Shown piece after piece: positions 1-64,000 of a stretch of DNA of 64,000 nt (position 1 is the first letter of the stretch; each line of letters begins with the position of its first letter). This stretch comes from Dokdonia sinensis (GTDB lineage: Bacteria; Bacteroidota; Bacteroidia; Flavobacteriales; Flavobacteriaceae), in NCBI RefSeq assembly GCF_003688895.1, contig NZ_REFV01000001.1, forward strand, positions 62,001 to 126,000, given 5' to 3'. The notes under the pieces were generated by a model. The model saw only the letters and a program-made list of their open reading frames with translations. It did not search any database and had not been told where the DNA came from. The position numbers were made by a program, and so were the translations under genes.

Positions 1-3000
1 ACACCTATATGACAGGTAAAGACGGTTTTTACTCTGATGAATTTTATATCGTAATAAAACCGGATTCAGCAATATCTGCGGCATCTTCTCCTAATGATAT
101 TTTTTGTGGGGATGACTATGTGAATGTTGCTCCTTCTGAAGATGTAACGGGCTTTGAGTTGGGCAACACCTCGGCTCGCTTTAACAATGATGTTGCGGCA
201 TTCAATCTTGGGACACAGCTGGACTACGGTGTTGCCGAGATAAGCACAACTAAAATCATTGAAGGTGGGAATATTTTTAATGGAAGAACAAACAATTCGA
301 ATGATGGTCTAGAATTATTTCAAAACGGACTTAACATAGGGAACAGCATTGCAAATACTTCAAAATTTTCTAAAGTCCAGAACTCAAGGTATTTTTTAGG
401 ACGAAGTGAATTTTTTGGGCCTCAGTATGCGGGCGATATTGTTGAAGTTATCTCCTATTCTCAGAGCAATTCTGACATTGATCAACAGAAAATCCAATCG
501 TATCTGGCCACTAAATATGGTATTACTTTAGGAACAAATGGTACTAGTCTAAATTATGTAGATACAGATGCCAATATCATATGGGATATTTCTGAAGATA
601 GTGGTGCGTTTAATTATGATATCGCTGGTATAGGTAGAGACGACTGTTCTGAACTCAATCAAAAACAATCTAAGAGTATAAACTCTGATGCTTTACTCAC
701 CTTCGGACTTGGCGATATCTTTACAACAAATGCCGCAAATACGAACACATTCCCAAATGACAAGGACTTCCTTATGTGGGGCAATGACAATGGTGACTTG
801 ACAAGTGCATCTCCTATAGGGGTAGATTTAAGCGATGGCATAGCTGGAACTAGTACGCCTGTAGACTTTATAGCTATTAATAGAGTTTGGAAAGTGGTAG
901 AGAGCGGCTCTATAGGATCTACAAAAATATCTATTCCAGAATCTGCTCTTACGGCCGTGATTACTCCTCCAGGTAACTTCTTAATGTTCATATCTGACAC
1001 ACCTAACTTTAATCCAACTTCAGATTATAGGGTTATGCAACTTAACGGTTCAAACCTTGAGACTACATTTGATTTTGATGGGACAAAATATATTACCTTC
1101 GGCTATGCTCCAGAATATCGGTTTGAGCGCTCCGTAACTTTTGGAGGAGTGGGAGATTATCTAGATGCCGGAGATGTACTAGATCTCGCTTCAGAGTTTA
1201 CGATCTCTGTATGGGTAAATAGAGGTCCTAATTCTGGGAATAAAGAGCTTATTGCCAAAAGAAATGATGGCCCTTGGAACGAAGGTTATTCACTACGTTT
1301 AACAAGTAGCGGAGAGCCTAGGATGGTATGGAGAGATTCTGCAGGAACTAACAGGAACTTTAATTCTTCGGTAGTAATACCGCAGAATCAATGGCATCAC
1401 ATTGCCGTTGTTTATTCGGGAGGTACTGCAACTTTTTATATTAATGGTGTGGAAGACACGTCATTTAGCGCTCCAGCTCCAGCTCCTACAGCACAACACT
1501 TTACCATTGGAGCGGTAGATAGTAATAACCCTACTAATTTCTTTGACGGTATCCTAGACGAGGTACGCGTCTGGCAAGCTGCCTTATCAGAAAATCAGCT
1601 GCGTTATATAATGAATCAGGAAATTATTGAGCATTCTGATGGTTCTGTAAATGGAAAAATCGTTCCTCAAGATATTACTAAAAATGATATAAAAACGATT
1701 CCTTGGACTTCTCTGGATGGTTATTTCCCAATGAATTTATTTGCTTATACGAATATCAAGGATGAATCCAGCAATGGTCATATAGCAGCCATTAGAAATC
1801 TAAATACAGTAAGTGCCCAAACTGCACCTTTACCATATGTATCGACATCAGACGGGCAATGGAATACAGCTGGTACTTGGAAAAATGGAAGCACGTTATA
1901 TACTCCAGGTTCAATAGCAAACCCCACTCTGGGAACAAATGTAGATTGGAATATTGTCCAAACAAATCACGAAGTAACTAGTCAAATTAACACAAATCTA
2001 TTAGCACTAGATGTAAAGTCTTCTAAGGTTTTAATAGAAAACGATAGTAAGATTGAGGTAAGTCATTATCTTAATCTTGATGGGGTTTTAGACCTCGTAG
2101 GAGAGTCACAACTTGTTCAAACAGAAAATAGTGATTTAGACCCAACAAGTTCTGGGAATATAGAAAGGGACCAACAAGGAACTGCAGATACATTTACCTA
2201 TAATTTCTGGTCATCACCTGTAAGCACTATGAATACAGGAGCAATAAATCAACCCTACACCGTTGCAAGCATTATGCTGGATGGCTCTGATGAGGATAAT
2301 CCTTTATTTATAAACTTTACAGGGGGATATGATGGAAGTCCTGGACCTCCAATAACACTTAGTAACTTTTGGTTCTTCAAATATGCAAACCAGATATCCA
2401 GCACCTATTCTGCCTGGCAACACGTTGGATCTGGTGGCACAATGCTTCCTGGAGAAGGCTGGACTATGAAAGGACCAGGAACTGGAGGCGTCACTACGCC
2501 ACAGAACTATACCTTTCTAGGTTTGCCCAATAATGCAACAAATTTAGAAACAATTGCTCTTCCAGTAAATGGAGGCAATGATTATCTCGTGGGTAACCCT
2601 TTCCCCTCTGCCCTGGACGCCCGTGACTTTATAACAGACAACCCACAACTTGATGGAACGCTATATTTTTGGGAGCATTGGGGAGGAGGATCACATTATC
2701 TTCAGCAATATCAAGGTGGGTATGCCATGTATAATTTATCAGGAGGTATCGAGGCAATGAGTCATCCTCTCGTTTCTCAGAGTGGTACTGGAACCAAAAA
2801 ACCACAGCGGTATGTTCCTGTTGGGCAAGCATTTTTTGTAAAAGCAGTTAGTGATGGCGACATTACATTCTCAAACACTCAACGTAATTTTGTAAAAGAA
2901 AATCCAGCAAACTCAATTTTTCTAGACCCAGAAGGTGGCAGGAGTGCTCCAGCATCTGTCCCAGAACAAGATGACGATACCATCTTTGATGAGGAAGATA

Positions 3001-3773
3001 CCAGAACAAAATTCAAATTTAGCCTTGATATTGTTGAGGGTATTAAGAGATTTTTACTGCTCACCCTAGATGAAAATACAACATACGGATATGACAGAGG
3101 ATATGATGGCGAGGTAACCGATTTACAGAATAGTGATATGACCTGGCTTGTCTCAGATCGCAAAACGATTATCCAAGGAGCTCCGAATACAAATGACAAT
3201 AGTGAATTTCCCTTATTCTTACAGTTACAAGATGATGAGACAATTATCATTTCAATAGAAAGTGAAGAATTTGTAAACTCGGAAGACATTGAGTATGTAT
3301 TCATTTGGGATAAGTTACAGAATAGTCGGACAAACCTCAGAGAAGAAAATTTTACGATAAGTCTTCCTGCAGGTACTTACAATGATCGTTTTTCCATCGT
3401 ATTTAGAGGTCAGAATGATAATGATCAAACGGATAATGAAGAAACGGAAGATGATAGTACTGATGAAGAATCAGAAGAAGATGAGTCTGATGATGAAGAA
3501 ACATTAAATATACAAGACGAGAACCTTACGATACAGTCATTTATAGTACACTACAGTAAGGATAATAATGAACTCATAATTAACAATCCTTCCCAACATT
3601 CTGTTGAAAGTGCAAGACTATACAACATATTAGGACAACAAATCGAAGAATGGCCGCTACAGAGTAATTATGAAAAACTCATTTTACCATTACCGAACGT
3701 AAGTAAGGGTACGTATATACTCTCTTTTGGTGATCAGCAATACGTAGTCACTGCTAAAGTTATTATTTATTAA
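1..3773 (+). CDS. Giant T9SS-exported LamG-domain surface protein, 5' partial
   Basis: The reading frame is open from the window edge, so the true start lies upstream; the next gene is a paralog whose homologous part begins only around residue 590. Seen in the visible ~1256 residues: a LamG/concanavalin-A-like fold around residues 375-530 (motifs WHHIAVVY and LDEVRVW), long beta-rich regions, an acidic Asp/Glu linker near residues 1135-1165, and a C-terminal type A T9SS sorting domain (LYNILGQQI ... GTYILSF) over the last ~75 residues. T9SS proteins of this kind are carried across the outer membrane and usually anchored or released at the cell surface; a role in adhesion or polymer binding is inference. 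No catalytic motif was recognised. A hairpin terminator follows the stop. Confidence 0.9.
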   Translation, partial: TYMTGKDGFYSDEFYIVIKPDSAISAASSPNDIFCGDDYVNVAPSEDVTGFELGNTSARFNNDVAAFNLGTQLDYGVAEISTTKIIEGGNIFNGRTNNSNDGLELFQNGLNIGNSIANTSKFSKVQNSRYFLGRSEFFGPQYAGDIVEVISYSQSNSDIDQQKIQSYLATKYGITLGTNGTSLNYVDTDANIIWDISEDSGAFNYDIAGIGRDDCSELNQKQSKSINSDALLTFGLGDIFTTNAANTNTFPNDKDFLMWGNDNGDLTSASPIGVDLSDGIAGTSTPVDFIAINRVWKVVESGSIGSTKISIPESALTAVITPPGNFLMFISDTPNFNPTSDYRVMQLNGSNLETTFDFDGTKYITFGYAPEYRFERSVTFGGVGDYLDAGDVLDLASEFTISVWVNRGPNSGNKELIAKRNDGPWNEGYSLRLTSSGEPRMVWRDSAGTNRNFNSSVVIPQNQWHHIAVVYSGGTATFYINGVEDTSFSAPAPAPTAQHFTIGAVDSNNPTNFFDGILDEVRVWQAALSENQLRYIMNQEIIEHSDGSVNGKIVPQDITKNDIKTIPWTSLDGYFPMNLFAYTNIKDESSNGHIAAIRNLNTVSAQTAPLPYVSTSDGQWNTAGTWKNGSTLYTPGSIANPTLGTNVDWNIVQTNHEVTSQINTNLLALDVKSSKVLIENDSKIEVSHYLNLDGVLDLVGESQLVQTENSDLDPTSSGNIERDQQGTADTFTYNFWSSPVSTMNTGAINQPYTVASIMLDGSDEDNPLFINFTGGYDGSPGPPITLSNFWFFKYANQISSTYSAWQHVGSGGTMLPGEGWTMKGPGTGGVTTPQNYTFLGLPNNATNLETIALPVNGGNDYLVGNPFPSALDARDFITDNPQLDGTLYFWEHWGGGSHYLQQYQGGYAMYNLSGGIEAMSHPLVSQSGTGTKKPQRYVPVGQAFFVKAVSDGDITFSNTQRNFVKENPANSIFLDPEGGRSAPASVPEQDDDTIFDEEDTRTKFKFSLDIVEGIKRFLLLTLDENTTYGYDRGYDGEVTDLQNSDMTWLVSDRKTIIQGAPNTNDNSEFPLFLQLQDDETIIISIESEEFVNSEDIEYVFIWDKLQNSRTNLREENFTISLPAGTYNDRFSIVFRGQNDNDQTDNEETEDDSTDEESEEDESDDEETLNIQDENLTIQSFIVHYSKDNNELIINNPSQHSVESARLYNILGQQIEEWPLQSNYEKLILPLPNVSKGTYILSFGDQQYVVTAKVIIY

Positions 3774-3793
3774 ACTAAAAGAATATGAGACAG

Positions 3794-3827
3794 AAAAATG
3801 GCCATTTTAATATGGCCATTTTTTTTG
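3794..3827 (+). terminator. Intrinsic terminator after the first T9SS gene
   Basis: An inverted repeat built on ATGGCCAT closes on itself across a short AT loop and runs into eight Ts, about 20 bases past the stop codon of the upstream gene. Confidence 0.8.
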
Positions 3828-3861
3828 TGTAAAAATCCTTCTTTACGACGGTGATTTTTTT

Positions 3862-3883
3862 TTACGCTTTCGCGAAAGCGTAA
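3862..3883. repeat. TTTCGCGAAA-core palindrome, intergenic copy
   Basis: Perfect 22-base palindrome with the complete ACGCTTTCGCGAAAGCGT arms, lying in the ~300-base spacer between the two T9SS paralogs. The rest of this spacer (3884-4072) is AT-rich leader with no gene that I can see. Confidence 0.9.
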
Positions 3884-4072
3884 CCCTTATAATTTACCTA
3901 AAATTAACATTTTTAAACTAACAGATGTTTGTTTTATCGACGAAATACATATAAATAGGTTTAAATACACAATTTTAACACTGAAAATTATTTTAGCTTA
4001 CACAATTTTGTAATTTAGTGGTCCCAAATCATACGAAATAGCCCCAAACTATTTCTATTAACCTGCTTGATT

Positions 4073-7000
4073 ATGAAACAAATTACGCTTCGCTCAACCC
4101 TACCCCAAGTTTGTGCCCTATTTTTTTTCTTAGTTCTTTTTCAAGACAACGTTACTGCTCAATACTGTACCTCAAACGGAAACGGAAACGATGGTTATAC
4201 GACTGGTACGAGACGTGTTATTTTTAATACAATAGACAACCCAACACCTTTAGAGGATAACGCGTATAGTGATTTTACATCTATTGTTACCACAGTAATT
4301 CCTGGTGATACTCACAACCTCACCGTTCAGGTAAATACTGACGGAGCCTATACTGTGGGTACTAGAGTGTGGATAGACTGGAACCGAGATGATGATTTTA
4401 CCGACGCTGGAGAAGAATATACCTTAGGTTCTGCTTATAATGTAACAAATGGTGCCACTACCCTGTCTCCATTACCGATTACCGTTCCTATTACGGCTAG
4501 TATAGGAGTGACTAGAATGCGAGTCTCAACGCGGTATAATTTCTATCCTAGTTCTTGTGGTACTGGATTTGACGGTGAGGTAGAAGACTATTCACTACTT
4601 ATAAGTGCAGGAGTTCCCGCTCCAGAAATGGACGTGTACGGTAACAGTATTGAAATTGCAAATGGTGACACCACACCTACCACAGCAGACCATACTGACT
4701 TTGGGAGCAGCAATGTAGGATCTCCCGTAACGCACACTTTTACAATTCAAAATACTGGTACGCTCAACCTGACAACCACAACCCCGATCATAACAGGTAG
4801 TGCTAATTTTACACTTGATACAGCACCTGCCACGACTATAGGCAGTAGTACTAGTTCATCTTTTACTATTACCTATAATCCTACTGCACTCACAACAGAC
4901 AGCGCGACTGTTACCATCCCAAATAATGATAGTGATGAGAATCCCTATACGTTTAGCTTAAGAGGGAGCGGAATTGATTCCTCTTCGCAATTTTCTGTCT
5001 ATTGTGAGGATTTTAGTACGGCGGCCCACAATTGGAATAATACTACATCTACTAATGGAGATTGGAACAGAGGTACAGAAGCTACAGCATCTGCAGGAGC
5101 ATCTGGTGAATACATATACACAGACAGAGCTAGCGGTCAGTATAACAACAATGCACATCACGTGTTTACAAGCCCAACAATAGATCTTAGTGGATATGAA
5201 AAATTAAATCTAAGTGTTGACCTGTGGTACGATATGAGTAACGACGGCAGCCTCACTAACCCAACACCGGATGGATTTCAGATTCAATTTTCAGACGACG
5301 GGGGGACAACATGGTATGCCCTAGGTGGCGTAGGAGAAGGCACTAACTGGTATACGAGTAAGGTCGTTTATAATTTTGACCAGATTACTGGAGGAAACTA
5401 CGTTTATATAAATGGTTGGACAGGTAATAGTGGCGGCTGGATTAATGCTTCTATTGATTTACAATCTCAAGGTTTTGATAATAATCCTAACGTTCAGTTT
5501 AGAGTAGATTTTAGAAGTGATGGTGGTACAAGAGATGTAGGCGTTGCCTTAGATAATTTTTGTATAACTGGTTACGCAGCTGCAACTATTGTAGACCCCT
5601 CCTGTGGTCCCGCTGGTATAGGCTCTAATCTAGCACTATGGCTACGTGCAGATGCTGGTACAGGGGCTACAGTAGATGGTAATTTAATTAACAATTGGGA
5701 AGACCAAGCTTTTACAACCTCATTTACCAATGCTACGTCTCCATCTGGAGAAGAGCCTACCTATTATGATAATCCTACCAACAATGTGAATTTTAATCCA
5801 GTATTAAAATTTGACCCAACATCATCTTCTATGTATGGTAAGAAGGGTTATTATTCTGATGAGTTTTACATTGTAGTAAAGCCTAATACGCCGATAACAT
5901 ATTCTAGCGCCCCAAATGATATCTTTTGTGGAGATGATTACAGAGACTCTGCTCCTTCTGAGGATGTTACCGGCTTTGAAATGGGAGATACTTCAATTAG
6001 ATTTTCAAACGACGTAGTAGCATTTAATCAAGGGCCTCAAACTAAATACGGTGTTGCAAATGTAAGTACTACACAGAGTTTTCAGAATGCAAATATCTTT
6101 AATGGTCGAGCTAAGGCTGCAAATAATGGCGCCCAACTTTACTGTGATGGGAATAATATAGGAAATACCGAAGTAAACGCTGGCTCATTTACAAGAATTG
6201 AAAATTCTAGATATTGGCTGGGTCGAAGTGAAGTTTTTGGAGCAAGTTATGATGGAGACATAATGGAAGTCATATCCTACTCAAGTCGTAATTCTGACGC
6301 AGATCAACAAAAAATTCAATCCTATCTTGCAATCAAATATGGTATCACTCTAGGCACAAACGGAGCTGCTCTTGATTATGTAGACTCTGATGGAAATGTT
6401 ATCTGGGATGCATCTTCTGATGGTGCTTCATTTAATTATGATATCGCGGGAATAGGAAGAGATGATTGCTCTTCTTTGCATCAAAAACAATCAAAAAGTG
6501 TAAACCCCACTTCGTTGTTGACTTTTGGTCTTAACGATATACATCCTACAAACAGCACAAATCCTAATGCTTTTGCAAATAATAAGAACTACCTACTTTG
6601 GGCTCACGATAATGGTGATCTAGGAGCTTCTGCTCCAATAGTGGTCGATATGAGTTTCGGGGTACCAGGAGTAAATAGTGTGGTAGATTTTATTGCCGTC
6701 CAAAGAAGCTGGAAAGTCCAAGAAACTGGTAACGTAGGAATGACTAAGATTTCTATTCCAGAAATTGCCTTAAGTGCTACCATTACACCACCCGGTAAAT
6801 TCTTGATGTTTATTTCTGATACTCCTAGTTTTAATCCTACTTCAGAATATACGATACTAGAACCTAACGGATCAAATCTCGAGACTTATTATGATTTTAA
6901 CGGTACAAAGTACATCACTTTCGGTTATGCTCCGGAGTACTATTACGAGCGTGCAGTCACCTTTGATGGAGCGCAGGATTATATGGATGCTGGGAACAAT

Positions 7001-9658
7001 CTCAACCTAAATAATTCTCAGTTTACTATATCTGCTTGGTTAAAAACAGACTCTAATGGAGGAGCTATAATGGCCAAAAGAAATGCTTCATTTACAGAAG
7101 GATATGAATTACGTTCAAATTTAGATGGAACTGTTGCTATGGAGTGGAGAAACGGTGGGCCTCAAGTTGTAAACTCAACGACCGTAATTCCTGTGGGAGA
7201 ATGGCATCACGTAGCAGTTACCTACGGAGGTGGCCTAGCAAATTTATATATAGACGGTATTTTAGATACCGCTGCAGCACTCGGAAACCCAACTGCAAAT
7301 AATCAATCTTTTACTATAGGCGCAGCTGACGGTGCAAATCCTTCTGATTTCTTTGAAGGGACGGTAGATGAAGTGCGCGTTTGGAATCAGTCCTTAACCG
7401 TAGACCAGCTTCGTTATATTATGAACCAAGAGATCCAGCAACACGGAGATGGTACAGTAGATGGTAAAATTGTACCTCAAGGAATCTCTAAAAATAACGT
7501 AAGTACTATTTCTTGGACTAACCTCGCTGGGTATTTCCCGATGAATCGTTACACTTTTACAAACGTAAAAGATGAATCTGGAAATGGACTCGTAGCAGCG
7601 ATTAAGAACTTAGATACTGTAGACGAGCAAACAGCACCATTACCTTACGTATCTACTGCAGATGGTATATGGACAGCAGACGCAACTTGGGAAAATGGTA
7701 GTAATTTTCAACATCCCGCAGCAGTATCCATTGTCGATAATACTCAAACTGTAGATTGGAATATTGTCCAGACATCTCATAATGTGAACACACAGACTAA
7801 TAATACGGTGCTAAGCTTAGAAGTGCTGGCAAATGAACTCTCTGTAGAGAATGATAGCAAAATTGAAGTTTCTCATTATCTACGTCTCAATGGCCTTATG
7901 GATCTTGTGGGAGAGTCTCAACTGGTTCAAACACTCAACTCTGATTTAGAATTAACAAGTTCAGGTAGTCTAGAGAGGGATCAACAGGGAACTGCAGACA
8001 AGTTTACTTATAACTACTGGTGCTCGCCTGTAAGTACTATTAACGCTAGTGCTTTAAATCAGGACTTCTCCATAGGTAGCTTAATGCGTGATGGTTCTGA
8101 TGTAAATAACCCGATGGCCATTTCTTATACAGGAGGTTATGATGGAAGTCCTGGAACACCGATAACTCTTAGCGCATATTGGTTCTTTAAGTACGCAAAC
8201 CAACCCTCTAGTACTTATGCAAACTGGCAATATGTGGGTCCATACGGAACTATGAAAGCTGGAGAGGGCTGGACAATGAAAGGACCTGGTACTGGGACCA
8301 TAACCGATCCGCAGAACTATACGTTTGTGGGAAAACCAAACAACAGTACCACAGCGCAAGAAATAGCATTACATGTAAATGCAGATAATGATTACCTAAT
8401 CGGAAATCCATTTGCTTCTGCTCTAGATGCAAATGATTTCATAAACGATAATCCGCATCTAGATGGTACTTTGTATTTCTGGGAACATTGGGGAGGCGGA
8501 TCACATTACCTACAGCAATATCAAGGTGGTTACGCTATGTATAATCTATCTGGAGGTACACCGGCGGTAAGTCACCCTGAGGTAAGTTCTACAGGTTCAG
8601 GAACAAAAGTACCAGAACGCTATGTACCAGTAGGGCAAGGCTTCTTTGTAAAAGCACAATCTACGGGAACCATAAACTTAAGTAACACCCAACGTAACTT
8701 TGTAAAAGAAGGAGCGTCCTCTATATTTTTAAATGCAGAAAATAAAGCCGCTAGCGATGATAGCACCTACCAAAATGACGATACAATATTTGATGCCGAA
8801 GATGTAAGGACGAAGTTTCGATTTGTGTATGATGTGCCCGAAGGCATAAGAAGAGAGCTTTTGTTAACGCTAGATAACAATACAACATTCGATTATGATA
8901 ATGGTTACGACGGCGTTATAAGCGATATGCAGGATGACGATATGACTTGGACGGTAGCCGATAGAAACGCGGTTATTCAAGGTGCTCCAAATGTTATTGA
9001 CCAAACAATTTTTCCTCTTTACGTAAAAGTAGCAGCTTCTGGTAAACGAATTATACGTTTAAAAAGTGTAGACTTCGCAGAAGCTCCAGAGAATCAAACG
9101 ATATTTCTTTGGGACCAATTAACAGATCATTACACAAACCTAAGGACAGGAGAATTTGTTATTCACTTAGAATCTGGGGTTTATAGCGATCGCTTTGCCA
9201 TTGTTTTTGAAACAAAAGATGATACTTCAGAGGAAGAGGAAGAAACAGAAGAGGAAGAAACAGAAGAGGGAGAAGATGAAGAAAACGAGTCAGATCAGGA
9301 CAATGAGGATGAGGATGAGGAGTCTGATCAAGATGATGAGACAGAGATAGAAGATGACAATGAAGAAACTTCAGAAGACGACGAAACATTAAGCTTAGAA
9401 GATAATTTAAATGACACTTCTGGTATTACTGCTTATTTTTCTCCCAACGATAATGCTGTACACATCGAGAATAAAGATCAGCTTACCATCGAGCGCATAG
9501 CGCTTTACAATATAGCTGGCCAACTCGTAATCAAATTATCTCCACAAACTAATTTACCTAGTCTTAGAATACCTATACACGATTTTAGTACGGGAGTCTA
9601 TCTAATTAATGTCACGACCCCGGAAGGGATATACGGACACAAACTGGTTATAAAGTAA
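4073..9658 (+). CDS. Giant multidomain T9SS-exported surface protein (GEVED, choice-of-anchor D, LamG)
   Basis: About 1861 residues. An in-frame TTG lies six bases upstream, but the ATG at 4073 gives the better signal peptide (charged start, hydrophobic FFFLVLF, cleavage near TAQ). Domains in order: GEVED domain around 95-175 (ends GEVEDYSLL), choice-of-anchor D immunoglobulin-like domain around 185-300, a MAM/jelly-roll-like region 305-505, a region beginning WLRADAG shared with many T9SS proteins (~520-780), LamG-like fold ~960-1115, beta-rich repeats, a very acidic linker around 1715-1780 and a T9SS type A sorting domain at the end (LYNIAGQLV, STGVYLINV). From about residue 590 it parallels the upstream gene along its whole length, so the two are tandem duplicates. 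Surface attachment or glycan binding is inferred. Confidence 0.9.
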   Translation: MKQITLRSTLPQVCALFFFLVLFQDNVTAQYCTSNGNGNDGYTTGTRRVIFNTIDNPTPLEDNAYSDFTSIVTTVIPGDTHNLTVQVNTDGAYTVGTRVWIDWNRDDDFTDAGEEYTLGSAYNVTNGATTLSPLPITVPITASIGVTRMRVSTRYNFYPSSCGTGFDGEVEDYSLLISAGVPAPEMDVYGNSIEIANGDTTPTTADHTDFGSSNVGSPVTHTFTIQNTGTLNLTTTTPIITGSANFTLDTAPATTIGSSTSSSFTITYNPTALTTDSATVTIPNNDSDENPYTFSLRGSGIDSSSQFSVYCEDFSTAAHNWNNTTSTNGDWNRGTEATASAGASGEYIYTDRASGQYNNNAHHVFTSPTIDLSGYEKLNLSVDLWYDMSNDGSLTNPTPDGFQIQFSDDGGTTWYALGGVGEGTNWYTSKVVYNFDQITGGNYVYINGWTGNSGGWINASIDLQSQGFDNNPNVQFRVDFRSDGGTRDVGVALDNFCITGYAAATIVDPSCGPAGIGSNLALWLRADAGTGATVDGNLINNWEDQAFTTSFTNATSPSGEEPTYYDNPTNNVNFNPVLKFDPTSSSMYGKKGYYSDEFYIVVKPNTPITYSSAPNDIFCGDDYRDSAPSEDVTGFEMGDTSIRFSNDVVAFNQGPQTKYGVANVSTTQSFQNANIFNGRAKAANNGAQLYCDGNNIGNTEVNAGSFTRIENSRYWLGRSEVFGASYDGDIMEVISYSSRNSDADQQKIQSYLAIKYGITLGTNGAALDYVDSDGNVIWDASSDGASFNYDIAGIGRDDCSSLHQKQSKSVNPTSLLTFGLNDIHPTNSTNPNAFANNKNYLLWAHDNGDLGASAPIVVDMSFGVPGVNSVVDFIAVQRSWKVQETGNVGMTKISIPEIALSATITPPGKFLMFISDTPSFNPTSEYTILEPNGSNLETYYDFNGTKYITFGYAPEYYYERAVTFDGAQDYMDAGNNLNLNNSQFTISAWLKTDSNGGAIMAKRNASFTEGYELRSNLDGTVAMEWRNGGPQVVNSTTVIPVGEWHHVAVTYGGGLANLYIDGILDTAAALGNPTANNQSFTIGAADGANPSDFFEGTVDEVRVWNQSLTVDQLRYIMNQEIQQHGDGTVDGKIVPQGISKNNVSTISWTNLAGYFPMNRYTFTNVKDESGNGLVAAIKNLDTVDEQTAPLPYVSTADGIWTADATWENGSNFQHPAAVSIVDNTQTVDWNIVQTSHNVNTQTNNTVLSLEVLANELSVENDSKIEVSHYLRLNGLMDLVGESQLVQTLNSDLELTSSGSLERDQQGTADKFTYNYWCSPVSTINASALNQDFSIGSLMRDGSDVNNPMAISYTGGYDGSPGTPITLSAYWFFKYANQPSSTYANWQYVGPYGTMKAGEGWTMKGPGTGTITDPQNYTFVGKPNNSTTAQEIALHVNADNDYLIGNPFASALDANDFINDNPHLDGTLYFWEHWGGGSHYLQQYQGGYAMYNLSGGTPAVSHPEVSSTGSGTKVPERYVPVGQGFFVKAQSTGTINLSNTQRNFVKEGASSIFLNAENKAASDDSTYQNDDTIFDAEDVRTKFRFVYDVPEGIRRELLLTLDNNTTFDYDNGYDGVISDMQDDDMTWTVADRNAVIQGAPNVIDQTIFPLYVKVAASGKRIIRLKSVDFAEAPENQTIFLWDQLTDHYTNLRTGEFVIHLESGVYSDRFAIVFETKDDTSEEEEETEEEETEEGEDEENESDQDNEDEDEESDQDDETEIEDDNEETSEDDETLSLEDNLNDTSGITAYFSPNDNAVHIENKDQLTIERIALYNIAGQLVIKLSPQTNLPSLRIPIHDFSTGVYLINVTTPEGIYGHKLVIK

Positions 9659-9680
9659 ACGTATATTTTCTAGTCAATCT

Positions 9681-9708
9681 AAGCCTCCCAATTTGGGGGG
9701 CTTTTTTG
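9681..9708 (+). terminator. Intrinsic terminator after the second T9SS gene
   Basis: AAGCCTCCC pairs with GGGGGGCTT across a short AATTT loop and is followed by a T-run, 20 bases after the stop. Confidence 0.8.
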
Positions 9709-9782
9709 CTTTTACAAAAGCATCTGAGAATACTCACTCCATAAATTTACTTGCTCCAAGTATGCCCTATTAAAATAATAAA

Positions 9783-9813
9783 CCCGCTAAAGTTTATTAT
9801 CTCCTAGCGGGCT
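9783..9813 (-). terminator. Intrinsic terminator of the DPP III gene
   Basis: CCCGCTA and TAGCGGG form a stem. On the minus strand it lies ~50 bases beyond the stop of the peptidase gene and is followed by an AT-rich tail. Confidence 0.6.
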
Positions 9814-9825
9814 TAAAAAAATGTC

Positions 9826-9853
9826 TTGTTTCGCTTTCGCGAAAGCGAAACAA
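9826..9853. repeat. TTTCGCGAAA-core palindrome, intergenic copy with alternative arms
   Basis: Perfect palindrome in which the outer arms read TTTCGCTTTCGCGAAAGCGAAA-like rather than the ACGC...GCGT form, so only the inner GCTTTCGCGAAAGC is constant. It sits 5 bases past the DPP III stop, upstream of that gene's terminator, and would form a hairpin in its mRNA. Confidence 0.85.
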
Positions 9854-9858
9854 TAAAA

Positions 9859-11886
9859 TTATTTTAAATGTCCATACGTCTTTGAGTATTCCAGCATTTG
9901 TCCTTCAAAAGTTTCTGGTTGCTCAATAGTAAATCCAGTAATCTCATCTCCTTCTATGATAGGAACAATCATCGGATTTACAAAACCGCTATATGGAGCA
10001 CTCTTAAATTGCTTGTTACGTTCTAAAACCTCTGCGTGTATTTGCTGGTCTACTTTTACTCCGTAATCTTCTACGAGCGCCTTTGCAGCTTCATAATCAC
10101 CTTCAGAAGTGATACGCTGTGTCTCGCGTAGCAATTCTCCAAAGATTGTACGCAACTTCTTGTAATCTGTGATGTTATAATAAGTCTTCCCGTCACGAGT
10201 CACTTTCTCAATCACATTATCTGCTTGACCACGCTCAAAGGCCCAAGCACTCACCCATTGGCGATTGCGCATGTGCGCCTCTTCTACCTCATCACCTAAG
10301 TTTAACCTCACTAACTGTGTGATGAGACCATTACGGATGTAGCCATCGTATGCAGCTTTCCCGGTTTTCTCCCAATCCTGCACAAGACCGATTTCTTGTA
10401 ATTTTGGATCCATTAAATAATATAAACCAAACAAATCTGCTCGCCCTTCTTCTATAGTAGATTTATAACTCTTTAAAGTTTCCTTAGGAGTTCCTACACC
10501 TTCATTTATTTGACCCGAGGCGTGACCTACCACTTCGTGCAAAGCAGTGTGTAGCTTATCACCCAGTTTTCCATATTCCTCCTCTAAAGCAATTTCTTCT
10601 TCATCGTGTGCAAATTCTTTGAGTCTACCTGAGCCTCCAGCATTGTTATAAGCGTTAATAATATTCCCTAAAGACACAGACTTACTTCCCTGGGCTTGTC
10701 GTATCCAATTATTGTTCGGTAAGTTTACCCCGATAGGTGTGCTAGGTGATGCATCTCCAGCTTCTCCTGCTACTATAACGGTTTTATAAGAAACACCTTT
10801 TACAGTATCCTTTTTATGCTCGGGCATTAGCGGAGAATTATCTTCAAACCATTGTGCATCTTTAGAGAGCGCCGCCATTTTCTTAGACATATCAAAATCC
10901 TTGATCTGAACGATTGTTTCATACGACCCTTTATAGCCTTTGGGATCATTATATACCTCAATAAACCCATTTATCCAGTCTATATTTCCCTCTGTAGAGT
11001 TTACCCAAGCAATAGCATAATCATCCCAGGTATCTAGACTTCCTGTCTTGTAATATTCTATAAGAAGACCTAGTGCCTTTCCTTGTTGCTCACTTTCGGC
11101 TACAGATTGCGCTTTTTCTAGCCAAAATATAATACGGTCTATAGCTGCTCCATAAAGACCACCGCTTTTGTAAACCTGCTCAACTAACTTACCGTTCTCT
11201 TTTACAAGACGCGTATTGAGACCAACTTCTATAGGTTCCTTATTATCTACTTTTATGGCCCCGTAAAATTGCTCAACATCTGCTGTGGTAACGTCAGGAC
11301 CATAAAAATTAATAGCACTCTCCTTTACAATATCTGCATCTTTTGAGAGGTTTACTTTCTTACTGTCTTTGTCATTAAATAAAACATCAAATGCTTCTCC
11401 TTCTAACGAAGCCCCACTATCTGCCAGTAACTGTTTAAGGTAATCTGCGTTAAACTCAGGTTTCATCTTATCATTACTATAGTGATGATGAATCCCATTT
11501 GCAAACCAAACCCTTTTTAGGTAGGTTTCAAATTGGCCCCACGACTCATTGTTCTTATCTCCCTTATAATTTGTATAAACGGTTTCTAGCGCTTTTCTTA
11601 TCTCTAGATTATGTCTGTAGTTCTGCGCCCACATAATATCTCTTCCAGCGAGACCAGCTTGGGTAAGATAGTATACAAGTTTCTGCTCCTTGAGAGTAAG
11701 ATTCTCAAATCCTGGGATATCATAACGTAAAATCTTCAGGTCTGCTACCTGTTCTACCTCTGTAGATAGAGGTTTTGGGGATTCCGCTTTCGCGAAAGCG
11801 TCCTTTTCATCATTTCCCGTTTTTTCTCCACATCCAGTTATCATAACTGCAGCCAGAGCTGCTCCGTATATCAATTTAAATTTCAT
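9859..11886 (-). CDS. Dipeptidyl peptidase III family zinc peptidase (M49), lipoprotein
   Basis: 675 residues. The zinc motif HEVVGH is at residues 450-455 and the second ligand motif EEGRAD at 479-484 (family form EECRAD, here Cys replaced by Gly), both diagnostic for peptidase family M49, which removes dipeptides from peptide N-termini. The start MKFKLIYGAALAAVMITGCG is a lipoprotein signal with a lipobox ending in Cys, so the enzyme should be tethered in the periplasm or outer membrane. Residues ~30-36 just after the lipobox read DAFAKAE, encoded by a copy of the TTTCGCGAAA palindrome. Transcribed divergently from the SRPBCC gene; followed by a palindrome and a terminator. Confidence 0.93.
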   Translation of the reverse strand: MKFKLIYGAALAAVMITGCGEKTGNDEKDAFAKAESPKPLSTEVEQVADLKILRYDIPGFENLTLKEQKLVYYLTQAGLAGRDIMWAQNYRHNLEIRKALETVYTNYKGDKNNESWGQFETYLKRVWFANGIHHHYSNDKMKPEFNADYLKQLLADSGASLEGEAFDVLFNDKDSKKVNLSKDADIVKESAINFYGPDVTTADVEQFYGAIKVDNKEPIEVGLNTRLVKENGKLVEQVYKSGGLYGAAIDRIIFWLEKAQSVAESEQQGKALGLLIEYYKTGSLDTWDDYAIAWVNSTEGNIDWINGFIEVYNDPKGYKGSYETIVQIKDFDMSKKMAALSKDAQWFEDNSPLMPEHKKDTVKGVSYKTVIVAGEAGDASPSTPIGVNLPNNNWIRQAQGSKSVSLGNIINAYNNAGGSGRLKEFAHDEEEIALEEEYGKLGDKLHTALHEVVGHASGQINEGVGTPKETLKSYKSTIEEGRADLFGLYYLMDPKLQEIGLVQDWEKTGKAAYDGYIRNGLITQLVRLNLGDEVEEAHMRNRQWVSAWAFERGQADNVIEKVTRDGKTYYNITDYKKLRTIFGELLRETQRITSEGDYEAAKALVEDYGVKVDQQIHAEVLERNKQFKSAPYSGFVNPMIVPIIEGDEITGFTIEQPETFEGQMLEYSKTYGHLK
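11785..11800. repeat. Palindrome copy inside the DPP III gene (AFAKA frame)
   Basis: Perfect CGCTTTCGCGAAAGCG, coding AFAKA in the disordered linker directly after the lipobox. Confidence 0.9.
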
Positions 11887-11974
11887 CGAAAATATATTAG
11901 GTTAGTGCCGAAAGATACTAAAATTACAAATCTTATAATTCGCTATCTTTACAGTCTATTATCAAAAACAGACT

Positions 11975-13006
11975 ATGAAATTCTTAAAATTCCTTCTTTT
12001 CCTCGTACTCATTGTATTAATAGGTGGAGCGATTTATTTTGCTACCCAAGATGGTACGTATCAAATAGAAGAGTCTACCGTAATCGAAGCTCCTAAGAGT
12101 GTTGTTTACGATATAGCAAACGATTACAAAACTTGGGAGAGTTGGGGCCCGTGGAAAGCCGAAGACCCGACAATGGTATGGACCTATGCAGATAAGACAT
12201 CTGGCGAAGGGGCTTCCTACAGCTGGCAAGGAGAATATGATGGTTCTATGACCACAACTAAAGCCGTCCCACACACAACCCTAGAACAAGACCTTACCAT
12301 AGTAACTCCGGGAGGCGAGCGTTTTCCTAAGGTATACTGGAACTTTGAAGACACAGAAGATGGTGCAACAAAAGCAACTTGGGGAATGACAGGTGAGCAC
12401 ACCATAATGGATAAGGCTTACTTTGCGCTCTCAGGAATGGATTTTGAAGCAGAGCAACGCGAGATGTACGCTAAAGGACTGGACGGACTCAAAAAAATGG
12501 CAGAAGAAGCCATCACCGCATACGAAATTAATGTAGACGGTCTTGCAGAGCACGGTGGCGGTTTTTACTTATACCGCACAACAAGTGCAAATGCGGCTTC
12601 CATCTCACAAATAATGGGAGAAAACTATGGAGGCATTATGGCATTTATGAACGCTAATAATATAAAACAATCTGGAATGCCTTTTACCATTTATAATCAG
12701 ATGTTGGAGAACGGCGCTGTGATTATGACAAATGCAATCCCGGTAAAAGAAAAGATTGTTGTCGCTGGAGAAACAAATGTTTTAAGTGGTTTTATGCCTA
12801 GAACAGCTGCCCTAAAAGTAACATTGCGTGGGGATTACAAAAATTTAAGTGAAGCTTGGGCAAGAGCTTATGCTGCACTAGCAGAAAAAGGATACGAACA
12901 GAGCGACCAGCCACCTTTTGAAATCTACACAAACGATCCTGGAGAATTCCCTAGCCCTGCAGACTGGGTGACCGAAATTTACATTCCTATCGTAGATATA
13001 CAGTAA
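11975..13006 (+). CDS. SRPBCC domain protein with C-terminal GyrI-like ligand-binding domain
   Basis: 343 residues. One N-terminal membrane anchor (FLKFLLFLVLIVLIGGAIYF), then a START/SRPBCC-type domain (~28-175, with the TWESWGPWKAEDP stretch common in polyketide-cyclase-like members) and a GyrI-like/AraC-effector small-molecule-binding domain (~190-343, ending DWVTEIYIPI). There is no DNA-binding domain, so this is an effector-type fold used alone; ligand unknown. It stands by itself, divergent from DPP III, with a -7-like TATCTTTA about 25 bases before the ATG and a GC-rich hairpin right after the stop. Confidence 0.85.
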   Translation: MKFLKFLLFLVLIVLIGGAIYFATQDGTYQIEESTVIEAPKSVVYDIANDYKTWESWGPWKAEDPTMVWTYADKTSGEGASYSWQGEYDGSMTTTKAVPHTTLEQDLTIVTPGGERFPKVYWNFEDTEDGATKATWGMTGEHTIMDKAYFALSGMDFEAEQREMYAKGLDGLKKMAEEAITAYEINVDGLAEHGGGFYLYRTTSANAASISQIMGENYGGIMAFMNANNIKQSGMPFTIYNQMLENGAVIMTNAIPVKEKIVVAGETNVLSGFMPRTAALKVTLRGDYKNLSEAWARAYAALAEKGYEQSDQPPFEIYTNDPGEFPSPADWVTEIYIPIVDIQ

Positions 13007-13010
13007 TATG

Positions 13011-13032
13011 AATGCCGCCATTGAGCGGCATT
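13011..13032 (+). terminator. Hairpin after the SRPBCC gene
   Basis: AATGCCGC and GCGGCATT form a perfect 8-bp stem five bases after the stop. No strong T-run follows, so termination may be leaky and crcB could be co-transcribed. Confidence 0.5.
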
Positions 13033-13054
13033 TCTAATTTATAATTAAACACAG

Positions 13055-13426
13055 TTGAAACAGTTACTCATTGTATTTATAGGAGGCGGCGCAGGGAGTA
13101 TTGCGCGATACCTTCTAGGAAAGCTATGGAATAGTCCAGCTTCTGGAATTCCTTATGGCACCTTTGCGGCAAATATTATAGGTAGCTTGATTATAGGAAT
13201 AATATTGGGCTGGGCGTTAAAAAACAATGCGTTAAACAGTAATACGACCTTGCTTCTTGCCACAGGTTTTTGTGGAGGATTTACTACCTTCTCTACCTTT
13301 GCTTATGAAAATCACGTGCTCCTTAAATCTGGAGATTTTATGACGTTTGCATTGTATGCAATAGTAAGCTTTGCCGTGGGGATTCTTGCAGTTTTTGGCG
13401 GGATGGAATTGGGAAAACTAGCTTAG
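13055..13426 (+). CDS. crcB: Fluoride ion channel/exporter CrcB (Fluc)
   Basis: 123 residues, four predicted membrane helices, usual family length. The Fluc signature is clear: GGGAGSIARYLLG at 10-22, the conserved Asn at residue 40 (FAANIIGS) and GFCGGFTTFSTF at 71-82 lining the pore. Fluc proteins work as antiparallel dimers and let fluoride leave the cell. The start is TTG: an in-frame TAA lies just upstream and the next Met would cut into helix 1. No fluoride riboswitch consensus was seen before it. Its stop overlaps the stop of the convergent DUF1684 gene by 4 bases. Confidence 0.95.
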   Translation: MKQLLIVFIGGGAGSIARYLLGKLWNSPASGIPYGTFAANIIGSLIIGIILGWALKNNALNSNTTLLLATGFCGGFTTFSTFAYENHVLLKSGDFMTFALYAIVSFAVGILAVFGGMELGKLA

Positions 13427-14046
13427 TATTTTCCATCAAAATCCTTTACTCCAGCTTCTATTCTAAATTTCAAATCATTTGCTTCTGGAGGGATGGGGCA
13501 ATTGTATCCCGTGGTGTATGCGCAATAAGGATTGTAGGCCCTATTAAAATCAATTAGTAGATGATTATCCTCTATATCTTCGATAACAAAATCGATATAC
13601 CTACCGCCACCATAAGAGCCGTCGCCACTAGTATAGTCTGTAAATGGTAAGAACAGACTGTTTCCGTATTCCTCCTCAGGATGATCACGGTAATAGGTAT
13701 TTTGATAAATAGGCAGTTCAAATTGTTGTTCTTCGAGTTCAAACGTGAGCAATCCATATTGCACATATTCTCTGGTACGTCCAGAAGATAATTCCATTTG
13801 GAAAGGAATAGCGTTTTGGGTTCTTTTAAAAGTTGCGCTTACGCGAAATTTTAAATCTATTGGGTAAAATTTAAGTCCACTAAACTTCTTCAATTGCCTT
13901 TTAGAGAGAATTGTGGAATCAGGGTTCATATATGTTGCATTCAATTCCTCTTGGAAAGTTTTGGCCTCCTCTATAAACCCAGCAGGTGACTGGCCGAAAA
14001 CGCTGGCAGTTACCAATACTAGGTAGACGTATATAATTGATTTCAT
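13423..14046 (-). CDS. DUF1684 domain secreted protein
   Basis: 207 residues with a Sec signal peptide (MKSIIYVYLVLVTASVFGQ). The DUF1684 hallmark is in the C-terminal half: RYIDF ... FNRAYNPYCAYTTGYNCPIPPEAN ... RIEAGVKDF, with the paired cysteines and NPYCAY block. The biochemical function of the family is not established. It follows the beta-glucosidase gene by 9 bases on the same strand, so the two are likely co-transcribed; whether they share a substrate is unknown. Confidence 0.9.
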   Translation of the reverse strand: MKSIIYVYLVLVTASVFGQSPAGFIEEAKTFQEELNATYMNPDSTILSKRQLKKFSGLKFYPIDLKFRVSATFKRTQNAIPFQMELSSGRTREYVQYGLLTFELEEQQFELPIYQNTYYRDHPEEEYGNSLFLPFTDYTSGDGSYGGGRYIDFVIEDIEDNHLLIDFNRAYNPYCAYTTGYNCPIPPEANDLKFRIEAGVKDFDGKY

Positions 14047-14055
14047 AACTCTATA

Positions 14056-16356
14056 TTATTCGAGTTCAAAAGACTTCATAAGCTTTGCATCAGAGCTTCC
14101 GCCCACCCAAACATTAAAATCGCCAGATTCGACAATCCATTCTCCTTGATTATTGTAAAATCCTAGCTCTTCCCCTGTTAGTTCAAAAGTAATTTCTTTT
14201 GAAGCTCCCGGTACTAGCATCACGGCCTCATATCCTTTCAATTCCCGTGTGGGACGCGTTACACTAGCAAAGGGATCTTGCAGGTACAATTGTACGATTT
14301 CTTTTCCTTCCACAGTTCCAGTATTAGTCACAGTCACTTTAACTGTAGCTCCAGATGCTTTTGGGGTAACGGCCATATTTGAATATTTGAAAGTCGTATA
14401 ACTCAGTCCGTGACCAAAAGGATACAATGGTGTGTTTTCTGAATCTCCATAGTGTGACCAAAACACGAGATTATCTCCAGCATTATTTGGACGACCCGTA
14501 CTCTTTGGATTATAGTAAATAGGCACCTGTCCCACATTTCTAGGAAAAGACATCGGTAATTTACCTGATGGATTGTAATCTCCGTACAGCACGTGAGCAA
14601 TGGCATTTCCCGCTTGGCTTCCTAGATGCCACCCTTCCACAATAGTGGGGATATTTTCGGCTGCCCAGTCGATTACTAATGGTCGTCCGTTATTTAAGAC
14701 TAGGACAATGTTTTTATTTACGGCATACACCGCTTCTAGTAATTCTTGCTGTACGCCAGGCATATTGAGCGTTGTACGGCTTCTGCCCTCTCCAGACATA
14801 AAGCCGTGCTCTCCGAGGACCATCACCACGACGTCTGCATCTCTTGCTGTGGAGACCGCTTTCGCGAAAGCGGAGGTATCCGTCTCATTAATATTTAATT
14901 CTCTATAAAATGTAGCATCGCCAGTCACCACGTCTGCTCCTTTGGCGTAGGTTAAGGTGTTCCCCTCATATTTTTCCATTCCCTCCTTCACCGAAACTGC
15001 CGTCCCATCATCTGAAGCAATTCTCCAGCTCCCCAGCGGACTACTCTTATCGTCTGCCAGCGCACCGATGAGCGCAATCTTTTGTCCTTGTTTTTTAAGC
15101 GGAAGGAGATTTCCTTTATTCTTCAATAAGACGATAGACTTGCGTGCCATATCTAGCACATCTTCTTGATATTTTTCGTTGTAAACAACCTCTTTCTCTC
15201 GAGCTTCATCGCAATAGCGATACGGGTCTTCAAAAAGTCCTAGTTCAAATTTTACCGTAAGAATACGTCTTGCGGCGTCTGTTATCATCGCTTCATCTAC
15301 TTTTCCCGCTTTTACAAGTCCAGCAAGTTCAGTCACATATAAGTCCGATTCCATATCCATATCTGACCCAGCAGTTACAGCGAGGCGAGCGGCTTCTTTT
15401 CCATCCTTAGCAAAACCGTGATCTACCATTTCCTTAATGGACCCCCAATCTGAAATTACAAATCCTTCAAAATCCCACTTGCCTTTTAAAATCTCTCGTT
15501 GCAAAAACTTGTCTCCGGTTGCAGGAATTCCGTTAAGTGTATTGAAAGAATTCATAAACGTTTTTACGCCAGCATCTGCCGCTGCTTTAAACGGTGGAAA
15601 AACCACGTTATATAAGGTAGAAGTTCCTATATCTGACGTATTGTAATCTCTACCGCCTTCGGCAAATCCGTAGGCTGCCCAGTGTTTTGCGCAGGCAGCG
15701 ATGGTTAGTGGGTCACTTAAATCATCTCCTTGAAAACCGCGAACTCGTGCAGCTGCAATATCGCTACCTAAAAACGGATCCTCTCCTGCTCCTTCCATAA
15801 CGCGTCCCCAACGGGCATCCCGCGAAATATCAACCATAGGAGCAAATGTCCAGTTTATTCCAGAGGCGGCGGCCTCTGCAGCCGCAACTTCAGCGCTACG
15901 TTGTATTGCTTCCATATCCCAACTGGCAGCTTCGGCGAGTGGGATGGGTGCCATTGTCTTATATCCGTGTATGACGTCAAAACCTATGATAAGTGGGATT
16001 CCCAGCCGGCTTTCTTCTACGGCTATTTTTTGTACCGCACGTACATTTTTTACACCACGCACGTTGAGCATTGAACCTACATACCCCTTGCGCAGGTATT
16101 CATATTTACGTTCTGCATCTCCACCTTTAGGCGCTGGACCTGTAAAATCTGTAAATCCGTTGTACTGATTCATCTGCCCTATCTTCTCTTCAAGCGTCAT
16201 AATGGCTAGAAGGCTGTCCACTTTTCGAGCAATCGCTTCTTTTTTAGGGTCAGTTTGATTGATTTTTGACGCATTTTGAACTGTTTGGAAGCTTTCAAAT
16301 GTTAAAAAAAGGACACTTGCGAAAAAAATTACGGGGAGAATGGCTTTGATTTTCAT
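14056..16356 (-). CDS. bglX: Periplasmic beta-glucosidase, glycoside hydrolase family 3 (BglX type)
   Basis: 766 residues, the normal size for BglX. The N-terminal hydrophobic segment is a signal peptide/anchor; the GH3 TIM barrel follows (start TLEEKIGQM, catalytic nucleophile Asp303 in VISDWGS), then the C-terminal GH3 sandwich domain (VVMVLGEHGFMSGEGRSR) and a fibronectin-III-like domain at the end (ELKGYEAVML). It hydrolyses terminal beta-glucosides, probably oligosaccharides entering the periplasm. A palindrome copy adds SAFAKAVS between residues ~495 and 500 at the edge of the sandwich domain. First gene of a two-gene unit with the DUF1684 gene. Confidence 0.95.
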   Translation of the reverse strand: MKIKAILPVIFFASVLFLTFESFQTVQNASKINQTDPKKEAIARKVDSLLAIMTLEEKIGQMNQYNGFTDFTGPAPKGGDAERKYEYLRKGYVGSMLNVRGVKNVRAVQKIAVEESRLGIPLIIGFDVIHGYKTMAPIPLAEAASWDMEAIQRSAEVAAAEAAASGINWTFAPMVDISRDARWGRVMEGAGEDPFLGSDIAAARVRGFQGDDLSDPLTIAACAKHWAAYGFAEGGRDYNTSDIGTSTLYNVVFPPFKAAADAGVKTFMNSFNTLNGIPATGDKFLQREILKGKWDFEGFVISDWGSIKEMVDHGFAKDGKEAARLAVTAGSDMDMESDLYVTELAGLVKAGKVDEAMITDAARRILTVKFELGLFEDPYRYCDEAREKEVVYNEKYQEDVLDMARKSIVLLKNKGNLLPLKKQGQKIALIGALADDKSSPLGSWRIASDDGTAVSVKEGMEKYEGNTLTYAKGADVVTGDATFYRELNINETDTSAFAKAVSTARDADVVVMVLGEHGFMSGEGRSRTTLNMPGVQQELLEAVYAVNKNIVLVLNNGRPLVIDWAAENIPTIVEGWHLGSQAGNAIAHVLYGDYNPSGKLPMSFPRNVGQVPIYYNPKSTGRPNNAGDNLVFWSHYGDSENTPLYPFGHGLSYTTFKYSNMAVTPKASGATVKVTVTNTGTVEGKEIVQLYLQDPFASVTRPTRELKGYEAVMLVPGASKEITFELTGEELGFYNNQGEWIVESGDFNVWVGGSSDAKLMKSFELE
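14857..14872. repeat. Palindrome copy inside bglX (AFAKA frame)
   Basis: Perfect CGCTTTCGCGAAAGCG, coding AFAKA in a surface-like segment before DADVVVMVLGE. Confidence 0.9.
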
Positions 16357-16549
16357 ACCGACTTGGTGTTTAAAATAGCATTACAAATTACGGTTTAAAA
16401 CTTCGTATTCCTAGAAATCTGGAGTTGTTGCACGATAACGTTTTCGGAAAAAGGGAGGACATCTATTTCAGAATTGATAATTAGGGTGAGGAAATTTTCG
16501 CGGAAGCGTAAAACCAACCCATTTTTTTAATAGATTTACGCTGTAAACA

Positions 16550-16700
16550 AAAACCGCCAAGAGCGGAGAAAATGATGAAACAAGTCACCACATACACCTC
16601 GATTTCTTGCACTCGTGCGAGTCGGACAGATGTGTTGTGACTATCTTAATATAAGAAGTAACGATATTTAAAAGTCCGGCCCTAGCGTCGGACTTTTTAC
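16550..16700 (+). ncRNA. Candidate structured small RNA or terminated leader
   Basis: The ~390-base spacer 16357-16748 has no gene, but its second half folds by eye into an ordered set: hairpin A (CCGC 16554-16557 with GCGG 16563-16566), a long outer stem (16583-16594 with 16631-16642, 11 of 12 paired including one G-U) that encloses a 6-bp hairpin with a CTCG tetraloop (16606-16621), then an intrinsic terminator (16670-16696). It matches none of the riboswitch cores I know (TPP, cobalamin, SAM, fluoride, guanidine, preQ1, c-di-GMP). It could be a free-standing small RNA or an attenuated leader of the MFS gene at 16749. A degenerate TTTCGCGgAA site lies upstream near 16495. Confidence 0.35.
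16670..16696 (+). terminator. Intrinsic terminator before the MFS gene
   Basis: AAAAGTCCG pairs with CGGACTTTT around a 9-base loop, followed by T-rich sequence. It lies 50 bases before an ATG and far from any upstream plus-strand gene, so it must end a short transcript starting in the spacer. Confidence 0.7.
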
Positions 16701-16748
16701 TTTTATAAGGCCGGCGCAGGTATATAAACTAATAAACACCAACCCATT

Positions 16749-17993
16749 ATGAAAACATTACTGCGCAATTACTTTAAGACTTTTGACGGTTTGTCACGGG
16801 AAATCTGGTGGCTGTCGCTCATCACGCTCATAAATCGAGCGGGTGCGATGGTCATTCCATTTTTATCAATCTATCTAAACAAAAGCCTGAATTTTACCGT
16901 GGGTGATGTAGGTTGGATTATGACCGCTTATGGACTAGGGTCATTTTTTGGTGCTTGGCTCGGCGGGAAATTATCTGATATCATCGGGTACTATAAAGTG
17001 ATACTTTTTAGCCTACTGCTTACGGGAGTAAATTTTATGTGGGTGATGCACATTGAGACCTTCTGGGCGATGTGTGGGTCATTTTTTATCCTTATCGCGA
17101 TTGCAGATATGGGTCGGCCCGCATTCTTTGTAGCTCTCAGCGCATACTCAAAACCCGAAAACAAAACGCGCTCTCTCACCTTATTGAGGCTGGCTATAAA
17201 TCTAGGATTTTCGGCTGGACCTGCCGTAGGTGGTTTTTTAATTGCGAGTGCAGGATATGACGCCTTGTTTTACGTGGACGGGATAACGTGTATCCTCGCA
17301 GGATTATTGATGACGCAAGTACTTAATCCTAAAAAGGTAAAAGAGCTAGATACAGAAGTTGTGGTAGCAAACCCTAGACGGCCGTTAATGGATACGCCTT
17401 ATATGTTATTCTTGGTTGCTTTGGCACTTTTTGGGATTATCTTCATACAGTACTTCTCGACGGTTCCGCTATTTTACAAAGATGTGTACGAGTTGAGTGA
17501 GGATAACATCGGTTTAATTCTCGCGCTCAACGGGGTGCTGATCGTGGTTTTTGAAATGCCCCTCATCGCGTGGATGGACAAAAAGAAGTTTACGAATATT
17601 CAGAATACAATCTTAGGTCTCTTAATGACTGGGGTGAGTTTCTTATTACTACTCTGGGAAACTTGGGTGGGCGTTGTAGTGATTGGGATGGTGATTGCTA
17701 CGTTTGGCGAGATGATTTCGTTTCCTTTTAGTAATAAGTTTGCGTTGGACCGCTCAAAATTAGGACGTCAGGGCGCCTATATGGGCATTTATAGTATGTC
17801 ATTTTCCATCGCGCACATCTTCGGTCACAACAGCGGGATGCAAATCATAGAGGCCTACGGTTTTAAGGCTACGTGGATTTTCCTGATGGGACTGACACTT
17901 ATCGCTTGGTTCCTATTATTCCTCGTACGCCGTATGCTGGAGGCTGAAAAAACAACAGAAGCACTATCTTTAACGCCTAAATTAGATAAATGA
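16749..17993 (+). CDS. MFS transporter (drug-efflux-like)
   Basis: 414 residues with about 12 membrane helices in two halves. The family's loop 2-3 signature is visible as GAWLGGKLSDIIGYYKVI near residues 68-85. Substrate unknown; DHA1-type multidrug or sugar efflux members look like this. The start at the ATG after a long leader is supported by absence of in-frame upstream starts in good context. The stop overlaps the start of the DJ-1-like gene (ATGA), so the two are translationally coupled, and a terminator-like hairpin in the leader may control both. Confidence 0.85.
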   Translation: MKTLLRNYFKTFDGLSREIWWLSLITLINRAGAMVIPFLSIYLNKSLNFTVGDVGWIMTAYGLGSFFGAWLGGKLSDIIGYYKVILFSLLLTGVNFMWVMHIETFWAMCGSFFILIAIADMGRPAFFVALSAYSKPENKTRSLTLLRLAINLGFSAGPAVGGFLIASAGYDALFYVDGITCILAGLLMTQVLNPKKVKELDTEVVVANPRRPLMDTPYMLFLVALALFGIIFIQYFSTVPLFYKDVYELSEDNIGLILALNGVLIVVFEMPLIAWMDKKKFTNIQNTILGLLMTGVSFLLLLWETWVGVVVIGMVIATFGEMISFPFSNKFALDRSKLGRQGAYMGIYSMSFSIAHIFGHNSGMQIIEAYGFKATWIFLMGLTLIAWFLLFLVRRMLEAEKTTEALSLTPKLDK

Positions 17994-18763
17994 GATTCCT
18001 AAATATACTTCTGGCACTTCTTGTCTTTGCGGTAAGTTGTGAAAATTCGAACCATAAAAAAGATGATACGAAAGTTGATAACGCTACTTCGGCTTCGCTC
18101 AGTACAGGTTTCGCGAAAGCAAAACCAGTCCTAGATTCCACCCGATACAATGTGGCATTTTTAATTATGGACGGCACCTATAATACAGAGCTCACGGCGC
18201 CTTTTGATATTTTTCAACACACCATCTTTAGAGAGAATATCAAGGCAATGAATGTCTTTATGGTGGCAAACACGCTCGAGCCCATTCGGACTTTTGAAGG
18301 AATGTACATCTTGCCAGATTTTGATTATACAAAGGACGACTTGCCGAAAATTGATATCCTGGTAATCCCCAGCGCCGAACATCATCTAGATACTGACCTA
18401 GAGGACGAAGCTATGATTTCATTTGTACAAGAAGTAGATAAGGAAGCGCTGTTTATGACCTCTCATTGTGACGGTGCTTTTGTGCTGGCTAAGGCTGGTC
18501 TTCTGGATGGTAAAGTCTCGACAACCTTCCCAAGCGATATTGATAAGATGCGGGAGGCCTTTCCAAATTTGGACATTAGAAAGGATGTACTTTTTGTGCA
18601 CGATGGAAAATACATCACCTCAGCAGGAGGCGCCAAAAGCTTCGAAGCTTCTCTCTACCTTGCCGAACATCTTTACGGAGCAGAAATCGCAAGGTCACTT
18701 GCAGGAGGATTAGTTATCGACTGGAGGCTAGAGGATGTTCCGCACTTGATAGTTAAGGAATAA
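17990..18763 (+). CDS. DJ-1/PfpI family lipoprotein
   Basis: 257 residues. Lipoprotein signal with lipobox AVSC near residue 17, a ~40-residue linker, then a DJ-1/PfpI (class I glutamine-amidotransferase-like) domain: the nucleophile-elbow Cys160 sits in TSHCDGAFVLAKAGLLDG, the usual position in this family. Cys-containing members include proteases, hydratases and the ligand-binding half of AraC-type regulators; which one applies is open, but a periplasmic location is clear. The linker (residues ~30-45) is built from two repeats, a CTTCGGCTTCGCTCAGTACA-type element and a TTTCGCGAAA copy. Coupled to the MFS gene by a 4-base overlap; ends 11 bases inside the convergent LysE gene. Confidence 0.88.
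   Translation: MRFLNILLALLVFAVSCENSNHKKDDTKVDNATSASLSTGFAKAKPVLDSTRYNVAFLIMDGTYNTELTAPFDIFQHTIFRENIKAMNVFMVANTLEPIRTFEGMYILPDFDYTKDDLPKIDILVIPSAEHHLDTDLEDEAMISFVQEVDKEALFMTSHCDGAFVLAKAGLLDGKVSTTFPSDIDKMREAFPNLDIRKDVLFVHDGKYITSAGGAKSFEASLYLAEHLYGAEIARSLAGGLVIDWRLEDVPHLIVKE
18109..18120. repeat. Palindrome copy inside the DJ-1-like gene (FAKA frame)
   Basis: TTTCGCGAAAGC with one mismatched arm base, coding GFAKAK in the lipoprotein linker. It is preceded at 18084-18106 by another dispersed-repeat-like stretch. Confidence 0.85.
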
Positions 18764-19367
18764 GAATAAACACCGCAATCCCCACAAAAACGACTATTTG
18801 CAACCATTTGAGAATAAGTCCTGCATTTTGTTGACGTTTTAAATATTTTGAAATCGCTCCCGCGAGAAGCGCAAAACTACCAAAGATCAAGAACGACAAT
18901 AGCATAAACAATCCGCCAAGGACGTAAAACTGAACCACCGTATTTCCCTCTGGCTCCCATAAAAACGCAGGAAAAAAAGCGAGAAAGAAAATCGTCACCT
19001 TAGGATTTAACACATTCATAATCACACCCTGCCTAAAGAGTTGCCATCCAGATTTTTTTGGCGCGCTATCTTCTAAAGCTACGTTCGCACTACTTTTCCA
19101 CACTTTATAGGCGAGATATAACAGGTATGTTGCTCCAAAAATCTTGATTCCCCAAAATATTTCTGGTGAAGAAGCGATCACTGCCGAAATCCCAAACGCG
19201 ATTAAGGTCGTATGTACTATACAACCAGAGATTAATCCGGCCGTTGTGGCGAGGCCAGCTTTGGGTCCGTTAGAAATACTTTGCGCCAAAACGTAAATAT
19301 TGTCCGGTCCTGGCGACAAAGCTAGAATAGCCGTCGCTCCTAAAAATGCAAGTAACGTTTCAAACAT
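18753..19367 (-). CDS. LysE/RhtB family amino-acid exporter
   Basis: 204 residues, about six membrane helices, usual length for the family. The family signature near the start, ILALSPGPDNIYVLAQSISNGPKAGL (shown here only in part as SPGPDN), and LNPKVTIFFLAFFPAF in the middle are typical of RhtB/LysE exporters of amino acids such as homoserine or threonine; actual substrate unknown. Its last 11 bases overlap the convergent DJ-1-like gene. Starts at ATG 19367, divergent from the spondin-domain gene. Confidence 0.92.
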   Translation of the reverse strand: MFETLLAFLGATAILALSPGPDNIYVLAQSISNGPKAGLATTAGLISGCIVHTTLIAFGISAVIASSPEIFWGIKIFGATYLLYLAYKVWKSSANVALEDSAPKKSGWQLFRQGVIMNVLNPKVTIFFLAFFPAFLWEPEGNTVVQFYVLGGLFMLLSFLIFGSFALLAGAISKYLKRQQNAGLILKWLQIVVFVGIAVFILIP

Positions 19368-19426
19368 CTTGTAAAGCTTGGAAAAGTGATTGGTTTTTGC
19401 AAACTTGTAACCATAAATTAAATCCT

Positions 19427-20344
19427 ATGAAATTAAAATACACACTCACAGCCCTTTGTTTGGTTTTTGCTTTCGCAAAAGCGCACTCACAACTAGACGA
19501 TGCTCAATTTGAAGTAGTCTTCGAAAGCACGTGGAGCCAGTCTACACACCCACATTCTAGCGGAAGTCTTCCTGGTAGCGCACATTGGTCCAAACTTGTA
19601 GGAACCCTTCACAATAGCGATGCAGACTTTATAGAAGCCGGAGAAACGGCAACCCCGGGCATAGAAAACGTCGCCGAAACTGGAAACAATAATGCCTTTT
19701 TCTCAGAAATTAATACAGAAATTTCAAACGGAAACGCCCAAGAAATTCTTGATTTTGGGGCATTGGGAAGTGCATCAGGAACGATTACGGGGAGTTTTAC
19801 GGTTTCTGAAGAACATCCGCTACTCACATTAGTAAGTATGATCGCACCGAGTCCTGATTGGTTAATTATGGTTGATAGTTTCTCATTGCTTAACGATGAA
19901 GGTACTGCTTGGAAAGAAACGATAAGTTTTGATGTTTTTCCTTATGATGCAGGAACGGACAGCGGGACAGACTACACAAGCGCAAATGCAGACACCAACC
20001 CTGCCCAACCGATTGCTAGTTTACAAGGGACAACGCCGTTTTCTTCTGAAAAGATAGGAACGATGACGATTACTCTTGATTCGCAATTAAGCCTTTCGGA
20101 AAACGAGCAAGAGGATTTTAGCCTGTATACAACTAGCAGTTCACGACAATTTATAATTACAAATGAAAGTGTTGCAAACGCGAACTTCAACCTTTTTGAT
20201 ATTACAGGAAAAGAAGTTCAGAGTGCCTCGCTTACCACGGGTACAAACACAATTTCCTACGGAAGTATTTCTGGGGGTGTTTATATTGCCAGGATTACTG
20301 GGTCAAATGGTGGAATGTTTGTTCAGAAGGTGGTGATAAGATAA
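19427..20344 (+). CDS. Spondin-domain protein with T9SS sorting domain
   Basis: 305 residues counted from the ATG at 19427; the frame is open further upstream but only this start gives a signal peptide (MKLKYTLTALCLVFAFAKA then HSQ). Residues ~25-215 resemble the spondin_N domain (AQFEVVFESTWS, HPHSSGSLPGSAHWS, GIENVAETGN, SPDWLIMVD), known from F-spondin-type extracellular adhesion proteins. The last ~70 residues are a T9SS type A sorting domain (NLFDITGKEV ... SGGVYIARI). The h/c region of the signal peptide is encoded by a degenerate palindrome copy. A heptamer array follows the stop within 5 bases. Confidence 0.9.
   Translation: MKLKYTLTALCLVFAFAKAHSQLDDAQFEVVFESTWSQSTHPHSSGSLPGSAHWSKLVGTLHNSDADFIEAGETATPGIENVAETGNNNAFFSEINTEISNGNAQEILDFGALGSASGTITGSFTVSEEHPLLTLVSMIAPSPDWLIMVDSFSLLNDEGTAWKETISFDVFPYDAGTDSGTDYTSANADTNPAQPIASLQGTTPFSSEKIGTMTITLDSQLSLSENEQEDFSLYTTSSSRQFIITNESVANANFNLFDITGKEVQSASLTTGTNTISYGSISGGVYIARITGSNGGMFVQKVVIR
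19469..19482. repeat. Degenerate palindrome copy in a signal peptide (AFAKA frame)
   Basis: GCTTTCGCAAAAGC, one base off the core, coding AFAKA at the end of the signal peptide of the spondin-domain protein. Confidence 0.8.
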
Positions 20345-20348
20345 AATT

Positions 20349-20407
20349 GCTGGATGCTGGATGCTGGATGCTGGATGCTGGATGCTGGATGCTGGATGCT
20401 GGATGCT
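20349..20407 (+). repeat. Heptamer tandem array, unit GCTGGAT, 8.4 copies
   Basis: Eight perfect 7-bp units plus GCT, starting 4 bases past the spondin gene stop and ending before the convergent 55-residue ORF. Confidence 0.98.
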
Positions 20408-20422
20408 TAATCTAAAAAAAAA

Positions 20423-20590
20423 TCACCCTCTCCACTCTCGCTCTTTCCAAAGTTGATACAAGCCCAATACCAATAATATACCGGCACCACCAGCCTTAAT
20501 CCAAAGCGGGATAAATGACGCAAAATCTGGGCGCAAAGCAGCGAGCATAAACATTAAGGCACCAATAATAAGTTTAAAGGAATTGCGCAT
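20423..20590 (-). CDS. Small two-helix membrane protein, 55 residues
   Basis: An ORF of 55 codons starting ATG at 20590 and ending TGA at 20423. Its sequence begins MRNSFKLIIGALMFMLAALR and continues with PDFASFIPLWIKAGGAGILL and a charged tail (QLWKERE), giving two hydrophobic helices (about 5-20 and 30-46) with a basic N-terminus. I do not recognise a family. The hydrophobic pattern, absence of internal stops and clean fit between two repeat arrays argue for a real gene. Function unknown. Confidence 0.6.
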   Translation of the reverse strand: MRNSFKLIIGALMFMLAALRPDFASFIPLWIKAGGAGILLVLGLYQLWKEREWRG

Positions 20591-20602
20591 TATAAAATTT
20601 TA

Positions 20603-20623
20603 GTCGTAAGTCGTGAGTCTGGA
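20603..20623 (-). repeat. Degenerate heptamer array, units GTCGTAA/GTCGTGA/GTCTGGA
   Basis: Three 7-bp units with a conserved GTC start, lying just upstream of the small membrane protein gene and downstream of yidC. Confidence 0.6.
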
Positions 20624-20662
20624 TCCAAAATTACATTTCTCTTTTCTCTAAGAACCAAAAAC

Positions 20663-20695
20663 AAAAAATGGTGAATATTATATCCACCATTTTTT
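20663..20695 (-). terminator. Intrinsic terminator of yidC
   Basis: AAAAAATGGTG pairs with CACCATTTTTT, 20 bases past the yidC stop. The A/T tails on both sides would let it work in both directions. Confidence 0.8.
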
Positions 20696-20717
20696 GTTTA
20701 AATCAGAAATCTAATTT

Positions 20718-22610
20718 CTATTTCTTAGCATTCTTCTGCGCTTCTGCCTGCTCCATCATCTGTTGCATCTTGCGTTGGAATTTGCCCTGTTTCTTAGGCT
20801 TAGCTTTCTTTACTTCAATTTTTGCTCTTACTTTATCTTCATCGATAATGTATCCTTTAATGACTAGGATAATCCCGATAGTAATCAAGTTAGAAATGAA
20901 ATAATACAAACTCAATCCGCTGGCGTAGTTGTTAAAGAAAATCAACATCAGGAGTGGTGAGAAGTACATCATATACTTCATCATCTTCTGCATATCTGGC
21001 ATTCCCTCCTGGGTGGGCGCTTGAGACATTTGGTTTCCTGTTGTTAAGCGCATAGAGAAGAAAATCGTCACCGCAGCGAGTATCGGGAATAAACTCACGT
21101 GATCTCCATAAAAAGGAATCTCAAACGGAAGTTTTGCAATCTCATCATAACTCGACAAATCATCCGCCCACAGGAAGCTTTTTCCTCTCAAATCAAATGC
21201 AGATGGAAAAAACGTAAACAGCGCGTAGAAGACAGGAATTTGCAACAATGCGGGCAAACAACCTGCGGCGGGACTCGCACCAGCCTTACTGTACAGGGCC
21301 ATCGTTTCTTGTTGCTTCTTCATTGGGTTGTCCTTATGCTTCGCAGTAATCTCAGCAATTTCTGGCTTAAGCACTTTCATCTTAGCCTGTGATAAGTACT
21401 GTTTGTACTGTACAGGAGACAAAATCAACTTAATAAGAACTGTCATCACAATAATAGCAATACCTGCTGGTAAGAAACCACTCAAGAATCCGAAGAATGG
21501 TATTACGAGGTATTTGTTTAGTAATCCAAAAATTCCCCAACCTACTGGCATCGCCTCATCGAGGTTACGATCGTAATCATTAAAAATTTGATAGTCCGTA
21601 GGCCCATAATACATATTCATTGCATAGTTGAGTTCTCCGTTTGTAGGCTCCAACAATAAATCTGCAGTATACTGTTTTGTAAATTCTGATTTTTGATCAT
21701 TATCATCGGCTGCTTTGAATAGGTCACGTGATGATAGTCTTGCCTCCTTAAAAGGAGTATCCGTGAGCAACATTGAGCTAAAGAAATGCTGACGATAGTT
21801 CATCCAACTCAAATCCTGCTCTATCTCTTCATCGTCCCCAGATGGGCTTAATTTATCAGTTTTATCTCCTTCATACTCATAAGTAAGACGCGTATAGCGG
21901 TTTTCATACTCTTGACTTTTTGCGTGGCGCATTCCTTTAAAATCCCACTGCATACGCATAGGAGAGCCTGTATTGAGAACATCAGAAAGTCCTTGTGAGC
22001 GTAAGCCAAAATCGAGCATATAATCATCTGGCTTTAACTCATAGCGATACTCCATAAACTCATTAGGACTTGTTTTTAAACGCATCGTGAGCACTTGGTT
22101 TTCACCATTCTGAGTAAGCTTTGGTTCAAAAAATAAATCTTTCGTATTTAAATTTCGGTTATCTGTCGTACTGAAGGAAACATTAAAGACGCTATTCCCG
22201 TCCTTAATTAGATACACAGGAATTGAGTCAAAGGTTTTATGTTTGAGCAAAGTTGCTTTTGTGATATACCCACCTTTATTACTTACCTCAAGCTCAAGAA
22301 CATTGTTTTTTATCGTTGTAACTTCTTCTCTGGCAGAGGGTAACGCTCCAGAATATGCAAATGCTCCCAGCCTATTTTGAAGTTTTACTTGACCAAGAGA
22401 ATCTGTTGCACTAGTTACAAATGTCTCTTCGGGCATTTCAGTTTCAGATGGTGCGGATTCTTGGGCGACTTGCTCTATTTCGGCTTCTTTCTTTTGTGCT
22501 TCGAGTTCTTCAGCTGTTGGCTTATTTATGAAGAACATATAAATTAAAATAAGCGCGATGAGGAGAATTCCTATAAAAGAATTTCTATCAAATTGTTGTT
22601 TTTCTGCCAT
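20718..22610 (-). CDS. yidC: Membrane protein insertase YidC
   Basis: 630 residues. N-terminal membrane helix (SFIGILLIALILIYMFF), a large periplasmic beta-sandwich domain (~60-350), then the conserved five-helix insertase core (~360-590) with QYLSQAKMKVLKPE and AGCLPALLQIPVFYALF, and a Lys-rich cytoplasmic tail (KKAKPKKQGKFQRKM) that probably contacts the ribosome. YidC inserts inner-membrane proteins alone or with SecYEG/SecDF. Located 154 bases downstream of pyrG on the same strand, an arrangement I have seen as common in this family; a palindrome lies 16 bases before its ATG. Confidence 0.97.
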   Translation of the reverse strand: MAEKQQFDRNSFIGILLIALILIYMFFINKPTAEELEAQKKEAEIEQVAQESAPSETEMPEETFVTSATDSLGQVKLQNRLGAFAYSGALPSAREEVTTIKNNVLELEVSNKGGYITKATLLKHKTFDSIPVYLIKDGNSVFNVSFSTTDNRNLNTKDLFFEPKLTQNGENQVLTMRLKTSPNEFMEYRYELKPDDYMLDFGLRSQGLSDVLNTGSPMRMQWDFKGMRHAKSQEYENRYTRLTYEYEGDKTDKLSPSGDDEEIEQDLSWMNYRQHFFSSMLLTDTPFKEARLSSRDLFKAADDNDQKSEFTKQYTADLLLEPTNGELNYAMNMYYGPTDYQIFNDYDRNLDEAMPVGWGIFGLLNKYLVIPFFGFLSGFLPAGIAIIVMTVLIKLILSPVQYKQYLSQAKMKVLKPEIAEITAKHKDNPMKKQQETMALYSKAGASPAAGCLPALLQIPVFYALFTFFPSAFDLRGKSFLWADDLSSYDEIAKLPFEIPFYGDHVSLFPILAAVTIFFSMRLTTGNQMSQAPTQEGMPDMQKMMKYMMYFSPLLMLIFFNNYASGLSLYYFISNLITIGIILVIKGYIIDEDKVRAKIEVKKAKPKKQGKFQRKMQQMMEQAEAQKNAKK

Positions 22611-22625
22611 TTGTGATATTGTGAG

Positions 22626-22645
22626 TACGCTTTCGCGAAAGCGTA
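22626..22645. repeat. TTTCGCGAAA-core palindrome, intergenic copy before yidC
   Basis: Perfect 20-base form TACGCTTTCGCGAAAGCGTA, 16 bases upstream of the yidC start, so it would lie in or next to the ribosome-binding region. Confidence 0.9.
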
Positions 22646-22672
22646 ATTAAAGTCTATTCTAAATTTTGCGAA

Positions 22673-22692
22673 CCTGCCTGCCGGCAGGCAGG
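22673..22692. repeat. GC-rich perfect palindrome CCTGCCTGCCGGCAGGCAGG
   Basis: Perfect 20-base palindrome, very GC-rich against an AT-rich spacer, 28 bases from the TTTCGCGAAA palindrome and 72 bases past the pyrG stop. Could act as a weak terminator or be a separate dispersed repeat. Confidence 0.85.
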
Positions 22693-22764
22693 AGCGTAAA
22701 AATAATTTTAATTATCGTTGTCAATTAGTTATCCAAAAAGGAAAATTATGCCATACTGGCACGT

Positions 22765-24423
<1,659 letters not shown>

Positions 24424-24513
24424 TTATGATGGGAGTTAGAGGACTTTTCATTGGGAATTTGGTTAGAAGATGGTAATTAATTTGATTTACGCTTTTTATA
24501 AATACGTCTTTAG

Positions 24514-24551
24514 CGTATCGCGAAATTTATCCTGAACTTGTTTCAGAAGCG
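24514..24551. repeat. Composite repeat: half palindrome plus CCTGAA..TTCAG
   Basis: TCGCGAAATTTA followed by CCTGAACTTGTTTCAG and AAGCGG. The reverse complement of 30796-30837 has the same order and spacing, so the two are copies of one composite element. The ~235-base spacer 24379-24615 otherwise holds only promoter sequence. Confidence 0.6.
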
Positions 24552-24615
24552 GCACCCTATTTGAAACAACATCTTTATAAAATTGATACTTTTACTCATA
24601 AACTTATTTTTAGCA

Positions 24616-26259
24616 ATGCGCAACATCTCTATAAGACCAATTACTTTACCACTTTCAGTACTCCTACTGTTTATCTCACTCATTTCTTGTGCCCAAAACA
24701 CCACGAGACAAGATACCCTTCGCGGAAGCATTACGCCTCAACGAGCGTGGTGGGATTTAGTACACTACGACCTATCTGTCGAAGTACTGCCAGCGTCAAA
24801 AACCATCATTGGCACCAATGTGATGACCTACCGCGTGCTGGAAGAAGGCGCCAGCGAACTACAGATAGACCTACAAGCCCCGATGGAACTCACGACGGTA
24901 ATGCAAGATGGCACGCCACTAGAAGTTCGCTCCGAGGGAAGCGCACATTTTATTGAAATGGAAACACCGCAAAACAAAGGTGATTTAAAATCCATCACAC
25001 TAGGCTTCGAAGGTAAACCTAGGATTGCAAAAAATGCTCCTTGGGACGGTGGTTGGACTTGGACAACAGACAGCAACGGGAAGCATTTTATTGCCACCGC
25101 AAATCAAGGCATAGGTGCCAGCGTCTGGTGGCCCAATCGCGACCACCCGGCAGACGAGGTAGACAGTCTGGATATGCACGTAACAGTGCCTAAAGAATTG
25201 GTAGACGTTTCAAATGGTCGATTAGTAGGAATAGATAGTACGGCCACCACAAAAACCTATCACTGGACCGTGAAGAACCCAATTAATAATTACGGAGTAA
25301 ACATTAATGTGGGAGATTATGTGCGTTTTGGCGAAACTTACGACGGTGAGAAAGGAAAACTCGATATGGAATATTGGGTGTTGCGAGAAGATGAAGCAAA
25401 AGCTCGAGAGCAATTTAAACAAGCGCCCATGATGATGAAAGCTTTTGAACATTGGTTTGGTCCCTACCCTTTTTATGAAGATAGTTTCAAACTGGTGCAG
25501 GTTCCTTATTTGGGAATGGAGCATCAAAGTTCTGTGACCTACGGTAACAAATACAAAAACGGTTATTTAGGACGGGATTTGTCTGGAACGGGATGGGGAT
25601 TAAAATTTGACTTTATCATCATACACGAAGCTGGTCACGAGTGGTTTGCAAATAATATTACAAACAAGGATGTGGCAGATATGTGGGTACACGAAGGGTT
25701 TACCGCCTATTCAGAGAATTTATATCTAGACTATCATTTTGGCAAAGAAGCGTCTCGTGCTTATGTTCTCGGTACACGAAAAAATGTGCGAAATGATGAT
25801 CCCATCATTGGCAAGTATGGTGTAAACCAAGAAGGAAGTGGCGATATGTACTACAAGGGTGCAAATATCTTGCATATGATTCGGACAATGGCGCAGGATG
25901 ATGAATTATGGCGAGAAACCCTGCGCGGACTCAACCAAAAGTTCTATCACCAGACGGTTACGAGCAAGCAGGTGGAGGAATATATTTCGCGAAAGCTTAA
26001 CCTAGAACTCGCTCCGTTTTTTGACCAATATTTACGCACGACCAAAATTCCAATTTTAGAGTATGCTTTTGATAAACGTGAGATGAAATATAGATTTGGC
26101 AATGTTGTTCCCAATTTCTCGATGCCATTATGGGTAACCATAGGTGAAGAAAAACAATGGATTACTCCTACAACAGCCTGGCAAACGATAAAGGTAGATC
26201 GCAAAGCCAAAACTCTTGAGGTTGCTGAGGATTTCTACATTCAAACAAGAAAACAATAA
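24616..26259 (+). CDS. M1 family zinc aminopeptidase-like lipoprotein
   Basis: 547 residues counted from ATG 24616; the frame is open 11 codons further up from a TTG, but the ATG gives a proper lipoprotein signal (hydrophobic LPLSVLLLFISLISC). M1 N-terminal beta domain, then the catalytic domain: the GxMEN equivalent reads LGMEHQSS (Asn replaced by His), the zinc site is HEAGH at 337-341 with third ligand Glu360 in WVHEGFTAYSE. Members trim N-terminal residues from peptides. The MEN-to-MEH change occurs in several bacterial M1 branches and may alter substrate binding. A palindrome copy near 25985 encodes ISRKL in the C-terminal helical region. Confidence 0.93.
   Translation: MRNISIRPITLPLSVLLLFISLISCAQNTTRQDTLRGSITPQRAWWDLVHYDLSVEVLPASKTIIGTNVMTYRVLEEGASELQIDLQAPMELTTVMQDGTPLEVRSEGSAHFIEMETPQNKGDLKSITLGFEGKPRIAKNAPWDGGWTWTTDSNGKHFIATANQGIGASVWWPNRDHPADEVDSLDMHVTVPKELVDVSNGRLVGIDSTATTKTYHWTVKNPINNYGVNINVGDYVRFGETYDGEKGKLDMEYWVLREDEAKAREQFKQAPMMMKAFEHWFGPYPFYEDSFKLVQVPYLGMEHQSSVTYGNKYKNGYLGRDLSGTGWGLKFDFIIIHEAGHEWFANNITNKDVADMWVHEGFTAYSENLYLDYHFGKEASRAYVLGTRKNVRNDDPIIGKYGVNQEGSGDMYYKGANILHMIRTMAQDDELWRETLRGLNQKFYHQTVTSKQVEEYISRKLNLELAPFFDQYLRTTKIPILEYAFDKREMKYRFGNVVPNFSMPLWVTIGEEKQWITPTTAWQTIKVDRKAKTLEVAEDFYIQTRKQ
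25985..25996. repeat. Palindrome copy inside the M1 peptidase gene (SRK frame)
   Basis: TTTCGCGAAAGC read in the second frame, coding ISRKL in a helical region; it may simply be coincidental coding sequence. Confidence 0.5.
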
Positions 26260-26318
26260 TGAGTCGTTTCTCAATTCGCAGAAAAACAGTAATTTAACGA
26301 CCATAGATCACTCACAAT

Positions 26319-26807
26319 ATGCTGTTCAAAACTGTTCTTCTCGTTTTCTGCTTGAGCTTTGTAATGCCGATTAATACGGTAGACTACAGTAAGTCCAAAC
26401 AGCAAAAGTTCTTTCCTAAAATCCTCAAGAAAAAAGGGATTTACTTAGGAATGACCTTAGAGAAACTCAAAAAGACCAACCCAAAAGCAACTCCCGCACA
26501 GGCATCCGAATTTAAAATAGAATACACGGAGACGAGCAATTCCCCAGAAGTTGTTGCTTACACCTACCTGCTCACCAAAACTGAAAACCCACAACTTTAC
26601 AGTATCGCCATAGAATATCGATTGATGGAATCCGTACATCCCTTAGCAGAAACTATTTTAGGAAAAACAAATCATCAGGGCGAGTGGCGTATGAGTGAGA
26701 AGGACATCAAGGAAGACTTTATGATGGGCGCTTGGACCTTTGGACACAAACTCGTCTATGGCGCTACGCTGGAAGGAAGTGAATGGGAAGATGGGTTTCA
26801 GGATTGA
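26319..26807 (+). CDS. Small secreted protein of unknown function
   Basis: 162 residues. N-terminal hydrophobic stretch (TVLLVFCLSFVMPINT) that looks like a signal peptide, then a mixed alpha/beta domain with IYLGMTLEKLKKTNP and SIAIEYRLMESVHPLAETIL. No family recognised. The pattern GIYLGMTLEKL resembles the start of small secreted domains that open with a G-x-x-L-G-M turn, but I would not push this. It sits 59 bases after the M1 peptidase and has its own short leader. Confidence 0.7.
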   Translation: MLFKTVLLVFCLSFVMPINTVDYSKSKQQKFFPKILKKKGIYLGMTLEKLKKTNPKATPAQASEFKIEYTETSNSPEVVAYTYLLTKTENPQLYSIAIEYRLMESVHPLAETILGKTNHQGEWRMSEKDIKEDFMMGAWTFGHKLVYGATLEGSEWEDGFQD

Positions 26808-26927
26808 GAAATCGGAGGTTTCGATACAATTTTAAATAGGAGCGTTGCTCATCTTGAAAATCACTCAACCACCTAAAATTACCAGATAATTGTAAAAATT
26901 GAGCTTTCATTTACTAAACAGTTAATA

Positions 26928-27509
26928 GTGATTGTAGAAAAACCAGAACTTTATTTTCCCAGAGATGTCGAGTGGCGCGAGTGGCTGGACGCAAACTACA
27001 ACCGTTATCCAGACGGAATCTATCTCATCTTTTACAAACTTGAAAATAAGCAACCATCGATGCGATGGGAAGATGCTGTACGCGTGGCGATATGCTACGG
27101 CTGGATAGACAGCACGGTAAAAAGTCTGGGGAACGGGAAGCGAAGGCAGTTTTTTTGTCCACGAAATCCAAAGAGCACTTGGAGCAAACTCAATAAAAAG
27201 TACGTGGCAGAGCTAGATAAACAGGGTTTGATACACGAGAGTGGTCAGAAAATGATAGACCTCGCCAAAAAAACAGGAACCTGGACCGCGATGGATGATG
27301 TAGAAAATGGTGTAATGCCCGAGGATTTAAAATCCGCTTTCGCGAAAAACAAAACAGCACTTAAAAACTACAACGCCTTTGCCCCCAGCTATCGGAAGAA
27401 CTATCTTTCGTGGCTACACAGTGCCAAAAGACAGGAAACCAGAAACAAACGTATCGCTGAAATTTTGAGGCTTTGTGAGGAGAATGTGAAGTCTAGGGAA
27501 ACGAGATGA
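26928..27509 (+). CDS. YdeI/OmpD-associated family protein
   Basis: 193 residues, cytoplasmic. Begins with GTG (preceded in frame by no better start). The family pattern is seen in the Trp-rich N-terminal half: WREWLDANY, SMRWEDAVRVAICYGWIDS and RNPKSTWSKLN, and in the C-terminal helix with SYRKNYLSWLHSAKRQETRNKRI. The family is widespread but its molecular role is unsettled (linked in enterobacteria to stress/peptide resistance). A palindrome copy codes SAFAKNK at residues ~136-142. A heptamer/octamer array begins at the stop codon. Confidence 0.88.
   Translation: MIVEKPELYFPRDVEWREWLDANYNRYPDGIYLIFYKLENKQPSMRWEDAVRVAICYGWIDSTVKSLGNGKRRQFFCPRNPKSTWSKLNKKYVAELDKQGLIHESGQKMIDLAKKTGTWTAMDDVENGVMPEDLKSAFAKNKTALKNYNAFAPSYRKNYLSWLHSAKRQETRNKRIAEILRLCEENVKSRETR
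27336..27347. repeat. Palindrome copy inside the YdeI-like gene (AFAK frame)
   Basis: GCTTTCGCGAAA with a diverged right arm, coding AFAK. Confidence 0.8.
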
Positions 27510-27560
27510 GTTGTGAGTGGTGAGCAGTGAGTTTAAATGTTTAGATGTTTAGATGTTTAG
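27510..27560 (+). repeat. Degenerate heptamer array (NNNGTGA) followed by octamer array (ATGTTTAG)x3
   Basis: Units GTTGTGA, GTGGTGA, GCAGTGA begin at the first base after the stop of the YdeI-like gene; three perfect ATGTTTAG units follow at 27537-27560. Confidence 0.75.
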
Positions 27561-27599
27561 AAATTAGGGTAAATATTTATTAATCCTAATGCCAGAAAT

Positions 27600-27659
27600 G
27601 GCTCCCCACCCTGGAAGTAGGTGTGTAAATTGGCTTTGACAAAAAAGGGGTGGGTAGCC
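27600..27659. repeat. GC-rich inverted repeat with 36-base loop
   Basis: 27600-27611 pairs with 27648-27659 (11 of 12 positions, mostly G-C) in an otherwise AT-rich spacer, 40 bases before the amidohydrolase start. Could be a structured leader, an operator or a relic of a small mobile element. Confidence 0.55.
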
Positions 27660-27698
27660 CGCAATGCGTAGTGAGCTCATAACATTCAATAATAACAT

Positions 27699-29081
27699 AT
27701 GAAAATCATTTATTTATTATTTTGCTTAATCATATTTGCATCCTTGAGCTGTGTACAGCAAACAGATGAAAACACTTACGATCTCGTTATCAAGAATGGA
27801 ACTATTAGTTACGGAAACGGTCGCGTTGAAAATGAATATGTACACGACATCTATATCAGAGATGGAAAAATTGAAGTAATTGATCCTAGAGATGTTGGAT
27901 ATTATCTATTTGCACATAAAACAATTGATGCCCAAGGTTTATATGTATTTCCAGGCTTCTGGGACAATCACGTCCATTTTCGCGGGGGCGAAAGTCATAT
28001 TGCTCAAAATGAGAAATTTCTGAACCGCTATTTAGAATACGGAGTAACTACGGTACGCGATGCCGGTGGTGACCTGACACCACAAGTACAAAGCTGGAAT
28101 TATGAGATCGAAAATAACACAAAAAAAGGCCCGACAATTTACACTTCTGGCCCAAAACTGGATGGAGAAAAATCACGTTGGGCGGGTTCATTGGAGGTCG
28201 AAACAAAGGAACAGGTTTCAAAAGCATTGGACTCTCTGCAATCCTTAAATGTGGATTACGTAAAACTATACGACAGCACAATTTCTAGAGAAATGTATCT
28301 AGAAATAATAAAACAAGCCGAGTCTCGGGGAATGATAACTTCTGGCCATATGCCATTTACAGTAAAGCTGGATGAGGCCGTAAACGAAGGATTGAATAAT
28401 ATTGAGCACTTATACTATGTCCTTAAAGGATGTTCTTCACAAGAAAATGAAATTACAGAAAAGGTCATTTCTGGCGAATTGAGCTTTTGGGGCAGTATGA
28501 ATGCGCTCATCGAAACCTACGACGAAGAAACAGCACAGCGCACATTTAGTAAACTCAAAGAAAATAATGTATTTGTAACTCCCACGCTTCACATAGGCGA
28601 AGTGCTAAGCCATCTGGACGAGCAAGATCACAGCAATGACACCTATTTAAAAGAGCTTGATGCCGCGTTTGTCCAAACATATCAAGGTAGAATTAATGGG
28701 GCTTTGAACGCTTCCGCGAAAGCGAAACAGGATAGAAAAGAACTACAACAATTCTTTAACATCCTTGCTTTAAAACTAAATGAGGCAGGAGTTTCATTAC
28801 TGGCAGGTTCTGACTGTGGCGCATATAATTCCTACATTTATCCCGGTTCGTCCTTACACGAAGAACTGGCTGAAATGGTAAAAGCGGGACTCACACCCGC
28901 TGAAGCTTTGCAAACTTCTGGCCATAATGGAAGTCGATTTTTGAAAAAAGATAATTTCGGAATTGTAGTTGGAAACCCAGCAGATTTAGTTCTGTTGCGG
29001 GCTAATCCGCTGGAGGATATTCTAAATACTAAGGAGATTGAGATGGTGATTAAGGGTGGAAAGGTTGTCTTTGAAGAATAG
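27699..29081 (+). CDS. Amidohydrolase-superfamily lipoprotein (imidazolonepropionase-like)
   Basis: 460 residues. Lipoprotein signal with Cys in ASLSC near residue 18. Metal-dependent amidohydrolase fold: first ligands in DNHVHFRGG after the VFPGFW strand, the likely bridging Lys in VDYVKLYDS, later His ligands in SGHMPF and NIEHLYY, and the catalytic Asp in LAGSDCGAYN. The C-terminal composite domain ends GNPADLVLLRANPLEDI. Exported members are usually prolidases or unknown hydrolases; substrate unknown. A palindrome copy codes NASAKAKQD around residues 336-343. Heptamer repeat begins on the last base of its stop codon. Confidence 0.9.
   Translation: MKIIYLLFCLIIFASLSCVQQTDENTYDLVIKNGTISYGNGRVENEYVHDIYIRDGKIEVIDPRDVGYYLFAHKTIDAQGLYVFPGFWDNHVHFRGGESHIAQNEKFLNRYLEYGVTTVRDAGGDLTPQVQSWNYEIENNTKKGPTIYTSGPKLDGEKSRWAGSLEVETKEQVSKALDSLQSLNVDYVKLYDSTISREMYLEIIKQAESRGMITSGHMPFTVKLDEAVNEGLNNIEHLYYVLKGCSSQENEITEKVISGELSFWGSMNALIETYDEETAQRTFSKLKENNVFVTPTLHIGEVLSHLDEQDHSNDTYLKELDAAFVQTYQGRINGALNASAKAKQDRKELQQFFNILALKLNEAGVSLLAGSDCGAYNSYIYPGSSLHEELAEMVKAGLTPAEALQTSGHNGSRFLKKDNFGIVVGNPADLVLLRANPLEDILNTKEIEMVIKGGKVVFEE
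28709..28724. repeat. Palindrome copy inside the amidohydrolase gene (ASAKA frame)
   Basis: CGCTTCCGCGAAAGCG, one base off the palindrome, changing the usual Phe codon to Ser. Confidence 0.8.
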
Positions 29082-29094
29082 TTCTGAGTTCTGA
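29081..29094 (+). repeat. Heptamer repeat GTTCTGA x2
   Basis: Two perfect 7-bp units, the first beginning with the G of the amidohydrolase TAG stop. Confidence 0.6.
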
Positions 29095-29140
29095 ATTTTA
29101 ATTTCTACTTATTTTTTAGAAAAACCACATGTTTACGACA

Positions 29141-29175
29141 AACTTCCAACTCCATACTCCCCACTTCCTACTATT
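29141..29175 (-). repeat. Degenerate heptamer array, units like GGAAGTG/GGGAGTA/TGGAGTT/GGAAGTT
   Basis: Five 7-bp periods read on the minus strand, immediately downstream of the holA stop. Confidence 0.65.
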
Positions 29176-29182
29176 CTATAAA

Positions 29183-30187
29183 TCAATTCATCACCCTAAC
29201 CAATAACTCCTTGAGCAATCCAGTATTCGTAAAAGCACTCGCGCCTACTCCCTTTCCCTTTACATCTGCCTCGCGTAGGAGGTTTATGGCCATACTTACT
29301 TTTTTCATTGGGTAATTGCGGGCCGCAGTGACGTACTCGCCCACGAAATAAGGGTTTATTCCTAATGCTTTTGCTACCGTACCTTTGTCTTTTTGAGGAA
29401 GTCCGTGATACTTGAGCAGGCTCGAAAAAAAACCGAACAAAGAGGAAACCGAAAGCACTAGCGGATTATCTTTAGGATTTTGCACAAAATAATTCGCGAT
29501 ACGCTGTGCCTTTACAATATCCCGCTCGCCTACTGCCTTGCGTAACTCAAAGTTGTTGAAGTCTTTACTTATTCCTATGTTTTCTTCAATGGCTTCCGGG
29601 GTGATTTCACTTCCTTTCGGCAAAATAAGCATCAATTTATTGAGCTCATTTTTTACTTTGCCTAAATCTGTTCCCAAAAAGTCTACGAGAATGTGCGCGG
29701 CTTTCGGATTGATGTGATAACCTTCATCTATAAGCACACGGCGCAACCAATCCCCCACTTGATTGTCGTACAATTTCTTGCTTTCGTAATGTACTCCGTG
29801 TTTCTTGAGCACTTTACCTAACGCTTTGCGCCCATCCAATTTCTTATATTTATAGCAAATCACAAGCACAGTAGATGGCTGAGGGTTCTGAACATAGGAA
29901 GCCAGTTTGTCAATCGTTCTGCTCAACTCTTGGGCTTCTTTTACAATGACAACTTGACGCTCTGACATCATCGGGTAACGTTTTGCTTGACCTACAATAT
30001 CCTCTACCGTGACATCTCTTCCGTAAAGAACGACTTGATTAAACCCTTTTTCGGCTTCATCAAGGACGTTATCTTCTATGTAGTCTGAAATTTGGTCTAT
30101 AAAATATGGCTCTTCCCCACTTAAAAAGTAAATGGGTTTTATGATACCGTTCTTAATGTCGGCTACGATGTCTTTTGCGTGTTTCAA
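29183..30187 (-). CDS. holA: DNA polymerase III subunit delta
   Basis: 334 residues, the normal size of the clamp-loader delta subunit. It has the N-terminal AAA+-like domain without a Walker A motif (PIYFLSGEEPYFID near residues 17-30, a holA hallmark), the LVICYKYKKLDGRKALGK block near 108-125, and the C-terminal helical collar domain. Delta opens the sliding clamp within the DNA polymerase III loader. Divergent from the HsdR-N-like gene; -7 box ~65 bases upstream, with a heptamer array in its leader and another past its stop. Confidence 0.93.
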   Translation of the reverse strand: MKHAKDIVADIKNGIIKPIYFLSGEEPYFIDQISDYIEDNVLDEAEKGFNQVVLYGRDVTVEDIVGQAKRYPMMSERQVVIVKEAQELSRTIDKLASYVQNPQPSTVLVICYKYKKLDGRKALGKVLKKHGVHYESKKLYDNQVGDWLRRVLIDEGYHINPKAAHILVDFLGTDLGKVKNELNKLMLILPKGSEITPEAIEENIGISKDFNNFELRKAVGERDIVKAQRIANYFVQNPKDNPLVLSVSSLFGFFSSLLKYHGLPQKDKGTVAKALGINPYFVGEYVTAARNYPMKKVSMAINLLREADVKGKGVGASAFTNTGLLKELLVRVMN

Positions 30188-30195
30188 ATTCTATT

Positions 30196-30230
30196 GTTGT
30201 GAGCTTTTGACTTTTGGCTAATGGCTAATG
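30196..30230 (-). repeat. Degenerate heptamer array in the holA leader
   Basis: Five consecutive 7-bp units (GTTGTGA, GCTTTTG, ACTTTTG, GCTAATG, GCTAATG as written on the plus strand) between the holA start and its -7 box. Confidence 0.65.
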
Positions 30231-30252
30231 TTATAAAATTGGTCTAAAATAA

Positions 30253-30260
30253 CAAATATA
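30253..30260 (-). promoter_or_regulatory. Candidate -7 box (TATATTTG) of holA
   Basis: Perfect TAnnTTTG on the minus strand in the divergent holA spacer; it would give a leader of ~60 bases containing the heptamer array. Confidence 0.45.
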
Positions 30261-30273
30261 ACGTGCCTATTCT

Positions 30274-30281
30274 TATTTTTG
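30274..30281 (+). promoter_or_regulatory. Candidate -7 box (TATTTTTG) next to the HsdR-N-like start
   Basis: Perfect TAnnTTTG ending 5 bases before the GTG start codon. If used, the transcript would begin at or next to the start codon (leaderless). Confidence 0.4.
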
Positions 30282-30285
30282 ACCT

Positions 30286-30738
30286 GTGCAAAAACTAGCC
30301 TTTCCACCCTACCATTTCCGACTCAAAAATAGCGAAAACAATACGCTTATCTTTGACCGTATCCGTAAAAAATTTATTGTTCTCACGCCTGAGGAATGGG
30401 TACGCCAGCACGTTGTAAATTTTCTAGTGGAGGATAAGAAATATCCCCTATCCTTAATTCAGGTCGAAAAAGAGATCAAACTCTTAGATACAAAAAAACG
30501 CTACGATATTGTCGTTTTCAACCCTGATGGATCTATATTTCTCATTGTAGAGTGTAAAGCCTATTCGGTGGGGATTAACCAAGCGACTTTTGACCAGATT
30601 GCGCGGTATAACCTTCAGCTCAAGGCACAGCTTTTAATGGTTACTAATGGCTTAAATCATTATTACTGCACAATGGATTACGAGCAGGAACGCTATGATT
30701 TTCTCAGGGAGCTTCCTGACTATGAAAGGGCAAAGTAG
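30286..30738 (+). CDS. Orphan type I restriction HsdR N-terminal-like nuclease-fold protein
   Basis: 150 residues. Recognisable as the stand-alone HSDR_N_2-type domain: TPEEWVRQHVVNFL, then a PD-(D/E)XK-like core with RYDIVVF and FLIVECKAYSVGINQ (Asp ... Glu-x-Lys). There is no HsdM, HsdS or helicase part nearby, so it is not a restriction system; it is a housekeeping-looking single gene divergent from holA, a pairing I recall as common in Bacteroidota. DNA-repair or replication-linked nuclease activity is inference. Starts with GTG. Confidence 0.8.
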   Translation: MQKLAFPPYHFRLKNSENNTLIFDRIRKKFIVLTPEEWVRQHVVNFLVEDKKYPLSLIQVEKEIKLLDTKKRYDIVVFNPDGSIFLIVECKAYSVGINQATFDQIARYNLQLKAQLLMVTNGLNHYYCTMDYEQERYDFLRELPDYERAK

Positions 30739-30765
30739 CTATTTTAGGAATCGGGTCATAATGTG

Positions 30766-30773
30766 TAATTTTG
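30766..30773 (+). promoter_or_regulatory. Candidate -7 box (TAATTTTG) of lpdA
   Basis: Perfect TAnnTTTG match giving a ~85-base leader that contains the composite repeat at 30796-30837. Confidence 0.4.
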
Positions 30774-30795
30774 CACACTTAAATGGATGCGTTTT

Positions 30796-30837
30796 CCGTA
30801 CCTGAAATGACTTCAGGTTAAATTTCGCGAAAGCGTA
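30796..30837. repeat. Composite repeat: ACCTGAA/TTCAGGT hairpin joined to TTTCGCGAAAGCGT
   Basis: A small ACCTGAA..TTCAGGT hairpin followed by TAAATTTCGCGAAAGCGT, the inverse-orientation partner of 24514-24551, ending 28 bases before the lpdA start. Confidence 0.65.
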
Positions 30838-30865
30838 TAACTAATCAGCAAAAAAATATCAAGAT

Positions 30866-32242
30866 ATGAGCAAATATGATGTCATCGTTTTAGGGAGTGG
30901 TCCTGGCGGATATGTAACTGCAATACGCGCTTCACAGCTAGGTTTAAAGACCGCTGTTGTCGAGAAAGAGAGCCTAGGAGGTGTTTGTTTGAACTGGGGA
31001 TGTATCCCGACAAAGGCACTTCTTAAAAGTGCGCAGGTGTTCGAATACCTAAAACACGCCGAAGATTATGGCCTCAAAGTAGACGGAGCCGATAAAGATT
31101 TTACAGCAGTTGTAAAACGTAGCCGTGGTGTCGCCGAAGGGATGAGCAAAGGTGTTCAATTTTTGATGAAGAAAAATAAAATAGACGTCATAGAAGGTTA
31201 CGGGAAACTGAAAACCGGAAAGAAAATAGACGTCGATGGCAAAGAATATAGTGCAGACCATATCATTATTGCAACTGGAGCACGTTCTCGTGAACTTCCC
31301 AACCTGAAACAAGACGGAGAAACGGTAATAGGATATCGCGAGGCGATGACGCTTAAGGAGCAACCTAAATCTATGATTGTAGTAGGTTCTGGTGCGATAG
31401 GTGTTGAGTTTGCTAGTTTTTACAACGCAATGGGAACAGAAGTAACTATCGTTGAGTTTATGCCTAATGTCGTTCCTGTAGAGGATGAAGAGGTGTCAAA
31501 ACAATTTGAACGCTCGATGAAAAAAGCGGGAATCAAAGTGATGACCAATAGCTCTGTCGAGAAAGTTGAAAAAACGAAAAACGGCGTAAAAGCAACTGTA
31601 AAAACCAAAAAAGGCGAAGAAACGCTGGAGGCAGACTTAGTACTTTCGGCAGTGGGGATTAAGACAAATATTGAGAATATCGGTCTAGAAGATGTTGGTA
31701 TCGTAACCGATAAGGATAAAATCATCGTAAACGATTTTTACCAAACTAACATTCCAGGCTACTATGCCATAGGTGATGTAACGCCTGGACCAGCACTTGC
31801 ACACGTAGCATCTGCCGAAGGGATAACTTGCGTAGAAAAAATCTCAGGGATGAACGTTGAGAAAATAGATTATGCAAATATTCCAGGATGTACGTATGCC
31901 ACTCCAGAAATTGCGAGTGTAGGAATGACAGAAAAGCAAGCTAAGGAAGCGGGCTACGAAATCAAAGTTGGGAAATTCCCATTCTCAGCATCTGGAAAGG
32001 CGAGTGCTGCTGGAACGAAAGATGGTTTTGTAAAAGTTATCTTTGACGCAAAATACGGGGAGTGGCTGGGTTGCCATATGATAGGCGCCGGAGTGACAGA
32101 TATGATTGCAGAGGCCGTGCTAGGACGCAAACTGGAAACCACAGGTCACGAAGTACTTAAAACCATTCACCCACACCCTACGATGAGTGAGGCGGTAATG
32201 GAGGCGGTAGCAGATGCTTATGATGAAGTGATTCATTTGTAG
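30866..32242 (+). CDS. lpdA: Dihydrolipoyl dehydrogenase (E3)
   Basis: 458 residues, full length. FAD-binding GSGPGGYVTAI at 10-20, redox disulfide Cys41/Cys46 in GGVCLNWGCIPTK, NAD-binding GSGAIGVEF around 174, second FAD contact YAIGDVTPGPALAHVA, and the C-terminal catalytic HPHPTMSEAV with His as base. It reoxidises dihydrolipoamide for the pyruvate and 2-oxoglutarate dehydrogenase complexes or the glycine cleavage system; no E1/E2 genes are near, so it probably serves several complexes. Ends at a heptamer array and a bidirectional terminator. Confidence 0.97.
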   Translation: MSKYDVIVLGSGPGGYVTAIRASQLGLKTAVVEKESLGGVCLNWGCIPTKALLKSAQVFEYLKHAEDYGLKVDGADKDFTAVVKRSRGVAEGMSKGVQFLMKKNKIDVIEGYGKLKTGKKIDVDGKEYSADHIIIATGARSRELPNLKQDGETVIGYREAMTLKEQPKSMIVVGSGAIGVEFASFYNAMGTEVTIVEFMPNVVPVEDEEVSKQFERSMKKAGIKVMTNSSVEKVEKTKNGVKATVKTKKGEETLEADLVLSAVGIKTNIENIGLEDVGIVTDKDKIIVNDFYQTNIPGYYAIGDVTPGPALAHVASAEGITCVEKISGMNVEKIDYANIPGCTYATPEIASVGMTEKQAKEAGYEIKVGKFPFSASGKASAAGTKDGFVKVIFDAKYGEWLGCHMIGAGVTDMIAEAVLGRKLETTGHEVLKTIHPHPTMSEAVMEAVADAYDEVIHL

Positions 32243-32249
32243 GAATAAA

Positions 32250-32277
32250 GCTGGAAGTGGGGTGCTGGAAGCTGGAA
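32250..32277 (+). repeat. Heptamer array, unit GCTGGAA (one degenerate unit)
   Basis: Units GCTGGAA, GTGGGGT, GCTGGAA, GCTGGAA in strict 7-bp register, starting 8 bases after the lpdA stop. Confidence 0.75.
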
Positions 32278-32310
32278 GTTTTTAGCATTTTATTGGAAAA
32301 TATATGAATT

Positions 32311-32338
32311 AAAAAATCCCGCGGTTGCGGGATTTTTT
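32311..32338. terminator. Bidirectional terminator between lpdA and the OMP gene
   Basis: Perfect 12-bp stem AAAAAATCCCGC/GCGGGATTTTTT with a GGTT loop, between convergent genes; A-run and T-run fit both directions. Confidence 0.9.
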
Positions 32339-32364
32339 ATGGATTATTTTCAAAGGGCTAAACT

Positions 32365-33030
32365 CTAAAAGCGATAGCCTAAGCCTATTTGGAAGACTTG
32401 ATTTTTTTGGTTTGCGATGTCGTCTTCGTTTATGGAAGGATTTTCATTTGCAAAAGCTTCGGCATCATTTACATTTGTAAGGCCCGCAATAAACCTCGCA
32501 TACACAAATAAATTTGTTTCAAACCTATACCCTACGCCTAGATTCAATGCAAAGTCAGTGTTTGTAGTAAAATCTTCGATATCCTCATCTTCAATTTCTA
32601 CGACTCCTGAAGTTTCTCCTGTTGCCTTGAGCAAGAATCCTATCTGAGGGCCGGCTTCTATAAAGAGCCTATCTGTGGCATAAAATTTTGCAAGCAAAGG
32701 CTCCACCAGATAATCCTGTTGTTGGGTCACTTCCAGCGTAGAGGAAACATCTCCTTGATTAAATCGGAAATCCTGTTTGGCTCCTTGTGAAGAATAATAA
32801 AGCTCTGGTTGCAATGAAAACCGCTCGCTTACCTCAAATTCTACAAAAGCACCTGCGTGAAATGACGTGCGCAGTTTTATGGATTCTCCATCATCTCCAG
32901 CAAGTCGTGCAAAATTTACACCTGCTTTAGGACCAAAATGAATCTGGGCTCCAGCGAGGTATGAACAACAAACGAATAGGGTAAAAATTTCTTCATAAGT
33001 ATAGATTTTATAGAATCGTAAAGAAGCCAA
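32365..33030 (-). CDS. Outer-membrane beta-barrel (porin/PorT-like) protein, apparent frameshift at the signal peptide
   Basis: About 221 residues as an open frame. The mature part is a typical 8-strand outer-membrane barrel of the PorT/OMP_b-brl type: GPKAGVNFARLAG, FHAGAFVEFEVSERFSLQPELYYSSQG, GVGYRF and a final aromatic residue (GLGYRF). The visible start (TTG at 33030) has no proper signal peptide. The ATG at 32996 is in the -1 frame: with one more A in the A-run after ATGAAG the frame would read MKKIFTLFVCCSYLAGAQ and join the barrel exactly. So the gene looks inactivated or phase-shifted by a 1-base deletion at ~32987-32991, or the base call is wrong. Confidence 0.75.
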   Translation of the reverse strand: MASLRFYKIYTYEEIFTLFVCCSYLAGAQIHFGPKAGVNFARLAGDDGESIKLRTSFHAGAFVEFEVSERFSLQPELYYSSQGAKQDFRFNQGDVSSTLEVTQQQDYLVEPLLAKFYATDRLFIEAGPQIGFLLKATGETSGVVEIEDEDIEDFTTNTDFALNLGVGYRFETNLFVYARFIAGLTNVNDAEAFANENPSINEDDIANQKNQVFQIGLGYRF

Positions 33031-33068
33031 AAATAATTTGTTATTAGGTTATCTTAATGTTAAATGGA

Positions 33069-33112
33069 GTGAGTTGATGATTCCGCTTTCGCGAAAGAGT
33101 AAAAAAACCCGC
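33069..33112. repeat. Flanking direct repeat (left copy) with TTTCGCGAAA palindrome
   Basis: GTGAGTTGATGATTCCGC then TTTCGCGAAAG, an A-run and CCCGC; near-identical to 34954-35002. The two copies bound the 1.9-kb duplicated-cassette segment. Confidence 0.85.
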
Positions 33113-33133
33113 TACAACATTATAGCGGGTTTT
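33104..33133 (-). terminator. Terminator after the lower small-peptide gene
   Basis: CCCGCTA 33108-33114 pairs with TAGCGGG 33123-33129, flanked by A- and T-runs, 40 bases past the small gene stop. Confidence 0.75.
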
Positions 33134-33171
33134 CTCGTAAAATTTATGTGCTGTAAATTATAATTGTCCTT

Positions 33172-33348
33172 TCAATTGTAAGACACTAGGCAGTTTTGAC
33201 CCTCAAATAGTATACTATTAGGAATACGATTTTTTTCAAGAAGTGCAAACCGTTCATTGGTTTCGTCTCTAACTGTAGTATTAACGGTTTGCGCCTCACA
33301 GAAGCACGTAAATAGTACTGCTATAAATAGCGGGTAACAGTTTTTCAT
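33172..33348 (-). CDS. Small secreted peptide, 58 residues (cassette copy 1)
   Basis: Short ORF with a signal peptide (KNCYPLFIAVLFTCFCEAQ) and a ~38-residue mature part starting TVNTTVRDETNERFALLEKN and ending in a Cys-containing tail. No family recognised. Its reality is supported by a paralog at 34094-34270 that is about 70 percent identical at protein level, with conservation concentrated in TVNTTV, DETNERF and LLEKNRIPN. It starts 19 bases after the stop of a DUF6252 lipoprotein gene, as does its paralog, so the pair works as a unit. Confidence 0.75.
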   Translation of the reverse strand: MKNCYPLFIAVLFTCFCEAQTVNTTVRDETNERFALLEKNRIPNSILFEGQNCLVSYN

Positions 33349-33367
33349 AAGAATAAGTATTGATTAA

Positions 33368-33913
33368 TTAATTTGTGTAGTTAAGATCAAAACGACCTTC
33401 TGTAATCTCGTATGTTTCTCCTTCTTCATCACGAACAGTAAATTCAAAGGAGCCAGAAATAATGAAATTTTCTTGATCAAAATGAGATATTGTAAGTTTT
33501 CCAGGTAGAGAGGAATTAGTGCTTGCAGTAAATATTAAACCTCCGTCTATTGATATCCTACCAAAAAAATTTGCTGGTTCAAACTCAACTAAAGCGTACT
33601 CTTCTTCATTCAATTCTTGAATTTCAAGTGCGCCAATATTTAAACCAACTAATTTTTCATCAGTTATCATAGATCCAGATATACCCAACGTGAACGCCCC
33701 ATCGACAAACTGATAAAATGCACGGGGCGCACTATTACCAAATCCAGATGGCACCCAAGGCTCTCCATTTATAAGGCAACCCAGTGTCTGTTCCCCTGTT
33801 TGTGTGATAGGAGGTAACTGGTCTATAGATTCTTGTGGGCTGTCATCGTCGTCTTTACAGCTTTGTGCCATAAAAAGAAGTGCTAATGATAATGAGAGCA
33901 AAATTGTTTTCAT
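33368..33913 (-). CDS. DUF6252 family lipoprotein (cassette copy 1)
   Basis: 181 residues from the ATG at 33913, which gives a lipoprotein signal (MKTILLSLSLALLFMAQSC); an upstream TTG in frame is less likely. After an acidic DDDDSP linker comes PITQTGEQTLGCLINGEPWVPSGFG, the hallmark start of DUF6252 domains, then a beta-rich domain ending EGETYEITEGRFDLNYTN. Such lipoproteins are found on Bacteroidota surfaces or in the periplasm; function not known. The gene at 34288 is a close paralog, with the segment coding PITQTGEQTLGCLINGEP almost unchanged at DNA level. Confidence 0.85.
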   Translation of the reverse strand: MKTILLSLSLALLFMAQSCKDDDDSPQESIDQLPPITQTGEQTLGCLINGEPWVPSGFGNSAPRAFYQFVDGAFTLGISGSMITDEKLVGLNIGALEIQELNEEEYALVEFEPANFFGRISIDGGLIFTASTNSSLPGKLTISHFDQENFIISGSFEFTVRDEEGETYEITEGRFDLNYTN

Positions 33914-34093
33914 ACAGTTAATTTTCTTTAAAGCTAACTCAAGCGCTGCCACGAAAAACTTAATAAAAAGTTAAGAGCTTGTGAATGTATGTTAATTGAT
34001 GTTTAGGGAACGTTATCGTAACATTTAAACTGCTGTATAACTAACACAGGGTTTTCTTCCAAAATTTATGAGCTATAAATTTTAATAGTCCTC

Positions 34094-34270
34094 TTAATTG
34101 TCACACACACGGTAATTTAGAACCTCAACTAGAATATCATTAGGAATACGATTCTTTTCAAGAAGTTCAAACCGTTCATTGGTTTCGTCTTTAACTGTAG
34201 TATTAACGGTTTGCGCATGACAAAAGGACATAAAAAGCACTGCTAGAAATAGCGGGTAATAATTTTTCAT
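34094..34270 (-). CDS. Small secreted peptide, 58 residues (cassette copy 2)
   Basis: Same length and layout as the peptide at 33172-33348: signal peptide (KNYYPLFLAVLFMSFCHAQ), TVNTTVKDETNERF, LLEKNRIPN, and a C-terminus with a single Cys (RVCDN). Starts 17 bases after the DUF6252 gene of copy 2. The 180-base spacer after it (33914-34093) contains a decayed version of the terminator seen at 33104. Confidence 0.75.
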   Translation of the reverse strand: MKNYYPLFLAVLFMSFCHAQTVNTTVKDETNERFELLEKNRIPNDILVEVLNYRVCDN

Positions 34271-34287
34271 AGAAAAGATTTTAAAAT

Positions 34288-34830
34288 TTAGTTAGTGTAG
34301 TTTAAGTCAAAACGACCCTCTGTGACTTCGTATGTTTCACCTTCATCATTACTCACAGTAAATTCGAAAGTTCCAGACACTATAAAGTTAGATGTGTCTA
34401 GTTTCGTTATTATCAATTTACCAGGATTTGCCGTAGTAGTTGCCTCATTAAAATTGAAAAAACCGCCTATTGTTAAATCTCCAAAAAAATTGCCTATTTC
34501 CTCTTCTGTTAATTCATATTGACCTTCAAAAATATCGGAAACTTCGACTGCTCCAATACCTAAGCCCCTTAGATTATCCCCCCCCCCTGCTCTTCCAGAT
34601 ATTCCTAATGTATATGTCCCATCAACAAACTGATAAAAAGCGCGTGGTGCGCTATTTCCAAAACCAGAAGGGATAAAAGGTTCTCCATTTATAAGGCAAC
34701 CCAATGTCTGTTCCCCTGTTTGTGTGATAGGTGGTAACTGGTCTATAGGTTCTTGTGGGTTGTCATCGTCGTTATTGCAGGCTAGTACAATGAAGCAGCC
34801 TACTAAGAGTAACAGGTATTTTATTCTCAT
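34288..34830 (-). CDS. DUF6252 family lipoprotein with poly-G tract (cassette copy 2)
   Basis: 180 residues. Lipoprotein signal (YLLLLVGCFIVLAC), acidic linker NNDDDNP, the same PITQTGEQTLGCLINGEP block, and a beta-rich domain ending EGETYEVTEGRFDLNYTN. In the middle, residues around 82-86 (AGGGD) are coded by a run of ten Gs; the paralog has no such run. A slip of one base there would cut the protein in half, so expression could be switchable. Function unknown. Confidence 0.85.
   Translation of the reverse strand: MRIKYLLLLVGCFIVLACNNDDDNPQEPIDQLPPITQTGEQTLGCLINGEPFIPSGFGNSAPRAFYQFVDGTYTLGISGRAGGGDNLRGLGIGAVEVSDIFEGQYELTEEEIGNFFGDLTIGGFFNFNEATTTANPGKLIITKLDTSNFIVSGTFEFTVSNDEGETYEVTEGRFDLNYTN
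34578..34587 (-). repeat. Homopolymer of ten Gs (coding strand) in the DUF6252 gene
   Basis: Ten consecutive Cs on the plus strand inside the coding region, the longest G/C homopolymer I noticed in the window. Confidence 0.9.
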
Positions 34831-34953
34831 ATTTTAAAATTAAGTTACTCTAATGATATTCGACACAAAGCAGTGTTAAGAAATAGAAAAGAATGTCTCT
34901 TTACTAGTTTAGAAGGAAATTACTGAGTGCCCTTTCTTAAGATGAGCCAGTAT

Positions 34954-35002
34954 GTGAGTTGATGATTCCGCTTTCGCGAAAGCGTAAAAACAAAAAACCC
35001 GC
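34954..35002. repeat. Flanking direct repeat (right copy) with TTTCGCGAAA palindrome
   Basis: Same sequence as 33069-33112 with one substitution in the palindrome arm (here intact) and five extra bases in the A-run; lies between the cassette and secDF. Confidence 0.85.
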
Positions 35003-35021
35003 AACATCGCTGTAACGGGTT
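34994..35021 (-). terminator. Terminator of secDF
   Basis: AAAACCCG and CGGGTTTT stem, about 25 bases past the secDF stop; related in sequence to the terminator at 33104-33133. Confidence 0.65.
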
Positions 35022-35045
35022 TTCCATATTCAATTTAGAGAAGTA

Positions 35046-38033
35046 TTAAGCTTCTTCCTCTTCTTCTTTGTCTTCTTTCAATCCTTTCTTCTGTACCGTA
35101 TCAAACATCACTGGTGTTGCGATGAACAATGACGAGTACGTACCTACAAGAACACCTACGATTAACGCAAACATAAGCCCGCGTATGGATGGTGCACCTA
35201 GGAAGAAAATTGCTAGAAGTACGATTAAGGTCGTTACCGAAGTATTGAGCGTACGACTTAACGTACTGTTTAATGCCTGATTGATCAATTTACCGAAACC
35301 TCTTGTGCTACCGTGTTCCTTGATATACTCACGGATACGGTCAAATACTACCACGGTATCATTGAGCGAGTAACCAATCACGGTCAAGATCGCTGCGATA
35401 AAGTTTTGGTCAATTTCCATATCAAATGGCATGATGCTTTTGAAGATTGAGAATACTCCCAATACTAACAATACATCGTGGAATACCGCTGCAACCGCTC
35501 CCAGAGAGAACTGCCATCTGCGGAAACGTAATAGGATATATAAGAATACTACGATGAGTGATCCTATTACAGCCCAAAGTGCGCCGGTCTTAATATCATC
35601 TGCAATCGTAGGTCCTACCATATAGTATTGCATTTTTCCAACAGTCTTGTCATCTGTAGACTTACTGAACTGGTCGTACGTCATATCTGCTGGTAAATAT
35701 GTCTTAATCGCAGTAAACAACTCACGCTCTACTTCATTATCTACATCTGCACCTGTCTCGTCGATACGGTACTTCGTAGTAATCTTAAGTTGATCGTCTG
35801 TCCCAAATGTTTTTACATCTGCACTACCAAAAGCCTCAACAACCGTATTCTCAACTTGAGAGGCATCCATTGCTTGGTCAAAACGTACCGTGTATGTACG
35901 ACCTCCTACAAAGTCAATACCTGCATCAAGTCCAGAAGTTGCAAGTGAAGCAATTCCTCCTAAGATTAAAAGTCCAGATATTGCATAAGCAATCTTGCGC
36001 TTTCCTAAAAAGTCGATATTGTTGTTTACAAACAGATTCTTGGTCATTCCCGTAGCAAACTCTAATGACTTTCCATTTTTACCGTATCCATCTATAAATA
36101 GACGTGTAATAAAAATTGCACAGAATAATGAGGTTGCAATACCGATCATAAGAGTGGTTGCAAATCCTTGTACTGGTCCTGTTCCGAAAAGGAAAAGAAT
36201 CAATGCTGTTAAGAATGTAGTAATGTTTGCATCAAGAATAGAAGATAGTGCATTATTAAAACCATCTTTAATCGCATCTTTCTGAGACTTCCCTTTACGT
36301 AACTCTTCTTTAATACGTTCAAAGATAAGTACGTTTGCATCTACCGACATACCAATGGTAAGTACGATACCCGCAATACCAGGAAGGGTTAATACAGCAC
36401 CAAGTCCTGCAAGTACTCCAAAGATGAATAAAATGTTTACTGCAAGTGCGATATCTGCAAATAGACCAGCTTTTCCATAATAGAAAACCATCCATAATAA
36501 TACAAATGCAAGAGCGATCAAGAAAGAAAGGATACCGCTATCGATAGCTTCCTGCCCTAATGACGGTCCTATTTCCTCTGCTTGAATAATAGTTGCAGAT
36601 GCTGGAAGTTTACCAGCTTTAAGAACTGTTGCAAGATCTTGTGCTTCTAAAACGCTAAAGCTTCCAGAAATCTGTGTGTTACCGCCACCTATTTCTTCAC
36701 TAGCAACCGGAGCAGAGTATACTACGTCGTCTAATACAATAGCGATACCTGTTTGGTTCTGGCTAGATAGCTTTGTTATTTTAGCCCATTGGTTTACGCC
36801 TTGACCTTCAAATTGTACGTTTACTACCACTTCTCCACTTTGAGAGAAATCCTGACGAGCACCACTTACCACATCTCCACTCATTACTGGAGTTCCGCTA
36901 CGGTTAGATTGTAAAGCATAAAGTGAAGCCACCTCATCTCCTGTTTCTTTATTTACTACTGGCTTACCCCATACAAATTTTGCATAACGTAGAGCATTAG
37001 GACGTGCACGACGTATATCTGCTCTGTTAAGATATTCTGTGATTATAGGGATATCTCTGGTAAGCGCACTACCGAGATTTGCAAGACTAGGCTGCTGTGT
37101 GTAATAAATATTAGGGCTAAAAATTTCAAAAAGTGGGTTAGAAACCTCTTCTTCCTCATCTGCTCCTTCAAGAAGGTCATCTACTGCATTGTCAGTAGAA
37201 TCCGTTTGAGTTAAAGCTTCTTCCTCTTCTGATGTTACTTCGGTCTTTTTGAGAATTTCATTTACATCTACTAAATAAGGAATAACCTGGCCTGCACCTA
37301 CTGCGTCGTAAAACTCAAGTTGTGCCTTACGCTCAAGTAATGCCGTAATACGCTCCATATCCTTAGCTCCTGGAAGCTCTACAAGAATTCGTCCATTCTC
37401 ACCTAAACTCTGGATATTAGGTTGCGTTACACCAAATTTATCTATACGATTACGAAGTGTTTCAAAAGCAGAAGCAATAGACTCGTCAATTTCAGTCTTT
37501 AACTTTACTTGCACCTCATCATTGGTCATCGTGTTTGTAACCTTATCTCCCATCACTAGATTAGAGAAAATAGTAGGACTCGCGAGACCAGCATCTGAAC
37601 CTCCGTTTGCTTCAAAAGCAGCAACAAAGTCTTCTAAGTATGTGTTCTGACCATCTTTCTGACGTTCATCTGCGCTATCTAGTGCAGCAATGAATGCCGG
37701 GTCTTTAGAATCGTTTGCGAGGCCTGTTAAGATATCGCGTATTGAAATTTGGAGAATTACGTTTATTCCTCCCTTAAGGTCAAGACCTTTATTAAGTTCC
37801 TTTTTCTTTGCTTCGTTGTAAGTAATTCCTAACATTATGGGGTCTTCACCGATACTGTCTAGATAATTACGCTCAAAAACTTCTTTAAGTTCTGAGTTTC
37901 CTTGTGCCTTTGTTTCTGCCCAAGCGTCTGCCTTTGTTTCTGCTTGATTTGTGAAATAAGTAAATGAAAGTTGGTAAATACATACCAATCCAAAAACTAT
38001 TGCAAATACTCTAATGAGTCCTTTATTCTGCAT
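35046..38033 (-). CDS. secDF: Fused protein translocase SecDF
   Basis: About 995 residues from ATG 38033 (MQNKGLIRVFAIVFGLVC); an in-frame ATG ten codons upstream is possible but adds a charged tail. SecD half: first helix, DLKGGINVILQ motif, large periplasmic domain with a family-typical acidic insert (TSEEEEAL ... ADEEEEVS), then helices with GPSLGQEAIDSGILSF. SecF half begins near residue 660 with GLDAGIDFVGGRTY and ends with SLNDTVVVFDRIRE and NTSVTTLIVLLAIF. SecDF uses the proton gradient to complete Sec export. It is the single fused form usual in Bacteroidota. Confidence 0.96.
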   Translation of the reverse strand: MQNKGLIRVFAIVFGLVCIYQLSFTYFTNQAETKADAWAETKAQGNSELKEVFERNYLDSIGEDPIMLGITYNEAKKKELNKGLDLKGGINVILQISIRDILTGLANDSKDPAFIAALDSADERQKDGQNTYLEDFVAAFEANGGSDAGLASPTIFSNLVMGDKVTNTMTNDEVQVKLKTEIDESIASAFETLRNRIDKFGVTQPNIQSLGENGRILVELPGAKDMERITALLERKAQLEFYDAVGAGQVIPYLVDVNEILKKTEVTSEEEEALTQTDSTDNAVDDLLEGADEEEEVSNPLFEIFSPNIYYTQQPSLANLGSALTRDIPIITEYLNRADIRRARPNALRYAKFVWGKPVVNKETGDEVASLYALQSNRSGTPVMSGDVVSGARQDFSQSGEVVVNVQFEGQGVNQWAKITKLSSQNQTGIAIVLDDVVYSAPVASEEIGGGNTQISGSFSVLEAQDLATVLKAGKLPASATIIQAEEIGPSLGQEAIDSGILSFLIALAFVLLWMVFYYGKAGLFADIALAVNILFIFGVLAGLGAVLTLPGIAGIVLTIGMSVDANVLIFERIKEELRKGKSQKDAIKDGFNNALSSILDANITTFLTALILFLFGTGPVQGFATTLMIGIATSLFCAIFITRLFIDGYGKNGKSLEFATGMTKNLFVNNNIDFLGKRKIAYAISGLLILGGIASLATSGLDAGIDFVGGRTYTVRFDQAMDASQVENTVVEAFGSADVKTFGTDDQLKITTKYRIDETGADVDNEVERELFTAIKTYLPADMTYDQFSKSTDDKTVGKMQYYMVGPTIADDIKTGALWAVIGSLIVVFLYILLRFRRWQFSLGAVAAVFHDVLLVLGVFSIFKSIMPFDMEIDQNFIAAILTVIGYSLNDTVVVFDRIREYIKEHGSTRGFGKLINQALNSTLSRTLNTSVTTLIVLLAIFFLGAPSIRGLMFALIVGVLVGTYSSLFIATPVMFDTVQKKGLKEDKEEEEEA

Positions 38034-38216
38034 TTTTTGATTTTTAGAAGTTACCAGATACATTGTTAAGGAAACATTGATTCCCCTAACCCTACTCTGA
38101 TTACTGAATTACTATTAAATAAATTGTTTTGGTTATTGATTGTGGTCTAACTGCAGGTTTTCTGCTCCAGAAAAGAGCAACTCAAATTACTTATGAGACT
38201 TGCAATTAGATTATTT

Positions 38217-38816
38217 TTAAGCCCGTGGACCAGCCCTTACTTCTGGAATATTGTATGAAGTAGTTAAAATACAGCTTGCCACATCTGGATAAATGATGTG
38301 GTTCTCATTTGTAATATCTATAATCTTAGTTACAAACAGCGTCTGTACAGATCCGTATATTTTAGGATTAGAGAAACGGGCTATTTCAGATTTCAATTCA
38401 AGAACACCACTTTTTGTTCCCGCAAAGCCTTCAACGTCTTGTATTTTCTGAACGCCTATTTGATAAACGCGTTCCTCTTCGTCGATCGGGAAATTATGAT
38501 CTTCATCTGCAGTCAGTGTGCAAGAAAGTGCTTGCTCCTGTAAAAGTAGCTTATGTATTTGGGGTACCGGAATATCACTGTAATAGGTAAGCTTAAGACT
38601 ACCATTACCTTGATCTTCCAACTGTATGTTTGAAACTGCAATGCCCTCAAGCTGACTTTTAATCCTACCTATCGTTTCTTGAGTTTCTTCTGCCGAAATC
38701 TCAGTATCAGCAAATTGAATGACAACAACCTGATTAGGTGCAACGGCTTGTTCTCCACCTATTCCAAGAATGGTGAGGACAAAGAGTAAACCACTGTAAA
38801 ACCACAAATTTTTCAA
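38217..38816 (-). CDS. Conserved hypothetical membrane-anchored protein upstream of secDF
   Basis: About 199 residues if started at the TTG at 38816, which gives KNLWFYSGLLFVLTILGIGG, a clean N-terminal anchor or signal. The frame is open to a TTG at 38840, but a perfect -7 box covers that codon, so it cannot lie in the transcript. The rest has a ferredoxin-like alpha/beta pattern (VVVIQFADTEISAEETQETIGRI, then NIQLEDQGNGSLKLTYYSD) reminiscent of SecD periplasmic halves in outline only. Same strand as secDF, 183 bases ahead of it. Function unknown. Confidence 0.7.
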   Translation of the reverse strand: MKNLWFYSGLLFVLTILGIGGEQAVAPNQVVVIQFADTEISAEETQETIGRIKSQLEGIAVSNIQLEDQGNGSLKLTYYSDIPVPQIHKLLLQEQALSCTLTADEDHNFPIDEEERVYQIGVQKIQDVEGFAGTKSGVLELKSEIARFSNPKIYGSVQTLFVTKIIDITNENHIIYPDVASCILTTSYNIPEVRAGPRA

Positions 38817-38837
38817 GTGCCTAGTGTTCAAAACGTG

Positions 38838-38845
38838 CAAATATA
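38838..38845 (-). promoter_or_regulatory. Candidate -7 box (TATATTTG) deciding the start of the hypothetical gene
   Basis: Perfect TAnnTTTG overlapping the furthest upstream possible start; supports the TTG at 38816. Confidence 0.45.
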
Positions 38846-38930
38846 GGATTTCAAACTATAGTAGCCAATATTATTTTTATACTTATTCAACAAATCATAA
38901 CTGGCTAATTCACTGATTTTTATAATTTTA

Positions 38931-38948
38931 ACGCTTTCGCGAAAGCGT
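38931..38948. repeat. TTTCGCGAAA-core palindrome, intergenic copy
   Basis: Perfect 18-base form between mdh and the downstream minus-strand gene, ~50 bases past the mdh terminator. Confidence 0.9.
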
Positions 38949-38997
38949 ACTCAGAACCCACTACAAAAAAAGCAATTCGAGAAACCTTTATAAAACG

Positions 38998-39024
38998 AAA
39001 AGGCCACCGATTAAGGTGGCCTTT
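38998..39024 (-). terminator. Terminator of mdh
   Basis: AAAGGCCACC pairs with GGTGGCCTTT around GATTAA, 20 bases past the mdh stop. Confidence 0.85.
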
Positions 39025-39044
39025 AAAATTTCTATGAGAATTAA

Positions 39045-39971
39045 TTACGCATCAAGAAGCGCATTTGTAGCTTTTACACCTTCTGCACTCTCGGCAAGTT
39101 TTGCTTTTTCAACAGCATCTAGGTTAATCTCTACTATTTTTTCGATTCCGTTTCTTCCCAGAACAACAGGAACTCCGATACAAAGATCAGAAAGTCCGTA
39201 TTCTCCGTCTAGAACTACTGAACAAGGGAAAATCTTCTTTTGATCACAAGCGATAGCCTGAACAAGTCCAGAAACCGCAGCACCTGGCGCGTACCAAGCC
39301 GAAGTTCCTAAAAGCTTCGTAAGTGTCGCTCCACCCACCTTAGTGTCTTCCATTACTTGCATAAGACGCTCCTCAGAAATAAATTCAGAAGCAGGGACAC
39401 TGTTACGAGTCGCAAGCCTAGTTAACGGCACCATTCCTTTATCAGAGTGACCACCTATTACCATTCCATCTACATCAGAGATAGGTGCTTCTAGAGCTTC
39501 GGCAAGACGGTACTTGAAACGTGCACTGTCTAGCGCTCCTCCCATACCGATGATACGGTGCTTAGGAAGTCCAGTTACTTTGCTAGCCAGATAAGTCATC
39601 GTGTCCATCGGGTTAGAAACCACAATAAGAATCACGTCTGGAGAATGCTTTACAATATTTGATGATACTTCTTTTACAATACCTGCATTGATTCCGATAA
39701 GCTCCTCACGAGTCATTCCCGGTTTTCTAGGAATTCCAGAGGTAATTACCGCTATATCGCTACCTGCAGTTTTAGAATAATCTCCAGTAGTTCCTGTAAT
39801 CTTAGTGTCAAAACCGTTTAAGGAAGCCGTTTGCATAAGATCCATCGCCTTACCTTCGGCAAAGCCTTCTTTTATGTCTAACAATACTACTTCACTCGCA
39901 AAATTCTTGATGGCAATATACTCTGCACAACTGGCACCTACAGCTCCAGCACCTACTACAGTTACTTTCAT
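39045..39971 (-). CDS. mdh: Malate dehydrogenase
   Basis: 308 residues. N-terminal NAD-binding GAGAVGASCAEYIA with Asp in LLDIKEG selecting NAD; substrate arginines in SGIPRKPGMTREEL, VVSNPMDTMTYLASK, and the catalytic His in IGGHSDKGMVPL. This is the LDH-like MDH type used in the TCA cycle of Bacteroidota, converting malate to oxaloacetate. Single-gene unit with its own terminator; a degenerate palindrome lies ~40 bases before its ATG. Confidence 0.97.
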   Translation of the reverse strand: MKVTVVGAGAVGASCAEYIAIKNFASEVVLLDIKEGFAEGKAMDLMQTASLNGFDTKITGTTGDYSKTAGSDIAVITSGIPRKPGMTREELIGINAGIVKEVSSNIVKHSPDVILIVVSNPMDTMTYLASKVTGLPKHRIIGMGGALDSARFKYRLAEALEAPISDVDGMVIGGHSDKGMVPLTRLATRNSVPASEFISEERLMQVMEDTKVGGATLTKLLGTSAWYAPGAAVSGLVQAIACDQKKIFPCSVVLDGEYGLSDLCIGVPVVLGRNGIEKIVEINLDAVEKAKLAESAEGVKATNALLDA

Positions 39972-40011
39972 TGGATTTATTTTTAAATGTTATGGTTTGA
40001 TTTTAATAGCT

Positions 40012-40029
40012 TTTACGCTGTCGCGAAAA
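40012..40029. repeat. Degenerate palindrome before mdh
   Basis: TTTACGCTGTCGCGAAAA, with one substitution breaking the left half; 41 bases upstream of the mdh start. Confidence 0.65.
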
Positions 40030-40104
40030 TACGATATCTCAACCTATTTATGTTAAAATGAAGTGGTAAATTCCTGTTAACCCTTTCGCCGAAAGGCATA
40101 AAAA

Positions 40105-40132
40105 AAACCACCTAGATTACTCAAAGTGGTTT
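40105..40132 (-). terminator. Terminator of gyrB
   Basis: AAACCAC and GTGGTTT stem with A-run and T-rich flanks, ~30 bases past the gyrB stop. Confidence 0.75.
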
Positions 40133-40159
40133 CTTTAGAATTAAGAAGATATCCTCAAA

Positions 40160-42133
<1,974 letters not shown>

Positions 42134-42140
42134 CTAAAAA

Positions 42141-42148
42141 CAAATATA
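42141..42148 (-). promoter_or_regulatory. Candidate -7 box (TATATTTG) of gyrB
   Basis: Perfect TAnnTTTG giving a leader of about 36 bases; no clear -33 element. Confidence 0.45.
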
Positions 42149-42280
42149 GTCAATGCCCTTCCAGAATGCCGATGTAATCCCTCGTAAACCCTTGAAGTTA
42201 TTAACAAACTGTGGAAAAAGTATAGGGCTATGTGCCTACGTTTTTAATGCTAAAATAAATAGTGTTTTGGATGTTGTTTT

Positions 42281-42302
42281 TTACGCTTTCGCGAAAGCGT
42301 AA
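42281..42302. repeat. TTTCGCGAAA-core palindrome, intergenic copy upstream of gyrB
   Basis: Perfect 22-base palindrome in the 311-base spacer 42101-42411, which otherwise contains the gyrB promoter and the asnB terminator and no gene. Confidence 0.9.
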
Positions 42303-42354
42303 CTCCCATAATTAAACCTCGTACTATTAAGTCAAAAACCACACCAAAACAAGA

Positions 42355-42385
42355 AGCCTGACACATCTTAAAAACGTGTCAGGCT
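42355..42385 (-). terminator. Terminator of asnB
   Basis: AGCCTGACAC and GTGTCAGGCT form a perfect 10-bp stem, 27 bases past the asnB stop. Confidence 0.8.
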
Positions 42386-42411
42386 CAGTATAAAAACTGG
42401 GGGATTATATA

Positions 42412-44082
42412 TTAATATGCATCATCGTGCACAAACGCAACGGCTCTTCCGGATGGGTCGTTCATATTTTTAAAGGCCTCATCCCATTCCAGCGCAATAG
42501 GAGTACTGCACGCTACCGAAGGTACAGACGGTACACAAAGCGCAGCCGCGTCACTTGGGAAATGCTCTTCAAAAATACTTCTGTAATAAAACTCCTCCTT
42601 GTTCTGCGGGGTGTGAATCGGGAATTTATGATGTGCATTCTCCATTTGGGTATTGCTTACCGCGGCATCCACCACTTCCTTGAGTGTATCTATCCAGCTG
42701 TATCCTACACCGTCTGAAAATTGCTCTTTTTGTCTCCAGGCAACGCTTTCTGGCAAGTATTTTTCAAAGGCTTTACGCAGTACCCACTTTTCCATCCCAC
42801 GACGTTCTTTTGTAATCATTTTATCTTGTGGGTTGAGACGCATTGCCACATCCATAAATTCTTTGTCTAAAAATGGGACACGCCCCTCAATTCCCCAAGC
42901 AGCTAGCGATTTATTTGCGCGTAAGCAATCGTACATATGTAATTTGTCCAATTTACGCACGGTTTCCTCGTGAAATTCTTTAGCATTTGGTGCCTTGTGG
43001 AAATACAGATATCCACCAAAGATTTCATCTGCCCCTTCTCCAGAGAGCACCATTTTTACACCCATCGATTTGATGACACGCGCCATAAGATACATTGGCG
43101 TGCTAGCTCTAATCGTGGTAATATCGTACGTCTCTAAGTGATAAATCACATCGCGTATTGCGTCCAGTCCTTCTTGTATTGTAAACTTAATTTCGTGGTG
43201 TACCGTTCCTATTTCCTTTGCAACAATTTGTGCGGCTGCAAGGTCTGGCGATCCTTCTAGACCTATGCTAAATGAGTGCAACTGTGGCCACCACGCTGCC
43301 TGAGTATCTCCAGATTCTACGCGCTTATCTGCATATAATTTGGCGAGTGCACTGGTAATTGAGGAATCCAGTCCGCCAGAAAGCAACACACCGTAAGGCA
43401 CATCACTCATTAACTGACGTTTTACAGAAGCAGCAAGTGCATCGTGCAACTCATCTATACTTGTCTCATTATCCTTCACATTGTCATACTCCATCCAGTC
43501 GCGGGTATACCAGCGTTTAAATTCGCCATCCACACTTGACATATAGTGACCTGGAGGAAAAAGTTCGATTTTAGAACACACACCTTCCAGAGCTTTTAAC
43601 TCCGAAGCAACATAAAATGTTCCGTGCTGATCCCACCCTATGTATAAGGGAATGATTCCCATATGATCACGGGCTACGAAATATTCATCCTTCTCCGCAT
43701 CATAAAGTGCAAATCCAAAAATACCGTTCAAATCATCACAAAAGTTGTGACCCTTTTCCTTGTATAAAGCAAGTATAATCTCACAGTCAGATTCTGTCTG
43801 AAATTCATAATCACCTTTAAGTGTCTTGCGCAGCTCTAGGTGATTGTATATTTCGCCATTGGCAGCGAGTACGAGACTTCCGTCTTTACTCAGTAACGGT
43901 TGTTTACCAGAAGCTGGATCGACAATCGCAAGGCGCTCGTGGGTAAGAATGGCTTTTTCATTATCGTACACCCCATTCCAATCCGGCCCTCTGTGGCGAA
44001 TTTTTTTAGACATTTCTAATAGCTGGGGGCGTAAGGTTGAGGCTTCCTGTTTTAGGTCAAAAGCACATACAATTCCACACAT
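42412..44082 (-). CDS. asnB: Asparagine synthase B (glutamine-hydrolysing)
   Basis: 556 residues. The N-terminal Ntn glutaminase starts MCGIVCAFD with the catalytic Cys2 and has RHRGPDWNG and ERLAIVDPASGKQPL; the synthetase domain has the PP-loop SGGLDSSITSALA around residue 234 and LSGEGADEIFGGYLYFHKAP. It makes asparagine from aspartate, glutamine and ATP. Length and motif order match E. coli AsnB. Stand-alone gene with a long AT-rich leader and its own terminator. Confidence 0.97.
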   Translation of the reverse strand: MCGIVCAFDLKQEASTLRPQLLEMSKKIRHRGPDWNGVYDNEKAILTHERLAIVDPASGKQPLLSKDGSLVLAANGEIYNHLELRKTLKGDYEFQTESDCEIILALYKEKGHNFCDDLNGIFGFALYDAEKDEYFVARDHMGIIPLYIGWDQHGTFYVASELKALEGVCSKIELFPPGHYMSSVDGEFKRWYTRDWMEYDNVKDNETSIDELHDALAASVKRQLMSDVPYGVLLSGGLDSSITSALAKLYADKRVESGDTQAAWWPQLHSFSIGLEGSPDLAAAQIVAKEIGTVHHEIKFTIQEGLDAIRDVIYHLETYDITTIRASTPMYLMARVIKSMGVKMVLSGEGADEIFGGYLYFHKAPNAKEFHEETVRKLDKLHMYDCLRANKSLAAWGIEGRVPFLDKEFMDVAMRLNPQDKMITKERRGMEKWVLRKAFEKYLPESVAWRQKEQFSDGVGYSWIDTLKEVVDAAVSNTQMENAHHKFPIHTPQNKEEFYYRSIFEEHFPSDAAALCVPSVPSVACSTPIALEWDEAFKNMNDPSGRAVAFVHDDAY

Positions 44083-44205
44083 AATTTCTAGTTTTTAATA
44101 GTTTTATAGGTCAAAGATGTATTTATAGTTTCATTTGAGCAACTATTATTTCAATATCCTTTCATTTGTAAACTTAAATTTGAATTATAAAGAAAATATG
44201 AAGGG

Positions 44206-44227
44206 TTACGCTTTCGTGAAAGCGTAA
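44206..44227. repeat. TTTCGCGAAA-core palindrome with one central mismatch
   Basis: TTACGCTTTCGtGAAAGCGTAA (one base off) in the spacer between the divergent asnB and DUF2911 genes, ~125 bases from either start. Confidence 0.8.
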
Positions 44228-44350
44228 AAAACCACCACTCTGTAAGTTTAGATTAAGAGTTGCGTCCTATCATTGTGGAATGTTACATTTTAATTAACAG
44301 TATTCCGCCATAATAACACTAATTTTAATCGATTAAATTAAAAACTCATT

Positions 44351-44887
44351 ATGAAAAAATTATTGACACTAGCGGTAGTAGCCGCAGCATTTTTTGCAGC
44401 ACCTTCAATGAACGCACAAGATTTTAAAGTAGACAAGAGCCCAATGGATCAGGCGTCTTTTCCTAAAGACTACAAGGATTCCAACAAGCTCATAAAAGTA
44501 ACGTATAGCCGTCCGCAATTAAAAGGACGTGAACTAGCAACCCTCGCTCCAGAAGGAAAAGTATGGAGAATGGGCGCTAACGAAGCGGTAGAGGTTACTC
44601 TTTATAAGGATATGAAGCTTGGAACAACACCTGTACAAGCTGGAACATACACTATGTATGCGATTCCGCAGGGCAAGGAATGGACAATCATTCTTAACAA
44701 AGATCTCAACGTTTGGGGATCATATTTTTACAATGAAAAGAACGATGTGGCCCGTATTACTGTGCCCGTAGAAACAGCCGATGAATCTATAGAATATTTT
44801 GGTATGGAATTTATGCCAGTAGATAAAGGTGCTCATCTCGTAGGCGCGTGGGGAAATGCACGTGTACAGATTCCATTTTACAACTAG
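44351..44887 (+). CDS. DUF2911 domain secreted protein
   Basis: 178 residues with a signal peptide (KKLLTLAVVAAAFFAAPSMNAQ). The DUF2911 pattern is complete: SPMDQASFP, TYSRPQLKGRE, GKVWRMGANEAVEVTLYKDM, AGTYTMYAIPQGKEWTIILNKDLNVWG. Family of periplasmic beta-sandwich proteins, function not established. Single gene; a 55-base heptamer array starts 4 bases past the stop, followed by a strong terminator shared with the convergent gene. Confidence 0.92.
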   Translation: MKKLLTLAVVAAAFFAAPSMNAQDFKVDKSPMDQASFPKDYKDSNKLIKVTYSRPQLKGRELATLAPEGKVWRMGANEAVEVTLYKDMKLGTTPVQAGTYTMYAIPQGKEWTIILNKDLNVWGSYFYNEKNDVARITVPVETADESIEYFGMEFMPVDKGAHLVGAWGNARVQIPFYN

Positions 44888-44891
44888 ACAC

Positions 44892-44946
44892 TAGACGTTA
44901 GACGTTAGACGTTAGACGTTAGACGTTAGACGTTAGACGTTAGACG
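44892..44946 (+). repeat. Heptamer tandem array, unit TAGACGT, 7.9 copies
   Basis: Perfect 7-bp units starting 4 bases after the DUF2911 stop and ending 6 bases before the terminator stem. Confidence 0.98.
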
Positions 44947-44952
44947 AAAATT

Positions 44953-44989
44953 AAAAGTCCCAAATTGCCTTGCGCAATTTGGGACTTTT
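44953..44989. terminator. Bidirectional terminator between DUF2911 and DUF922 genes
   Basis: Perfect 15-bp stem AAAAGTCCCAAATTG/CAATTTGGGACTTTT with a 7-base loop between convergent genes. Confidence 0.92.
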
Positions 44990-45005
44990 TTTTGGATTAA
45001 ATCTT

Positions 45006-45554
45006 TTACTCCGTATATACCCAGTACTCTTCCAGCATCTTGTAGATTTCCTTGTGCCAAGCGAGCTCCTGACTATGATTTCGCGAGTGATTGGTTTCTA
45101 GGTCAAACTGCTGTTGCATCGCCTGCCGCTCTTTTTCTACCTGATTGTACAGGGCTTGTATTTCAGCTTTAGAGTTTGATGTAAACTTAAATTCTAAGAT
45201 ACGCTCTCTGAGTTTGCGGGCGTATATCTCTGTAATATCAAAATGAGCGCGCTCGTGGTTAAGTAAGTGGTCTGAAGTATCCTTAGTCTGGTACCACGAA
45301 AATTCTGGATAGAAATGTGCGGTAACTTTTGTTCCAGGTTTATTCAGATACCCTTCACTATCTATTTCATAAGCCTGCGATATTCCAGTACTGCTGCTCG
45401 CAGCAAAACCATCTACCGTTTGAGGCGCTCCCTTAAAATCATTCCAAGTCAATATACGATCTTCGTCCCAAGCTAATCGTTCTGGAGGTGCGCCCGCCGA
45501 AACACATAAAAAGGAGCATAAAATTCCTAAGATATATGAGAAGCTCCGAATCAC
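45006..45554 (-). CDS. DUF922 family secreted putative zinc protease
   Basis: 182 residues with a signal peptide (SYILGILCSFLCVSAGA). The DUF922 features are LTWNDFKGAP near the mature N-terminus and the HERAHFDITEIYARKLR helix near residue 95, an HExxH-like zinc site (HERAH). Members are annotated as possible secreted Zn-dependent proteases; activity is not shown. Overlaps the stop of the upstream asparagine-synthetase-like gene by 4 bases (ATGA), so they are translationally coupled. Confidence 0.85.
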   Translation of the reverse strand: MIRSFSYILGILCSFLCVSAGAPPERLAWDEDRILTWNDFKGAPQTVDGFAASSSTGISQAYEIDSEGYLNKPGTKVTAHFYPEFSWYQTKDTSDHLLNHERAHFDITEIYARKLRERILEFKFTSNSKAEIQALYNQVEKERQAMQQQFDLETNHSRNHSQELAWHKEIYKMLEEYWVYTE

Positions 45555-46810
45555 GTTTTCTGCTTTTTCTTTCTAGCCGCAGGAAACAAAACATTGTTTA
45601 GGATTAGCCTATATCCTGGCGAATTAGGATGCAACTCCAACTCCGTTTTTGGGTCTCCTACCCTATGTTGATAATCTTCTGGGTCGTGACCTCCGTAAAA
45701 GGTAAAGAAACCTTTTCCTTTAATCCCGTGAATGTAGCGTGCTTCACCATTTGTTTTATTCTCACCCATTATAAGCACATTTGATTTGATACTCTCAGCA
45801 TCATAGGATGTTGTTTGTCCCATAAAACCTTTTACTAGGGCTGTGTGGTTTTGACACAGCATCGTTGGGATAGGATCCCATTTTGCACTGTAATCCTTTA
45901 GTGTAAAATAATCCGTCTCAAAAGGAATGCGGCGCTTGCGCGTCATATCAATGGACGAAAACTCATACACCATAGGTGAGCGCTCCAGAACAAAATCCTT
46001 AAAAGCAAATGTTTTTCCAAAATCAATACGCGACTGATAATCTGGATCTGAAGCATCACCATCAAACATAGGCTCACAAATGTCTACACCTTCGGCTGCA
46101 AGGGCAATATCAAAACTGTCTGTGGCACTACACATTGCAAACATAAAACCACCTCCCACGACATAGTCTCTTATTTTTAAGGATACATCTCGTTTTTCTT
46201 CGGACACTTTACTGTATCCTAATTTACTAGCGAGCGCCTCGGCATTTTTCTTTTCTTCAATATACCACGGCGCCGCTCGATAGTTTGCATAAAATTTACC
46301 ATACTGTCCTGTAAAATCCTCGTGATGCAGGTGTAGCCAATCGTATAAAATCAACTGGTCGTCTAGTACTGCTTCATCATAAATGGTGGTGTATGGAATC
46401 TCTGCGTATGTAAGAACCATAGTTACGGCATCATCCCAGGGCACTTTACTGTCTGGTGTGTAAACCGCAATCTTGGGAGCCTTTTCTAAAATAACTGCCT
46501 CCATATTTTGGGAAGGACTACTTATTTCGGTAAGGATTTGCTCGGTGGCATTGTCAGACAAGACTTCATAGGAAACACCGCGTATGGTGCATTCTCTACG
46601 TATGTCTTCTGTATCTGGAAGTAAAAAAGAGCCCCCTCTATAATTAAGAAGCCACTTTACTTTAAGGTTTTGGTCGAGTGACCAGTAGGTGATTCCATAA
46701 GCCTTGAGGTGTTCCTTTTGACTCTCGACATCCATAGGAATGAGGATGTAGGACGCTTTCGCGAAAGCGCACGCCAAAACAAACATCGTAAATAATAGTA
46801 TTTTCTTCAT
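45551..46810 (-). CDS. Exported protein of unknown function, often labelled asparagine synthetase B
   Basis: 419 residues from ATG 46810, giving a signal peptide (MKKILLFTMFVLACAFAKAS) whose end is coded by a palindrome copy. It shows none of the AsnB motifs (no Cys2, no PP-loop SGGLDS), so the label this family usually carries is misleading. Visible instead: an N-terminal YILIPMDVESQKEHLKAYGITYW block, a glutamine-amidotransferase-like alpha/beta pattern (KIAVYTPDSKVPWDDAV, YVVGGGFMFAMCSATD with a Cys after the strand) and a C-terminal FTFYGGHDPEDYQHRVGDP. Likely periplasmic; coupled to the DUF922 gene. Function unknown. Confidence 0.75.
   Translation of the reverse strand: MKKILLFTMFVLACAFAKASYILIPMDVESQKEHLKAYGITYWSLDQNLKVKWLLNYRGGSFLLPDTEDIRRECTIRGVSYEVLSDNATEQILTEISSPSQNMEAVILEKAPKIAVYTPDSKVPWDDAVTMVLTYAEIPYTTIYDEAVLDDQLILYDWLHLHHEDFTGQYGKFYANYRAAPWYIEEKKNAEALASKLGYSKVSEEKRDVSLKIRDYVVGGGFMFAMCSATDSFDIALAAEGVDICEPMFDGDASDPDYQSRIDFGKTFAFKDFVLERSPMVYEFSSIDMTRKRRIPFETDYFTLKDYSAKWDPIPTMLCQNHTALVKGFMGQTTSYDAESIKSNVLIMGENKTNGEARYIHGIKGKGFFTFYGGHDPEDYQHRVGDPKTELELHPNSPGYRLILNNVLFPAARKKKQKT
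46754..46769. repeat. Palindrome copy in a signal peptide (AFAKA frame)
   Basis: Perfect CGCTTTCGCGAAAGCG coding AFAKA at the cleavage region of the signal peptide. Confidence 0.9.
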
Positions 46811-46957
46811 AGTCAAATCCAAACCCAAAGCGGGCGTTTTTATAACGTGTAAATTACGGATTTGTTATGACAAAAGTAGTGCCACCCTGGAAGATGAGAT
46901 CGAAATTGAAAATGCAAGAGCGGTTGAAAATATCTAATTAATTATAAAGAAACTTAT

Positions 46958-48526
46958 TTAGAACGGCACCTCATCCTCATCATCTGGAGGCAATGGCGAT
47001 TGTGGCCCTCCAAAGGCATCATCTGCACTTGGGAATGGATTTTTAGGTAAGCTGTCTGGTGCAAAGGTATCATCGTTTGCGGCCGCGTTGAGAGAACTCT
47101 GAAACTCGTATGGTGTATGGAAATCATCGAGGTTATCAAATTTACCTAAGTGTCCTACGAACTTTAGTCGGATATTGTCGAGACCACCATTACGGTGCTT
47201 TGCTACGATAAATTCCCCTTGTCCTTCGGTTGGGCTGCGTTCCTCATCATCCCACTCCTCTATTTTGTAATATTCTGGACGGTAAATGAACGATACAATA
47301 TCTGCATCCTGCTCTATCGCTCCAGACTCACGAAGGTCCGAAAGTAAAGGTCGTTTGCTTCCTCCACGGGTTTCAACGGCACGGGATAGCTGTGAAAGTG
47401 CAATTACAGGAACAGCAAGTTCTTTTGCCAGCGCTTTAAGGTTTCTGGAAATCATCGAGATTTCTTGTTCACGATTTCCGCCACCTTTTTGAGCGCTTCC
47501 AGCAGTCATTAGTTGCAGGTAATCTATCATTATAATCTTGATCCCAAACTGAGAGGCAAGTCTGCGCGCTTTTGCACGTAAGTCAAAAATAGATAGCGAC
47601 GGTGTATCGTCTATAAAAAGCGGTGCTTTCTCCAGGCTCTTCACTTTCACATTAAGTTGTTCCCACTCGTGCTTTTCTAGCTGACCGGTACGTAACTTTT
47701 CAGACGAAAGGCCCGTTTCTGACGAAATCAAACGGGTAATTAACTGTACAGAGGACATCTCCAGAGAGAAAAACGCAACGGGAATATTCTGGTCTACCGC
47801 CATATTACGTGCCATAGTGAGTGTCATCGCGGTTTTACCCATACCTGGACGGGCAGCAACAATAATTAAATCTGACGGTTGCCATCCAGAGGTGAGTGCA
47901 TCTACTTTGTGAAATCCTGTTGGTATTCCAGAGAGCCCCTCTTTATTTGAAATTTCCTCTATCTTCTTTTTTGCCTGTATCACAAGACTCTGTGCACTCT
48001 CAGAAGAACGTTTTACGTTTCCTTGAGTTACTTCATACAACTTTGATTCTGCATTATCGAGCAGGTCAAAAACATCTGTCGTATCATCATAGGCCTCTTC
48101 TATAATTTCATTTGAGATTTTAATGAGCGAGCGCTGTATGTGTTTTTGTAAAATGATACGTGCGTGGTACTCAATGTGTGCAGATGAGGCTACCTTTTGT
48201 GTTAATTGAATCAAATAGTAGTCACCTCCCGCTTGCTCTAGCTTTGCCATCTTTTTGAGCTGCTCAGAAACGGTTAATAAGTCGACCGGCTGACCTTCTT
48301 CAAAGAGAATTCTAATGGCCTCAAAGATATGTTTATGAGATTCTTTGTAGAAAACCTCACTGCTCAAAATATCAATTACCTCATCCACACCCTTCTTATC
48401 AATCATCAAAGCCCCAAGCACAACAACCTCTAAATCAAGTGCTTGTGGTGGTATTTTACCCTTCTCTAAGGAGATGATTTGCCCTTTGGCGATGTTGTAT
48501 GCTGGTGTTGGTTTAGTCTGTTCCAT
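46958..48526 (-). CDS. dnaB: Replicative DNA helicase
   Basis: 522 residues. N-terminal DnaB domain (GKIPPQALDLEVVVLGALMID), linker, then RecA-like ATPase with Walker A ARPGMGKTAMTL, Walker B IIMIDYLQLM, the LSQLSRAVETRGGSKRPLLSDLRESGAIEQDAD block, and a Pro/Asp-rich tail ending DDEDEVPF. Forms the hexameric ring helicase at the replication fork. No intein. A full palindrome lies 34 bases upstream of the ATG. Confidence 0.97.
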   Translation of the reverse strand: MEQTKPTPAYNIAKGQIISLEKGKIPPQALDLEVVVLGALMIDKKGVDEVIDILSSEVFYKESHKHIFEAIRILFEEGQPVDLLTVSEQLKKMAKLEQAGGDYYLIQLTQKVASSAHIEYHARIILQKHIQRSLIKISNEIIEEAYDDTTDVFDLLDNAESKLYEVTQGNVKRSSESAQSLVIQAKKKIEEISNKEGLSGIPTGFHKVDALTSGWQPSDLIIVAARPGMGKTAMTLTMARNMAVDQNIPVAFFSLEMSSVQLITRLISSETGLSSEKLRTGQLEKHEWEQLNVKVKSLEKAPLFIDDTPSLSIFDLRAKARRLASQFGIKIIMIDYLQLMTAGSAQKGGGNREQEISMISRNLKALAKELAVPVIALSQLSRAVETRGGSKRPLLSDLRESGAIEQDADIVSFIYRPEYYKIEEWDDEERSPTEGQGEFIVAKHRNGGLDNIRLKFVGHLGKFDNLDDFHTPYEFQSSLNAAANDDTFAPDSLPKNPFPSADDAFGGPQSPLPPDDEDEVPF

Positions 48527-48559
48527 TGAGGAGCTAAAGTATATAATTGTTGGTTTTTA

Positions 48560-48581
48560 TTACGCTTTCGCGAAAGCGTAA
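48560..48581. repeat. TTTCGCGAAA-core palindrome, intergenic copy upstream of dnaB
   Basis: Perfect 22-base palindrome between dnaB and the accA terminator. Confidence 0.9.
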
Positions 48582-48644
48582 TACTTAACAACCCACTGTT
48601 AATAAACAGCGGATAAGTCTTGAATATTGTTAATAGTCGTAAAA

Positions 48645-48671
48645 AAATCCGAAGTGAAATACTTCGGATTT
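48645..48671 (-). terminator. Terminator of accA
   Basis: AAATCCGAAGT and ACTTCGGATTT form a perfect 11-bp stem with a GAAAT loop, 25 bases past the accA stop. Confidence 0.85.
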
Positions 48672-48695
48672 TGGTATCAAGTGATTTTACACTTG

Positions 48696-49649
48696 TTAAC
48701 CTTTGAAGACTCCCATCTGGGAATATTTGTCCATCCTTTTTTCTACTAAATCTTTTGGGGATAAGTTTTTAAATTCTTGGTAAGCCTTTTGAATTGATTT
48801 TTTTACCGTAAGGAACGTCTCTTCGCGGTTTGCGTGAGCACCTCCTAATGGTTCTTTTACAATCTCATCTATGAGCTTTTGTTTTTTCATATCGTTAGCC
48901 GTAAGCTTTAATGCATCTGCCGCTTGCTCCTTAAACTCCCAACTTCTCCATAATATAGAAGAACAAGACTCTGGAGAAATTACAGAATACCAAGTATTTT
49001 CTAGCATTAATACTTTATCTCCCACACCTATTCCTAGAGCTCCGCCACTTGCTCCTTCTCCTATAATCACAACTATAATAGGTACTTTAAGGCGTGTCAT
49101 CTCAAGAATATTGCGAGCAATGGCTTCTCCCTGACCACGCTCCTCTGCTTCTAGTCCTGGGTAGGCACCTGGAGTATCTATTATAGTCACCACAGGAACT
49201 CCAAATTTCTCTGCACTTTTCATTAGACGCAATGCCTTGCGGTATCCTTCTGGATTTGCCATACCAAAGTTACGGTACTGGCGAGTTTTTGTATTATACC
49301 CCTTTTGCTGGCCTATGAACATAAATGACTGGTCATCTATTTTTCCAAGCCCACCTATCATGGCCTTATCGTCTTTTACATTTCGGTCGCCGTGAAGTTC
49401 TAGAAAAGTGTCTCCACAAATAGCATTAATGTAATCCAGAGTATATGGACGGTTAGGGTGACGTGATAATTGCACACGTTGCCAAGCCGTTAAGTTTTTA
49501 TAAATATCTTTTTTAGTAGCTGCAAGTTTTTTCTCGATTTGCTTACAAGTTTGCGTTACGTCTACATCGCTCTCTGTGCCTATAAGTGCGCACTTCTCAA
49601 GTTGTTCTTCCAGTTCCTTAATGGGTAATTCAAAGTCTAAATATTCCAT
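48696..49649 (-). CDS. accA: Acetyl-CoA carboxylase carboxyltransferase subunit alpha
   Basis: 317 residues, full length. N-terminal coiled helix ([15 protein letters not shown]), [19 protein letters not shown], the crotonase-type core with [19 protein letters not shown], and the active-site loops [21 protein letters not shown] and [16 protein letters not shown]. With AccD it transfers carboxyl from biotin to acetyl-CoA, the first step of fatty-acid synthesis. AccD, AccB and AccC are not near. A -7 match lies ~45 bases upstream. Confidence 0.97.
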
Positions 49650-49692
49650 CGGTTTGTTTCCTTTTCAAGAGGGTTAGTTAGGATTCAGCCTA

Positions 49693-49700
49693 CAAATATA
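49693..49700 (-). promoter_or_regulatory. Candidate -7 box (TATATTTG) of accA
   Basis: Perfect TAnnTTTG giving a ~40-base leader in the spacer between accA and the EamA gene. Confidence 0.45.
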
Positions 49701-49711
49701 ATGGTTTTATA

Positions 49712-50650
49712 TTAGGATTGAAGCGCATTTTTTTGCTTTGCTTTGCGCCTATTCTTTAAAATTCCATTAGCAATCACAACACTTAGAATCACCAAAGCTC
49801 CATAATAAAATTCTGGGCTCATTTTTTCACTATCGCCCAAAATGACAAATGCCAGCACGATGCCATATACAGGCTCAAGGTTTATGGTAAGCATAATTGT
49901 GTAAGGACTAAGGTGACGCATTACTTTTACAGATGCAATAAATGCATACGCTGTACAAACTGATGCGAGTAAACCTAAAAACATCCAGTCTTTACTTGAT
50001 AAATCAAAAAATGTCGCTGACAAGAATGTGGTGTCCGCTTTTGCGAAAGCACTACCTGTAATACTCGCTACAAGGAGATACCCAGTTATAAATAGGGTTC
50101 CTATAAGCAATTCATAAAAGGATATTTTGGTTGGATTATGTTTGTGAACAAATTTCCCGTTTATCAATGTAAATACTGCTGACAGAAATGCTGAAAACAA
50201 TGCAAGTCCAATTCCTAAGCGATACTCTGGTTCTACTTCGAAAATCATATACAACGCCCCGATGACAATCAGTCCAAAAAGTAACTCATACCAAATTATC
50301 TTCCGGTTGTAAAATATAGGCTCTAGCAAAGCTGTAAAAAATGCACCTGTACTCATCATTGCTAATGTTATGGATACATTAGAAACTTTTATTGCTCCGA
50401 AAAATGTGAGCCAGTGCACAGCAATGACAATTCCTGCTATGGAAAAACCGTAGAACGCCTTTCGCGAAAGCGTAATCTCAATTCCCTTCCATTTTATATA
50501 TATGAGTATAAAAATACTTGCGAGCCCCATTCTAAACCATACCAAAGGAACTGCATCTATGCTTATAAGTGCACCGAGAACAGCAGTAAAACCCCAAATA
50601 AAAACAATGAGATGAAAATGAAGGTAGCTCTGTAGCTTAGCGTCTCGCAC
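49712..50650 (-). CDS. EamA/DMT family transporter
   Basis: 312 residues, ten predicted membrane helices in two EamA repeats (FIWGFTAVLGALISIDAVPLVWFR at the first repeat, LEPVYGIVLAFVILGD in the second). Exporter-like, substrate unknown. It carries two palindrome copies, one read as ITLSRKAF (residues ~58-65, between helices) and one as GSAFAKAD (~200, in a loop). Its start lies 14 bases inside the upstream LptF/G gene, so the two are coupled. Confidence 0.9.
   Translation of the reverse strand: MRDAKLQSYLHFHLIVFIWGFTAVLGALISIDAVPLVWFRMGLASIFILIYIKWKGIEITLSRKAFYGFSIAGIVIAVHWLTFFGAIKVSNVSITLAMMSTGAFFTALLEPIFYNRKIIWYELLFGLIVIGALYMIFEVEPEYRLGIGLALFSAFLSAVFTLINGKFVHKHNPTKISFYELLIGTLFITGYLLVASITGSAFAKADTTFLSATFFDLSSKDWMFLGLLASVCTAYAFIASVKVMRHLSPYTIMLTINLEPVYGIVLAFVILGDSEKMSPEFYYGALVILSVVIANGILKNRRKAKQKNALQS
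50037..50050. repeat. Palindrome copy inside the EamA gene (AFAKA frame)
   Basis: GCTTTTGCGAAAGC, one base off the core, coding AFAKA in a loop after a membrane helix. Confidence 0.75.
50459..50472. repeat. Palindrome copy inside the EamA gene (LSRK frame)
   Basis: Perfect 12-base core plus one intact arm, coding LSRK in a cytoplasmic loop. Confidence 0.85.
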
Positions 50651-51713
50651 GATACAACAGATAAGCGGCTAGAATGGCAAAAAATACATTAGGAGCCCAA
50701 ACAGCTACTAATGGACTAAAATCAGATTGTTCTGCCATTGTACTAAATATACGATCAAAAAACAAAAAGGAGCAGGCTATCAATATACCAAATGCTAGGT
50801 TTACACCCATCCCACCTCGTCGCTTCATAGAGGAAACAGCAACTGCTATGATCGTAAGTATGTATGCAGCAACGGGTAGTCCAAACCGCTTTTGGAGAGT
50901 CACTTCGTAAGTGTTTATATTAGATGAACCGCGCGCAGACTCCTTTGCAATAAACTCCTTTAATTCTGGTGTAGTTAGTGTCTCAGCAATGTAAGCAAGT
51001 GGTACTAAGTCTTCAATATCAAATGCAAAAGTTGTATCCAGCTTGCGCTGGCTTATCAGTATATCTTCATTTGGCGTGATAACTCGCTTCTCGTATCCAT
51101 TAAGAGTATATGTAGTGTCTTCTGGATTGAATTTAATTCTACTAGCTGAGATTTTATAAATAAGCTCATTATTCTCAACGTGTTCTAGTGTAAAATTACG
51201 TCCAGTCTTATTACGGGTACTAAAACTACTCACGTAAATAATATCATTATCATTTATTTTCCTGAAGACTTCTTGTGTCTCTCTATCCTTTTTACCCTTC
51301 TTGAGATACTCGTAACTAAACTCATTAAAACCCCGGTTTGCCCCAGGAGCAAGATACGTTCCCAAAATAAATGCACCTGCACAAACAATTGTCGCTCCTA
51401 TGATATAAGGACGTAAGAAACGCGTAAAAGACACACCACTACTTAAAAAGGCGATGACCTCTGTATTATTTGCCAGCTTAGACGTAAACCAAATGACCGA
51501 AAGAAAAAGGAAAAATGGAAATAGCATATTTGCAAAGACTATGGTAAAATTGCCATAATATCGGGCTACCTCAAAAAATGGAACGTCATTCTCAAGAATC
51601 TTGTCAATCTTTTCGGCAAGGTTCACCGTAATCATAATAGGGATAAACAAGACAAGCATCATCGTAAAGGTGATGAGGTAACGTTTTAATATGTACCAAT
51701 CGAGAATTTTCAC
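50637..51713 (-). CDS. LptF/LptG family permease (LPS export)
   Basis: 358 residues if started at the GTG at 51713 (VKILDWYILKRYLITF, the classic LptG-type opening); an ATG 14 codons up at 51755 would lie inside tgt. The GTG overlaps the tgt stop by one base (TAGTG), a translational-coupling arrangement. Six membrane helices in two groups of three around a periplasmic beta-jellyroll domain (~140-250). LptF/G form the inner-membrane part of the LPS transporter with LptB. Whether it is F or G cannot be said. Confidence 0.88.
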   Translation of the reverse strand: MKILDWYILKRYLITFTMMLVLFIPIMITVNLAEKIDKILENDVPFFEVARYYGNFTIVFANMLFPFFLFLSVIWFTSKLANNTEVIAFLSSGVSFTRFLRPYIIGATIVCAGAFILGTYLAPGANRGFNEFSYEYLKKGKKDRETQEVFRKINDNDIIYVSSFSTRNKTGRNFTLEHVENNELIYKISASRIKFNPEDTTYTLNGYEKRVITPNEDILISQRKLDTTFAFDIEDLVPLAYIAETLTTPELKEFIAKESARGSSNINTYEVTLQKRFGLPVAAYILTIIAVAVSSMKRRGGMGVNLAFGILIACSFLFFDRIFSTMAEQSDFSPLVAVWAPNVFFAILAAYLLYRARR

Positions 51714-52843
51714 TAGAGGCGGTTGTCCATTTGTTTTACCATTATATTTTTCCAAGCTGTGAATGTTCCCGCAAGTATTTGCTTGCGCGCTTCACGTACT
51801 AGCCACATATAAAAGCCTAGATTATGTATTGTAGCAATTTGCATCCCTAAAAGCTCACTACATTTAAATAAGTGTCTTAAATAAGCTTTACTATATTCTG
51901 TATCTACCCACGTGATTCCCATCTCATCAATAGGAGAAAAATCATCTTCCCATTTTTTATTCTTAATATTAATAGAGCCGTGAGCTGTAAAGAGCATCCC
52001 ATTACGGGCGTTACGTGTAGGCATCACGCAGTCAAACATATCAATACCTAACGCGATATTCTCTAATATATTGATAGGTGTTCCTACTCCCATAAGATAT
52101 CTTGGTTTCTCTTGTGGAAGTACTGCGGTAACAACTTCAGTCATCGCATACATTTCCTCTGCTGGCTCTCCTACAGAAAGACCTCCTATAGCGTTTCCAA
52201 AAGCATTAGACTCAGCAATATATTCGGCAGACTGTTTTCTTAAATCTTTATAGGTACTTCCTTGAATAATTGGGAATAATGCTTGATCATAACCATATAA
52301 AGCTGGAGTCTTTTCAAAATGAGCGATACAACGATCTAGCCAGCGGTGTGTCATATGCATAGACCTTTTTGCATACTTATAATCACAAGGATATGGCGTA
52401 CACTCATCAAAGGCCATTATGATATCTGCTCCAATCTGTCGCTGGATTTCCATTACATTTTCTGGCGTAAAAAGATGCATAGACCCATCTACGTGAGATT
52501 TAAATTTTACACCCTCTTCTCTAATCTTGCGACGACCAGATAAGGAATACACTTGAAAACCTCCACTATCTGTGAGAATAGGGCGATCCCAATTCATAAA
52601 TTTATGCAGCCCGCCAGCTTTCTGTAAAATATCTGTTCCTGGTCTTAAGTATAGATGATAGGTATTTCCCAAAATAATGTCGGGATTGATATCCTCCCTC
52701 AACTCTCTCTGATGCACACCTTTTACAGAAGCCACCGTGCCCACAGGCATAAAAATAGGTGTTTCAATTACACCGTGGTCTGTAATTAATTTTCCTGCCC
52801 TCGCTTGAGAAGCAGCATCTGTTGTAAGTAAGTCAAATTGCAT
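51713..52843 (-). CDS. tgt: Queuine tRNA-ribosyltransferase (Tgt), zinc cysteines replaced
   Basis: 376 residues from ATG 52843 (MQFDLLTTDAASQARAG); a TTG three codons up is excluded by the -7 box. Core motifs are intact: TYHLYLRPG, DSGGFQVYSL, general base/nucleophile Asps in FDECTPYPCDY and the MPTRNARNG loop. However, the usual CxCxxC zinc ligands before the YSxAYL helix are absent; the segment reads EMGITWVDTEYSKAYLRHL, while the later His (TIHNL) remains. Tgt inserts the queuosine precursor into GUN-anticodon tRNAs. First gene of tgt-lptF/G-eamA. Confidence 0.94.
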   Translation of the reverse strand: MQFDLLTTDAASQARAGKLITDHGVIETPIFMPVGTVASVKGVHQRELREDINPDIILGNTYHLYLRPGTDILQKAGGLHKFMNWDRPILTDSGGFQVYSLSGRRKIREEGVKFKSHVDGSMHLFTPENVMEIQRQIGADIIMAFDECTPYPCDYKYAKRSMHMTHRWLDRCIAHFEKTPALYGYDQALFPIIQGSTYKDLRKQSAEYIAESNAFGNAIGGLSVGEPAEEMYAMTEVVTAVLPQEKPRYLMGVGTPINILENIALGIDMFDCVMPTRNARNGMLFTAHGSINIKNKKWEDDFSPIDEMGITWVDTEYSKAYLRHLFKCSELLGMQIATIHNLGFYMWLVREARKQILAGTFTAWKNIMVKQMDNRL

Positions 52844-52849
52844 AAGCCG

Positions 52850-52857
52850 CAAAGATA
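52850..52857 (-). promoter_or_regulatory. Candidate -7 box (TATCTTTG) of tgt
   Basis: Perfect TAnnTTTG ending 6 bases before the tgt ATG, implying an almost leaderless message. Confidence 0.45.
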
Positions 52858-52901
52858 GTTGTTCTAGTTACGACACGAAAAAAGGAGCTTGTAAATTGAC
52901 A

Positions 52902-54137
52902 TTAAAATAATGTAATTAGATACCAAACGCTAAAGCCTATGAGCAATACGATACTCAATAAGCTAAGTATCTTCATTGCATTCGAGAGCTTTGCTTCTTC
53001 AGGGATATCAGCTTTTGCGAAAGCTAGATAATTACAGATCGCGTAAAATGGCGCTGTAATAAAAGACACAATAGTAGCAACCGCAACTAGAAATCCCATA
53101 TCACTCATAAAGAAAAATAAAATCACACAAGTGCCTACGACTAAAGAGACGAGCCAAAACAAATACGTAAATTTACCAGATCCTATTTTTAATATTTGAC
53201 TTGCTCTAGTAAGTGCCATAGGAGACCCATCCAGCGTTGTTAGGGTTGTGCTAAACATCGTTGTAAACGCTGCAATACCAATAAATATGGTAGCCCAACC
53301 TCCTAAACTTGTGGTGTACATGTTTATTAACTGACCAGCAAACTCTCCGCCCTTAGAAGAAAATGCCTCGCCACTACCGTACATTACAAGTGCTCCAAGC
53401 GTGAGAAAACCTATACCCAATACAATGGTACTCGCATAACCTAAATTAAAATCGAACAGCGAAGTTCTCAAACTTCCCTTTTCTGTCTTTCCTTTTTCTA
53501 GTGTCCAGAGCGAGTGCCAGATAGATATATCGAGTGGTGCCGGCATCCATCCCATAAAAGCTATTAAAAAAGCCAATCCAGCAGCATCTGTAGGAATTAT
53601 TTGCATCAAACTTTTAGGATTACCCATACCTTGTGTTTGTATGCTTTCGCGAAAAGCAAAGAATACCGCCACAATCGTACTAATGGTTAACGTAACTATT
53701 ATAATTTTCATAAGATTATCTAAAACCTTATAACGTCCTATTGCCAAAATCATCGCGCACAGAAATGTAATCGCCACGCTCCAAATAGCGATATCTAGTC
53801 CAATGCCAAAGAGCTGTACGGCCAGACCTGCTGTCACAACAGTAACTGCCGTTTGGATGGTAAACATTGTGAGAATCGTGAGAATTAAATAGGTAATCAG
53901 GACACCTTTACCTAGACTGGCATAGCCGTCAAGTAAGCTATTTCCAGTCGCAGCAGCATACCGTGGACCAAGTTGAAAGAATGGATATTTAATAAGATTA
54001 ATGAGCAACAATGCCCAGATAAGTCCAAATCCAAAATCGGCACCAGCCCTTGTGCTTTGTACAAGGTGGGAAACTCCAATCGCCGCTCCGGCGAAAAGCA
54101 GCCCAGGACCTAACTTTTTTAAAGTGATTCCCGTCAT
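52902..54137 (-). CDS. Nramp-related divalent-metal transporter lacking the DPGN motif
   Basis: 411 residues, about 11 membrane helices, Nramp fold by overall pattern (KKLGPGLLFAGAAIGVSHLVQSTRAG at helix 1, FLIAFMGWMPAPLDISIW at helix 6, GSPMALTRA near helix 8). Canonical Nramp metal ligands DPGN (helix 1) and MPH (helix 6) are not present; the positions read GAAIG and MPAP. So either a distant Nramp branch with other substrates or a non-metal transporter. Two palindrome copies: AFRES (~162) and AFAKAD (~372). Start overlaps the sigma-factor stop by 4 bases. Confidence 0.82.
   Translation of the reverse strand: MTGITLKKLGPGLLFAGAAIGVSHLVQSTRAGADFGFGLIWALLLINLIKYPFFQLGPRYAAATGNSLLDGYASLGKGVLITYLILTILTMFTIQTAVTVVTAGLAVQLFGIGLDIAIWSVAITFLCAMILAIGRYKVLDNLMKIIIVTLTISTIVAVFFAFRESIQTQGMGNPKSLMQIIPTDAAGLAFLIAFMGWMPAPLDISIWHSLWTLEKGKTEKGSLRTSLFDFNLGYASTIVLGIGFLTLGALVMYGSGEAFSSKGGEFAGQLINMYTTSLGGWATIFIGIAAFTTMFSTTLTTLDGSPMALTRASQILKIGSGKFTYLFWLVSLVVGTCVILFFFMSDMGFLVAVATIVSFITAPFYAICNYLAFAKADIPEEAKLSNAMKILSLLSIVLLIGFSVWYLITLF
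53011..53024. repeat. Palindrome copy inside the Nramp-related gene (AFAKA frame)
   Basis: GCTTTTGCGAAAGC, one base off, coding AFAKA in the last cytoplasmic loop. Confidence 0.75.
53643..53657. repeat. Palindrome copy inside the Nramp-related gene (FRES frame)
   Basis: GCTTTCGCGAAAAGC, coding AFRES, the only third-frame copy seen. Confidence 0.75.
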
Positions 54138-54703
54138 CGCTCTACTTTATTAATAATATCTGCAAGAAGACGCCTTGCTCTAAGAAGCTTTACCTTAACA
54201 TTATTCATAGGCTCGCCCAAGGATGTAGCCATTTCCTTGTAGCTCATTTCTTGAAAGTAGCGCAAGTTTATCATTTCTTGATAATGCGGCTTAAGCATCT
54301 TTATGTAGTTAAGTAATTGCGCTAGGTTTTGCTCTTTTATAAGTGCATCCTCGGCAGTTAGGTTTTCATCAGGGACTTTGTAGACTCTATCTTTATCCTT
54401 TATATCTGTCTGAGAGCGTACGGATGAGGACTTCTTTCTAAGAATATCAATATGGATATTTTTAGAAATTGCAATAAGCCAGGTGTTGAATTGAAATTCT
54501 TCTTTGTAGGTTTGAATTTTATCAAAAGCCTTTGAGAAACTCTGGATGGTTATATCCTCGGCCTCGTACTCGTTCTGAGTGCGCTTGAGTTGGAATCCAT
54601 ATACTTCATTCCAATACACATTAAGCAAAAAGCTGAAAGCGCTTTGCTTTCCCTCTTTTGCTTTATTAATTTCTGATAAGATCTTGTCGGGAGTTATTTC
54701 CAA
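54134..54703 (-). CDS. ECF-type RNA polymerase sigma factor (middle of operon)
   Basis: 189 residues, TTG start at 54703. Sigma-70 region 2 (YGFQLKRTQNEYEAEDITIQSFSKAFDKI, NTWLIAISKNIHIDILRKK) and region 4 (KPHYQEMINLRYFQEMSYKEMATSLGEPMNNVKVKLLRARRLL). No anti-sigma gene follows; the next gene, overlapping by 4 bases, is the Nramp relative. Its own start overlaps the glycosyltransferase stop by 10 bases, so production is tied to that operon. Confidence 0.92.
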   Translation of the reverse strand: MEITPDKILSEINKAKEGKQSAFSFLLNVYWNEVYGFQLKRTQNEYEAEDITIQSFSKAFDKIQTYKEEFQFNTWLIAISKNIHIDILRKKSSSVRSQTDIKDKDRVYKVPDENLTAEDALIKEQNLAQLLNYIKMLKPHYQEMINLRYFQEMSYKEMATSLGEPMNNVKVKLLRARRLLADIINKVER

Positions 54704-55827
54704 CGATTAGGTTTTGAGATCAAGTTTGCACTAAAGATACTCAATTGAAAAAAAATGAGAAATAATTCGTTTAAAGGAAAAAACCAAGCGCAATCCTTCT
54801 CTTGTAACCTATATGCACTTACTCCTACTGCTATCCAAGCAATTAAGTATCTCAAGCCTATGATCGCTAAACAAATCTCCCATTGAAAACTTGTGAACAA
54901 TATGAGAAAAGCAGATAGGAAGAATAATAGCTGACTGCTATAAAAAATTGCTAGAAGAAATTTATCTGTCCATTTGTAGTATTTGGCAACATTTACGTGT
55001 CTACGTTTCTGAGTAAACCAGGCTCTGTAGCTCTTCTTAGCCTTGGATATCGTAAAACTCTCGTAATTCCAAATAGCAGTTGTATTTTGGGATGTAGCTG
55101 CCTGATTAACAAATAGATCGTCGTCGCCGCTTCTTATTTTAATATGATTAATAAAACCGCGTTGCTCGTAAAAAAGGTTTGTTGTGTAAGCAAGATTTCT
55201 ACCCACTCCCATATAAGGTTTTCCTCCAATTGCGTAGGAAAAGTATTGTACGGCTGTAAAAAGAGTCTCATATCGTATTAACTGATTAAGCAAAGAGCCT
55301 TTTACTTTTTCATAACCTCCGTAGCCTAAAACAATCTCTTTTTCTTGTGAAAAACCTCTGGCCATCTCGCGTATCCAATTTGATGTAGCTGGAACACAAT
55401 CTGCATCTGTAAAGAGAAGGTGCTCGTAGGCTGCGGCTTTAACACCTAAAGTGAGTGCGTATTTTTTATTTCCCCAGAAAGCCTCAACATTTACAACATT
55501 TACCTGCTTCACTCTCTTATCGCTTAGGGCAAATTGTTCCATCACTTCTTCTGTGTCGTCACTAGAAGCGTCGTTTATAAAAACGATCTGGAACTCGGGA
55601 TAATCCTGCTCTAAAAGTTTGGGAATATGCTTTTTTAGATTTTCAGCTTCATTTTTTGCGCAGACGATTACTGAAATAGGTGGTAATGCCGGGTTTAAAT
55701 TTTTTGAAAGTGCTTTTGTGGTATTCGCTTTCGCGAAAGCGAACCTGTAAAAAAAGAAATAGTAACACACGTTTACAGCGGTTACTATGATAAATAAATA
55801 AAATAGGTAGGGGTACAGATGTTCCAA
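54694..55827 (-). CDS. Membrane glycosyltransferase family 2
   Basis: 377 residues. One N-terminal helix, GT2 catalytic domain (ISVIVCAKNEAENLKKHIPKLL, FINDASSDDTEEVM, LLFTDADCVPATSNW with the DxD metal motif, then GYGGYEKV and the acceptor-side KRRHVNVAKYYK) and three or so C-terminal helices. Sugar donor and product unknown; processive polysaccharide or glycolipid synthesis fits the topology. Residues ~28-36 right after the first helix read RFAFAKANT from a palindrome copy. Overlaps the following sigma factor gene. Confidence 0.92.
   Translation of the reverse strand: MEHLYPYLFYLFIIVTAVNVCYYFFFYRFAFAKANTTKALSKNLNPALPPISVIVCAKNEAENLKKHIPKLLEQDYPEFQIVFINDASSDDTEEVMEQFALSDKRVKQVNVVNVEAFWGNKKYALTLGVKAAAYEHLLFTDADCVPATSNWIREMARGFSQEKEIVLGYGGYEKVKGSLLNQLIRYETLFTAVQYFSYAIGGKPYMGVGRNLAYTTNLFYEQRGFINHIKIRSGDDDLFVNQAATSQNTTAIWNYESFTISKAKKSYRAWFTQKRRHVNVAKYYKWTDKFLLAIFYSSQLLFFLSAFLILFTSFQWEICLAIIGLRYLIAWIAVGVSAYRLQEKDCAWFFPLNELFLIFFQLSIFSANLISKPNRWK
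55726..55741. repeat. Palindrome copy inside the glycosyltransferase gene (AFAKA frame)
   Basis: Perfect CGCTTTCGCGAAAGCG with TT/AA extensions, at the cytoplasmic end of the first membrane helix. Confidence 0.9.
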
Positions 55828-55833
55828 GATTGC

Positions 55834-56034
55834 CTACTGTTTCTCTACAGCACAGTCGCCCATCTCTTCTGGTAGTTTGCCACACATCCCACAAGCTTCT
55901 CCTTCTTTATTAAGAAAAGGGCTCTGACTCGCACAAGTACCAGCAAACTTACCGTCCTTTTTGCCCCATATTTTTATAGCAATTCCTGCGATGCCTAGGG
56001 CAAGTAATAATAATACAATTAAGAAAAGTTTCAT
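55834..56034 (-). CDS. Small Cys-rich membrane-anchored protein
   Basis: 66 residues from ATG 56034. One N-terminal helix (KLFLIVLLLLALGIAGIAI) followed by a short tail with five cysteines: GTCASQ, GEACGMCGK and GDC. The spacing CxxC plus flanking cysteines suggests metal or iron-sulfur binding or a thiol-redox site facing one side of the membrane; I know no characterised family member. It is the type often labelled membrane or secreted protein in flavobacteria. A perfect -7 box sits 16 bases upstream; the glycosyltransferase starts 7 bases after it. Confidence 0.75.
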   Translation of the reverse strand: MKLFLIVLLLLALGIAGIAIKIWGKKDGKFAGTCASQSPFLNKEGEACGMCGKLPEEMGDCAVEKQ

Positions 56035-56049
56035 AGCCTCAATTTTGTG

Positions 56050-56057
56050 CAAAGATA
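56050..56057 (-). promoter_or_regulatory. Candidate -7 box (TATCTTTG) of the Cys-rich gene
   Basis: Perfect TAnnTTTG giving a leader of ~12 bases; would drive the Cys-rich protein, glycosyltransferase, sigma factor and Nramp genes separately from the upstream sigma/anti-sigma pair. Confidence 0.45.
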
Positions 56058-56091
56058 CACAAATGCCAGGTTTTAAGAAAGTATGCAGCCC

Positions 56092-56856
56092 TTAGAAACT
56101 TACCTTAGACACCACACTTTCTTCTGTCGTTTCCTTACTTCCCCCTTTAGGTTCGATGGTGATGTTTAGACTTGCCATACGCTCACGGTAAGGAATCTCG
56201 ACAAGGTTATCTTTTGACATTTTAAGAATATCTAGCGGACGTAATTTTCCATCTACCTCTGCCCACATTTGGTAAACTTGATCATCCGGTAACTCAGGTA
56301 ATGCTACCACATTTACATAAGATTTTTTTTCGAGTTCATTTACGTAAGCGACCATTTCTAATTTACGCGCTCTAGTATTTCCGCGCATAATATACTTTTG
56401 AGTTTCCGTACTATTAAGAATCATAAATTGCTCCTCTACAGATTGTAGTGATTCTCTATTTGAAACGATATCGTCGCTTAGTTGTTCTAAAAGTTCATTA
56501 TATACATAACGATCTTCCATTAGAGCTTGGTTTTGATCCCAAAATAAATAAGTAACAAAACTAAATATAACAGCTACGCCACAAGCTACAACTGCAATCC
56601 AAGGAAAAATACGCTCTTTCTTAGGCTTAGCTTTTATAGATTTCATTATCGAAGTTTTAAGCTCTTCGGGAGCTGCTACAGCATACGAACTTGCATAATC
56701 TTCAAGGTTTTTTTGAAGCTCGTTGTAGGTTTCCTTAACCTCTGGATATTTAGCAATGTAATGTTCAACTTCTTGGGATTCTATAGGGGAGGTGGTCCCC
56801 ATAAGGTATCGTTCTAGCAAATCGCCTTCCAAAAACGTTGTTACTCTCTGATTCAT
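56092..56856 (-). CDS. Anti-sigma factor (RskA-like)
   Basis: 254 residues. N-terminal zinc-less anti-sigma helix bundle (LLERYLMGTTSPIESQEVEHYIAKYPEV), one membrane helix (~87-105, FPWIAVVACGVAVIFSFVTYLFW) and an extracytoplasmic RskA domain (VVALPELPDDQVYQMWAEVDGKLRPLDIL). It should hold the partner sigma factor at the membrane until a signal arrives; RskA-type proteins are released by proteolysis. It overlaps the sigma factor gene by 4 bases, marking that gene as its target. Confidence 0.9.
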   Translation of the reverse strand: MNQRVTTFLEGDLLERYLMGTTSPIESQEVEHYIAKYPEVKETYNELQKNLEDYASSYAVAAPEELKTSIMKSIKAKPKKERIFPWIAVVACGVAVIFSFVTYLFWDQNQALMEDRYVYNELLEQLSDDIVSNRESLQSVEEQFMILNSTETQKYIMRGNTRARKLEMVAYVNELEKKSYVNVVALPELPDDQVYQMWAEVDGKLRPLDILKMSKDNLVEIPYRERMASLNITIEPKGGSKETTEESVVSKVSF

Positions 56857-57404
56857 AATGATATTAAAACAATTAATATTCCAAACAACTTACGCATTTC
56901 TCTAAGCCCAATCTTAAGGCGTGACTTTACAGTTCCTAACGGGATATTTAACTCATCACTAGCCTCCTGCTGAGTCATTCCTTGAAAAAATAAGGCGTCT
57001 ATAACCACCTTGTATTTTTCTTCAAGCCCACTTGCGTGATGCTCTATGTCTAGATGCTCTATGGCGAGTTGCGTGGTTGGTATGTGATATACGTTAGAAT
57101 CGTCCGTTTGGATTTCTTTAGCCATTTTTCTTTTGCGACTTCTTATAGCGTCTATGGCTGTGTTTTGAACTACTCGAAAAAGCCAGGTAAAGAGTCTCGC
57201 TTTGCCTTCATCATATTTGTGAGCATTTTTCCAAATTTTTACAAAAGCATCCTGCAATACGTCTTGAGCGAGTGCGTCATCTTTAGTAACTTTAATGGCA
57301 ACTCCATAAAGTGCGTCTGCATAGTGGTCATATAGGAGACCTATGGCACGTTCGTCTTGAGCTCTGAGCAACTCAACGATATGTCTTTCGATGAATGGTT
57401 TCAA
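56853..57404 (-). CDS. ECF-type sigma factor paired with RskA-like anti-sigma
   Basis: 183 residues, TTG start at 57404. Region 2 (LYDHYADALYGVAIKVTKDDALAQDVLQDAFVKIWKN, LFTWLFRVVQNTAIDAIRSRKRKM) and region 4 (VIDALFFQGMTQQEASDELNIPLGTVKSRLKIGLREMRKL) match SigK-like ECF factors. With the anti-sigma gene it forms a standard two-gene signalling unit. The 298-base region upstream (57405-57702) has a strong inverted repeat that might be its operator or a terminator. Confidence 0.93.
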   Translation of the reverse strand: MKPFIERHIVELLRAQDERAIGLLYDHYADALYGVAIKVTKDDALAQDVLQDAFVKIWKNAHKYDEGKARLFTWLFRVVQNTAIDAIRSRKRKMAKEIQTDDSNVYHIPTTQLAIEHLDIEHHASGLEEKYKVVIDALFFQGMTQQEASDELNIPLGTVKSRLKIGLREMRKLFGILIVLISL

Positions 57405-57473
57405 AAAATGTAGATTGTTGGTTTGAATAAAAGTTTAGGGGTAATCTACTCGCTATACTTAAATATACAGCGT

Positions 57474-57509
57474 TTAAATAAGAAACGAAATATTTTCGTT
57501 TTTATTTAA
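57474..57509. repeat. AT-rich inverted repeat upstream of the sigma/anti-sigma pair
   Basis: 57474-57490 pairs with 57494-57509 over 16 positions with one bulge and one G-U, ~70 bases before the sigma start. Confidence 0.6.
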
Positions 57510-57664
57510 CTCAAACATAAAATCTATAAATTAGTATTGATTATGAACGACATAGAGTTTGTAACAACTCTTTAGAATAATGCTATTTAAAGCTAAAAGA
57601 GGATAGATTCTAAAATATCAATGTTTTATAAATGCAAATTGAATAGCGTTTACTTTTGTATAAA

Positions 57665-57684
57665 TACGCTTTCGCGAAAGCGTA
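57665..57684. repeat. TTTCGCGAAA-core palindrome, intergenic copy after murB
   Basis: Perfect 20-base palindrome 18 bases past the murB stop; with A/T flanks it might also serve as the murB terminator hairpin. Confidence 0.9.
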
Positions 57685-57702
57685 CTCATCACCATCGCTA
57701 CA

Positions 57703-58722
57703 TCAAATCACGTTTACCTCTGGCTCAATATGCAGTCCAAATTTATCTTCAACAGTTTTCTGAATATGTATCGCCAAATTCCAAATCTCTTCTCCTGTAG
57801 CGTTACCGTGATTTACCAACACCAACGCCTGTTTGTCGTGTACTCCGGCATCCCCAAAGCGTTTACCTTTAAAGCCAGCTTGCTCGATAAGCCAACCCGC
57901 TGGAACCTTTACCGTATCTTGGGCAACAGGGTAAAATGGAACGGTGGGGAATTTTTTGCGCAAACGTGTAAATACTTTTTGAGAAATAATTGGATTTTTA
58001 AAGAAACTCCCGCTATTTCCTATTTTCCTAGGGTCTGGAAGTTTAGACTTTCGTATGGTTATTACCGCATCCGAAACGTCTTTTATCGTTGGAACATCAA
58101 TACCTCTATCTACCAGCGTATCGTAAATAGCACCATACTCTGTATGTAAAATGTGGTTTTTTTTAGTTAACCTAAAAGTTACTGAAGTAATAATGTATTT
58201 ATCCTTAAGTGTATTCTTAAATACAGAATCACGATAGCCAAAAGCGCAATCCTCCAGATAAAAAGTGGCTTCTTCAAAAGATTCTCTGTGGATCGCTGTA
58301 CACGAGTGGAAAACATCCTTTAGTTCTACGCCGTAAGCACCTATATTTTGAATGGGAGACGTTCCCACATTTCCTGGAATAAGTGAGAGATTCTCAACAC
58401 CTCCCAAATTATTACTGACACAATAAAGTACGAACTCGTGCCAGTTTTCTCCGCCAGCAACTCTTAATAAAACTTCGTCCTCAGAAAAAGAATCATCTAC
58501 AATCTCCATTCCCTTAAAGTCTAAATGAATTACGAGACGGTCAATGTCTTTAGTAAGTAACATATTGCTCCCTCCACTTATGATAAAGGGATTCTTATAT
58601 TCTTTGTGACCGAGCACTTTTTTAAGTTCACTCACAGTATGTACACTCACAAGGTATCTCGCAATAACGTCGATGCCGAATGTGTTGTACTCTCTAAGAG
58701 AAACGTGCTCTTTAATGTTCAT
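57703..58722 (-). CDS. murB: UDP-N-acetylenolpyruvoylglucosamine reductase
   Basis: 339 residues, type I (E. coli-like) length. FAD-binding domain with NTFGIDVIARYLVSV and SGGSNMLLT; NIGAYGVELKDVF; the catalytic region GNSGSFFKNPIIS (Ser as proton donor) and the final EPEVNVI with catalytic Glu. Completes UDP-MurNAc synthesis for peptidoglycan with NADPH. Overlaps the aminotransferase stop by one base, so the two are co-translated. Confidence 0.97.
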   Translation of the reverse strand: MNIKEHVSLREYNTFGIDVIARYLVSVHTVSELKKVLGHKEYKNPFIISGGSNMLLTKDIDRLVIHLDFKGMEIVDDSFSEDEVLLRVAGGENWHEFVLYCVSNNLGGVENLSLIPGNVGTSPIQNIGAYGVELKDVFHSCTAIHRESFEEATFYLEDCAFGYRDSVFKNTLKDKYIITSVTFRLTKKNHILHTEYGAIYDTLVDRGIDVPTIKDVSDAVITIRKSKLPDPRKIGNSGSFFKNPIISQKVFTRLRKKFPTVPFYPVAQDTVKVPAGWLIEQAGFKGKRFGDAGVHDKQALVLVNHGNATGEEIWNLAIHIQKTVEDKFGLHIEPEVNVI

Positions 58723-59912
58723 TAATCTTTGTATTGCTGTAGTGCTACGGCGAGAATTTCGATAGCCTCTTTAAGTGCTTTTTCCTCTAGAACGTAAGCG
58801 ATACGCACCTGGTTAAGCCCTACGCCATCGCTACTGTAAAATCCAGCAGCTGGTGCGACCATAATTGTTTTTCCGTTATAATCAAAGGACTCTAACAACC
58901 ATTGTGCAAAGGCATCTGCGTTTTTTACGGGTAACTCTGCGATACAATAAAATGCGCCTTTAGGCTTTGCTACTTTTACACCAGGTATTTTTTCAAGGCC
59001 CGATACAAGCGTATTTCTTCTAGAAACATACTCTGCTATCACCTCATCAAAATAAGTTTGAGGAGTATCTAGTGCTGCTTCGGCAGCAATCTGTGCTAAA
59101 GTGGGTGGGCTCAATCTTGCCTGTGCAAACTTCATTGCCGTGGCCATTAGCTCCTTATTTCTACTAACGATACATCCTATACGCGCACCGCACATAGAAA
59201 AACGTTTAGAGACAGAATCTATCATAATTGCGTGATCATCGATATCACGCTCTGCCATTATAGAGTGATGTTTCAATCCATCATAAGCAAACTCTCTATA
59301 CACCTCATCTGCAATAAGAAAAAGGTCGTGTTTCTTAACAAGTTCAGCGAGCTGGCGTATCTCTTCTTGACTGTACAAATATCCTGTTGGGTTACCAGGA
59401 TTACAGATAACAATTGCCTTGGTTTTACCTGTAATTAGCTTTTCAAAATCCGAAATCGGAGGAAGTGCAAAACCTTCATCCAACGTCGAGATAACAGGAA
59501 CAACTTTTACCCCACTTGCTGTTGCAAATCCGTTATAATTTGCATAAAATGGCTCTGGAATTATAATCTCATCTCCTGGATCTGTCACGCTCCCCATAGC
59601 AAACAATAGTGCCTCAGAACCTCCAGTAGATATAATGATATCTTCGCTTCCCACCTCTATACCGTGTTTTTGGTAATAGGCTGCAAGTTTATTTCTATAG
59701 GATTGAAATCCAGCACTATGACTGTATTCTAGCACTTGCAAATCTGTATTCCTAACGGCGTCTATTGCTCCCTTAGGCGTTTTTATATCTGGCTGTCCGA
59801 TGTTGAGATGATGAATCGCTATTCCCCTTGATTTTGCCTTTTCCGCAAAGGGTACTAGTTTACGTATAGGAGATTGAGGCATTGCAAGCCCCTTTTGAGA
59901 TATTACTGGCAT
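58722..59912 (-). CDS. Pyridoxal-phosphate aminotransferase (class I, AspC/AlaT-like)
   Basis: 396 residues. Class I/II aminotransferase pattern: LNIGQPDIKTP, STGGSEALLFAMG, CNPGNPTGYLYS, LIADEVYREFAY and the PLP Lys in IDSVSKRFSMCGARIG, with the terminal substrate Arg in LNQVRIAYVLE. Likely aspartate or broad-specificity aminotransferase; donor not determinable. Starts at ATG 59912; coupled to murB. A diverged palindrome lies ~55 bases upstream. Confidence 0.92.
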   Translation of the reverse strand: MPVISQKGLAMPQSPIRKLVPFAEKAKSRGIAIHHLNIGQPDIKTPKGAIDAVRNTDLQVLEYSHSAGFQSYRNKLAAYYQKHGIEVGSEDIIISTGGSEALLFAMGSVTDPGDEIIIPEPFYANYNGFATASGVKVVPVISTLDEGFALPPISDFEKLITGKTKAIVICNPGNPTGYLYSQEEIRQLAELVKKHDLFLIADEVYREFAYDGLKHHSIMAERDIDDHAIMIDSVSKRFSMCGARIGCIVSRNKELMATAMKFAQARLSPPTLAQIAAEAALDTPQTYFDEVIAEYVSRRNTLVSGLEKIPGVKVAKPKGAFYCIAELPVKNADAFAQWLLESFDYNGKTIMVAPAAGFYSSDGVGLNQVRIAYVLEEKALKEAIEILAVALQQYKD

Positions 59913-59965
59913 TCTTTTATTTTTTTAGCGTTGCAAAAATGCAAAAAATAAGAGAGTTTATAGAT

Positions 59966-59986
59966 AAGCTTTCGCGAAAATAGCTT
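59966..59986. repeat. Diverged TTTCGCGAAA palindrome with AAGCT/AGCTT outer arms
   Basis: AAGCTTTCGCGAAAATAGCTT: intact 10-base core, broken inner right arm, still self-complementary at its ends. Confidence 0.7.
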
Positions 59987-60048
59987 CTCCTTAACGAACA
60001 TTTAGCAATGAAAATACAATTTGACAAGTTTCAAAAAATGACATAAAA

Positions 60049-60070
60049 AAAGCCACCCGAAGGTGGCTTT
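60049..60070 (-). terminator. Terminator of the DUF1573 gene
   Basis: AAAGCCACC and GGTGGCTTT stem with a CGAA loop, 20 bases past the stop, flanked by A-run. Confidence 0.85.
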
Positions 60071-60090
60071 CTAAATTTGTGATTTTAGGA

Positions 60091-60513
60091 CTAGTTTCCG
60101 TTTATGGGACCGTCACCTTTTTTCTCTAACGGACTGGCTTCAGGAAGTACTTTACCCTTAATTTTTAAGGTGTAAGGCGTTTCAGACGCGTTCGTATATA
60201 CTGTGATCGTTTTTCTAATAGGCCCAGGACGTTTTGTGTCATACTTTACTTTAATGACATCACTAGCTCCAGGCTGAATAGGATCTTCAGGTTTTTCAGG
60301 GATTGTACATCCACAAGTAGAATATACTCTCGCCACGATCAAAACATCGTCTCCGGTGTTTGTAAATTTAAATTCACGTACACCATCTGCACCATATTCA
60401 ACTTCGCCATAATCTACCACATCTGATTCAAATGTGATTTCGGCTTTCTTTTCTTGTGCTTGAATACCAAAACTTAATAGTCCAGCAACAAACAAAAACA
60501 TTAGTTTTTTCAT
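60091..60513 (-). CDS. DUF1573 secreted protein
   Basis: 140 residues from ATG 60513, which gives a signal peptide (KKLMFLFVAGLLSFGIQAQ); upstream codons in frame do not. The single DUF1573 immunoglobulin-like domain has FESDVVDYGEVEYGADGVREFKFTNTG in outline and the typical STCGCTIPE Cys pair followed by KVKYDTKRPGPIRKTITVYTN. Periplasmic or surface protein, function unestablished. Single gene with its own terminator, divergent from valS. Confidence 0.92.
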   Translation of the reverse strand: MKKLMFLFVAGLLSFGIQAQEKKAEITFESDVVDYGEVEYGADGVREFKFTNTGDDVLIVARVYSTCGCTIPEKPEDPIQPGASDVIKVKYDTKRPGPIRKTITVYTNASETPYTLKIKGKVLPEASPLEKKGDGPINGN

Positions 60514-60651
60514 AATTTCTAATCTTTGAGGATTGTAAAAGTAGTTAGAAAACATCCAGCTACCAAAAAATCATATTAACAATAGGTCAACATCATACTG
60601 ATGTTGCTTCAAAAAGAAGCGCTGGAAATTCTTTTATCCTACTCTTATTCC

Positions 60652-60659
60652 TACTTTTG
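60652..60659 (+). promoter_or_regulatory. Candidate -7 box (TACTTTTG) of valS
   Basis: Perfect TAnnTTTG giving a ~27-base leader; no T-box or other leader structure seen. Confidence 0.45.
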
Positions 60660-60690
60660 TTAACTTATTAGTCAACAATCAGACCAAACT

Positions 60691-63324
60691 ATGAGCATTG
60701 CTTCAAAATATGACGCTTCTATTGTAGAAGACAAGTGGTATAACTACTGGATGGAGAATAACTTCTTCCACTCTACACCAGACGAGAGAGAGCCTTACAC
60801 TATCGTAATACCTCCTCCTAACGTCACAGGAGTGCTACATATGGGACATATGCTCAACAACACCATACAAGATGTTTTAATACGTCGAGCACGATTATTA
60901 GGTAAAAATGCGTGCTGGGTGCCTGGTACAGACCACGCCTCTATCGCCACCGAGGCCAAAGTAGTTGCACGACTCAAAGAAAGAGGCATTAACAAGTCTG
61001 ACCTAACGAGAGAAGAATTTCTAGCCCACGCTTGGGAGTGGAAAGAAGAATATGGCGGAGTAATCCTTGATCAACTTAAAAAATTAGGTGCTTCCTGCGA
61101 TTGGGAGCGCACGGCATTTACGATGGACCCACATATGAGTGAGTCCGTTATAAAAACTTTTGTAGACCTGTACAATAAAGGACTCATTTACCGCGGGTAT
61201 CGCATGGTAAACTGGGATCCAGAGGCAAAGACGACCCTTTCTGACGAAGAGGTAATACACGAAGAGCGTCAGGGATTACTTTACTACCTAAATTATAAGA
61301 TCGAAGGTTCTGACGAGACGCTTACTATTGCAACTACACGTCCAGAAACTATTTTTGGAGATACAGCCATCTGCATTAACCCTACGGACGAACGTTTTAC
61401 CCATCTCAAAGGAAAAAAAGCGATTGTACCTATTTGCGGTCGTGTGATTCCAATTATAGAAGATGAGTATGTAGATCTGGAATTCGGTACAGGATGTCTT
61501 AAAGTAACTCCTGCTCACGATGAGAATGATAAAATGCTGGGTGATAAGCACGGGTTAGAAGTGGTTGATATTTTTAATGATGATGCTACGCTCAACAGTT
61601 TTGGGATGCATTATAATGGAGTAGACCGTTTTGACTGTCGTCGTGCGATTAAAAAAGAACTGGAAGATTTAGGCGTTCTCGTAAAAACCGAAAATCATGT
61701 AAATAAAGTTGGAACCTCAGAACGCACCAAAGCGGTTATCGAGCCTAGGCTCTCTGACCAATGGTTCCTAAAAATGAGCGAGCTTGTAAAACCAGCCATT
61801 AAGGCGGTTCTTGAAACAGGAGATGTAAAGCTTTTCCCAAAGAAATTTGAAAACACCTATCGTCACTGGATGGAAAACTGTCGCGACTGGAACATCTCGC
61901 GACAACTTTGGTGGGGACAGCAGATTCCGGCCTACTTTTATAGTGATGGCAAGGAGGACTTTGTGGTGGCAGAGACGATGGAGGAGGCGGTTACGCTTTC
62001 GCGAAAGCGTACAAACAACCCCAACCTTACTGCCGAAGATTTACGTCAAGACGAAGATGCACTAGATACTTGGTTTAGCTCTTGGCTGTGGCCTATGAGT
62101 GTTTTTGACGGCGTGCGCAATCCTGAAAATGAAGAATTTAAGTACTACTACCCTACTAACGATCTTGTAACTGGTCCCGATATTTTATTTTTCTGGGTGG
62201 CGCGTATGATTGTTGCGGGATATGAATATACGGGTGAGCGTCCGTTCGAAAATGTGTATTTGACAGGTCTTGTGCGTGATAAACAACGTCGCAAGATGTC
62301 AAAATCACTGGGGAATTCTCCAGATGCGCTTGGATTAATTAAGGATTACGGGGCAGACGGAATACGCGTGGGATTACTTTTAAGTAGCGCTGCGGGTAAT
62401 GATCTGATGTTTGACGAAGAGCTGTGTAATCAAGGAAAGGGGTTTGTAAACAAAATCTGGAACGCTTTCCGCCTTATTAAAGGGTGGGAAATAGATGATA
62501 CTATTGCTCAACCCGCACATAGTGTGCAAGGGTTAGAGTGGTACACAAACCGTTTTAACCAGACCTTACTGGAAATAGAAGACCATTTCTCTAAATACCG
62601 AATTTCTGACGCGCTTATGGCAAGTTATAAATTGGTATGGAACGACTTCTGTGGTTGGTTACTGGAAATAGTAAAACCAGAATACCAGAAACCGATCGAT
62701 CGAAAAACGTATGATGCGGTTATTGAGGCTCTAGAAAATAACTTGCGCATCCTACATCCATTTATTCCATTTGCCTCTGAGGAAATCTGGCAAACTATTA
62801 CCACCCGTACTCCTGAGCAGGCACTTATCGTAAACAGGTGGCCGGAAGGAGGAGCTGTAAACGACACTATCATTGCAGATTTTGACTATGCATCACAGGT
62901 GATTTCTGGAATTCGAAATATCAGAAAGAGCAAGAACATCGCCTTTAAAGATGCGATTGCTGTTCACGTGCTCAAGAATGAAGATTTCTCTGGAGATTAT
63001 GATACGATAATTGCAAAATTGGGTAATGTGAGTGATATCGCTTTCGCGAAAGCGCCAGTTGACGGAGCCTTATCCTTTAGAGTAAAGTCTAATGAATATT
63101 TCATACCGCTAGCGGGAGCCATAGACGTAGAAGCCGAAGTTGCCAAAATTGAGGAAGAACTCAAATACAATAAAGGTTTCTTGATGTCTGTAAGCAAGAA
63201 GCTCTCAAACGAGCGTTTTGTGAGCAACGCACCAGAAAAAGTTGTAGCGCTAGAAAAGCAAAAAATGGCAGATGCCGAGGCTAAAATTGAGGCGTTAGAA
63301 AAGAGATTGGCGAGTTTAAAGTAA
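60691..63324 (+). CDS. valS: Valine--tRNA ligase
   Basis: 877 residues. Class I synthetase: HIGH-type signature PPPNVTGVLHMGHM at ~45, editing domain with TTRPETIFGDTAI and GTGCLKVTPAHDENDK, KMSKS in RRKMSKSLGNSPD near 535, anticodon-binding domain, and the C-terminal coiled coil (~805-877) typical of ValRS. Two palindrome copies lie inside: one coding TLSRKRTNN (~433-440) just before the conserved QDEDALDTWFSSWLWP, the other coding IAFAKAPVD (~781-788) between the anticodon domain and the coiled coil. Both look like small surface insertions relative to the family. Confidence 0.98.
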   Translation: MSIASKYDASIVEDKWYNYWMENNFFHSTPDEREPYTIVIPPPNVTGVLHMGHMLNNTIQDVLIRRARLLGKNACWVPGTDHASIATEAKVVARLKERGINKSDLTREEFLAHAWEWKEEYGGVILDQLKKLGASCDWERTAFTMDPHMSESVIKTFVDLYNKGLIYRGYRMVNWDPEAKTTLSDEEVIHEERQGLLYYLNYKIEGSDETLTIATTRPETIFGDTAICINPTDERFTHLKGKKAIVPICGRVIPIIEDEYVDLEFGTGCLKVTPAHDENDKMLGDKHGLEVVDIFNDDATLNSFGMHYNGVDRFDCRRAIKKELEDLGVLVKTENHVNKVGTSERTKAVIEPRLSDQWFLKMSELVKPAIKAVLETGDVKLFPKKFENTYRHWMENCRDWNISRQLWWGQQIPAYFYSDGKEDFVVAETMEEAVTLSRKRTNNPNLTAEDLRQDEDALDTWFSSWLWPMSVFDGVRNPENEEFKYYYPTNDLVTGPDILFFWVARMIVAGYEYTGERPFENVYLTGLVRDKQRRKMSKSLGNSPDALGLIKDYGADGIRVGLLLSSAAGNDLMFDEELCNQGKGFVNKIWNAFRLIKGWEIDDTIAQPAHSVQGLEWYTNRFNQTLLEIEDHFSKYRISDALMASYKLVWNDFCGWLLEIVKPEYQKPIDRKTYDAVIEALENNLRILHPFIPFASEEIWQTITTRTPEQALIVNRWPEGGAVNDTIIADFDYASQVISGIRNIRKSKNIAFKDAIAVHVLKNEDFSGDYDTIIAKLGNVSDIAFAKAPVDGALSFRVKSNEYFIPLAGAIDVEAEVAKIEEELKYNKGFLMSVSKKLSNERFVSNAPEKVVALEKQKMADAEAKIEALEKRLASLK
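61993..62010. repeat. Palindrome copy inside valS (LSRKR frame)
   Basis: Perfect full-arm ACGCTTTCGCGAAAGCGT, coding LSRKR at a loop ahead of the LDTWFSS block. Confidence 0.92.
63039..63054. repeat. Palindrome copy inside valS (AFAKA frame)
   Basis: Perfect CGCTTTCGCGAAAGCG, coding AFAKA in the linker before the coiled coil. Confidence 0.92.
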
Positions 63325-63329
63325 GCCTA

Positions 63330-63599
63330 CTATTTTCTACCCAAATGTAATTCAGAGGCCTCTATGTAGGCCTCTTTTGCTTCGTCAGAAGTCATATGTT
63401 TTACTTGAAGAAGTGCGTTCAGCTTAAAAGCACTTACGAGTTCGTGCTCTCCTTCATTATGGGAAAAGGTATTCTTTTGAGTAGCTTGTTTATATAGCGC
63501 ATAGAACTGAAGTAAAACGTCTGGCGGGAACTCTTGGGTTGCATTGCCTACACGCTCATAGGCTTCTTCAAAGGCGATATGCAACGCTTTATTCTTCAT
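63330..63599 (-). CDS. Acyl-CoA-binding protein
   Basis: 89 residues, the size of a stand-alone ACBP. Four-helix pattern with FEEAYERVGN, PPDVLLQFYALYKQATQ (the family YGLYKQAT motif) and EAKEAYIEA. It would bind long-chain acyl-CoA in the cytoplasm; the usual KWxAW block is changed here to FKLNALLQVKHM, so affinity may differ. Starts directly after the stop of the phosphatidylserine decarboxylase gene (TAG-ATG, no spacer), linking it to phospholipid synthesis. Confidence 0.88.
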   Translation of the reverse strand: MKNKALHIAFEEAYERVGNATQEFPPDVLLQFYALYKQATQKNTFSHNEGEHELVSAFKLNALLQVKHMTSDEAKEAYIEASELHLGRK

Positions 63600-64000
63600 C
63601 TACACAGATGCGATTATAGTTTCGGCGCCTTTAACTTTTTGATTGAGCGTAACATCTATTTTAGTTCCAATAGGTAGGAATACATCAACTCTAGAACCAA
63701 ATTTTATAAAACCGCTCTCGCTTCCCTGAGTGACTTCTTGACCAACTTCTGCATAGTTTACAATACGTCTTGCAAGTGCTCCTGCAATCTGACGGTGCAG
63801 TACTTCGCCAAATTCTTTGGTCTTTACAACAACAGTTGTGCGCTCGTTCTCTTCACTAGATTTAGGGTGCCAAGCTACAAGAAATTTACCTGGATGGTAC
63901 TTACTGTAGGTTACACTTCCAGCTCCAGGATAGCGCGTCACGTGCACATTTATAGGAGACATAAAAATAGACACCTGTAAACGTTTCTCGTTAAAGTATT
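63600..64000 (-). CDS. psd: Phosphatidylserine decarboxylase, C-terminal part (5' end outside window)
   Basis: The frame is open to the window edge, giving the last ~133 residues of a protein that is normally ~215-220 long in this subfamily. Visible: EKRLQVSIFMSPINVHVTRYP, the core VGQEVTQGSESGFIKFGSRVDVFLP with the Gly-Ser pair where the proenzyme self-cleaves to make the pyruvoyl group, and the terminal KVKGAETIIA. It converts phosphatidylserine to phosphatidylethanolamine. Immediately followed by the acyl-CoA-binding protein gene. Confidence 0.93.
   Translation of the reverse strand, partial: YFNEKRLQVSIFMSPINVHVTRYPGAGSVTYSKYHPGKFLVAWHPKSSEENERTTVVVKTKEFGEVLHRQIAGALARRIVNYAEVGQEVTQGSESGFIKFGSRVDVFLPIGTKIDVTLNQKVKGAETIIASV

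What the first reader, a model, noticed from the sequence alone, without database searches (positions are those of the whole stretch)
3862..63054. Highly repeated 18-22-bp palindrome with TTTCGCGAAA core across the whole window
By eye I count 16 perfect copies of the 12-mer CTTTCGCGAAAG, 22 of the 10-mer and about 28 including near matches, spread evenly from 3.9 to 63 kb. For equal base use a given 12-mer is expected ~0.004 times in 64 kb. Spacer copies often keep long arms (ACGC...GCGT, or TTCGC...GCGAA), so the constant part is the inner 12-14 bases. It differs from the ParB site consensus and from known uptake signals. Candidate roles: nucleoid-protein or methylase site, DNA-uptake or strand-exchange mark, or an expanding neutral element like cyanobacterial HIP1.
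Basis: partly seen in the sequence, partly recalled or inferred. Interest (0 to 1): 0.72.

Follow-up and report, generated by a model that had tools for sequence, protein, structure and literature searches.

The report
Evenly spaced 50-bp palindromic genome mark
Marine bacteria of the genera Dokdonia and Nonlabens carry hundreds of nearly identical, strongly conserved, evenly spaced copies of a symmetric DNA mark, about one every 3 to 5 kilobases, which looks like a genome-wide landmark read by a protein that has not yet been identified.

Summary
CTTTCGCGAAAG occurs 16 times in the window (0.01 expected) and 917 times in its 3.65-Mb Dokdonia-like genome (reversed control 2). GCTTTCGCGAAAGC occurs 369-905 times in 18 of 18 genomes of the genus, in two Nonlabens-like genomes (578, 664) and in one further genus (408). 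It is absent or rare in the other sampled genomes. The element is about 50 bp: core ACGCTTTCGCGAAAGCGT plus, on each side, some 16 nt that avoid C on the strand running 5' into the core, with T favoured every third base, in coding and non-coding DNA alike. Copies are evenly spaced (gap CV 0.52 against 0.95 for matched random placement). Between genomes 86-93% identical, the core mismatches 0.28% and flanks about 10%; 140 of 144 alignable comparisons keep the site. On islands in non-carrier genera the sites decay (54 of 144 changed). Dokdonia and Nonlabens lie on separate branches of a gyrB tree and mostly hold sites at different places. This suggests a trans-acting reader, not a mobile repeat, terminator, ParB/Noc site or a shared methylase of the three families tested. 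Best reading: a self-DNA mark working like DNA uptake sequences (about 0.4). Rivals: an architectural or a Chi-like site. The reader protein was not found.

The parts
3848..3897 (.). 50-bp element (10-mer at 3868), intergenic
9815..9864 (.). 50-bp element (10-mer at 9835), between convergent genes
11768..11817 (.). 50-bp element (10-mer at 11788), coding, AFAKA in a lipoprotein-like linker (judged by eye)
14840..14889 (.). 50-bp element (10-mer at 14860), coding, arms not C/G-poor (3 and 3)
18089..18138 (.). 10-mer copy at 18109, coding, weaker core edges and arms
19468..19483 (.). near match (2 mismatches to the 16-mer), coding, FAKA in what looks like a signal peptide
22611..22660 (.). 50-bp element (10-mer at 22631), intergenic
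25965..26014 (.). 10-mer copy at 25985, coding, poor core edges
27318..27367 (.). 10-mer copy at 27338, coding
28709..28724 (.). near match (1 mismatch), coding
30803..30852 (.). 10-mer copy at 30823, intergenic
33067..33116 (.). 50-bp element (10-mer at 33087), intergenic
34952..35001 (.). 50-bp element (10-mer at 34972), intergenic
38915..38964 (.). 50-bp element (10-mer at 38935), intergenic
42267..42316 (.). 50-bp element (10-mer at 42287), intergenic, upstream of gyrB
44209..44224 (.). near match (1 mismatch), between divergent genes
46737..46786 (.). 50-bp element (10-mer at 46757), coding, AFAKA in what looks like a signal peptide
48546..48595 (.). 50-bp element (10-mer at 48566), intergenic
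50036..50051 (.). near match (2 mismatches), coding
50440..50489 (.). 50-bp element (10-mer at 50460), coding, not in the AFAKA frame
53010..53025 (.). near match (3 mismatches), coding
53625..53674 (.). 10-mer copy at 53645, coding
55709..55758 (.). 50-bp element (10-mer at 55729), coding, AFAKA after what looks like a membrane helix
57650..57699 (.). 50-bp element (10-mer at 57670), intergenic
59950..59999 (.). 10-mer copy at 59970, outside the ORFs of 150 aa or more
61977..62026 (.). 50-bp element (10-mer at 61997), inside a valS-like gene (name recalled), not in the AFAKA frame
63022..63071 (.). 50-bp element (10-mer at 63042), inside the same valS-like gene, AFAKA frame; right arm has 5 G

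Best explanation
Each copy is a double-stranded DNA recognition element of about 50 bp with dyad symmetry: core ACGCTTTCGCGAAAGCGT, flanked on each side by some 16 nt in which C is avoided on the strand that runs 5' into the core and T is favoured every third base. SHOWN: the constraint is at DNA level (same arms in coding and non-coding DNA, in each frame); the core is strongly conserved in carriers and much less so on islands in non-carriers; copies are evenly spaced. INFERRED: a dimeric protein present in Dokdonia, in Nonlabens and in genus g186 reads it. MOST LIKELY FUNCTION (inferred): a self-DNA mark for exchange of homologous DNA. It would work like the uptake sequences of Haemophilus and Neisseria, where uptake or recombination of fragments that bear a site keeps rewriting sites into the population, and one site per few-kilobase fragment suffices, which yields even spacing. 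It is not filed as a member of the uptake-sequence family.
For: Hundreds of copies in carriers and none or few in the other sampled genomes. Even spacing in three genera: gap CV 0.52 vs 0.95 (G003), 0.66 vs 0.98 (Nonlabens G252), 0.60 vs 0.84 (G202) against coding/intergenic-matched placement; even spacing is also reported for Haemophilus uptake sequences (PMC1939737, passages). Core mismatch 0.28% against 10.2% at 41-80 bp, 140 of 144 alignable comparisons keep the site; on islands in non-carriers 54 of 144 changed and core mismatch is 9.2% against 23% in flanks. Coding copies often sit in permissive-looking peptides. No ori/ter trend by eye over 40 stretches. Orthologous genes of Dokdonia and Nonlabens mostly hold sites at different places (1 of 15 and 0 of 3 shared) with the same arm design. 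Two related Nonlabens phages have no site in 70.7 kb, while some viral contigs, one with an integrase-like gene, do. Natural competence exists in the family (Riemerella; PMC7965970, passages).
Against: Uptake sequences described so far are not palindromes (PMC1939737, passage). No competence is known to me in Dokdonia or Nonlabens, competence genes were not looked for here, and another family member, F. [quoted passage not shown] Third-codon divergence falls towards the sites in one of three species pairs only, so there is no consistent sign of local exchange. A long perfect palindrome fits an intracellular homodimer at least as well. The reader protein is unknown.
Confidence: 0.4

Rival explanations
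1. Chromosome-architecture site: a dimeric nucleoid or condensin-associated protein binds the palindrome every 3-5 kb and organises DNA into regular loops.
For: Palindromic 14-18-bp core, even density with no ori/ter bias seen, even spacing, strong conservation. HIP1 was proposed to serve nucleoid structure (Xu et al. 2018, paper not held; recalled).
Against: Selection on each of some 900 sites seems strong for a shared structural job (inference). Only one ParB and 1-3 parS-like sites in 13 carriers. The sister group Leeuwenhoekiella lacks the 14-mer in the 3 gyrB loci seen, two of 22 kb and one of 6.4 kb, so the job would be dispensable there.
Confidence: 0.27
2. Two-way Chi-like site: end-processing enzymes stop at the core and RecA assembles on the arm 5' of it; the palindrome serves both directions.
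For: Density near that of Chi (mean gap 2.9-4.6 kb here; 42 Chi in 200 kb of E. coli). Arms are keto-rich, with T every third base (P 8e-13 and 4e-16 in intergenic arms; phase chosen after seeing the profiles) and T-G steps favoured in that phase, like the TGG repeats on which RecA filaments are most stable (PMC3763553, abstract and passages).
Against: Chi in E. coli is not evenly spaced (CV 1.53; uniform null 1.11). Known Chi sites are short and read on one strand (recalled); isolated half-sites are few here (GCGAAAGCG 14 against 3.6 expected in 1.08 Mb, against 330 full 10-mers). RecC is absent in 26 of 26 genomes tested; AddAB was not tested. The same RecA paper found no preferred nucleation on TG-rich DNA or Chi.
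Confidence: 0.15
3. HIP1-like motif maintained through a methyltransferase that acts on an inner sequence such as CGCG or TCGCGA.
For: Palindrome with nested palindromes; HIP1 is linked to orphan methylases (PMC4390886, start of abstract in the search listing).
Against: PF01555, PF00145 and PF02086 are not conserved in carriers: over the cut-off in 2, 6 and 6 of 13, and in none of the three for G003 (one weak PF01555 match below the cut-off), G006 and G252. TCGCGA outside the 10-mer occurs 11 times in the window, some of these perhaps in near matches.
Confidence: 0.08
4. Mobile or passively copied repeat (REP, MITE, HIP-like neutral spread) or a bidirectional transcription terminator.
For: High copy number, palindrome, intergenic enrichment (107 of 263 in 8.7% of the sequence). 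Some coding copies lie next to gaps in orthologue alignments.
Against: No empty site among the comparisons that could be aligned (40 of 184 could not). 156 of 263 copies lie in genes and 23 between divergent genes. The 3' arms are A/C-rich, not T-rich, so no terminator T-tract. Arms are not complementary.
Confidence: 0.04

Closest known systems
DNA uptake sequences (Haemophilus USS, Neisseria DUS)
   Same: Hundreds of copies, even spacing, in genes and between them, biased reading frame, conserved core with degenerate flanks
   Different: Perfect palindrome; arms mirror-symmetric on both strands; carrier competence unknown; another phylum
HIP1 of cyanobacteria (GCGATCGC)
   Same: Genome-wide iterated palindrome in coding and non-coding DNA; HIP1 is reported to be maintained by selection (PMC6604393, passage)
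   Different: 14-18-bp core inside a ~50-bp element instead of 8 bp; no shared methylase found in three families
Chi (E. coli GCTGGTGG)
   Same: Similar density; keto-rich strand 5' of the site
   Different: Palindrome; evenly spaced whereas Chi is not
ParB parS / Noc NBS / SlmA sites (recalled)
   Same: Palindromic dimer sites on the chromosome
   Different: Different sequence, far more copies, no ori/ter bias seen, no extra ParB
REP elements (RAYT-associated; recalled)
   Same: Many short palindromes in one genome
   Different: Not extragenic only; no sign of mobility; mirror-symmetric arms

Membership tests
DNA uptake sequence | Highly over-represented in the genome and evenly spaced | tested here: met
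DNA uptake sequence | DNA bearing it is taken up preferentially by competent cells | not testable with these tools
   needs transformation assays
DNA uptake sequence | Non-palindromic motif | tested here: not met
   the core is a perfect palindrome
DNA uptake sequence | Dedicated surface receptor and competence genes | not tested
   no search for competence genes was made
HIP1 / highly iterated palindrome | Over-represented palindrome in genes and between them | tested here: met
HIP1 / highly iterated palindrome | Sequence GCGATCGC | tested here: not met
   one GCGATCGC in the window
HIP1 / highly iterated palindrome | Orphan methylase for an inner sequence shared by carriers | tested here: inconclusive
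   not met in three Pfam families; other methylase families not tested
Chi site | Short site recognised by RecBCD or AddAB | tested here: inconclusive
   RecC absent in 26 of 26; AddAB not tested
Chi site | Spacing and single-strand orientation like E. coli Chi | tested here: not met
   palindrome; gap CV 0.52 against 1.53
ParB/Noc site | Matches parS, or an extra ParB-family protein in carriers | tested here: not met
   one ParB in each of 13 distinct carriers, 1-3 parS-like sites
REP / MITE | Mobile, with empty sites in relatives | tested here: not met
   140 of 144 alignable comparisons keep the site, the other 4 differ by one substitution; 40 further comparisons could not be aligned
Intrinsic terminator | Hairpin followed by a T-tract | tested here: not met
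   3' arms A/C-rich; many copies inside genes and between divergent genes

The most novel reading that the evidence does not exclude
A self-DNA exchange mark of marine Flavobacteriia in which one symmetric 50-bp element joins a palindromic binding core for a dimeric receptor with outward arms tuned in base triplets for RecA-type strand exchange. It arose separately in Dokdonia and Nonlabens and so may form a shared dialect for gene exchange between two non-sister genera.
Probability: 0.2. Interest if true: 0.9.

Novelty: new variant of a known kind. Interest (0 to 1): 0.76.

Why it matters
Few genome-wide DNA marks are known, and the function of one of the best studied, HIP1, is still unsettled (recalled). 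This one has properties that narrow the possibilities: a ~50-bp footprint with strand-asymmetric arms, near-perfect conservation against fast-changing flanks, a characteristic spacing, appearance on two separate branches, and decay outside the carrier genera. It gives a tractable system in marine bacteria for asking how a genome acquires and maintains a landmark every few kilobases, whether for DNA exchange, chromosome folding or recombination. It may also mark DNA that has passed through these genera, for example heavy-metal islands found elsewhere.

Tried and rejected
Rejected on results: (1) mobile repeat, because sites that could be aligned are present or differ by one substitution and gaps beside coding copies do not match a fixed insert; (2) terminator; (3) longer hairpin, because arms show no more dyad symmetry than permuted arms and one element folded as DNA gives z 0.16; (4) ParB/Noc; (5) methylases of three families; (6) ter or ori bias as for Noc, SlmA or MatP, judged by eye; (7) a recombination gradient at sites: third-codon divergence falls towards the sites in G004/G001 only, not in G003/G006 or G003/G004.

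Led nowhere: literature searches for the letters (12-mer in 0 papers; three related 10-mers in 65 papers, of which 20 were listed and none looked like a genome mark), for Dokdonia/Nonlabens with palindromes or uptake (20 of 30,724 listed; 10 of 111; 8 of 48) and for iterated palindromes in Flavobacteria or Bacteroidetes (20 of 1,202 listed; 0). Among the best-conserved gene pairs of the Dokdonia and Nonlabens samples I recognised by eye one HerA/DUF853-like ATPase (72% identity) but no sequence-specific DNA-binding protein (top 28 pairs at most of each comparison, samples only). The reader protein remains unidentified. AddAB, competence genes and other methylase families were not tested.

Caveats: genes were called by a simple longest-ORF script. 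Pairwise counts are reciprocal and not independent, and the flank windows differ between the two. Islands in non-carriers may have spent time in carriers. In one search, 184 coding and 132 intergenic sites were used; sites only partly in a gene were dropped. The period-3 phase was chosen after seeing on the same data; without position -4 the P values are 3e-8 and 3e-10. In one search, 31 of 80 named gyrB loci and all 25 from handles were used; G015/L043 and G009/L044 appear to be the same genomes (identical coordinates). Searches by handle used a chosen set of carriers and non-carriers; the status of the named genomes (for example Leeuwenhoekiella, and the two named Nonlabens) rests on their gyrB loci of up to 22 kb, not on whole-genome counts.
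Full report
OBSERVATION. The window holds 16 copies of CTTTCGCGAAAG (shuffles 0.01) and 22 of TTTCGCGAAA (shuffles 0.09). Of the 22, 11 lie in ORFs of 150 aa or more and 11 outside them. Twenty-four places match CGCTTTCGCGAAAGCG with at most 3 mismatches; 11 of these are intergenic although called genes cover 91% of the window, and 11 of the 13 coding ones share one frame. The whole genome (3.65 Mb, 43 contigs) has 917 copies of the 12-mer and 2 of its reversed control.

WHERE IT OCCURS. GCTTTCGCGAAAGC is found 369-905 times in 18 of 18 genomes of the genus, control 0. In a sample of 348 genomes of the family (own genome included), 4 have more than 100 copies: own 857, G027 578, G252 664, G202 408; 68 have 1-19 and 276 have none. 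In 218 genomes of the phylum (own included), 14 have a match and none but the own genome more than 4. A gyrB scan names the nearest relatives: Dokdonia at 92 and 90% identity. Of the 80 named gyrB loci kept, only 2 Dokdonia and 2 Nonlabens loci hold the 14-mer; three Leeuwenhoekiella loci (22, 22 and 6.4 kb) have none. In a gyrB tree of 56 rows the carriers form two groups, Dokdonia with G202, and Nonlabens with G027 and G252; starred branches force two changes.

THE ELEMENT. In 1,079 kb of Dokdonia (G003 and own) there are 253 exact 14-mers and 40 single-mismatch forms, with 0 and 0 for the reversed control. Of the 40, 31 are transitions at positions 1, 2 and 6 of the half-site. Isolated half-sites are few: GCGAAAGCG 14 against 3.6 expected, some of them probably near matches. 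Around 328 sites C is depleted on the 5' arm of each strand out to about base 20 from the 10-mer (C 0.04-0.13 from base 5 to 20, then 0.12-0.20, with a weak tail), and G and T are raised. This holds in 184 coding sites, on both strands and in each frame, and in 132 intergenic sites; the two arms are not complementary to each other. Nonlabens shows the same design in 144 arms. In intergenic arms T is favoured at -4, -7, -10 and -13 from the 14-mer: 0.585 against 0.421 in Dokdonia (201 arms) and 0.703 against 0.378 in Nonlabens (64 arms); P 8e-13 and 4e-16, with the phase chosen after seeing the profiles. In G202 the arms are weaker. So the element is about 50 bp and its constraint is at DNA level.

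SPACING. In 855 kb sampled round the complete genome G003 there are 263 10-mers, with no ori/ter trend to the eye (a parS match at 1.346 Mb, lies near the skew switch). Gap CV is 0.52 against 0.95 for placement matched for coding and intergenic share (lowest of 300 random sets 0.80). Gaps under 250 bp: 2 against 23 expected; under 1 kb: 23 against 67. Variance/mean in 10-kb bins is 0.43. The own genome (0.67 against 1.01), Nonlabens (0.66 against 0.98) and G202 (0.60 against 0.84) agree. E. coli Chi, 42 sites in 200 kb, is not even (CV 1.53; uniform null 1.11). Karlin's even spacing of Haemophilus uptake sequences is known to me from a passage in PMC1939737.

SELECTION. Four Dokdonia-like genomes, 86-93% identical, were aligned over 60 kb each. 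Core mismatch is 0.28% against 10.2% at 41-80 bp (8.2% at 81-300 bp). Arms mismatch at 10.1%, but changes to or from C make up 102 of 448 there against 469 of 1,109 at 41-80 bp. Of 144 alignable comparisons 140 keep the 10-mer and 4 differ by one substitution; 40 more could not be aligned. Non-carrier genera with a few copies give a natural contrast. Several hold them in clusters on related islands with heavy-metal efflux and P-type ATPase genes (genes named by eye, no family search). There 54 of 144 comparisons have changed, core 9.2% against flanks 23%. Relative to flanks that is roughly 14 times less protection than in carriers, as expected if maintenance depends on something in the carrier cell.

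TWO SEPARATE HISTORIES. Within Dokdonia, 8 of 14 coding sites of the own genome lie at the same place in G003 orthologues (mean identity 66%). For G003 against Nonlabens it is 1 of 15, for the own genome against Nonlabens 0 of 3, for G003 against G202 2 of 7, for G202 against Nonlabens 1 of 6. Together with the tree this favours separate build-up in Dokdonia and Nonlabens under readers of the same specificity; an old shared origin with turnover is not excluded. Samples are small.

CODING COPIES. 156 of 263 copies in G003 lie in genes, with a preferred frame (79, 48, 29). The preferred reading gives AFAKA, in the window often in what look like signal peptides, linkers or the end of a membrane helix, as if the host tolerates the mark where protein sequence is free. 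Copies are somewhat denser in the first tenth of genes (26 of 156).

VIRUSES. Two related Nonlabens phages (P12024S whole, P12024L 35.0 of 35.65 kb; no integrase annotated) have no 10-mer and no TCGCGA. One 24-kb contig with an integrase-like gene (by eye) carries four copies in three stretches; two contigs of higher G+C carry copies without clearly C-poor arms.

WHAT READS IT. Tested and not fitting: an extra ParB/Noc (one ParB in each of 13 distinct carriers; 1-3 matches to the degenerate parS pattern); methylases of three Pfam families (over the cut-off in 2, 6 and 6 of 13 carriers; G003, G006 and G252 have none); RecC (0 of 26). Not tested: AddAB, competence genes, other methylase families.

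INTERPRETATION. Shown: a DNA-level element, evenly spaced, strongly maintained in carriers and decaying on islands elsewhere. Inferred: a dimeric reader. Committed reading, about 0.4: a self-DNA exchange mark that works like uptake sequences, since even spacing, coding tolerance, degenerate flanks and restoration all follow from that mechanism. Against it stand the palindrome, the lack of evidence for competence, and no consistent divergence gradient at sites. An architectural site (0.27) and a two-way Chi-like site (0.15) are serious rivals. The triplet pattern of the arms recalls TGG repeats that stabilise RecA filaments, but the same study found no preferred nucleation on TG-rich DNA (PMC3763553).

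LITERATURE SEEN. PMC1939737, PMC7965970, PMC3763553 and PMC6604393: passages (and the start of the abstract where a search listed it). PMC4390886: start of abstract in the search listing, and a find with no hits. PMC2346458: abstract and outline. Xu et al. 2018 on HIP1: not held, recalled, and seen only as cited in PMC6604393. No report of this motif turned up, which cover open-licence papers only and of which I saw the listed rows only.

Noticed in passing
G003:C1:2977229-2995001 and G252:C2:120832-145008: The longest site-free stretch in the G003 sample (17.8 kb, open at the sample's end) and a 24-kb site-free stretch in Nonlabens G252 both hold what looks like the same thiamine gene cluster; one 619-aa protein is 94% identical between the two genera (gene names recalled). 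Perhaps recently acquired DNA not yet marked.
   Followed up: partly
L283, L284, L287, L288, L292, L294: Related heavy-metal islands in several non-carrier genera carry decaying copies of the mark, with a pair 933 bp apart recurring in G095, G104, G118, G174 and G225; the mark could serve as a tracer of past residence in carriers.
   Followed up: partly
window 33067-35001: Two similar lipoprotein-like genes lie in tandem (33368-33952, 34288-34830), and the nearby sites at 33087 and 34972 share 14 bases of their left arm: probably a duplication.
   Followed up: no
window 20348-20407 and 44892-44946: Perfect 7-bp tandem repeats, 8.6 copies of TGCTGGA and 7.9 copies of TAGACGT, between genes.
   Followed up: no
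L242, L345, L224: Viral contigs of higher G+C (0.42-0.48) carry several exact 16-mers without clearly C-poor arms; host unknown.
   Followed up: no
G202: A carrier of another genus (408 copies, G+C 0.45, long gyrB branch) with weaker arms, perhaps an earlier or relaxed state of the system.
   Followed up: partly
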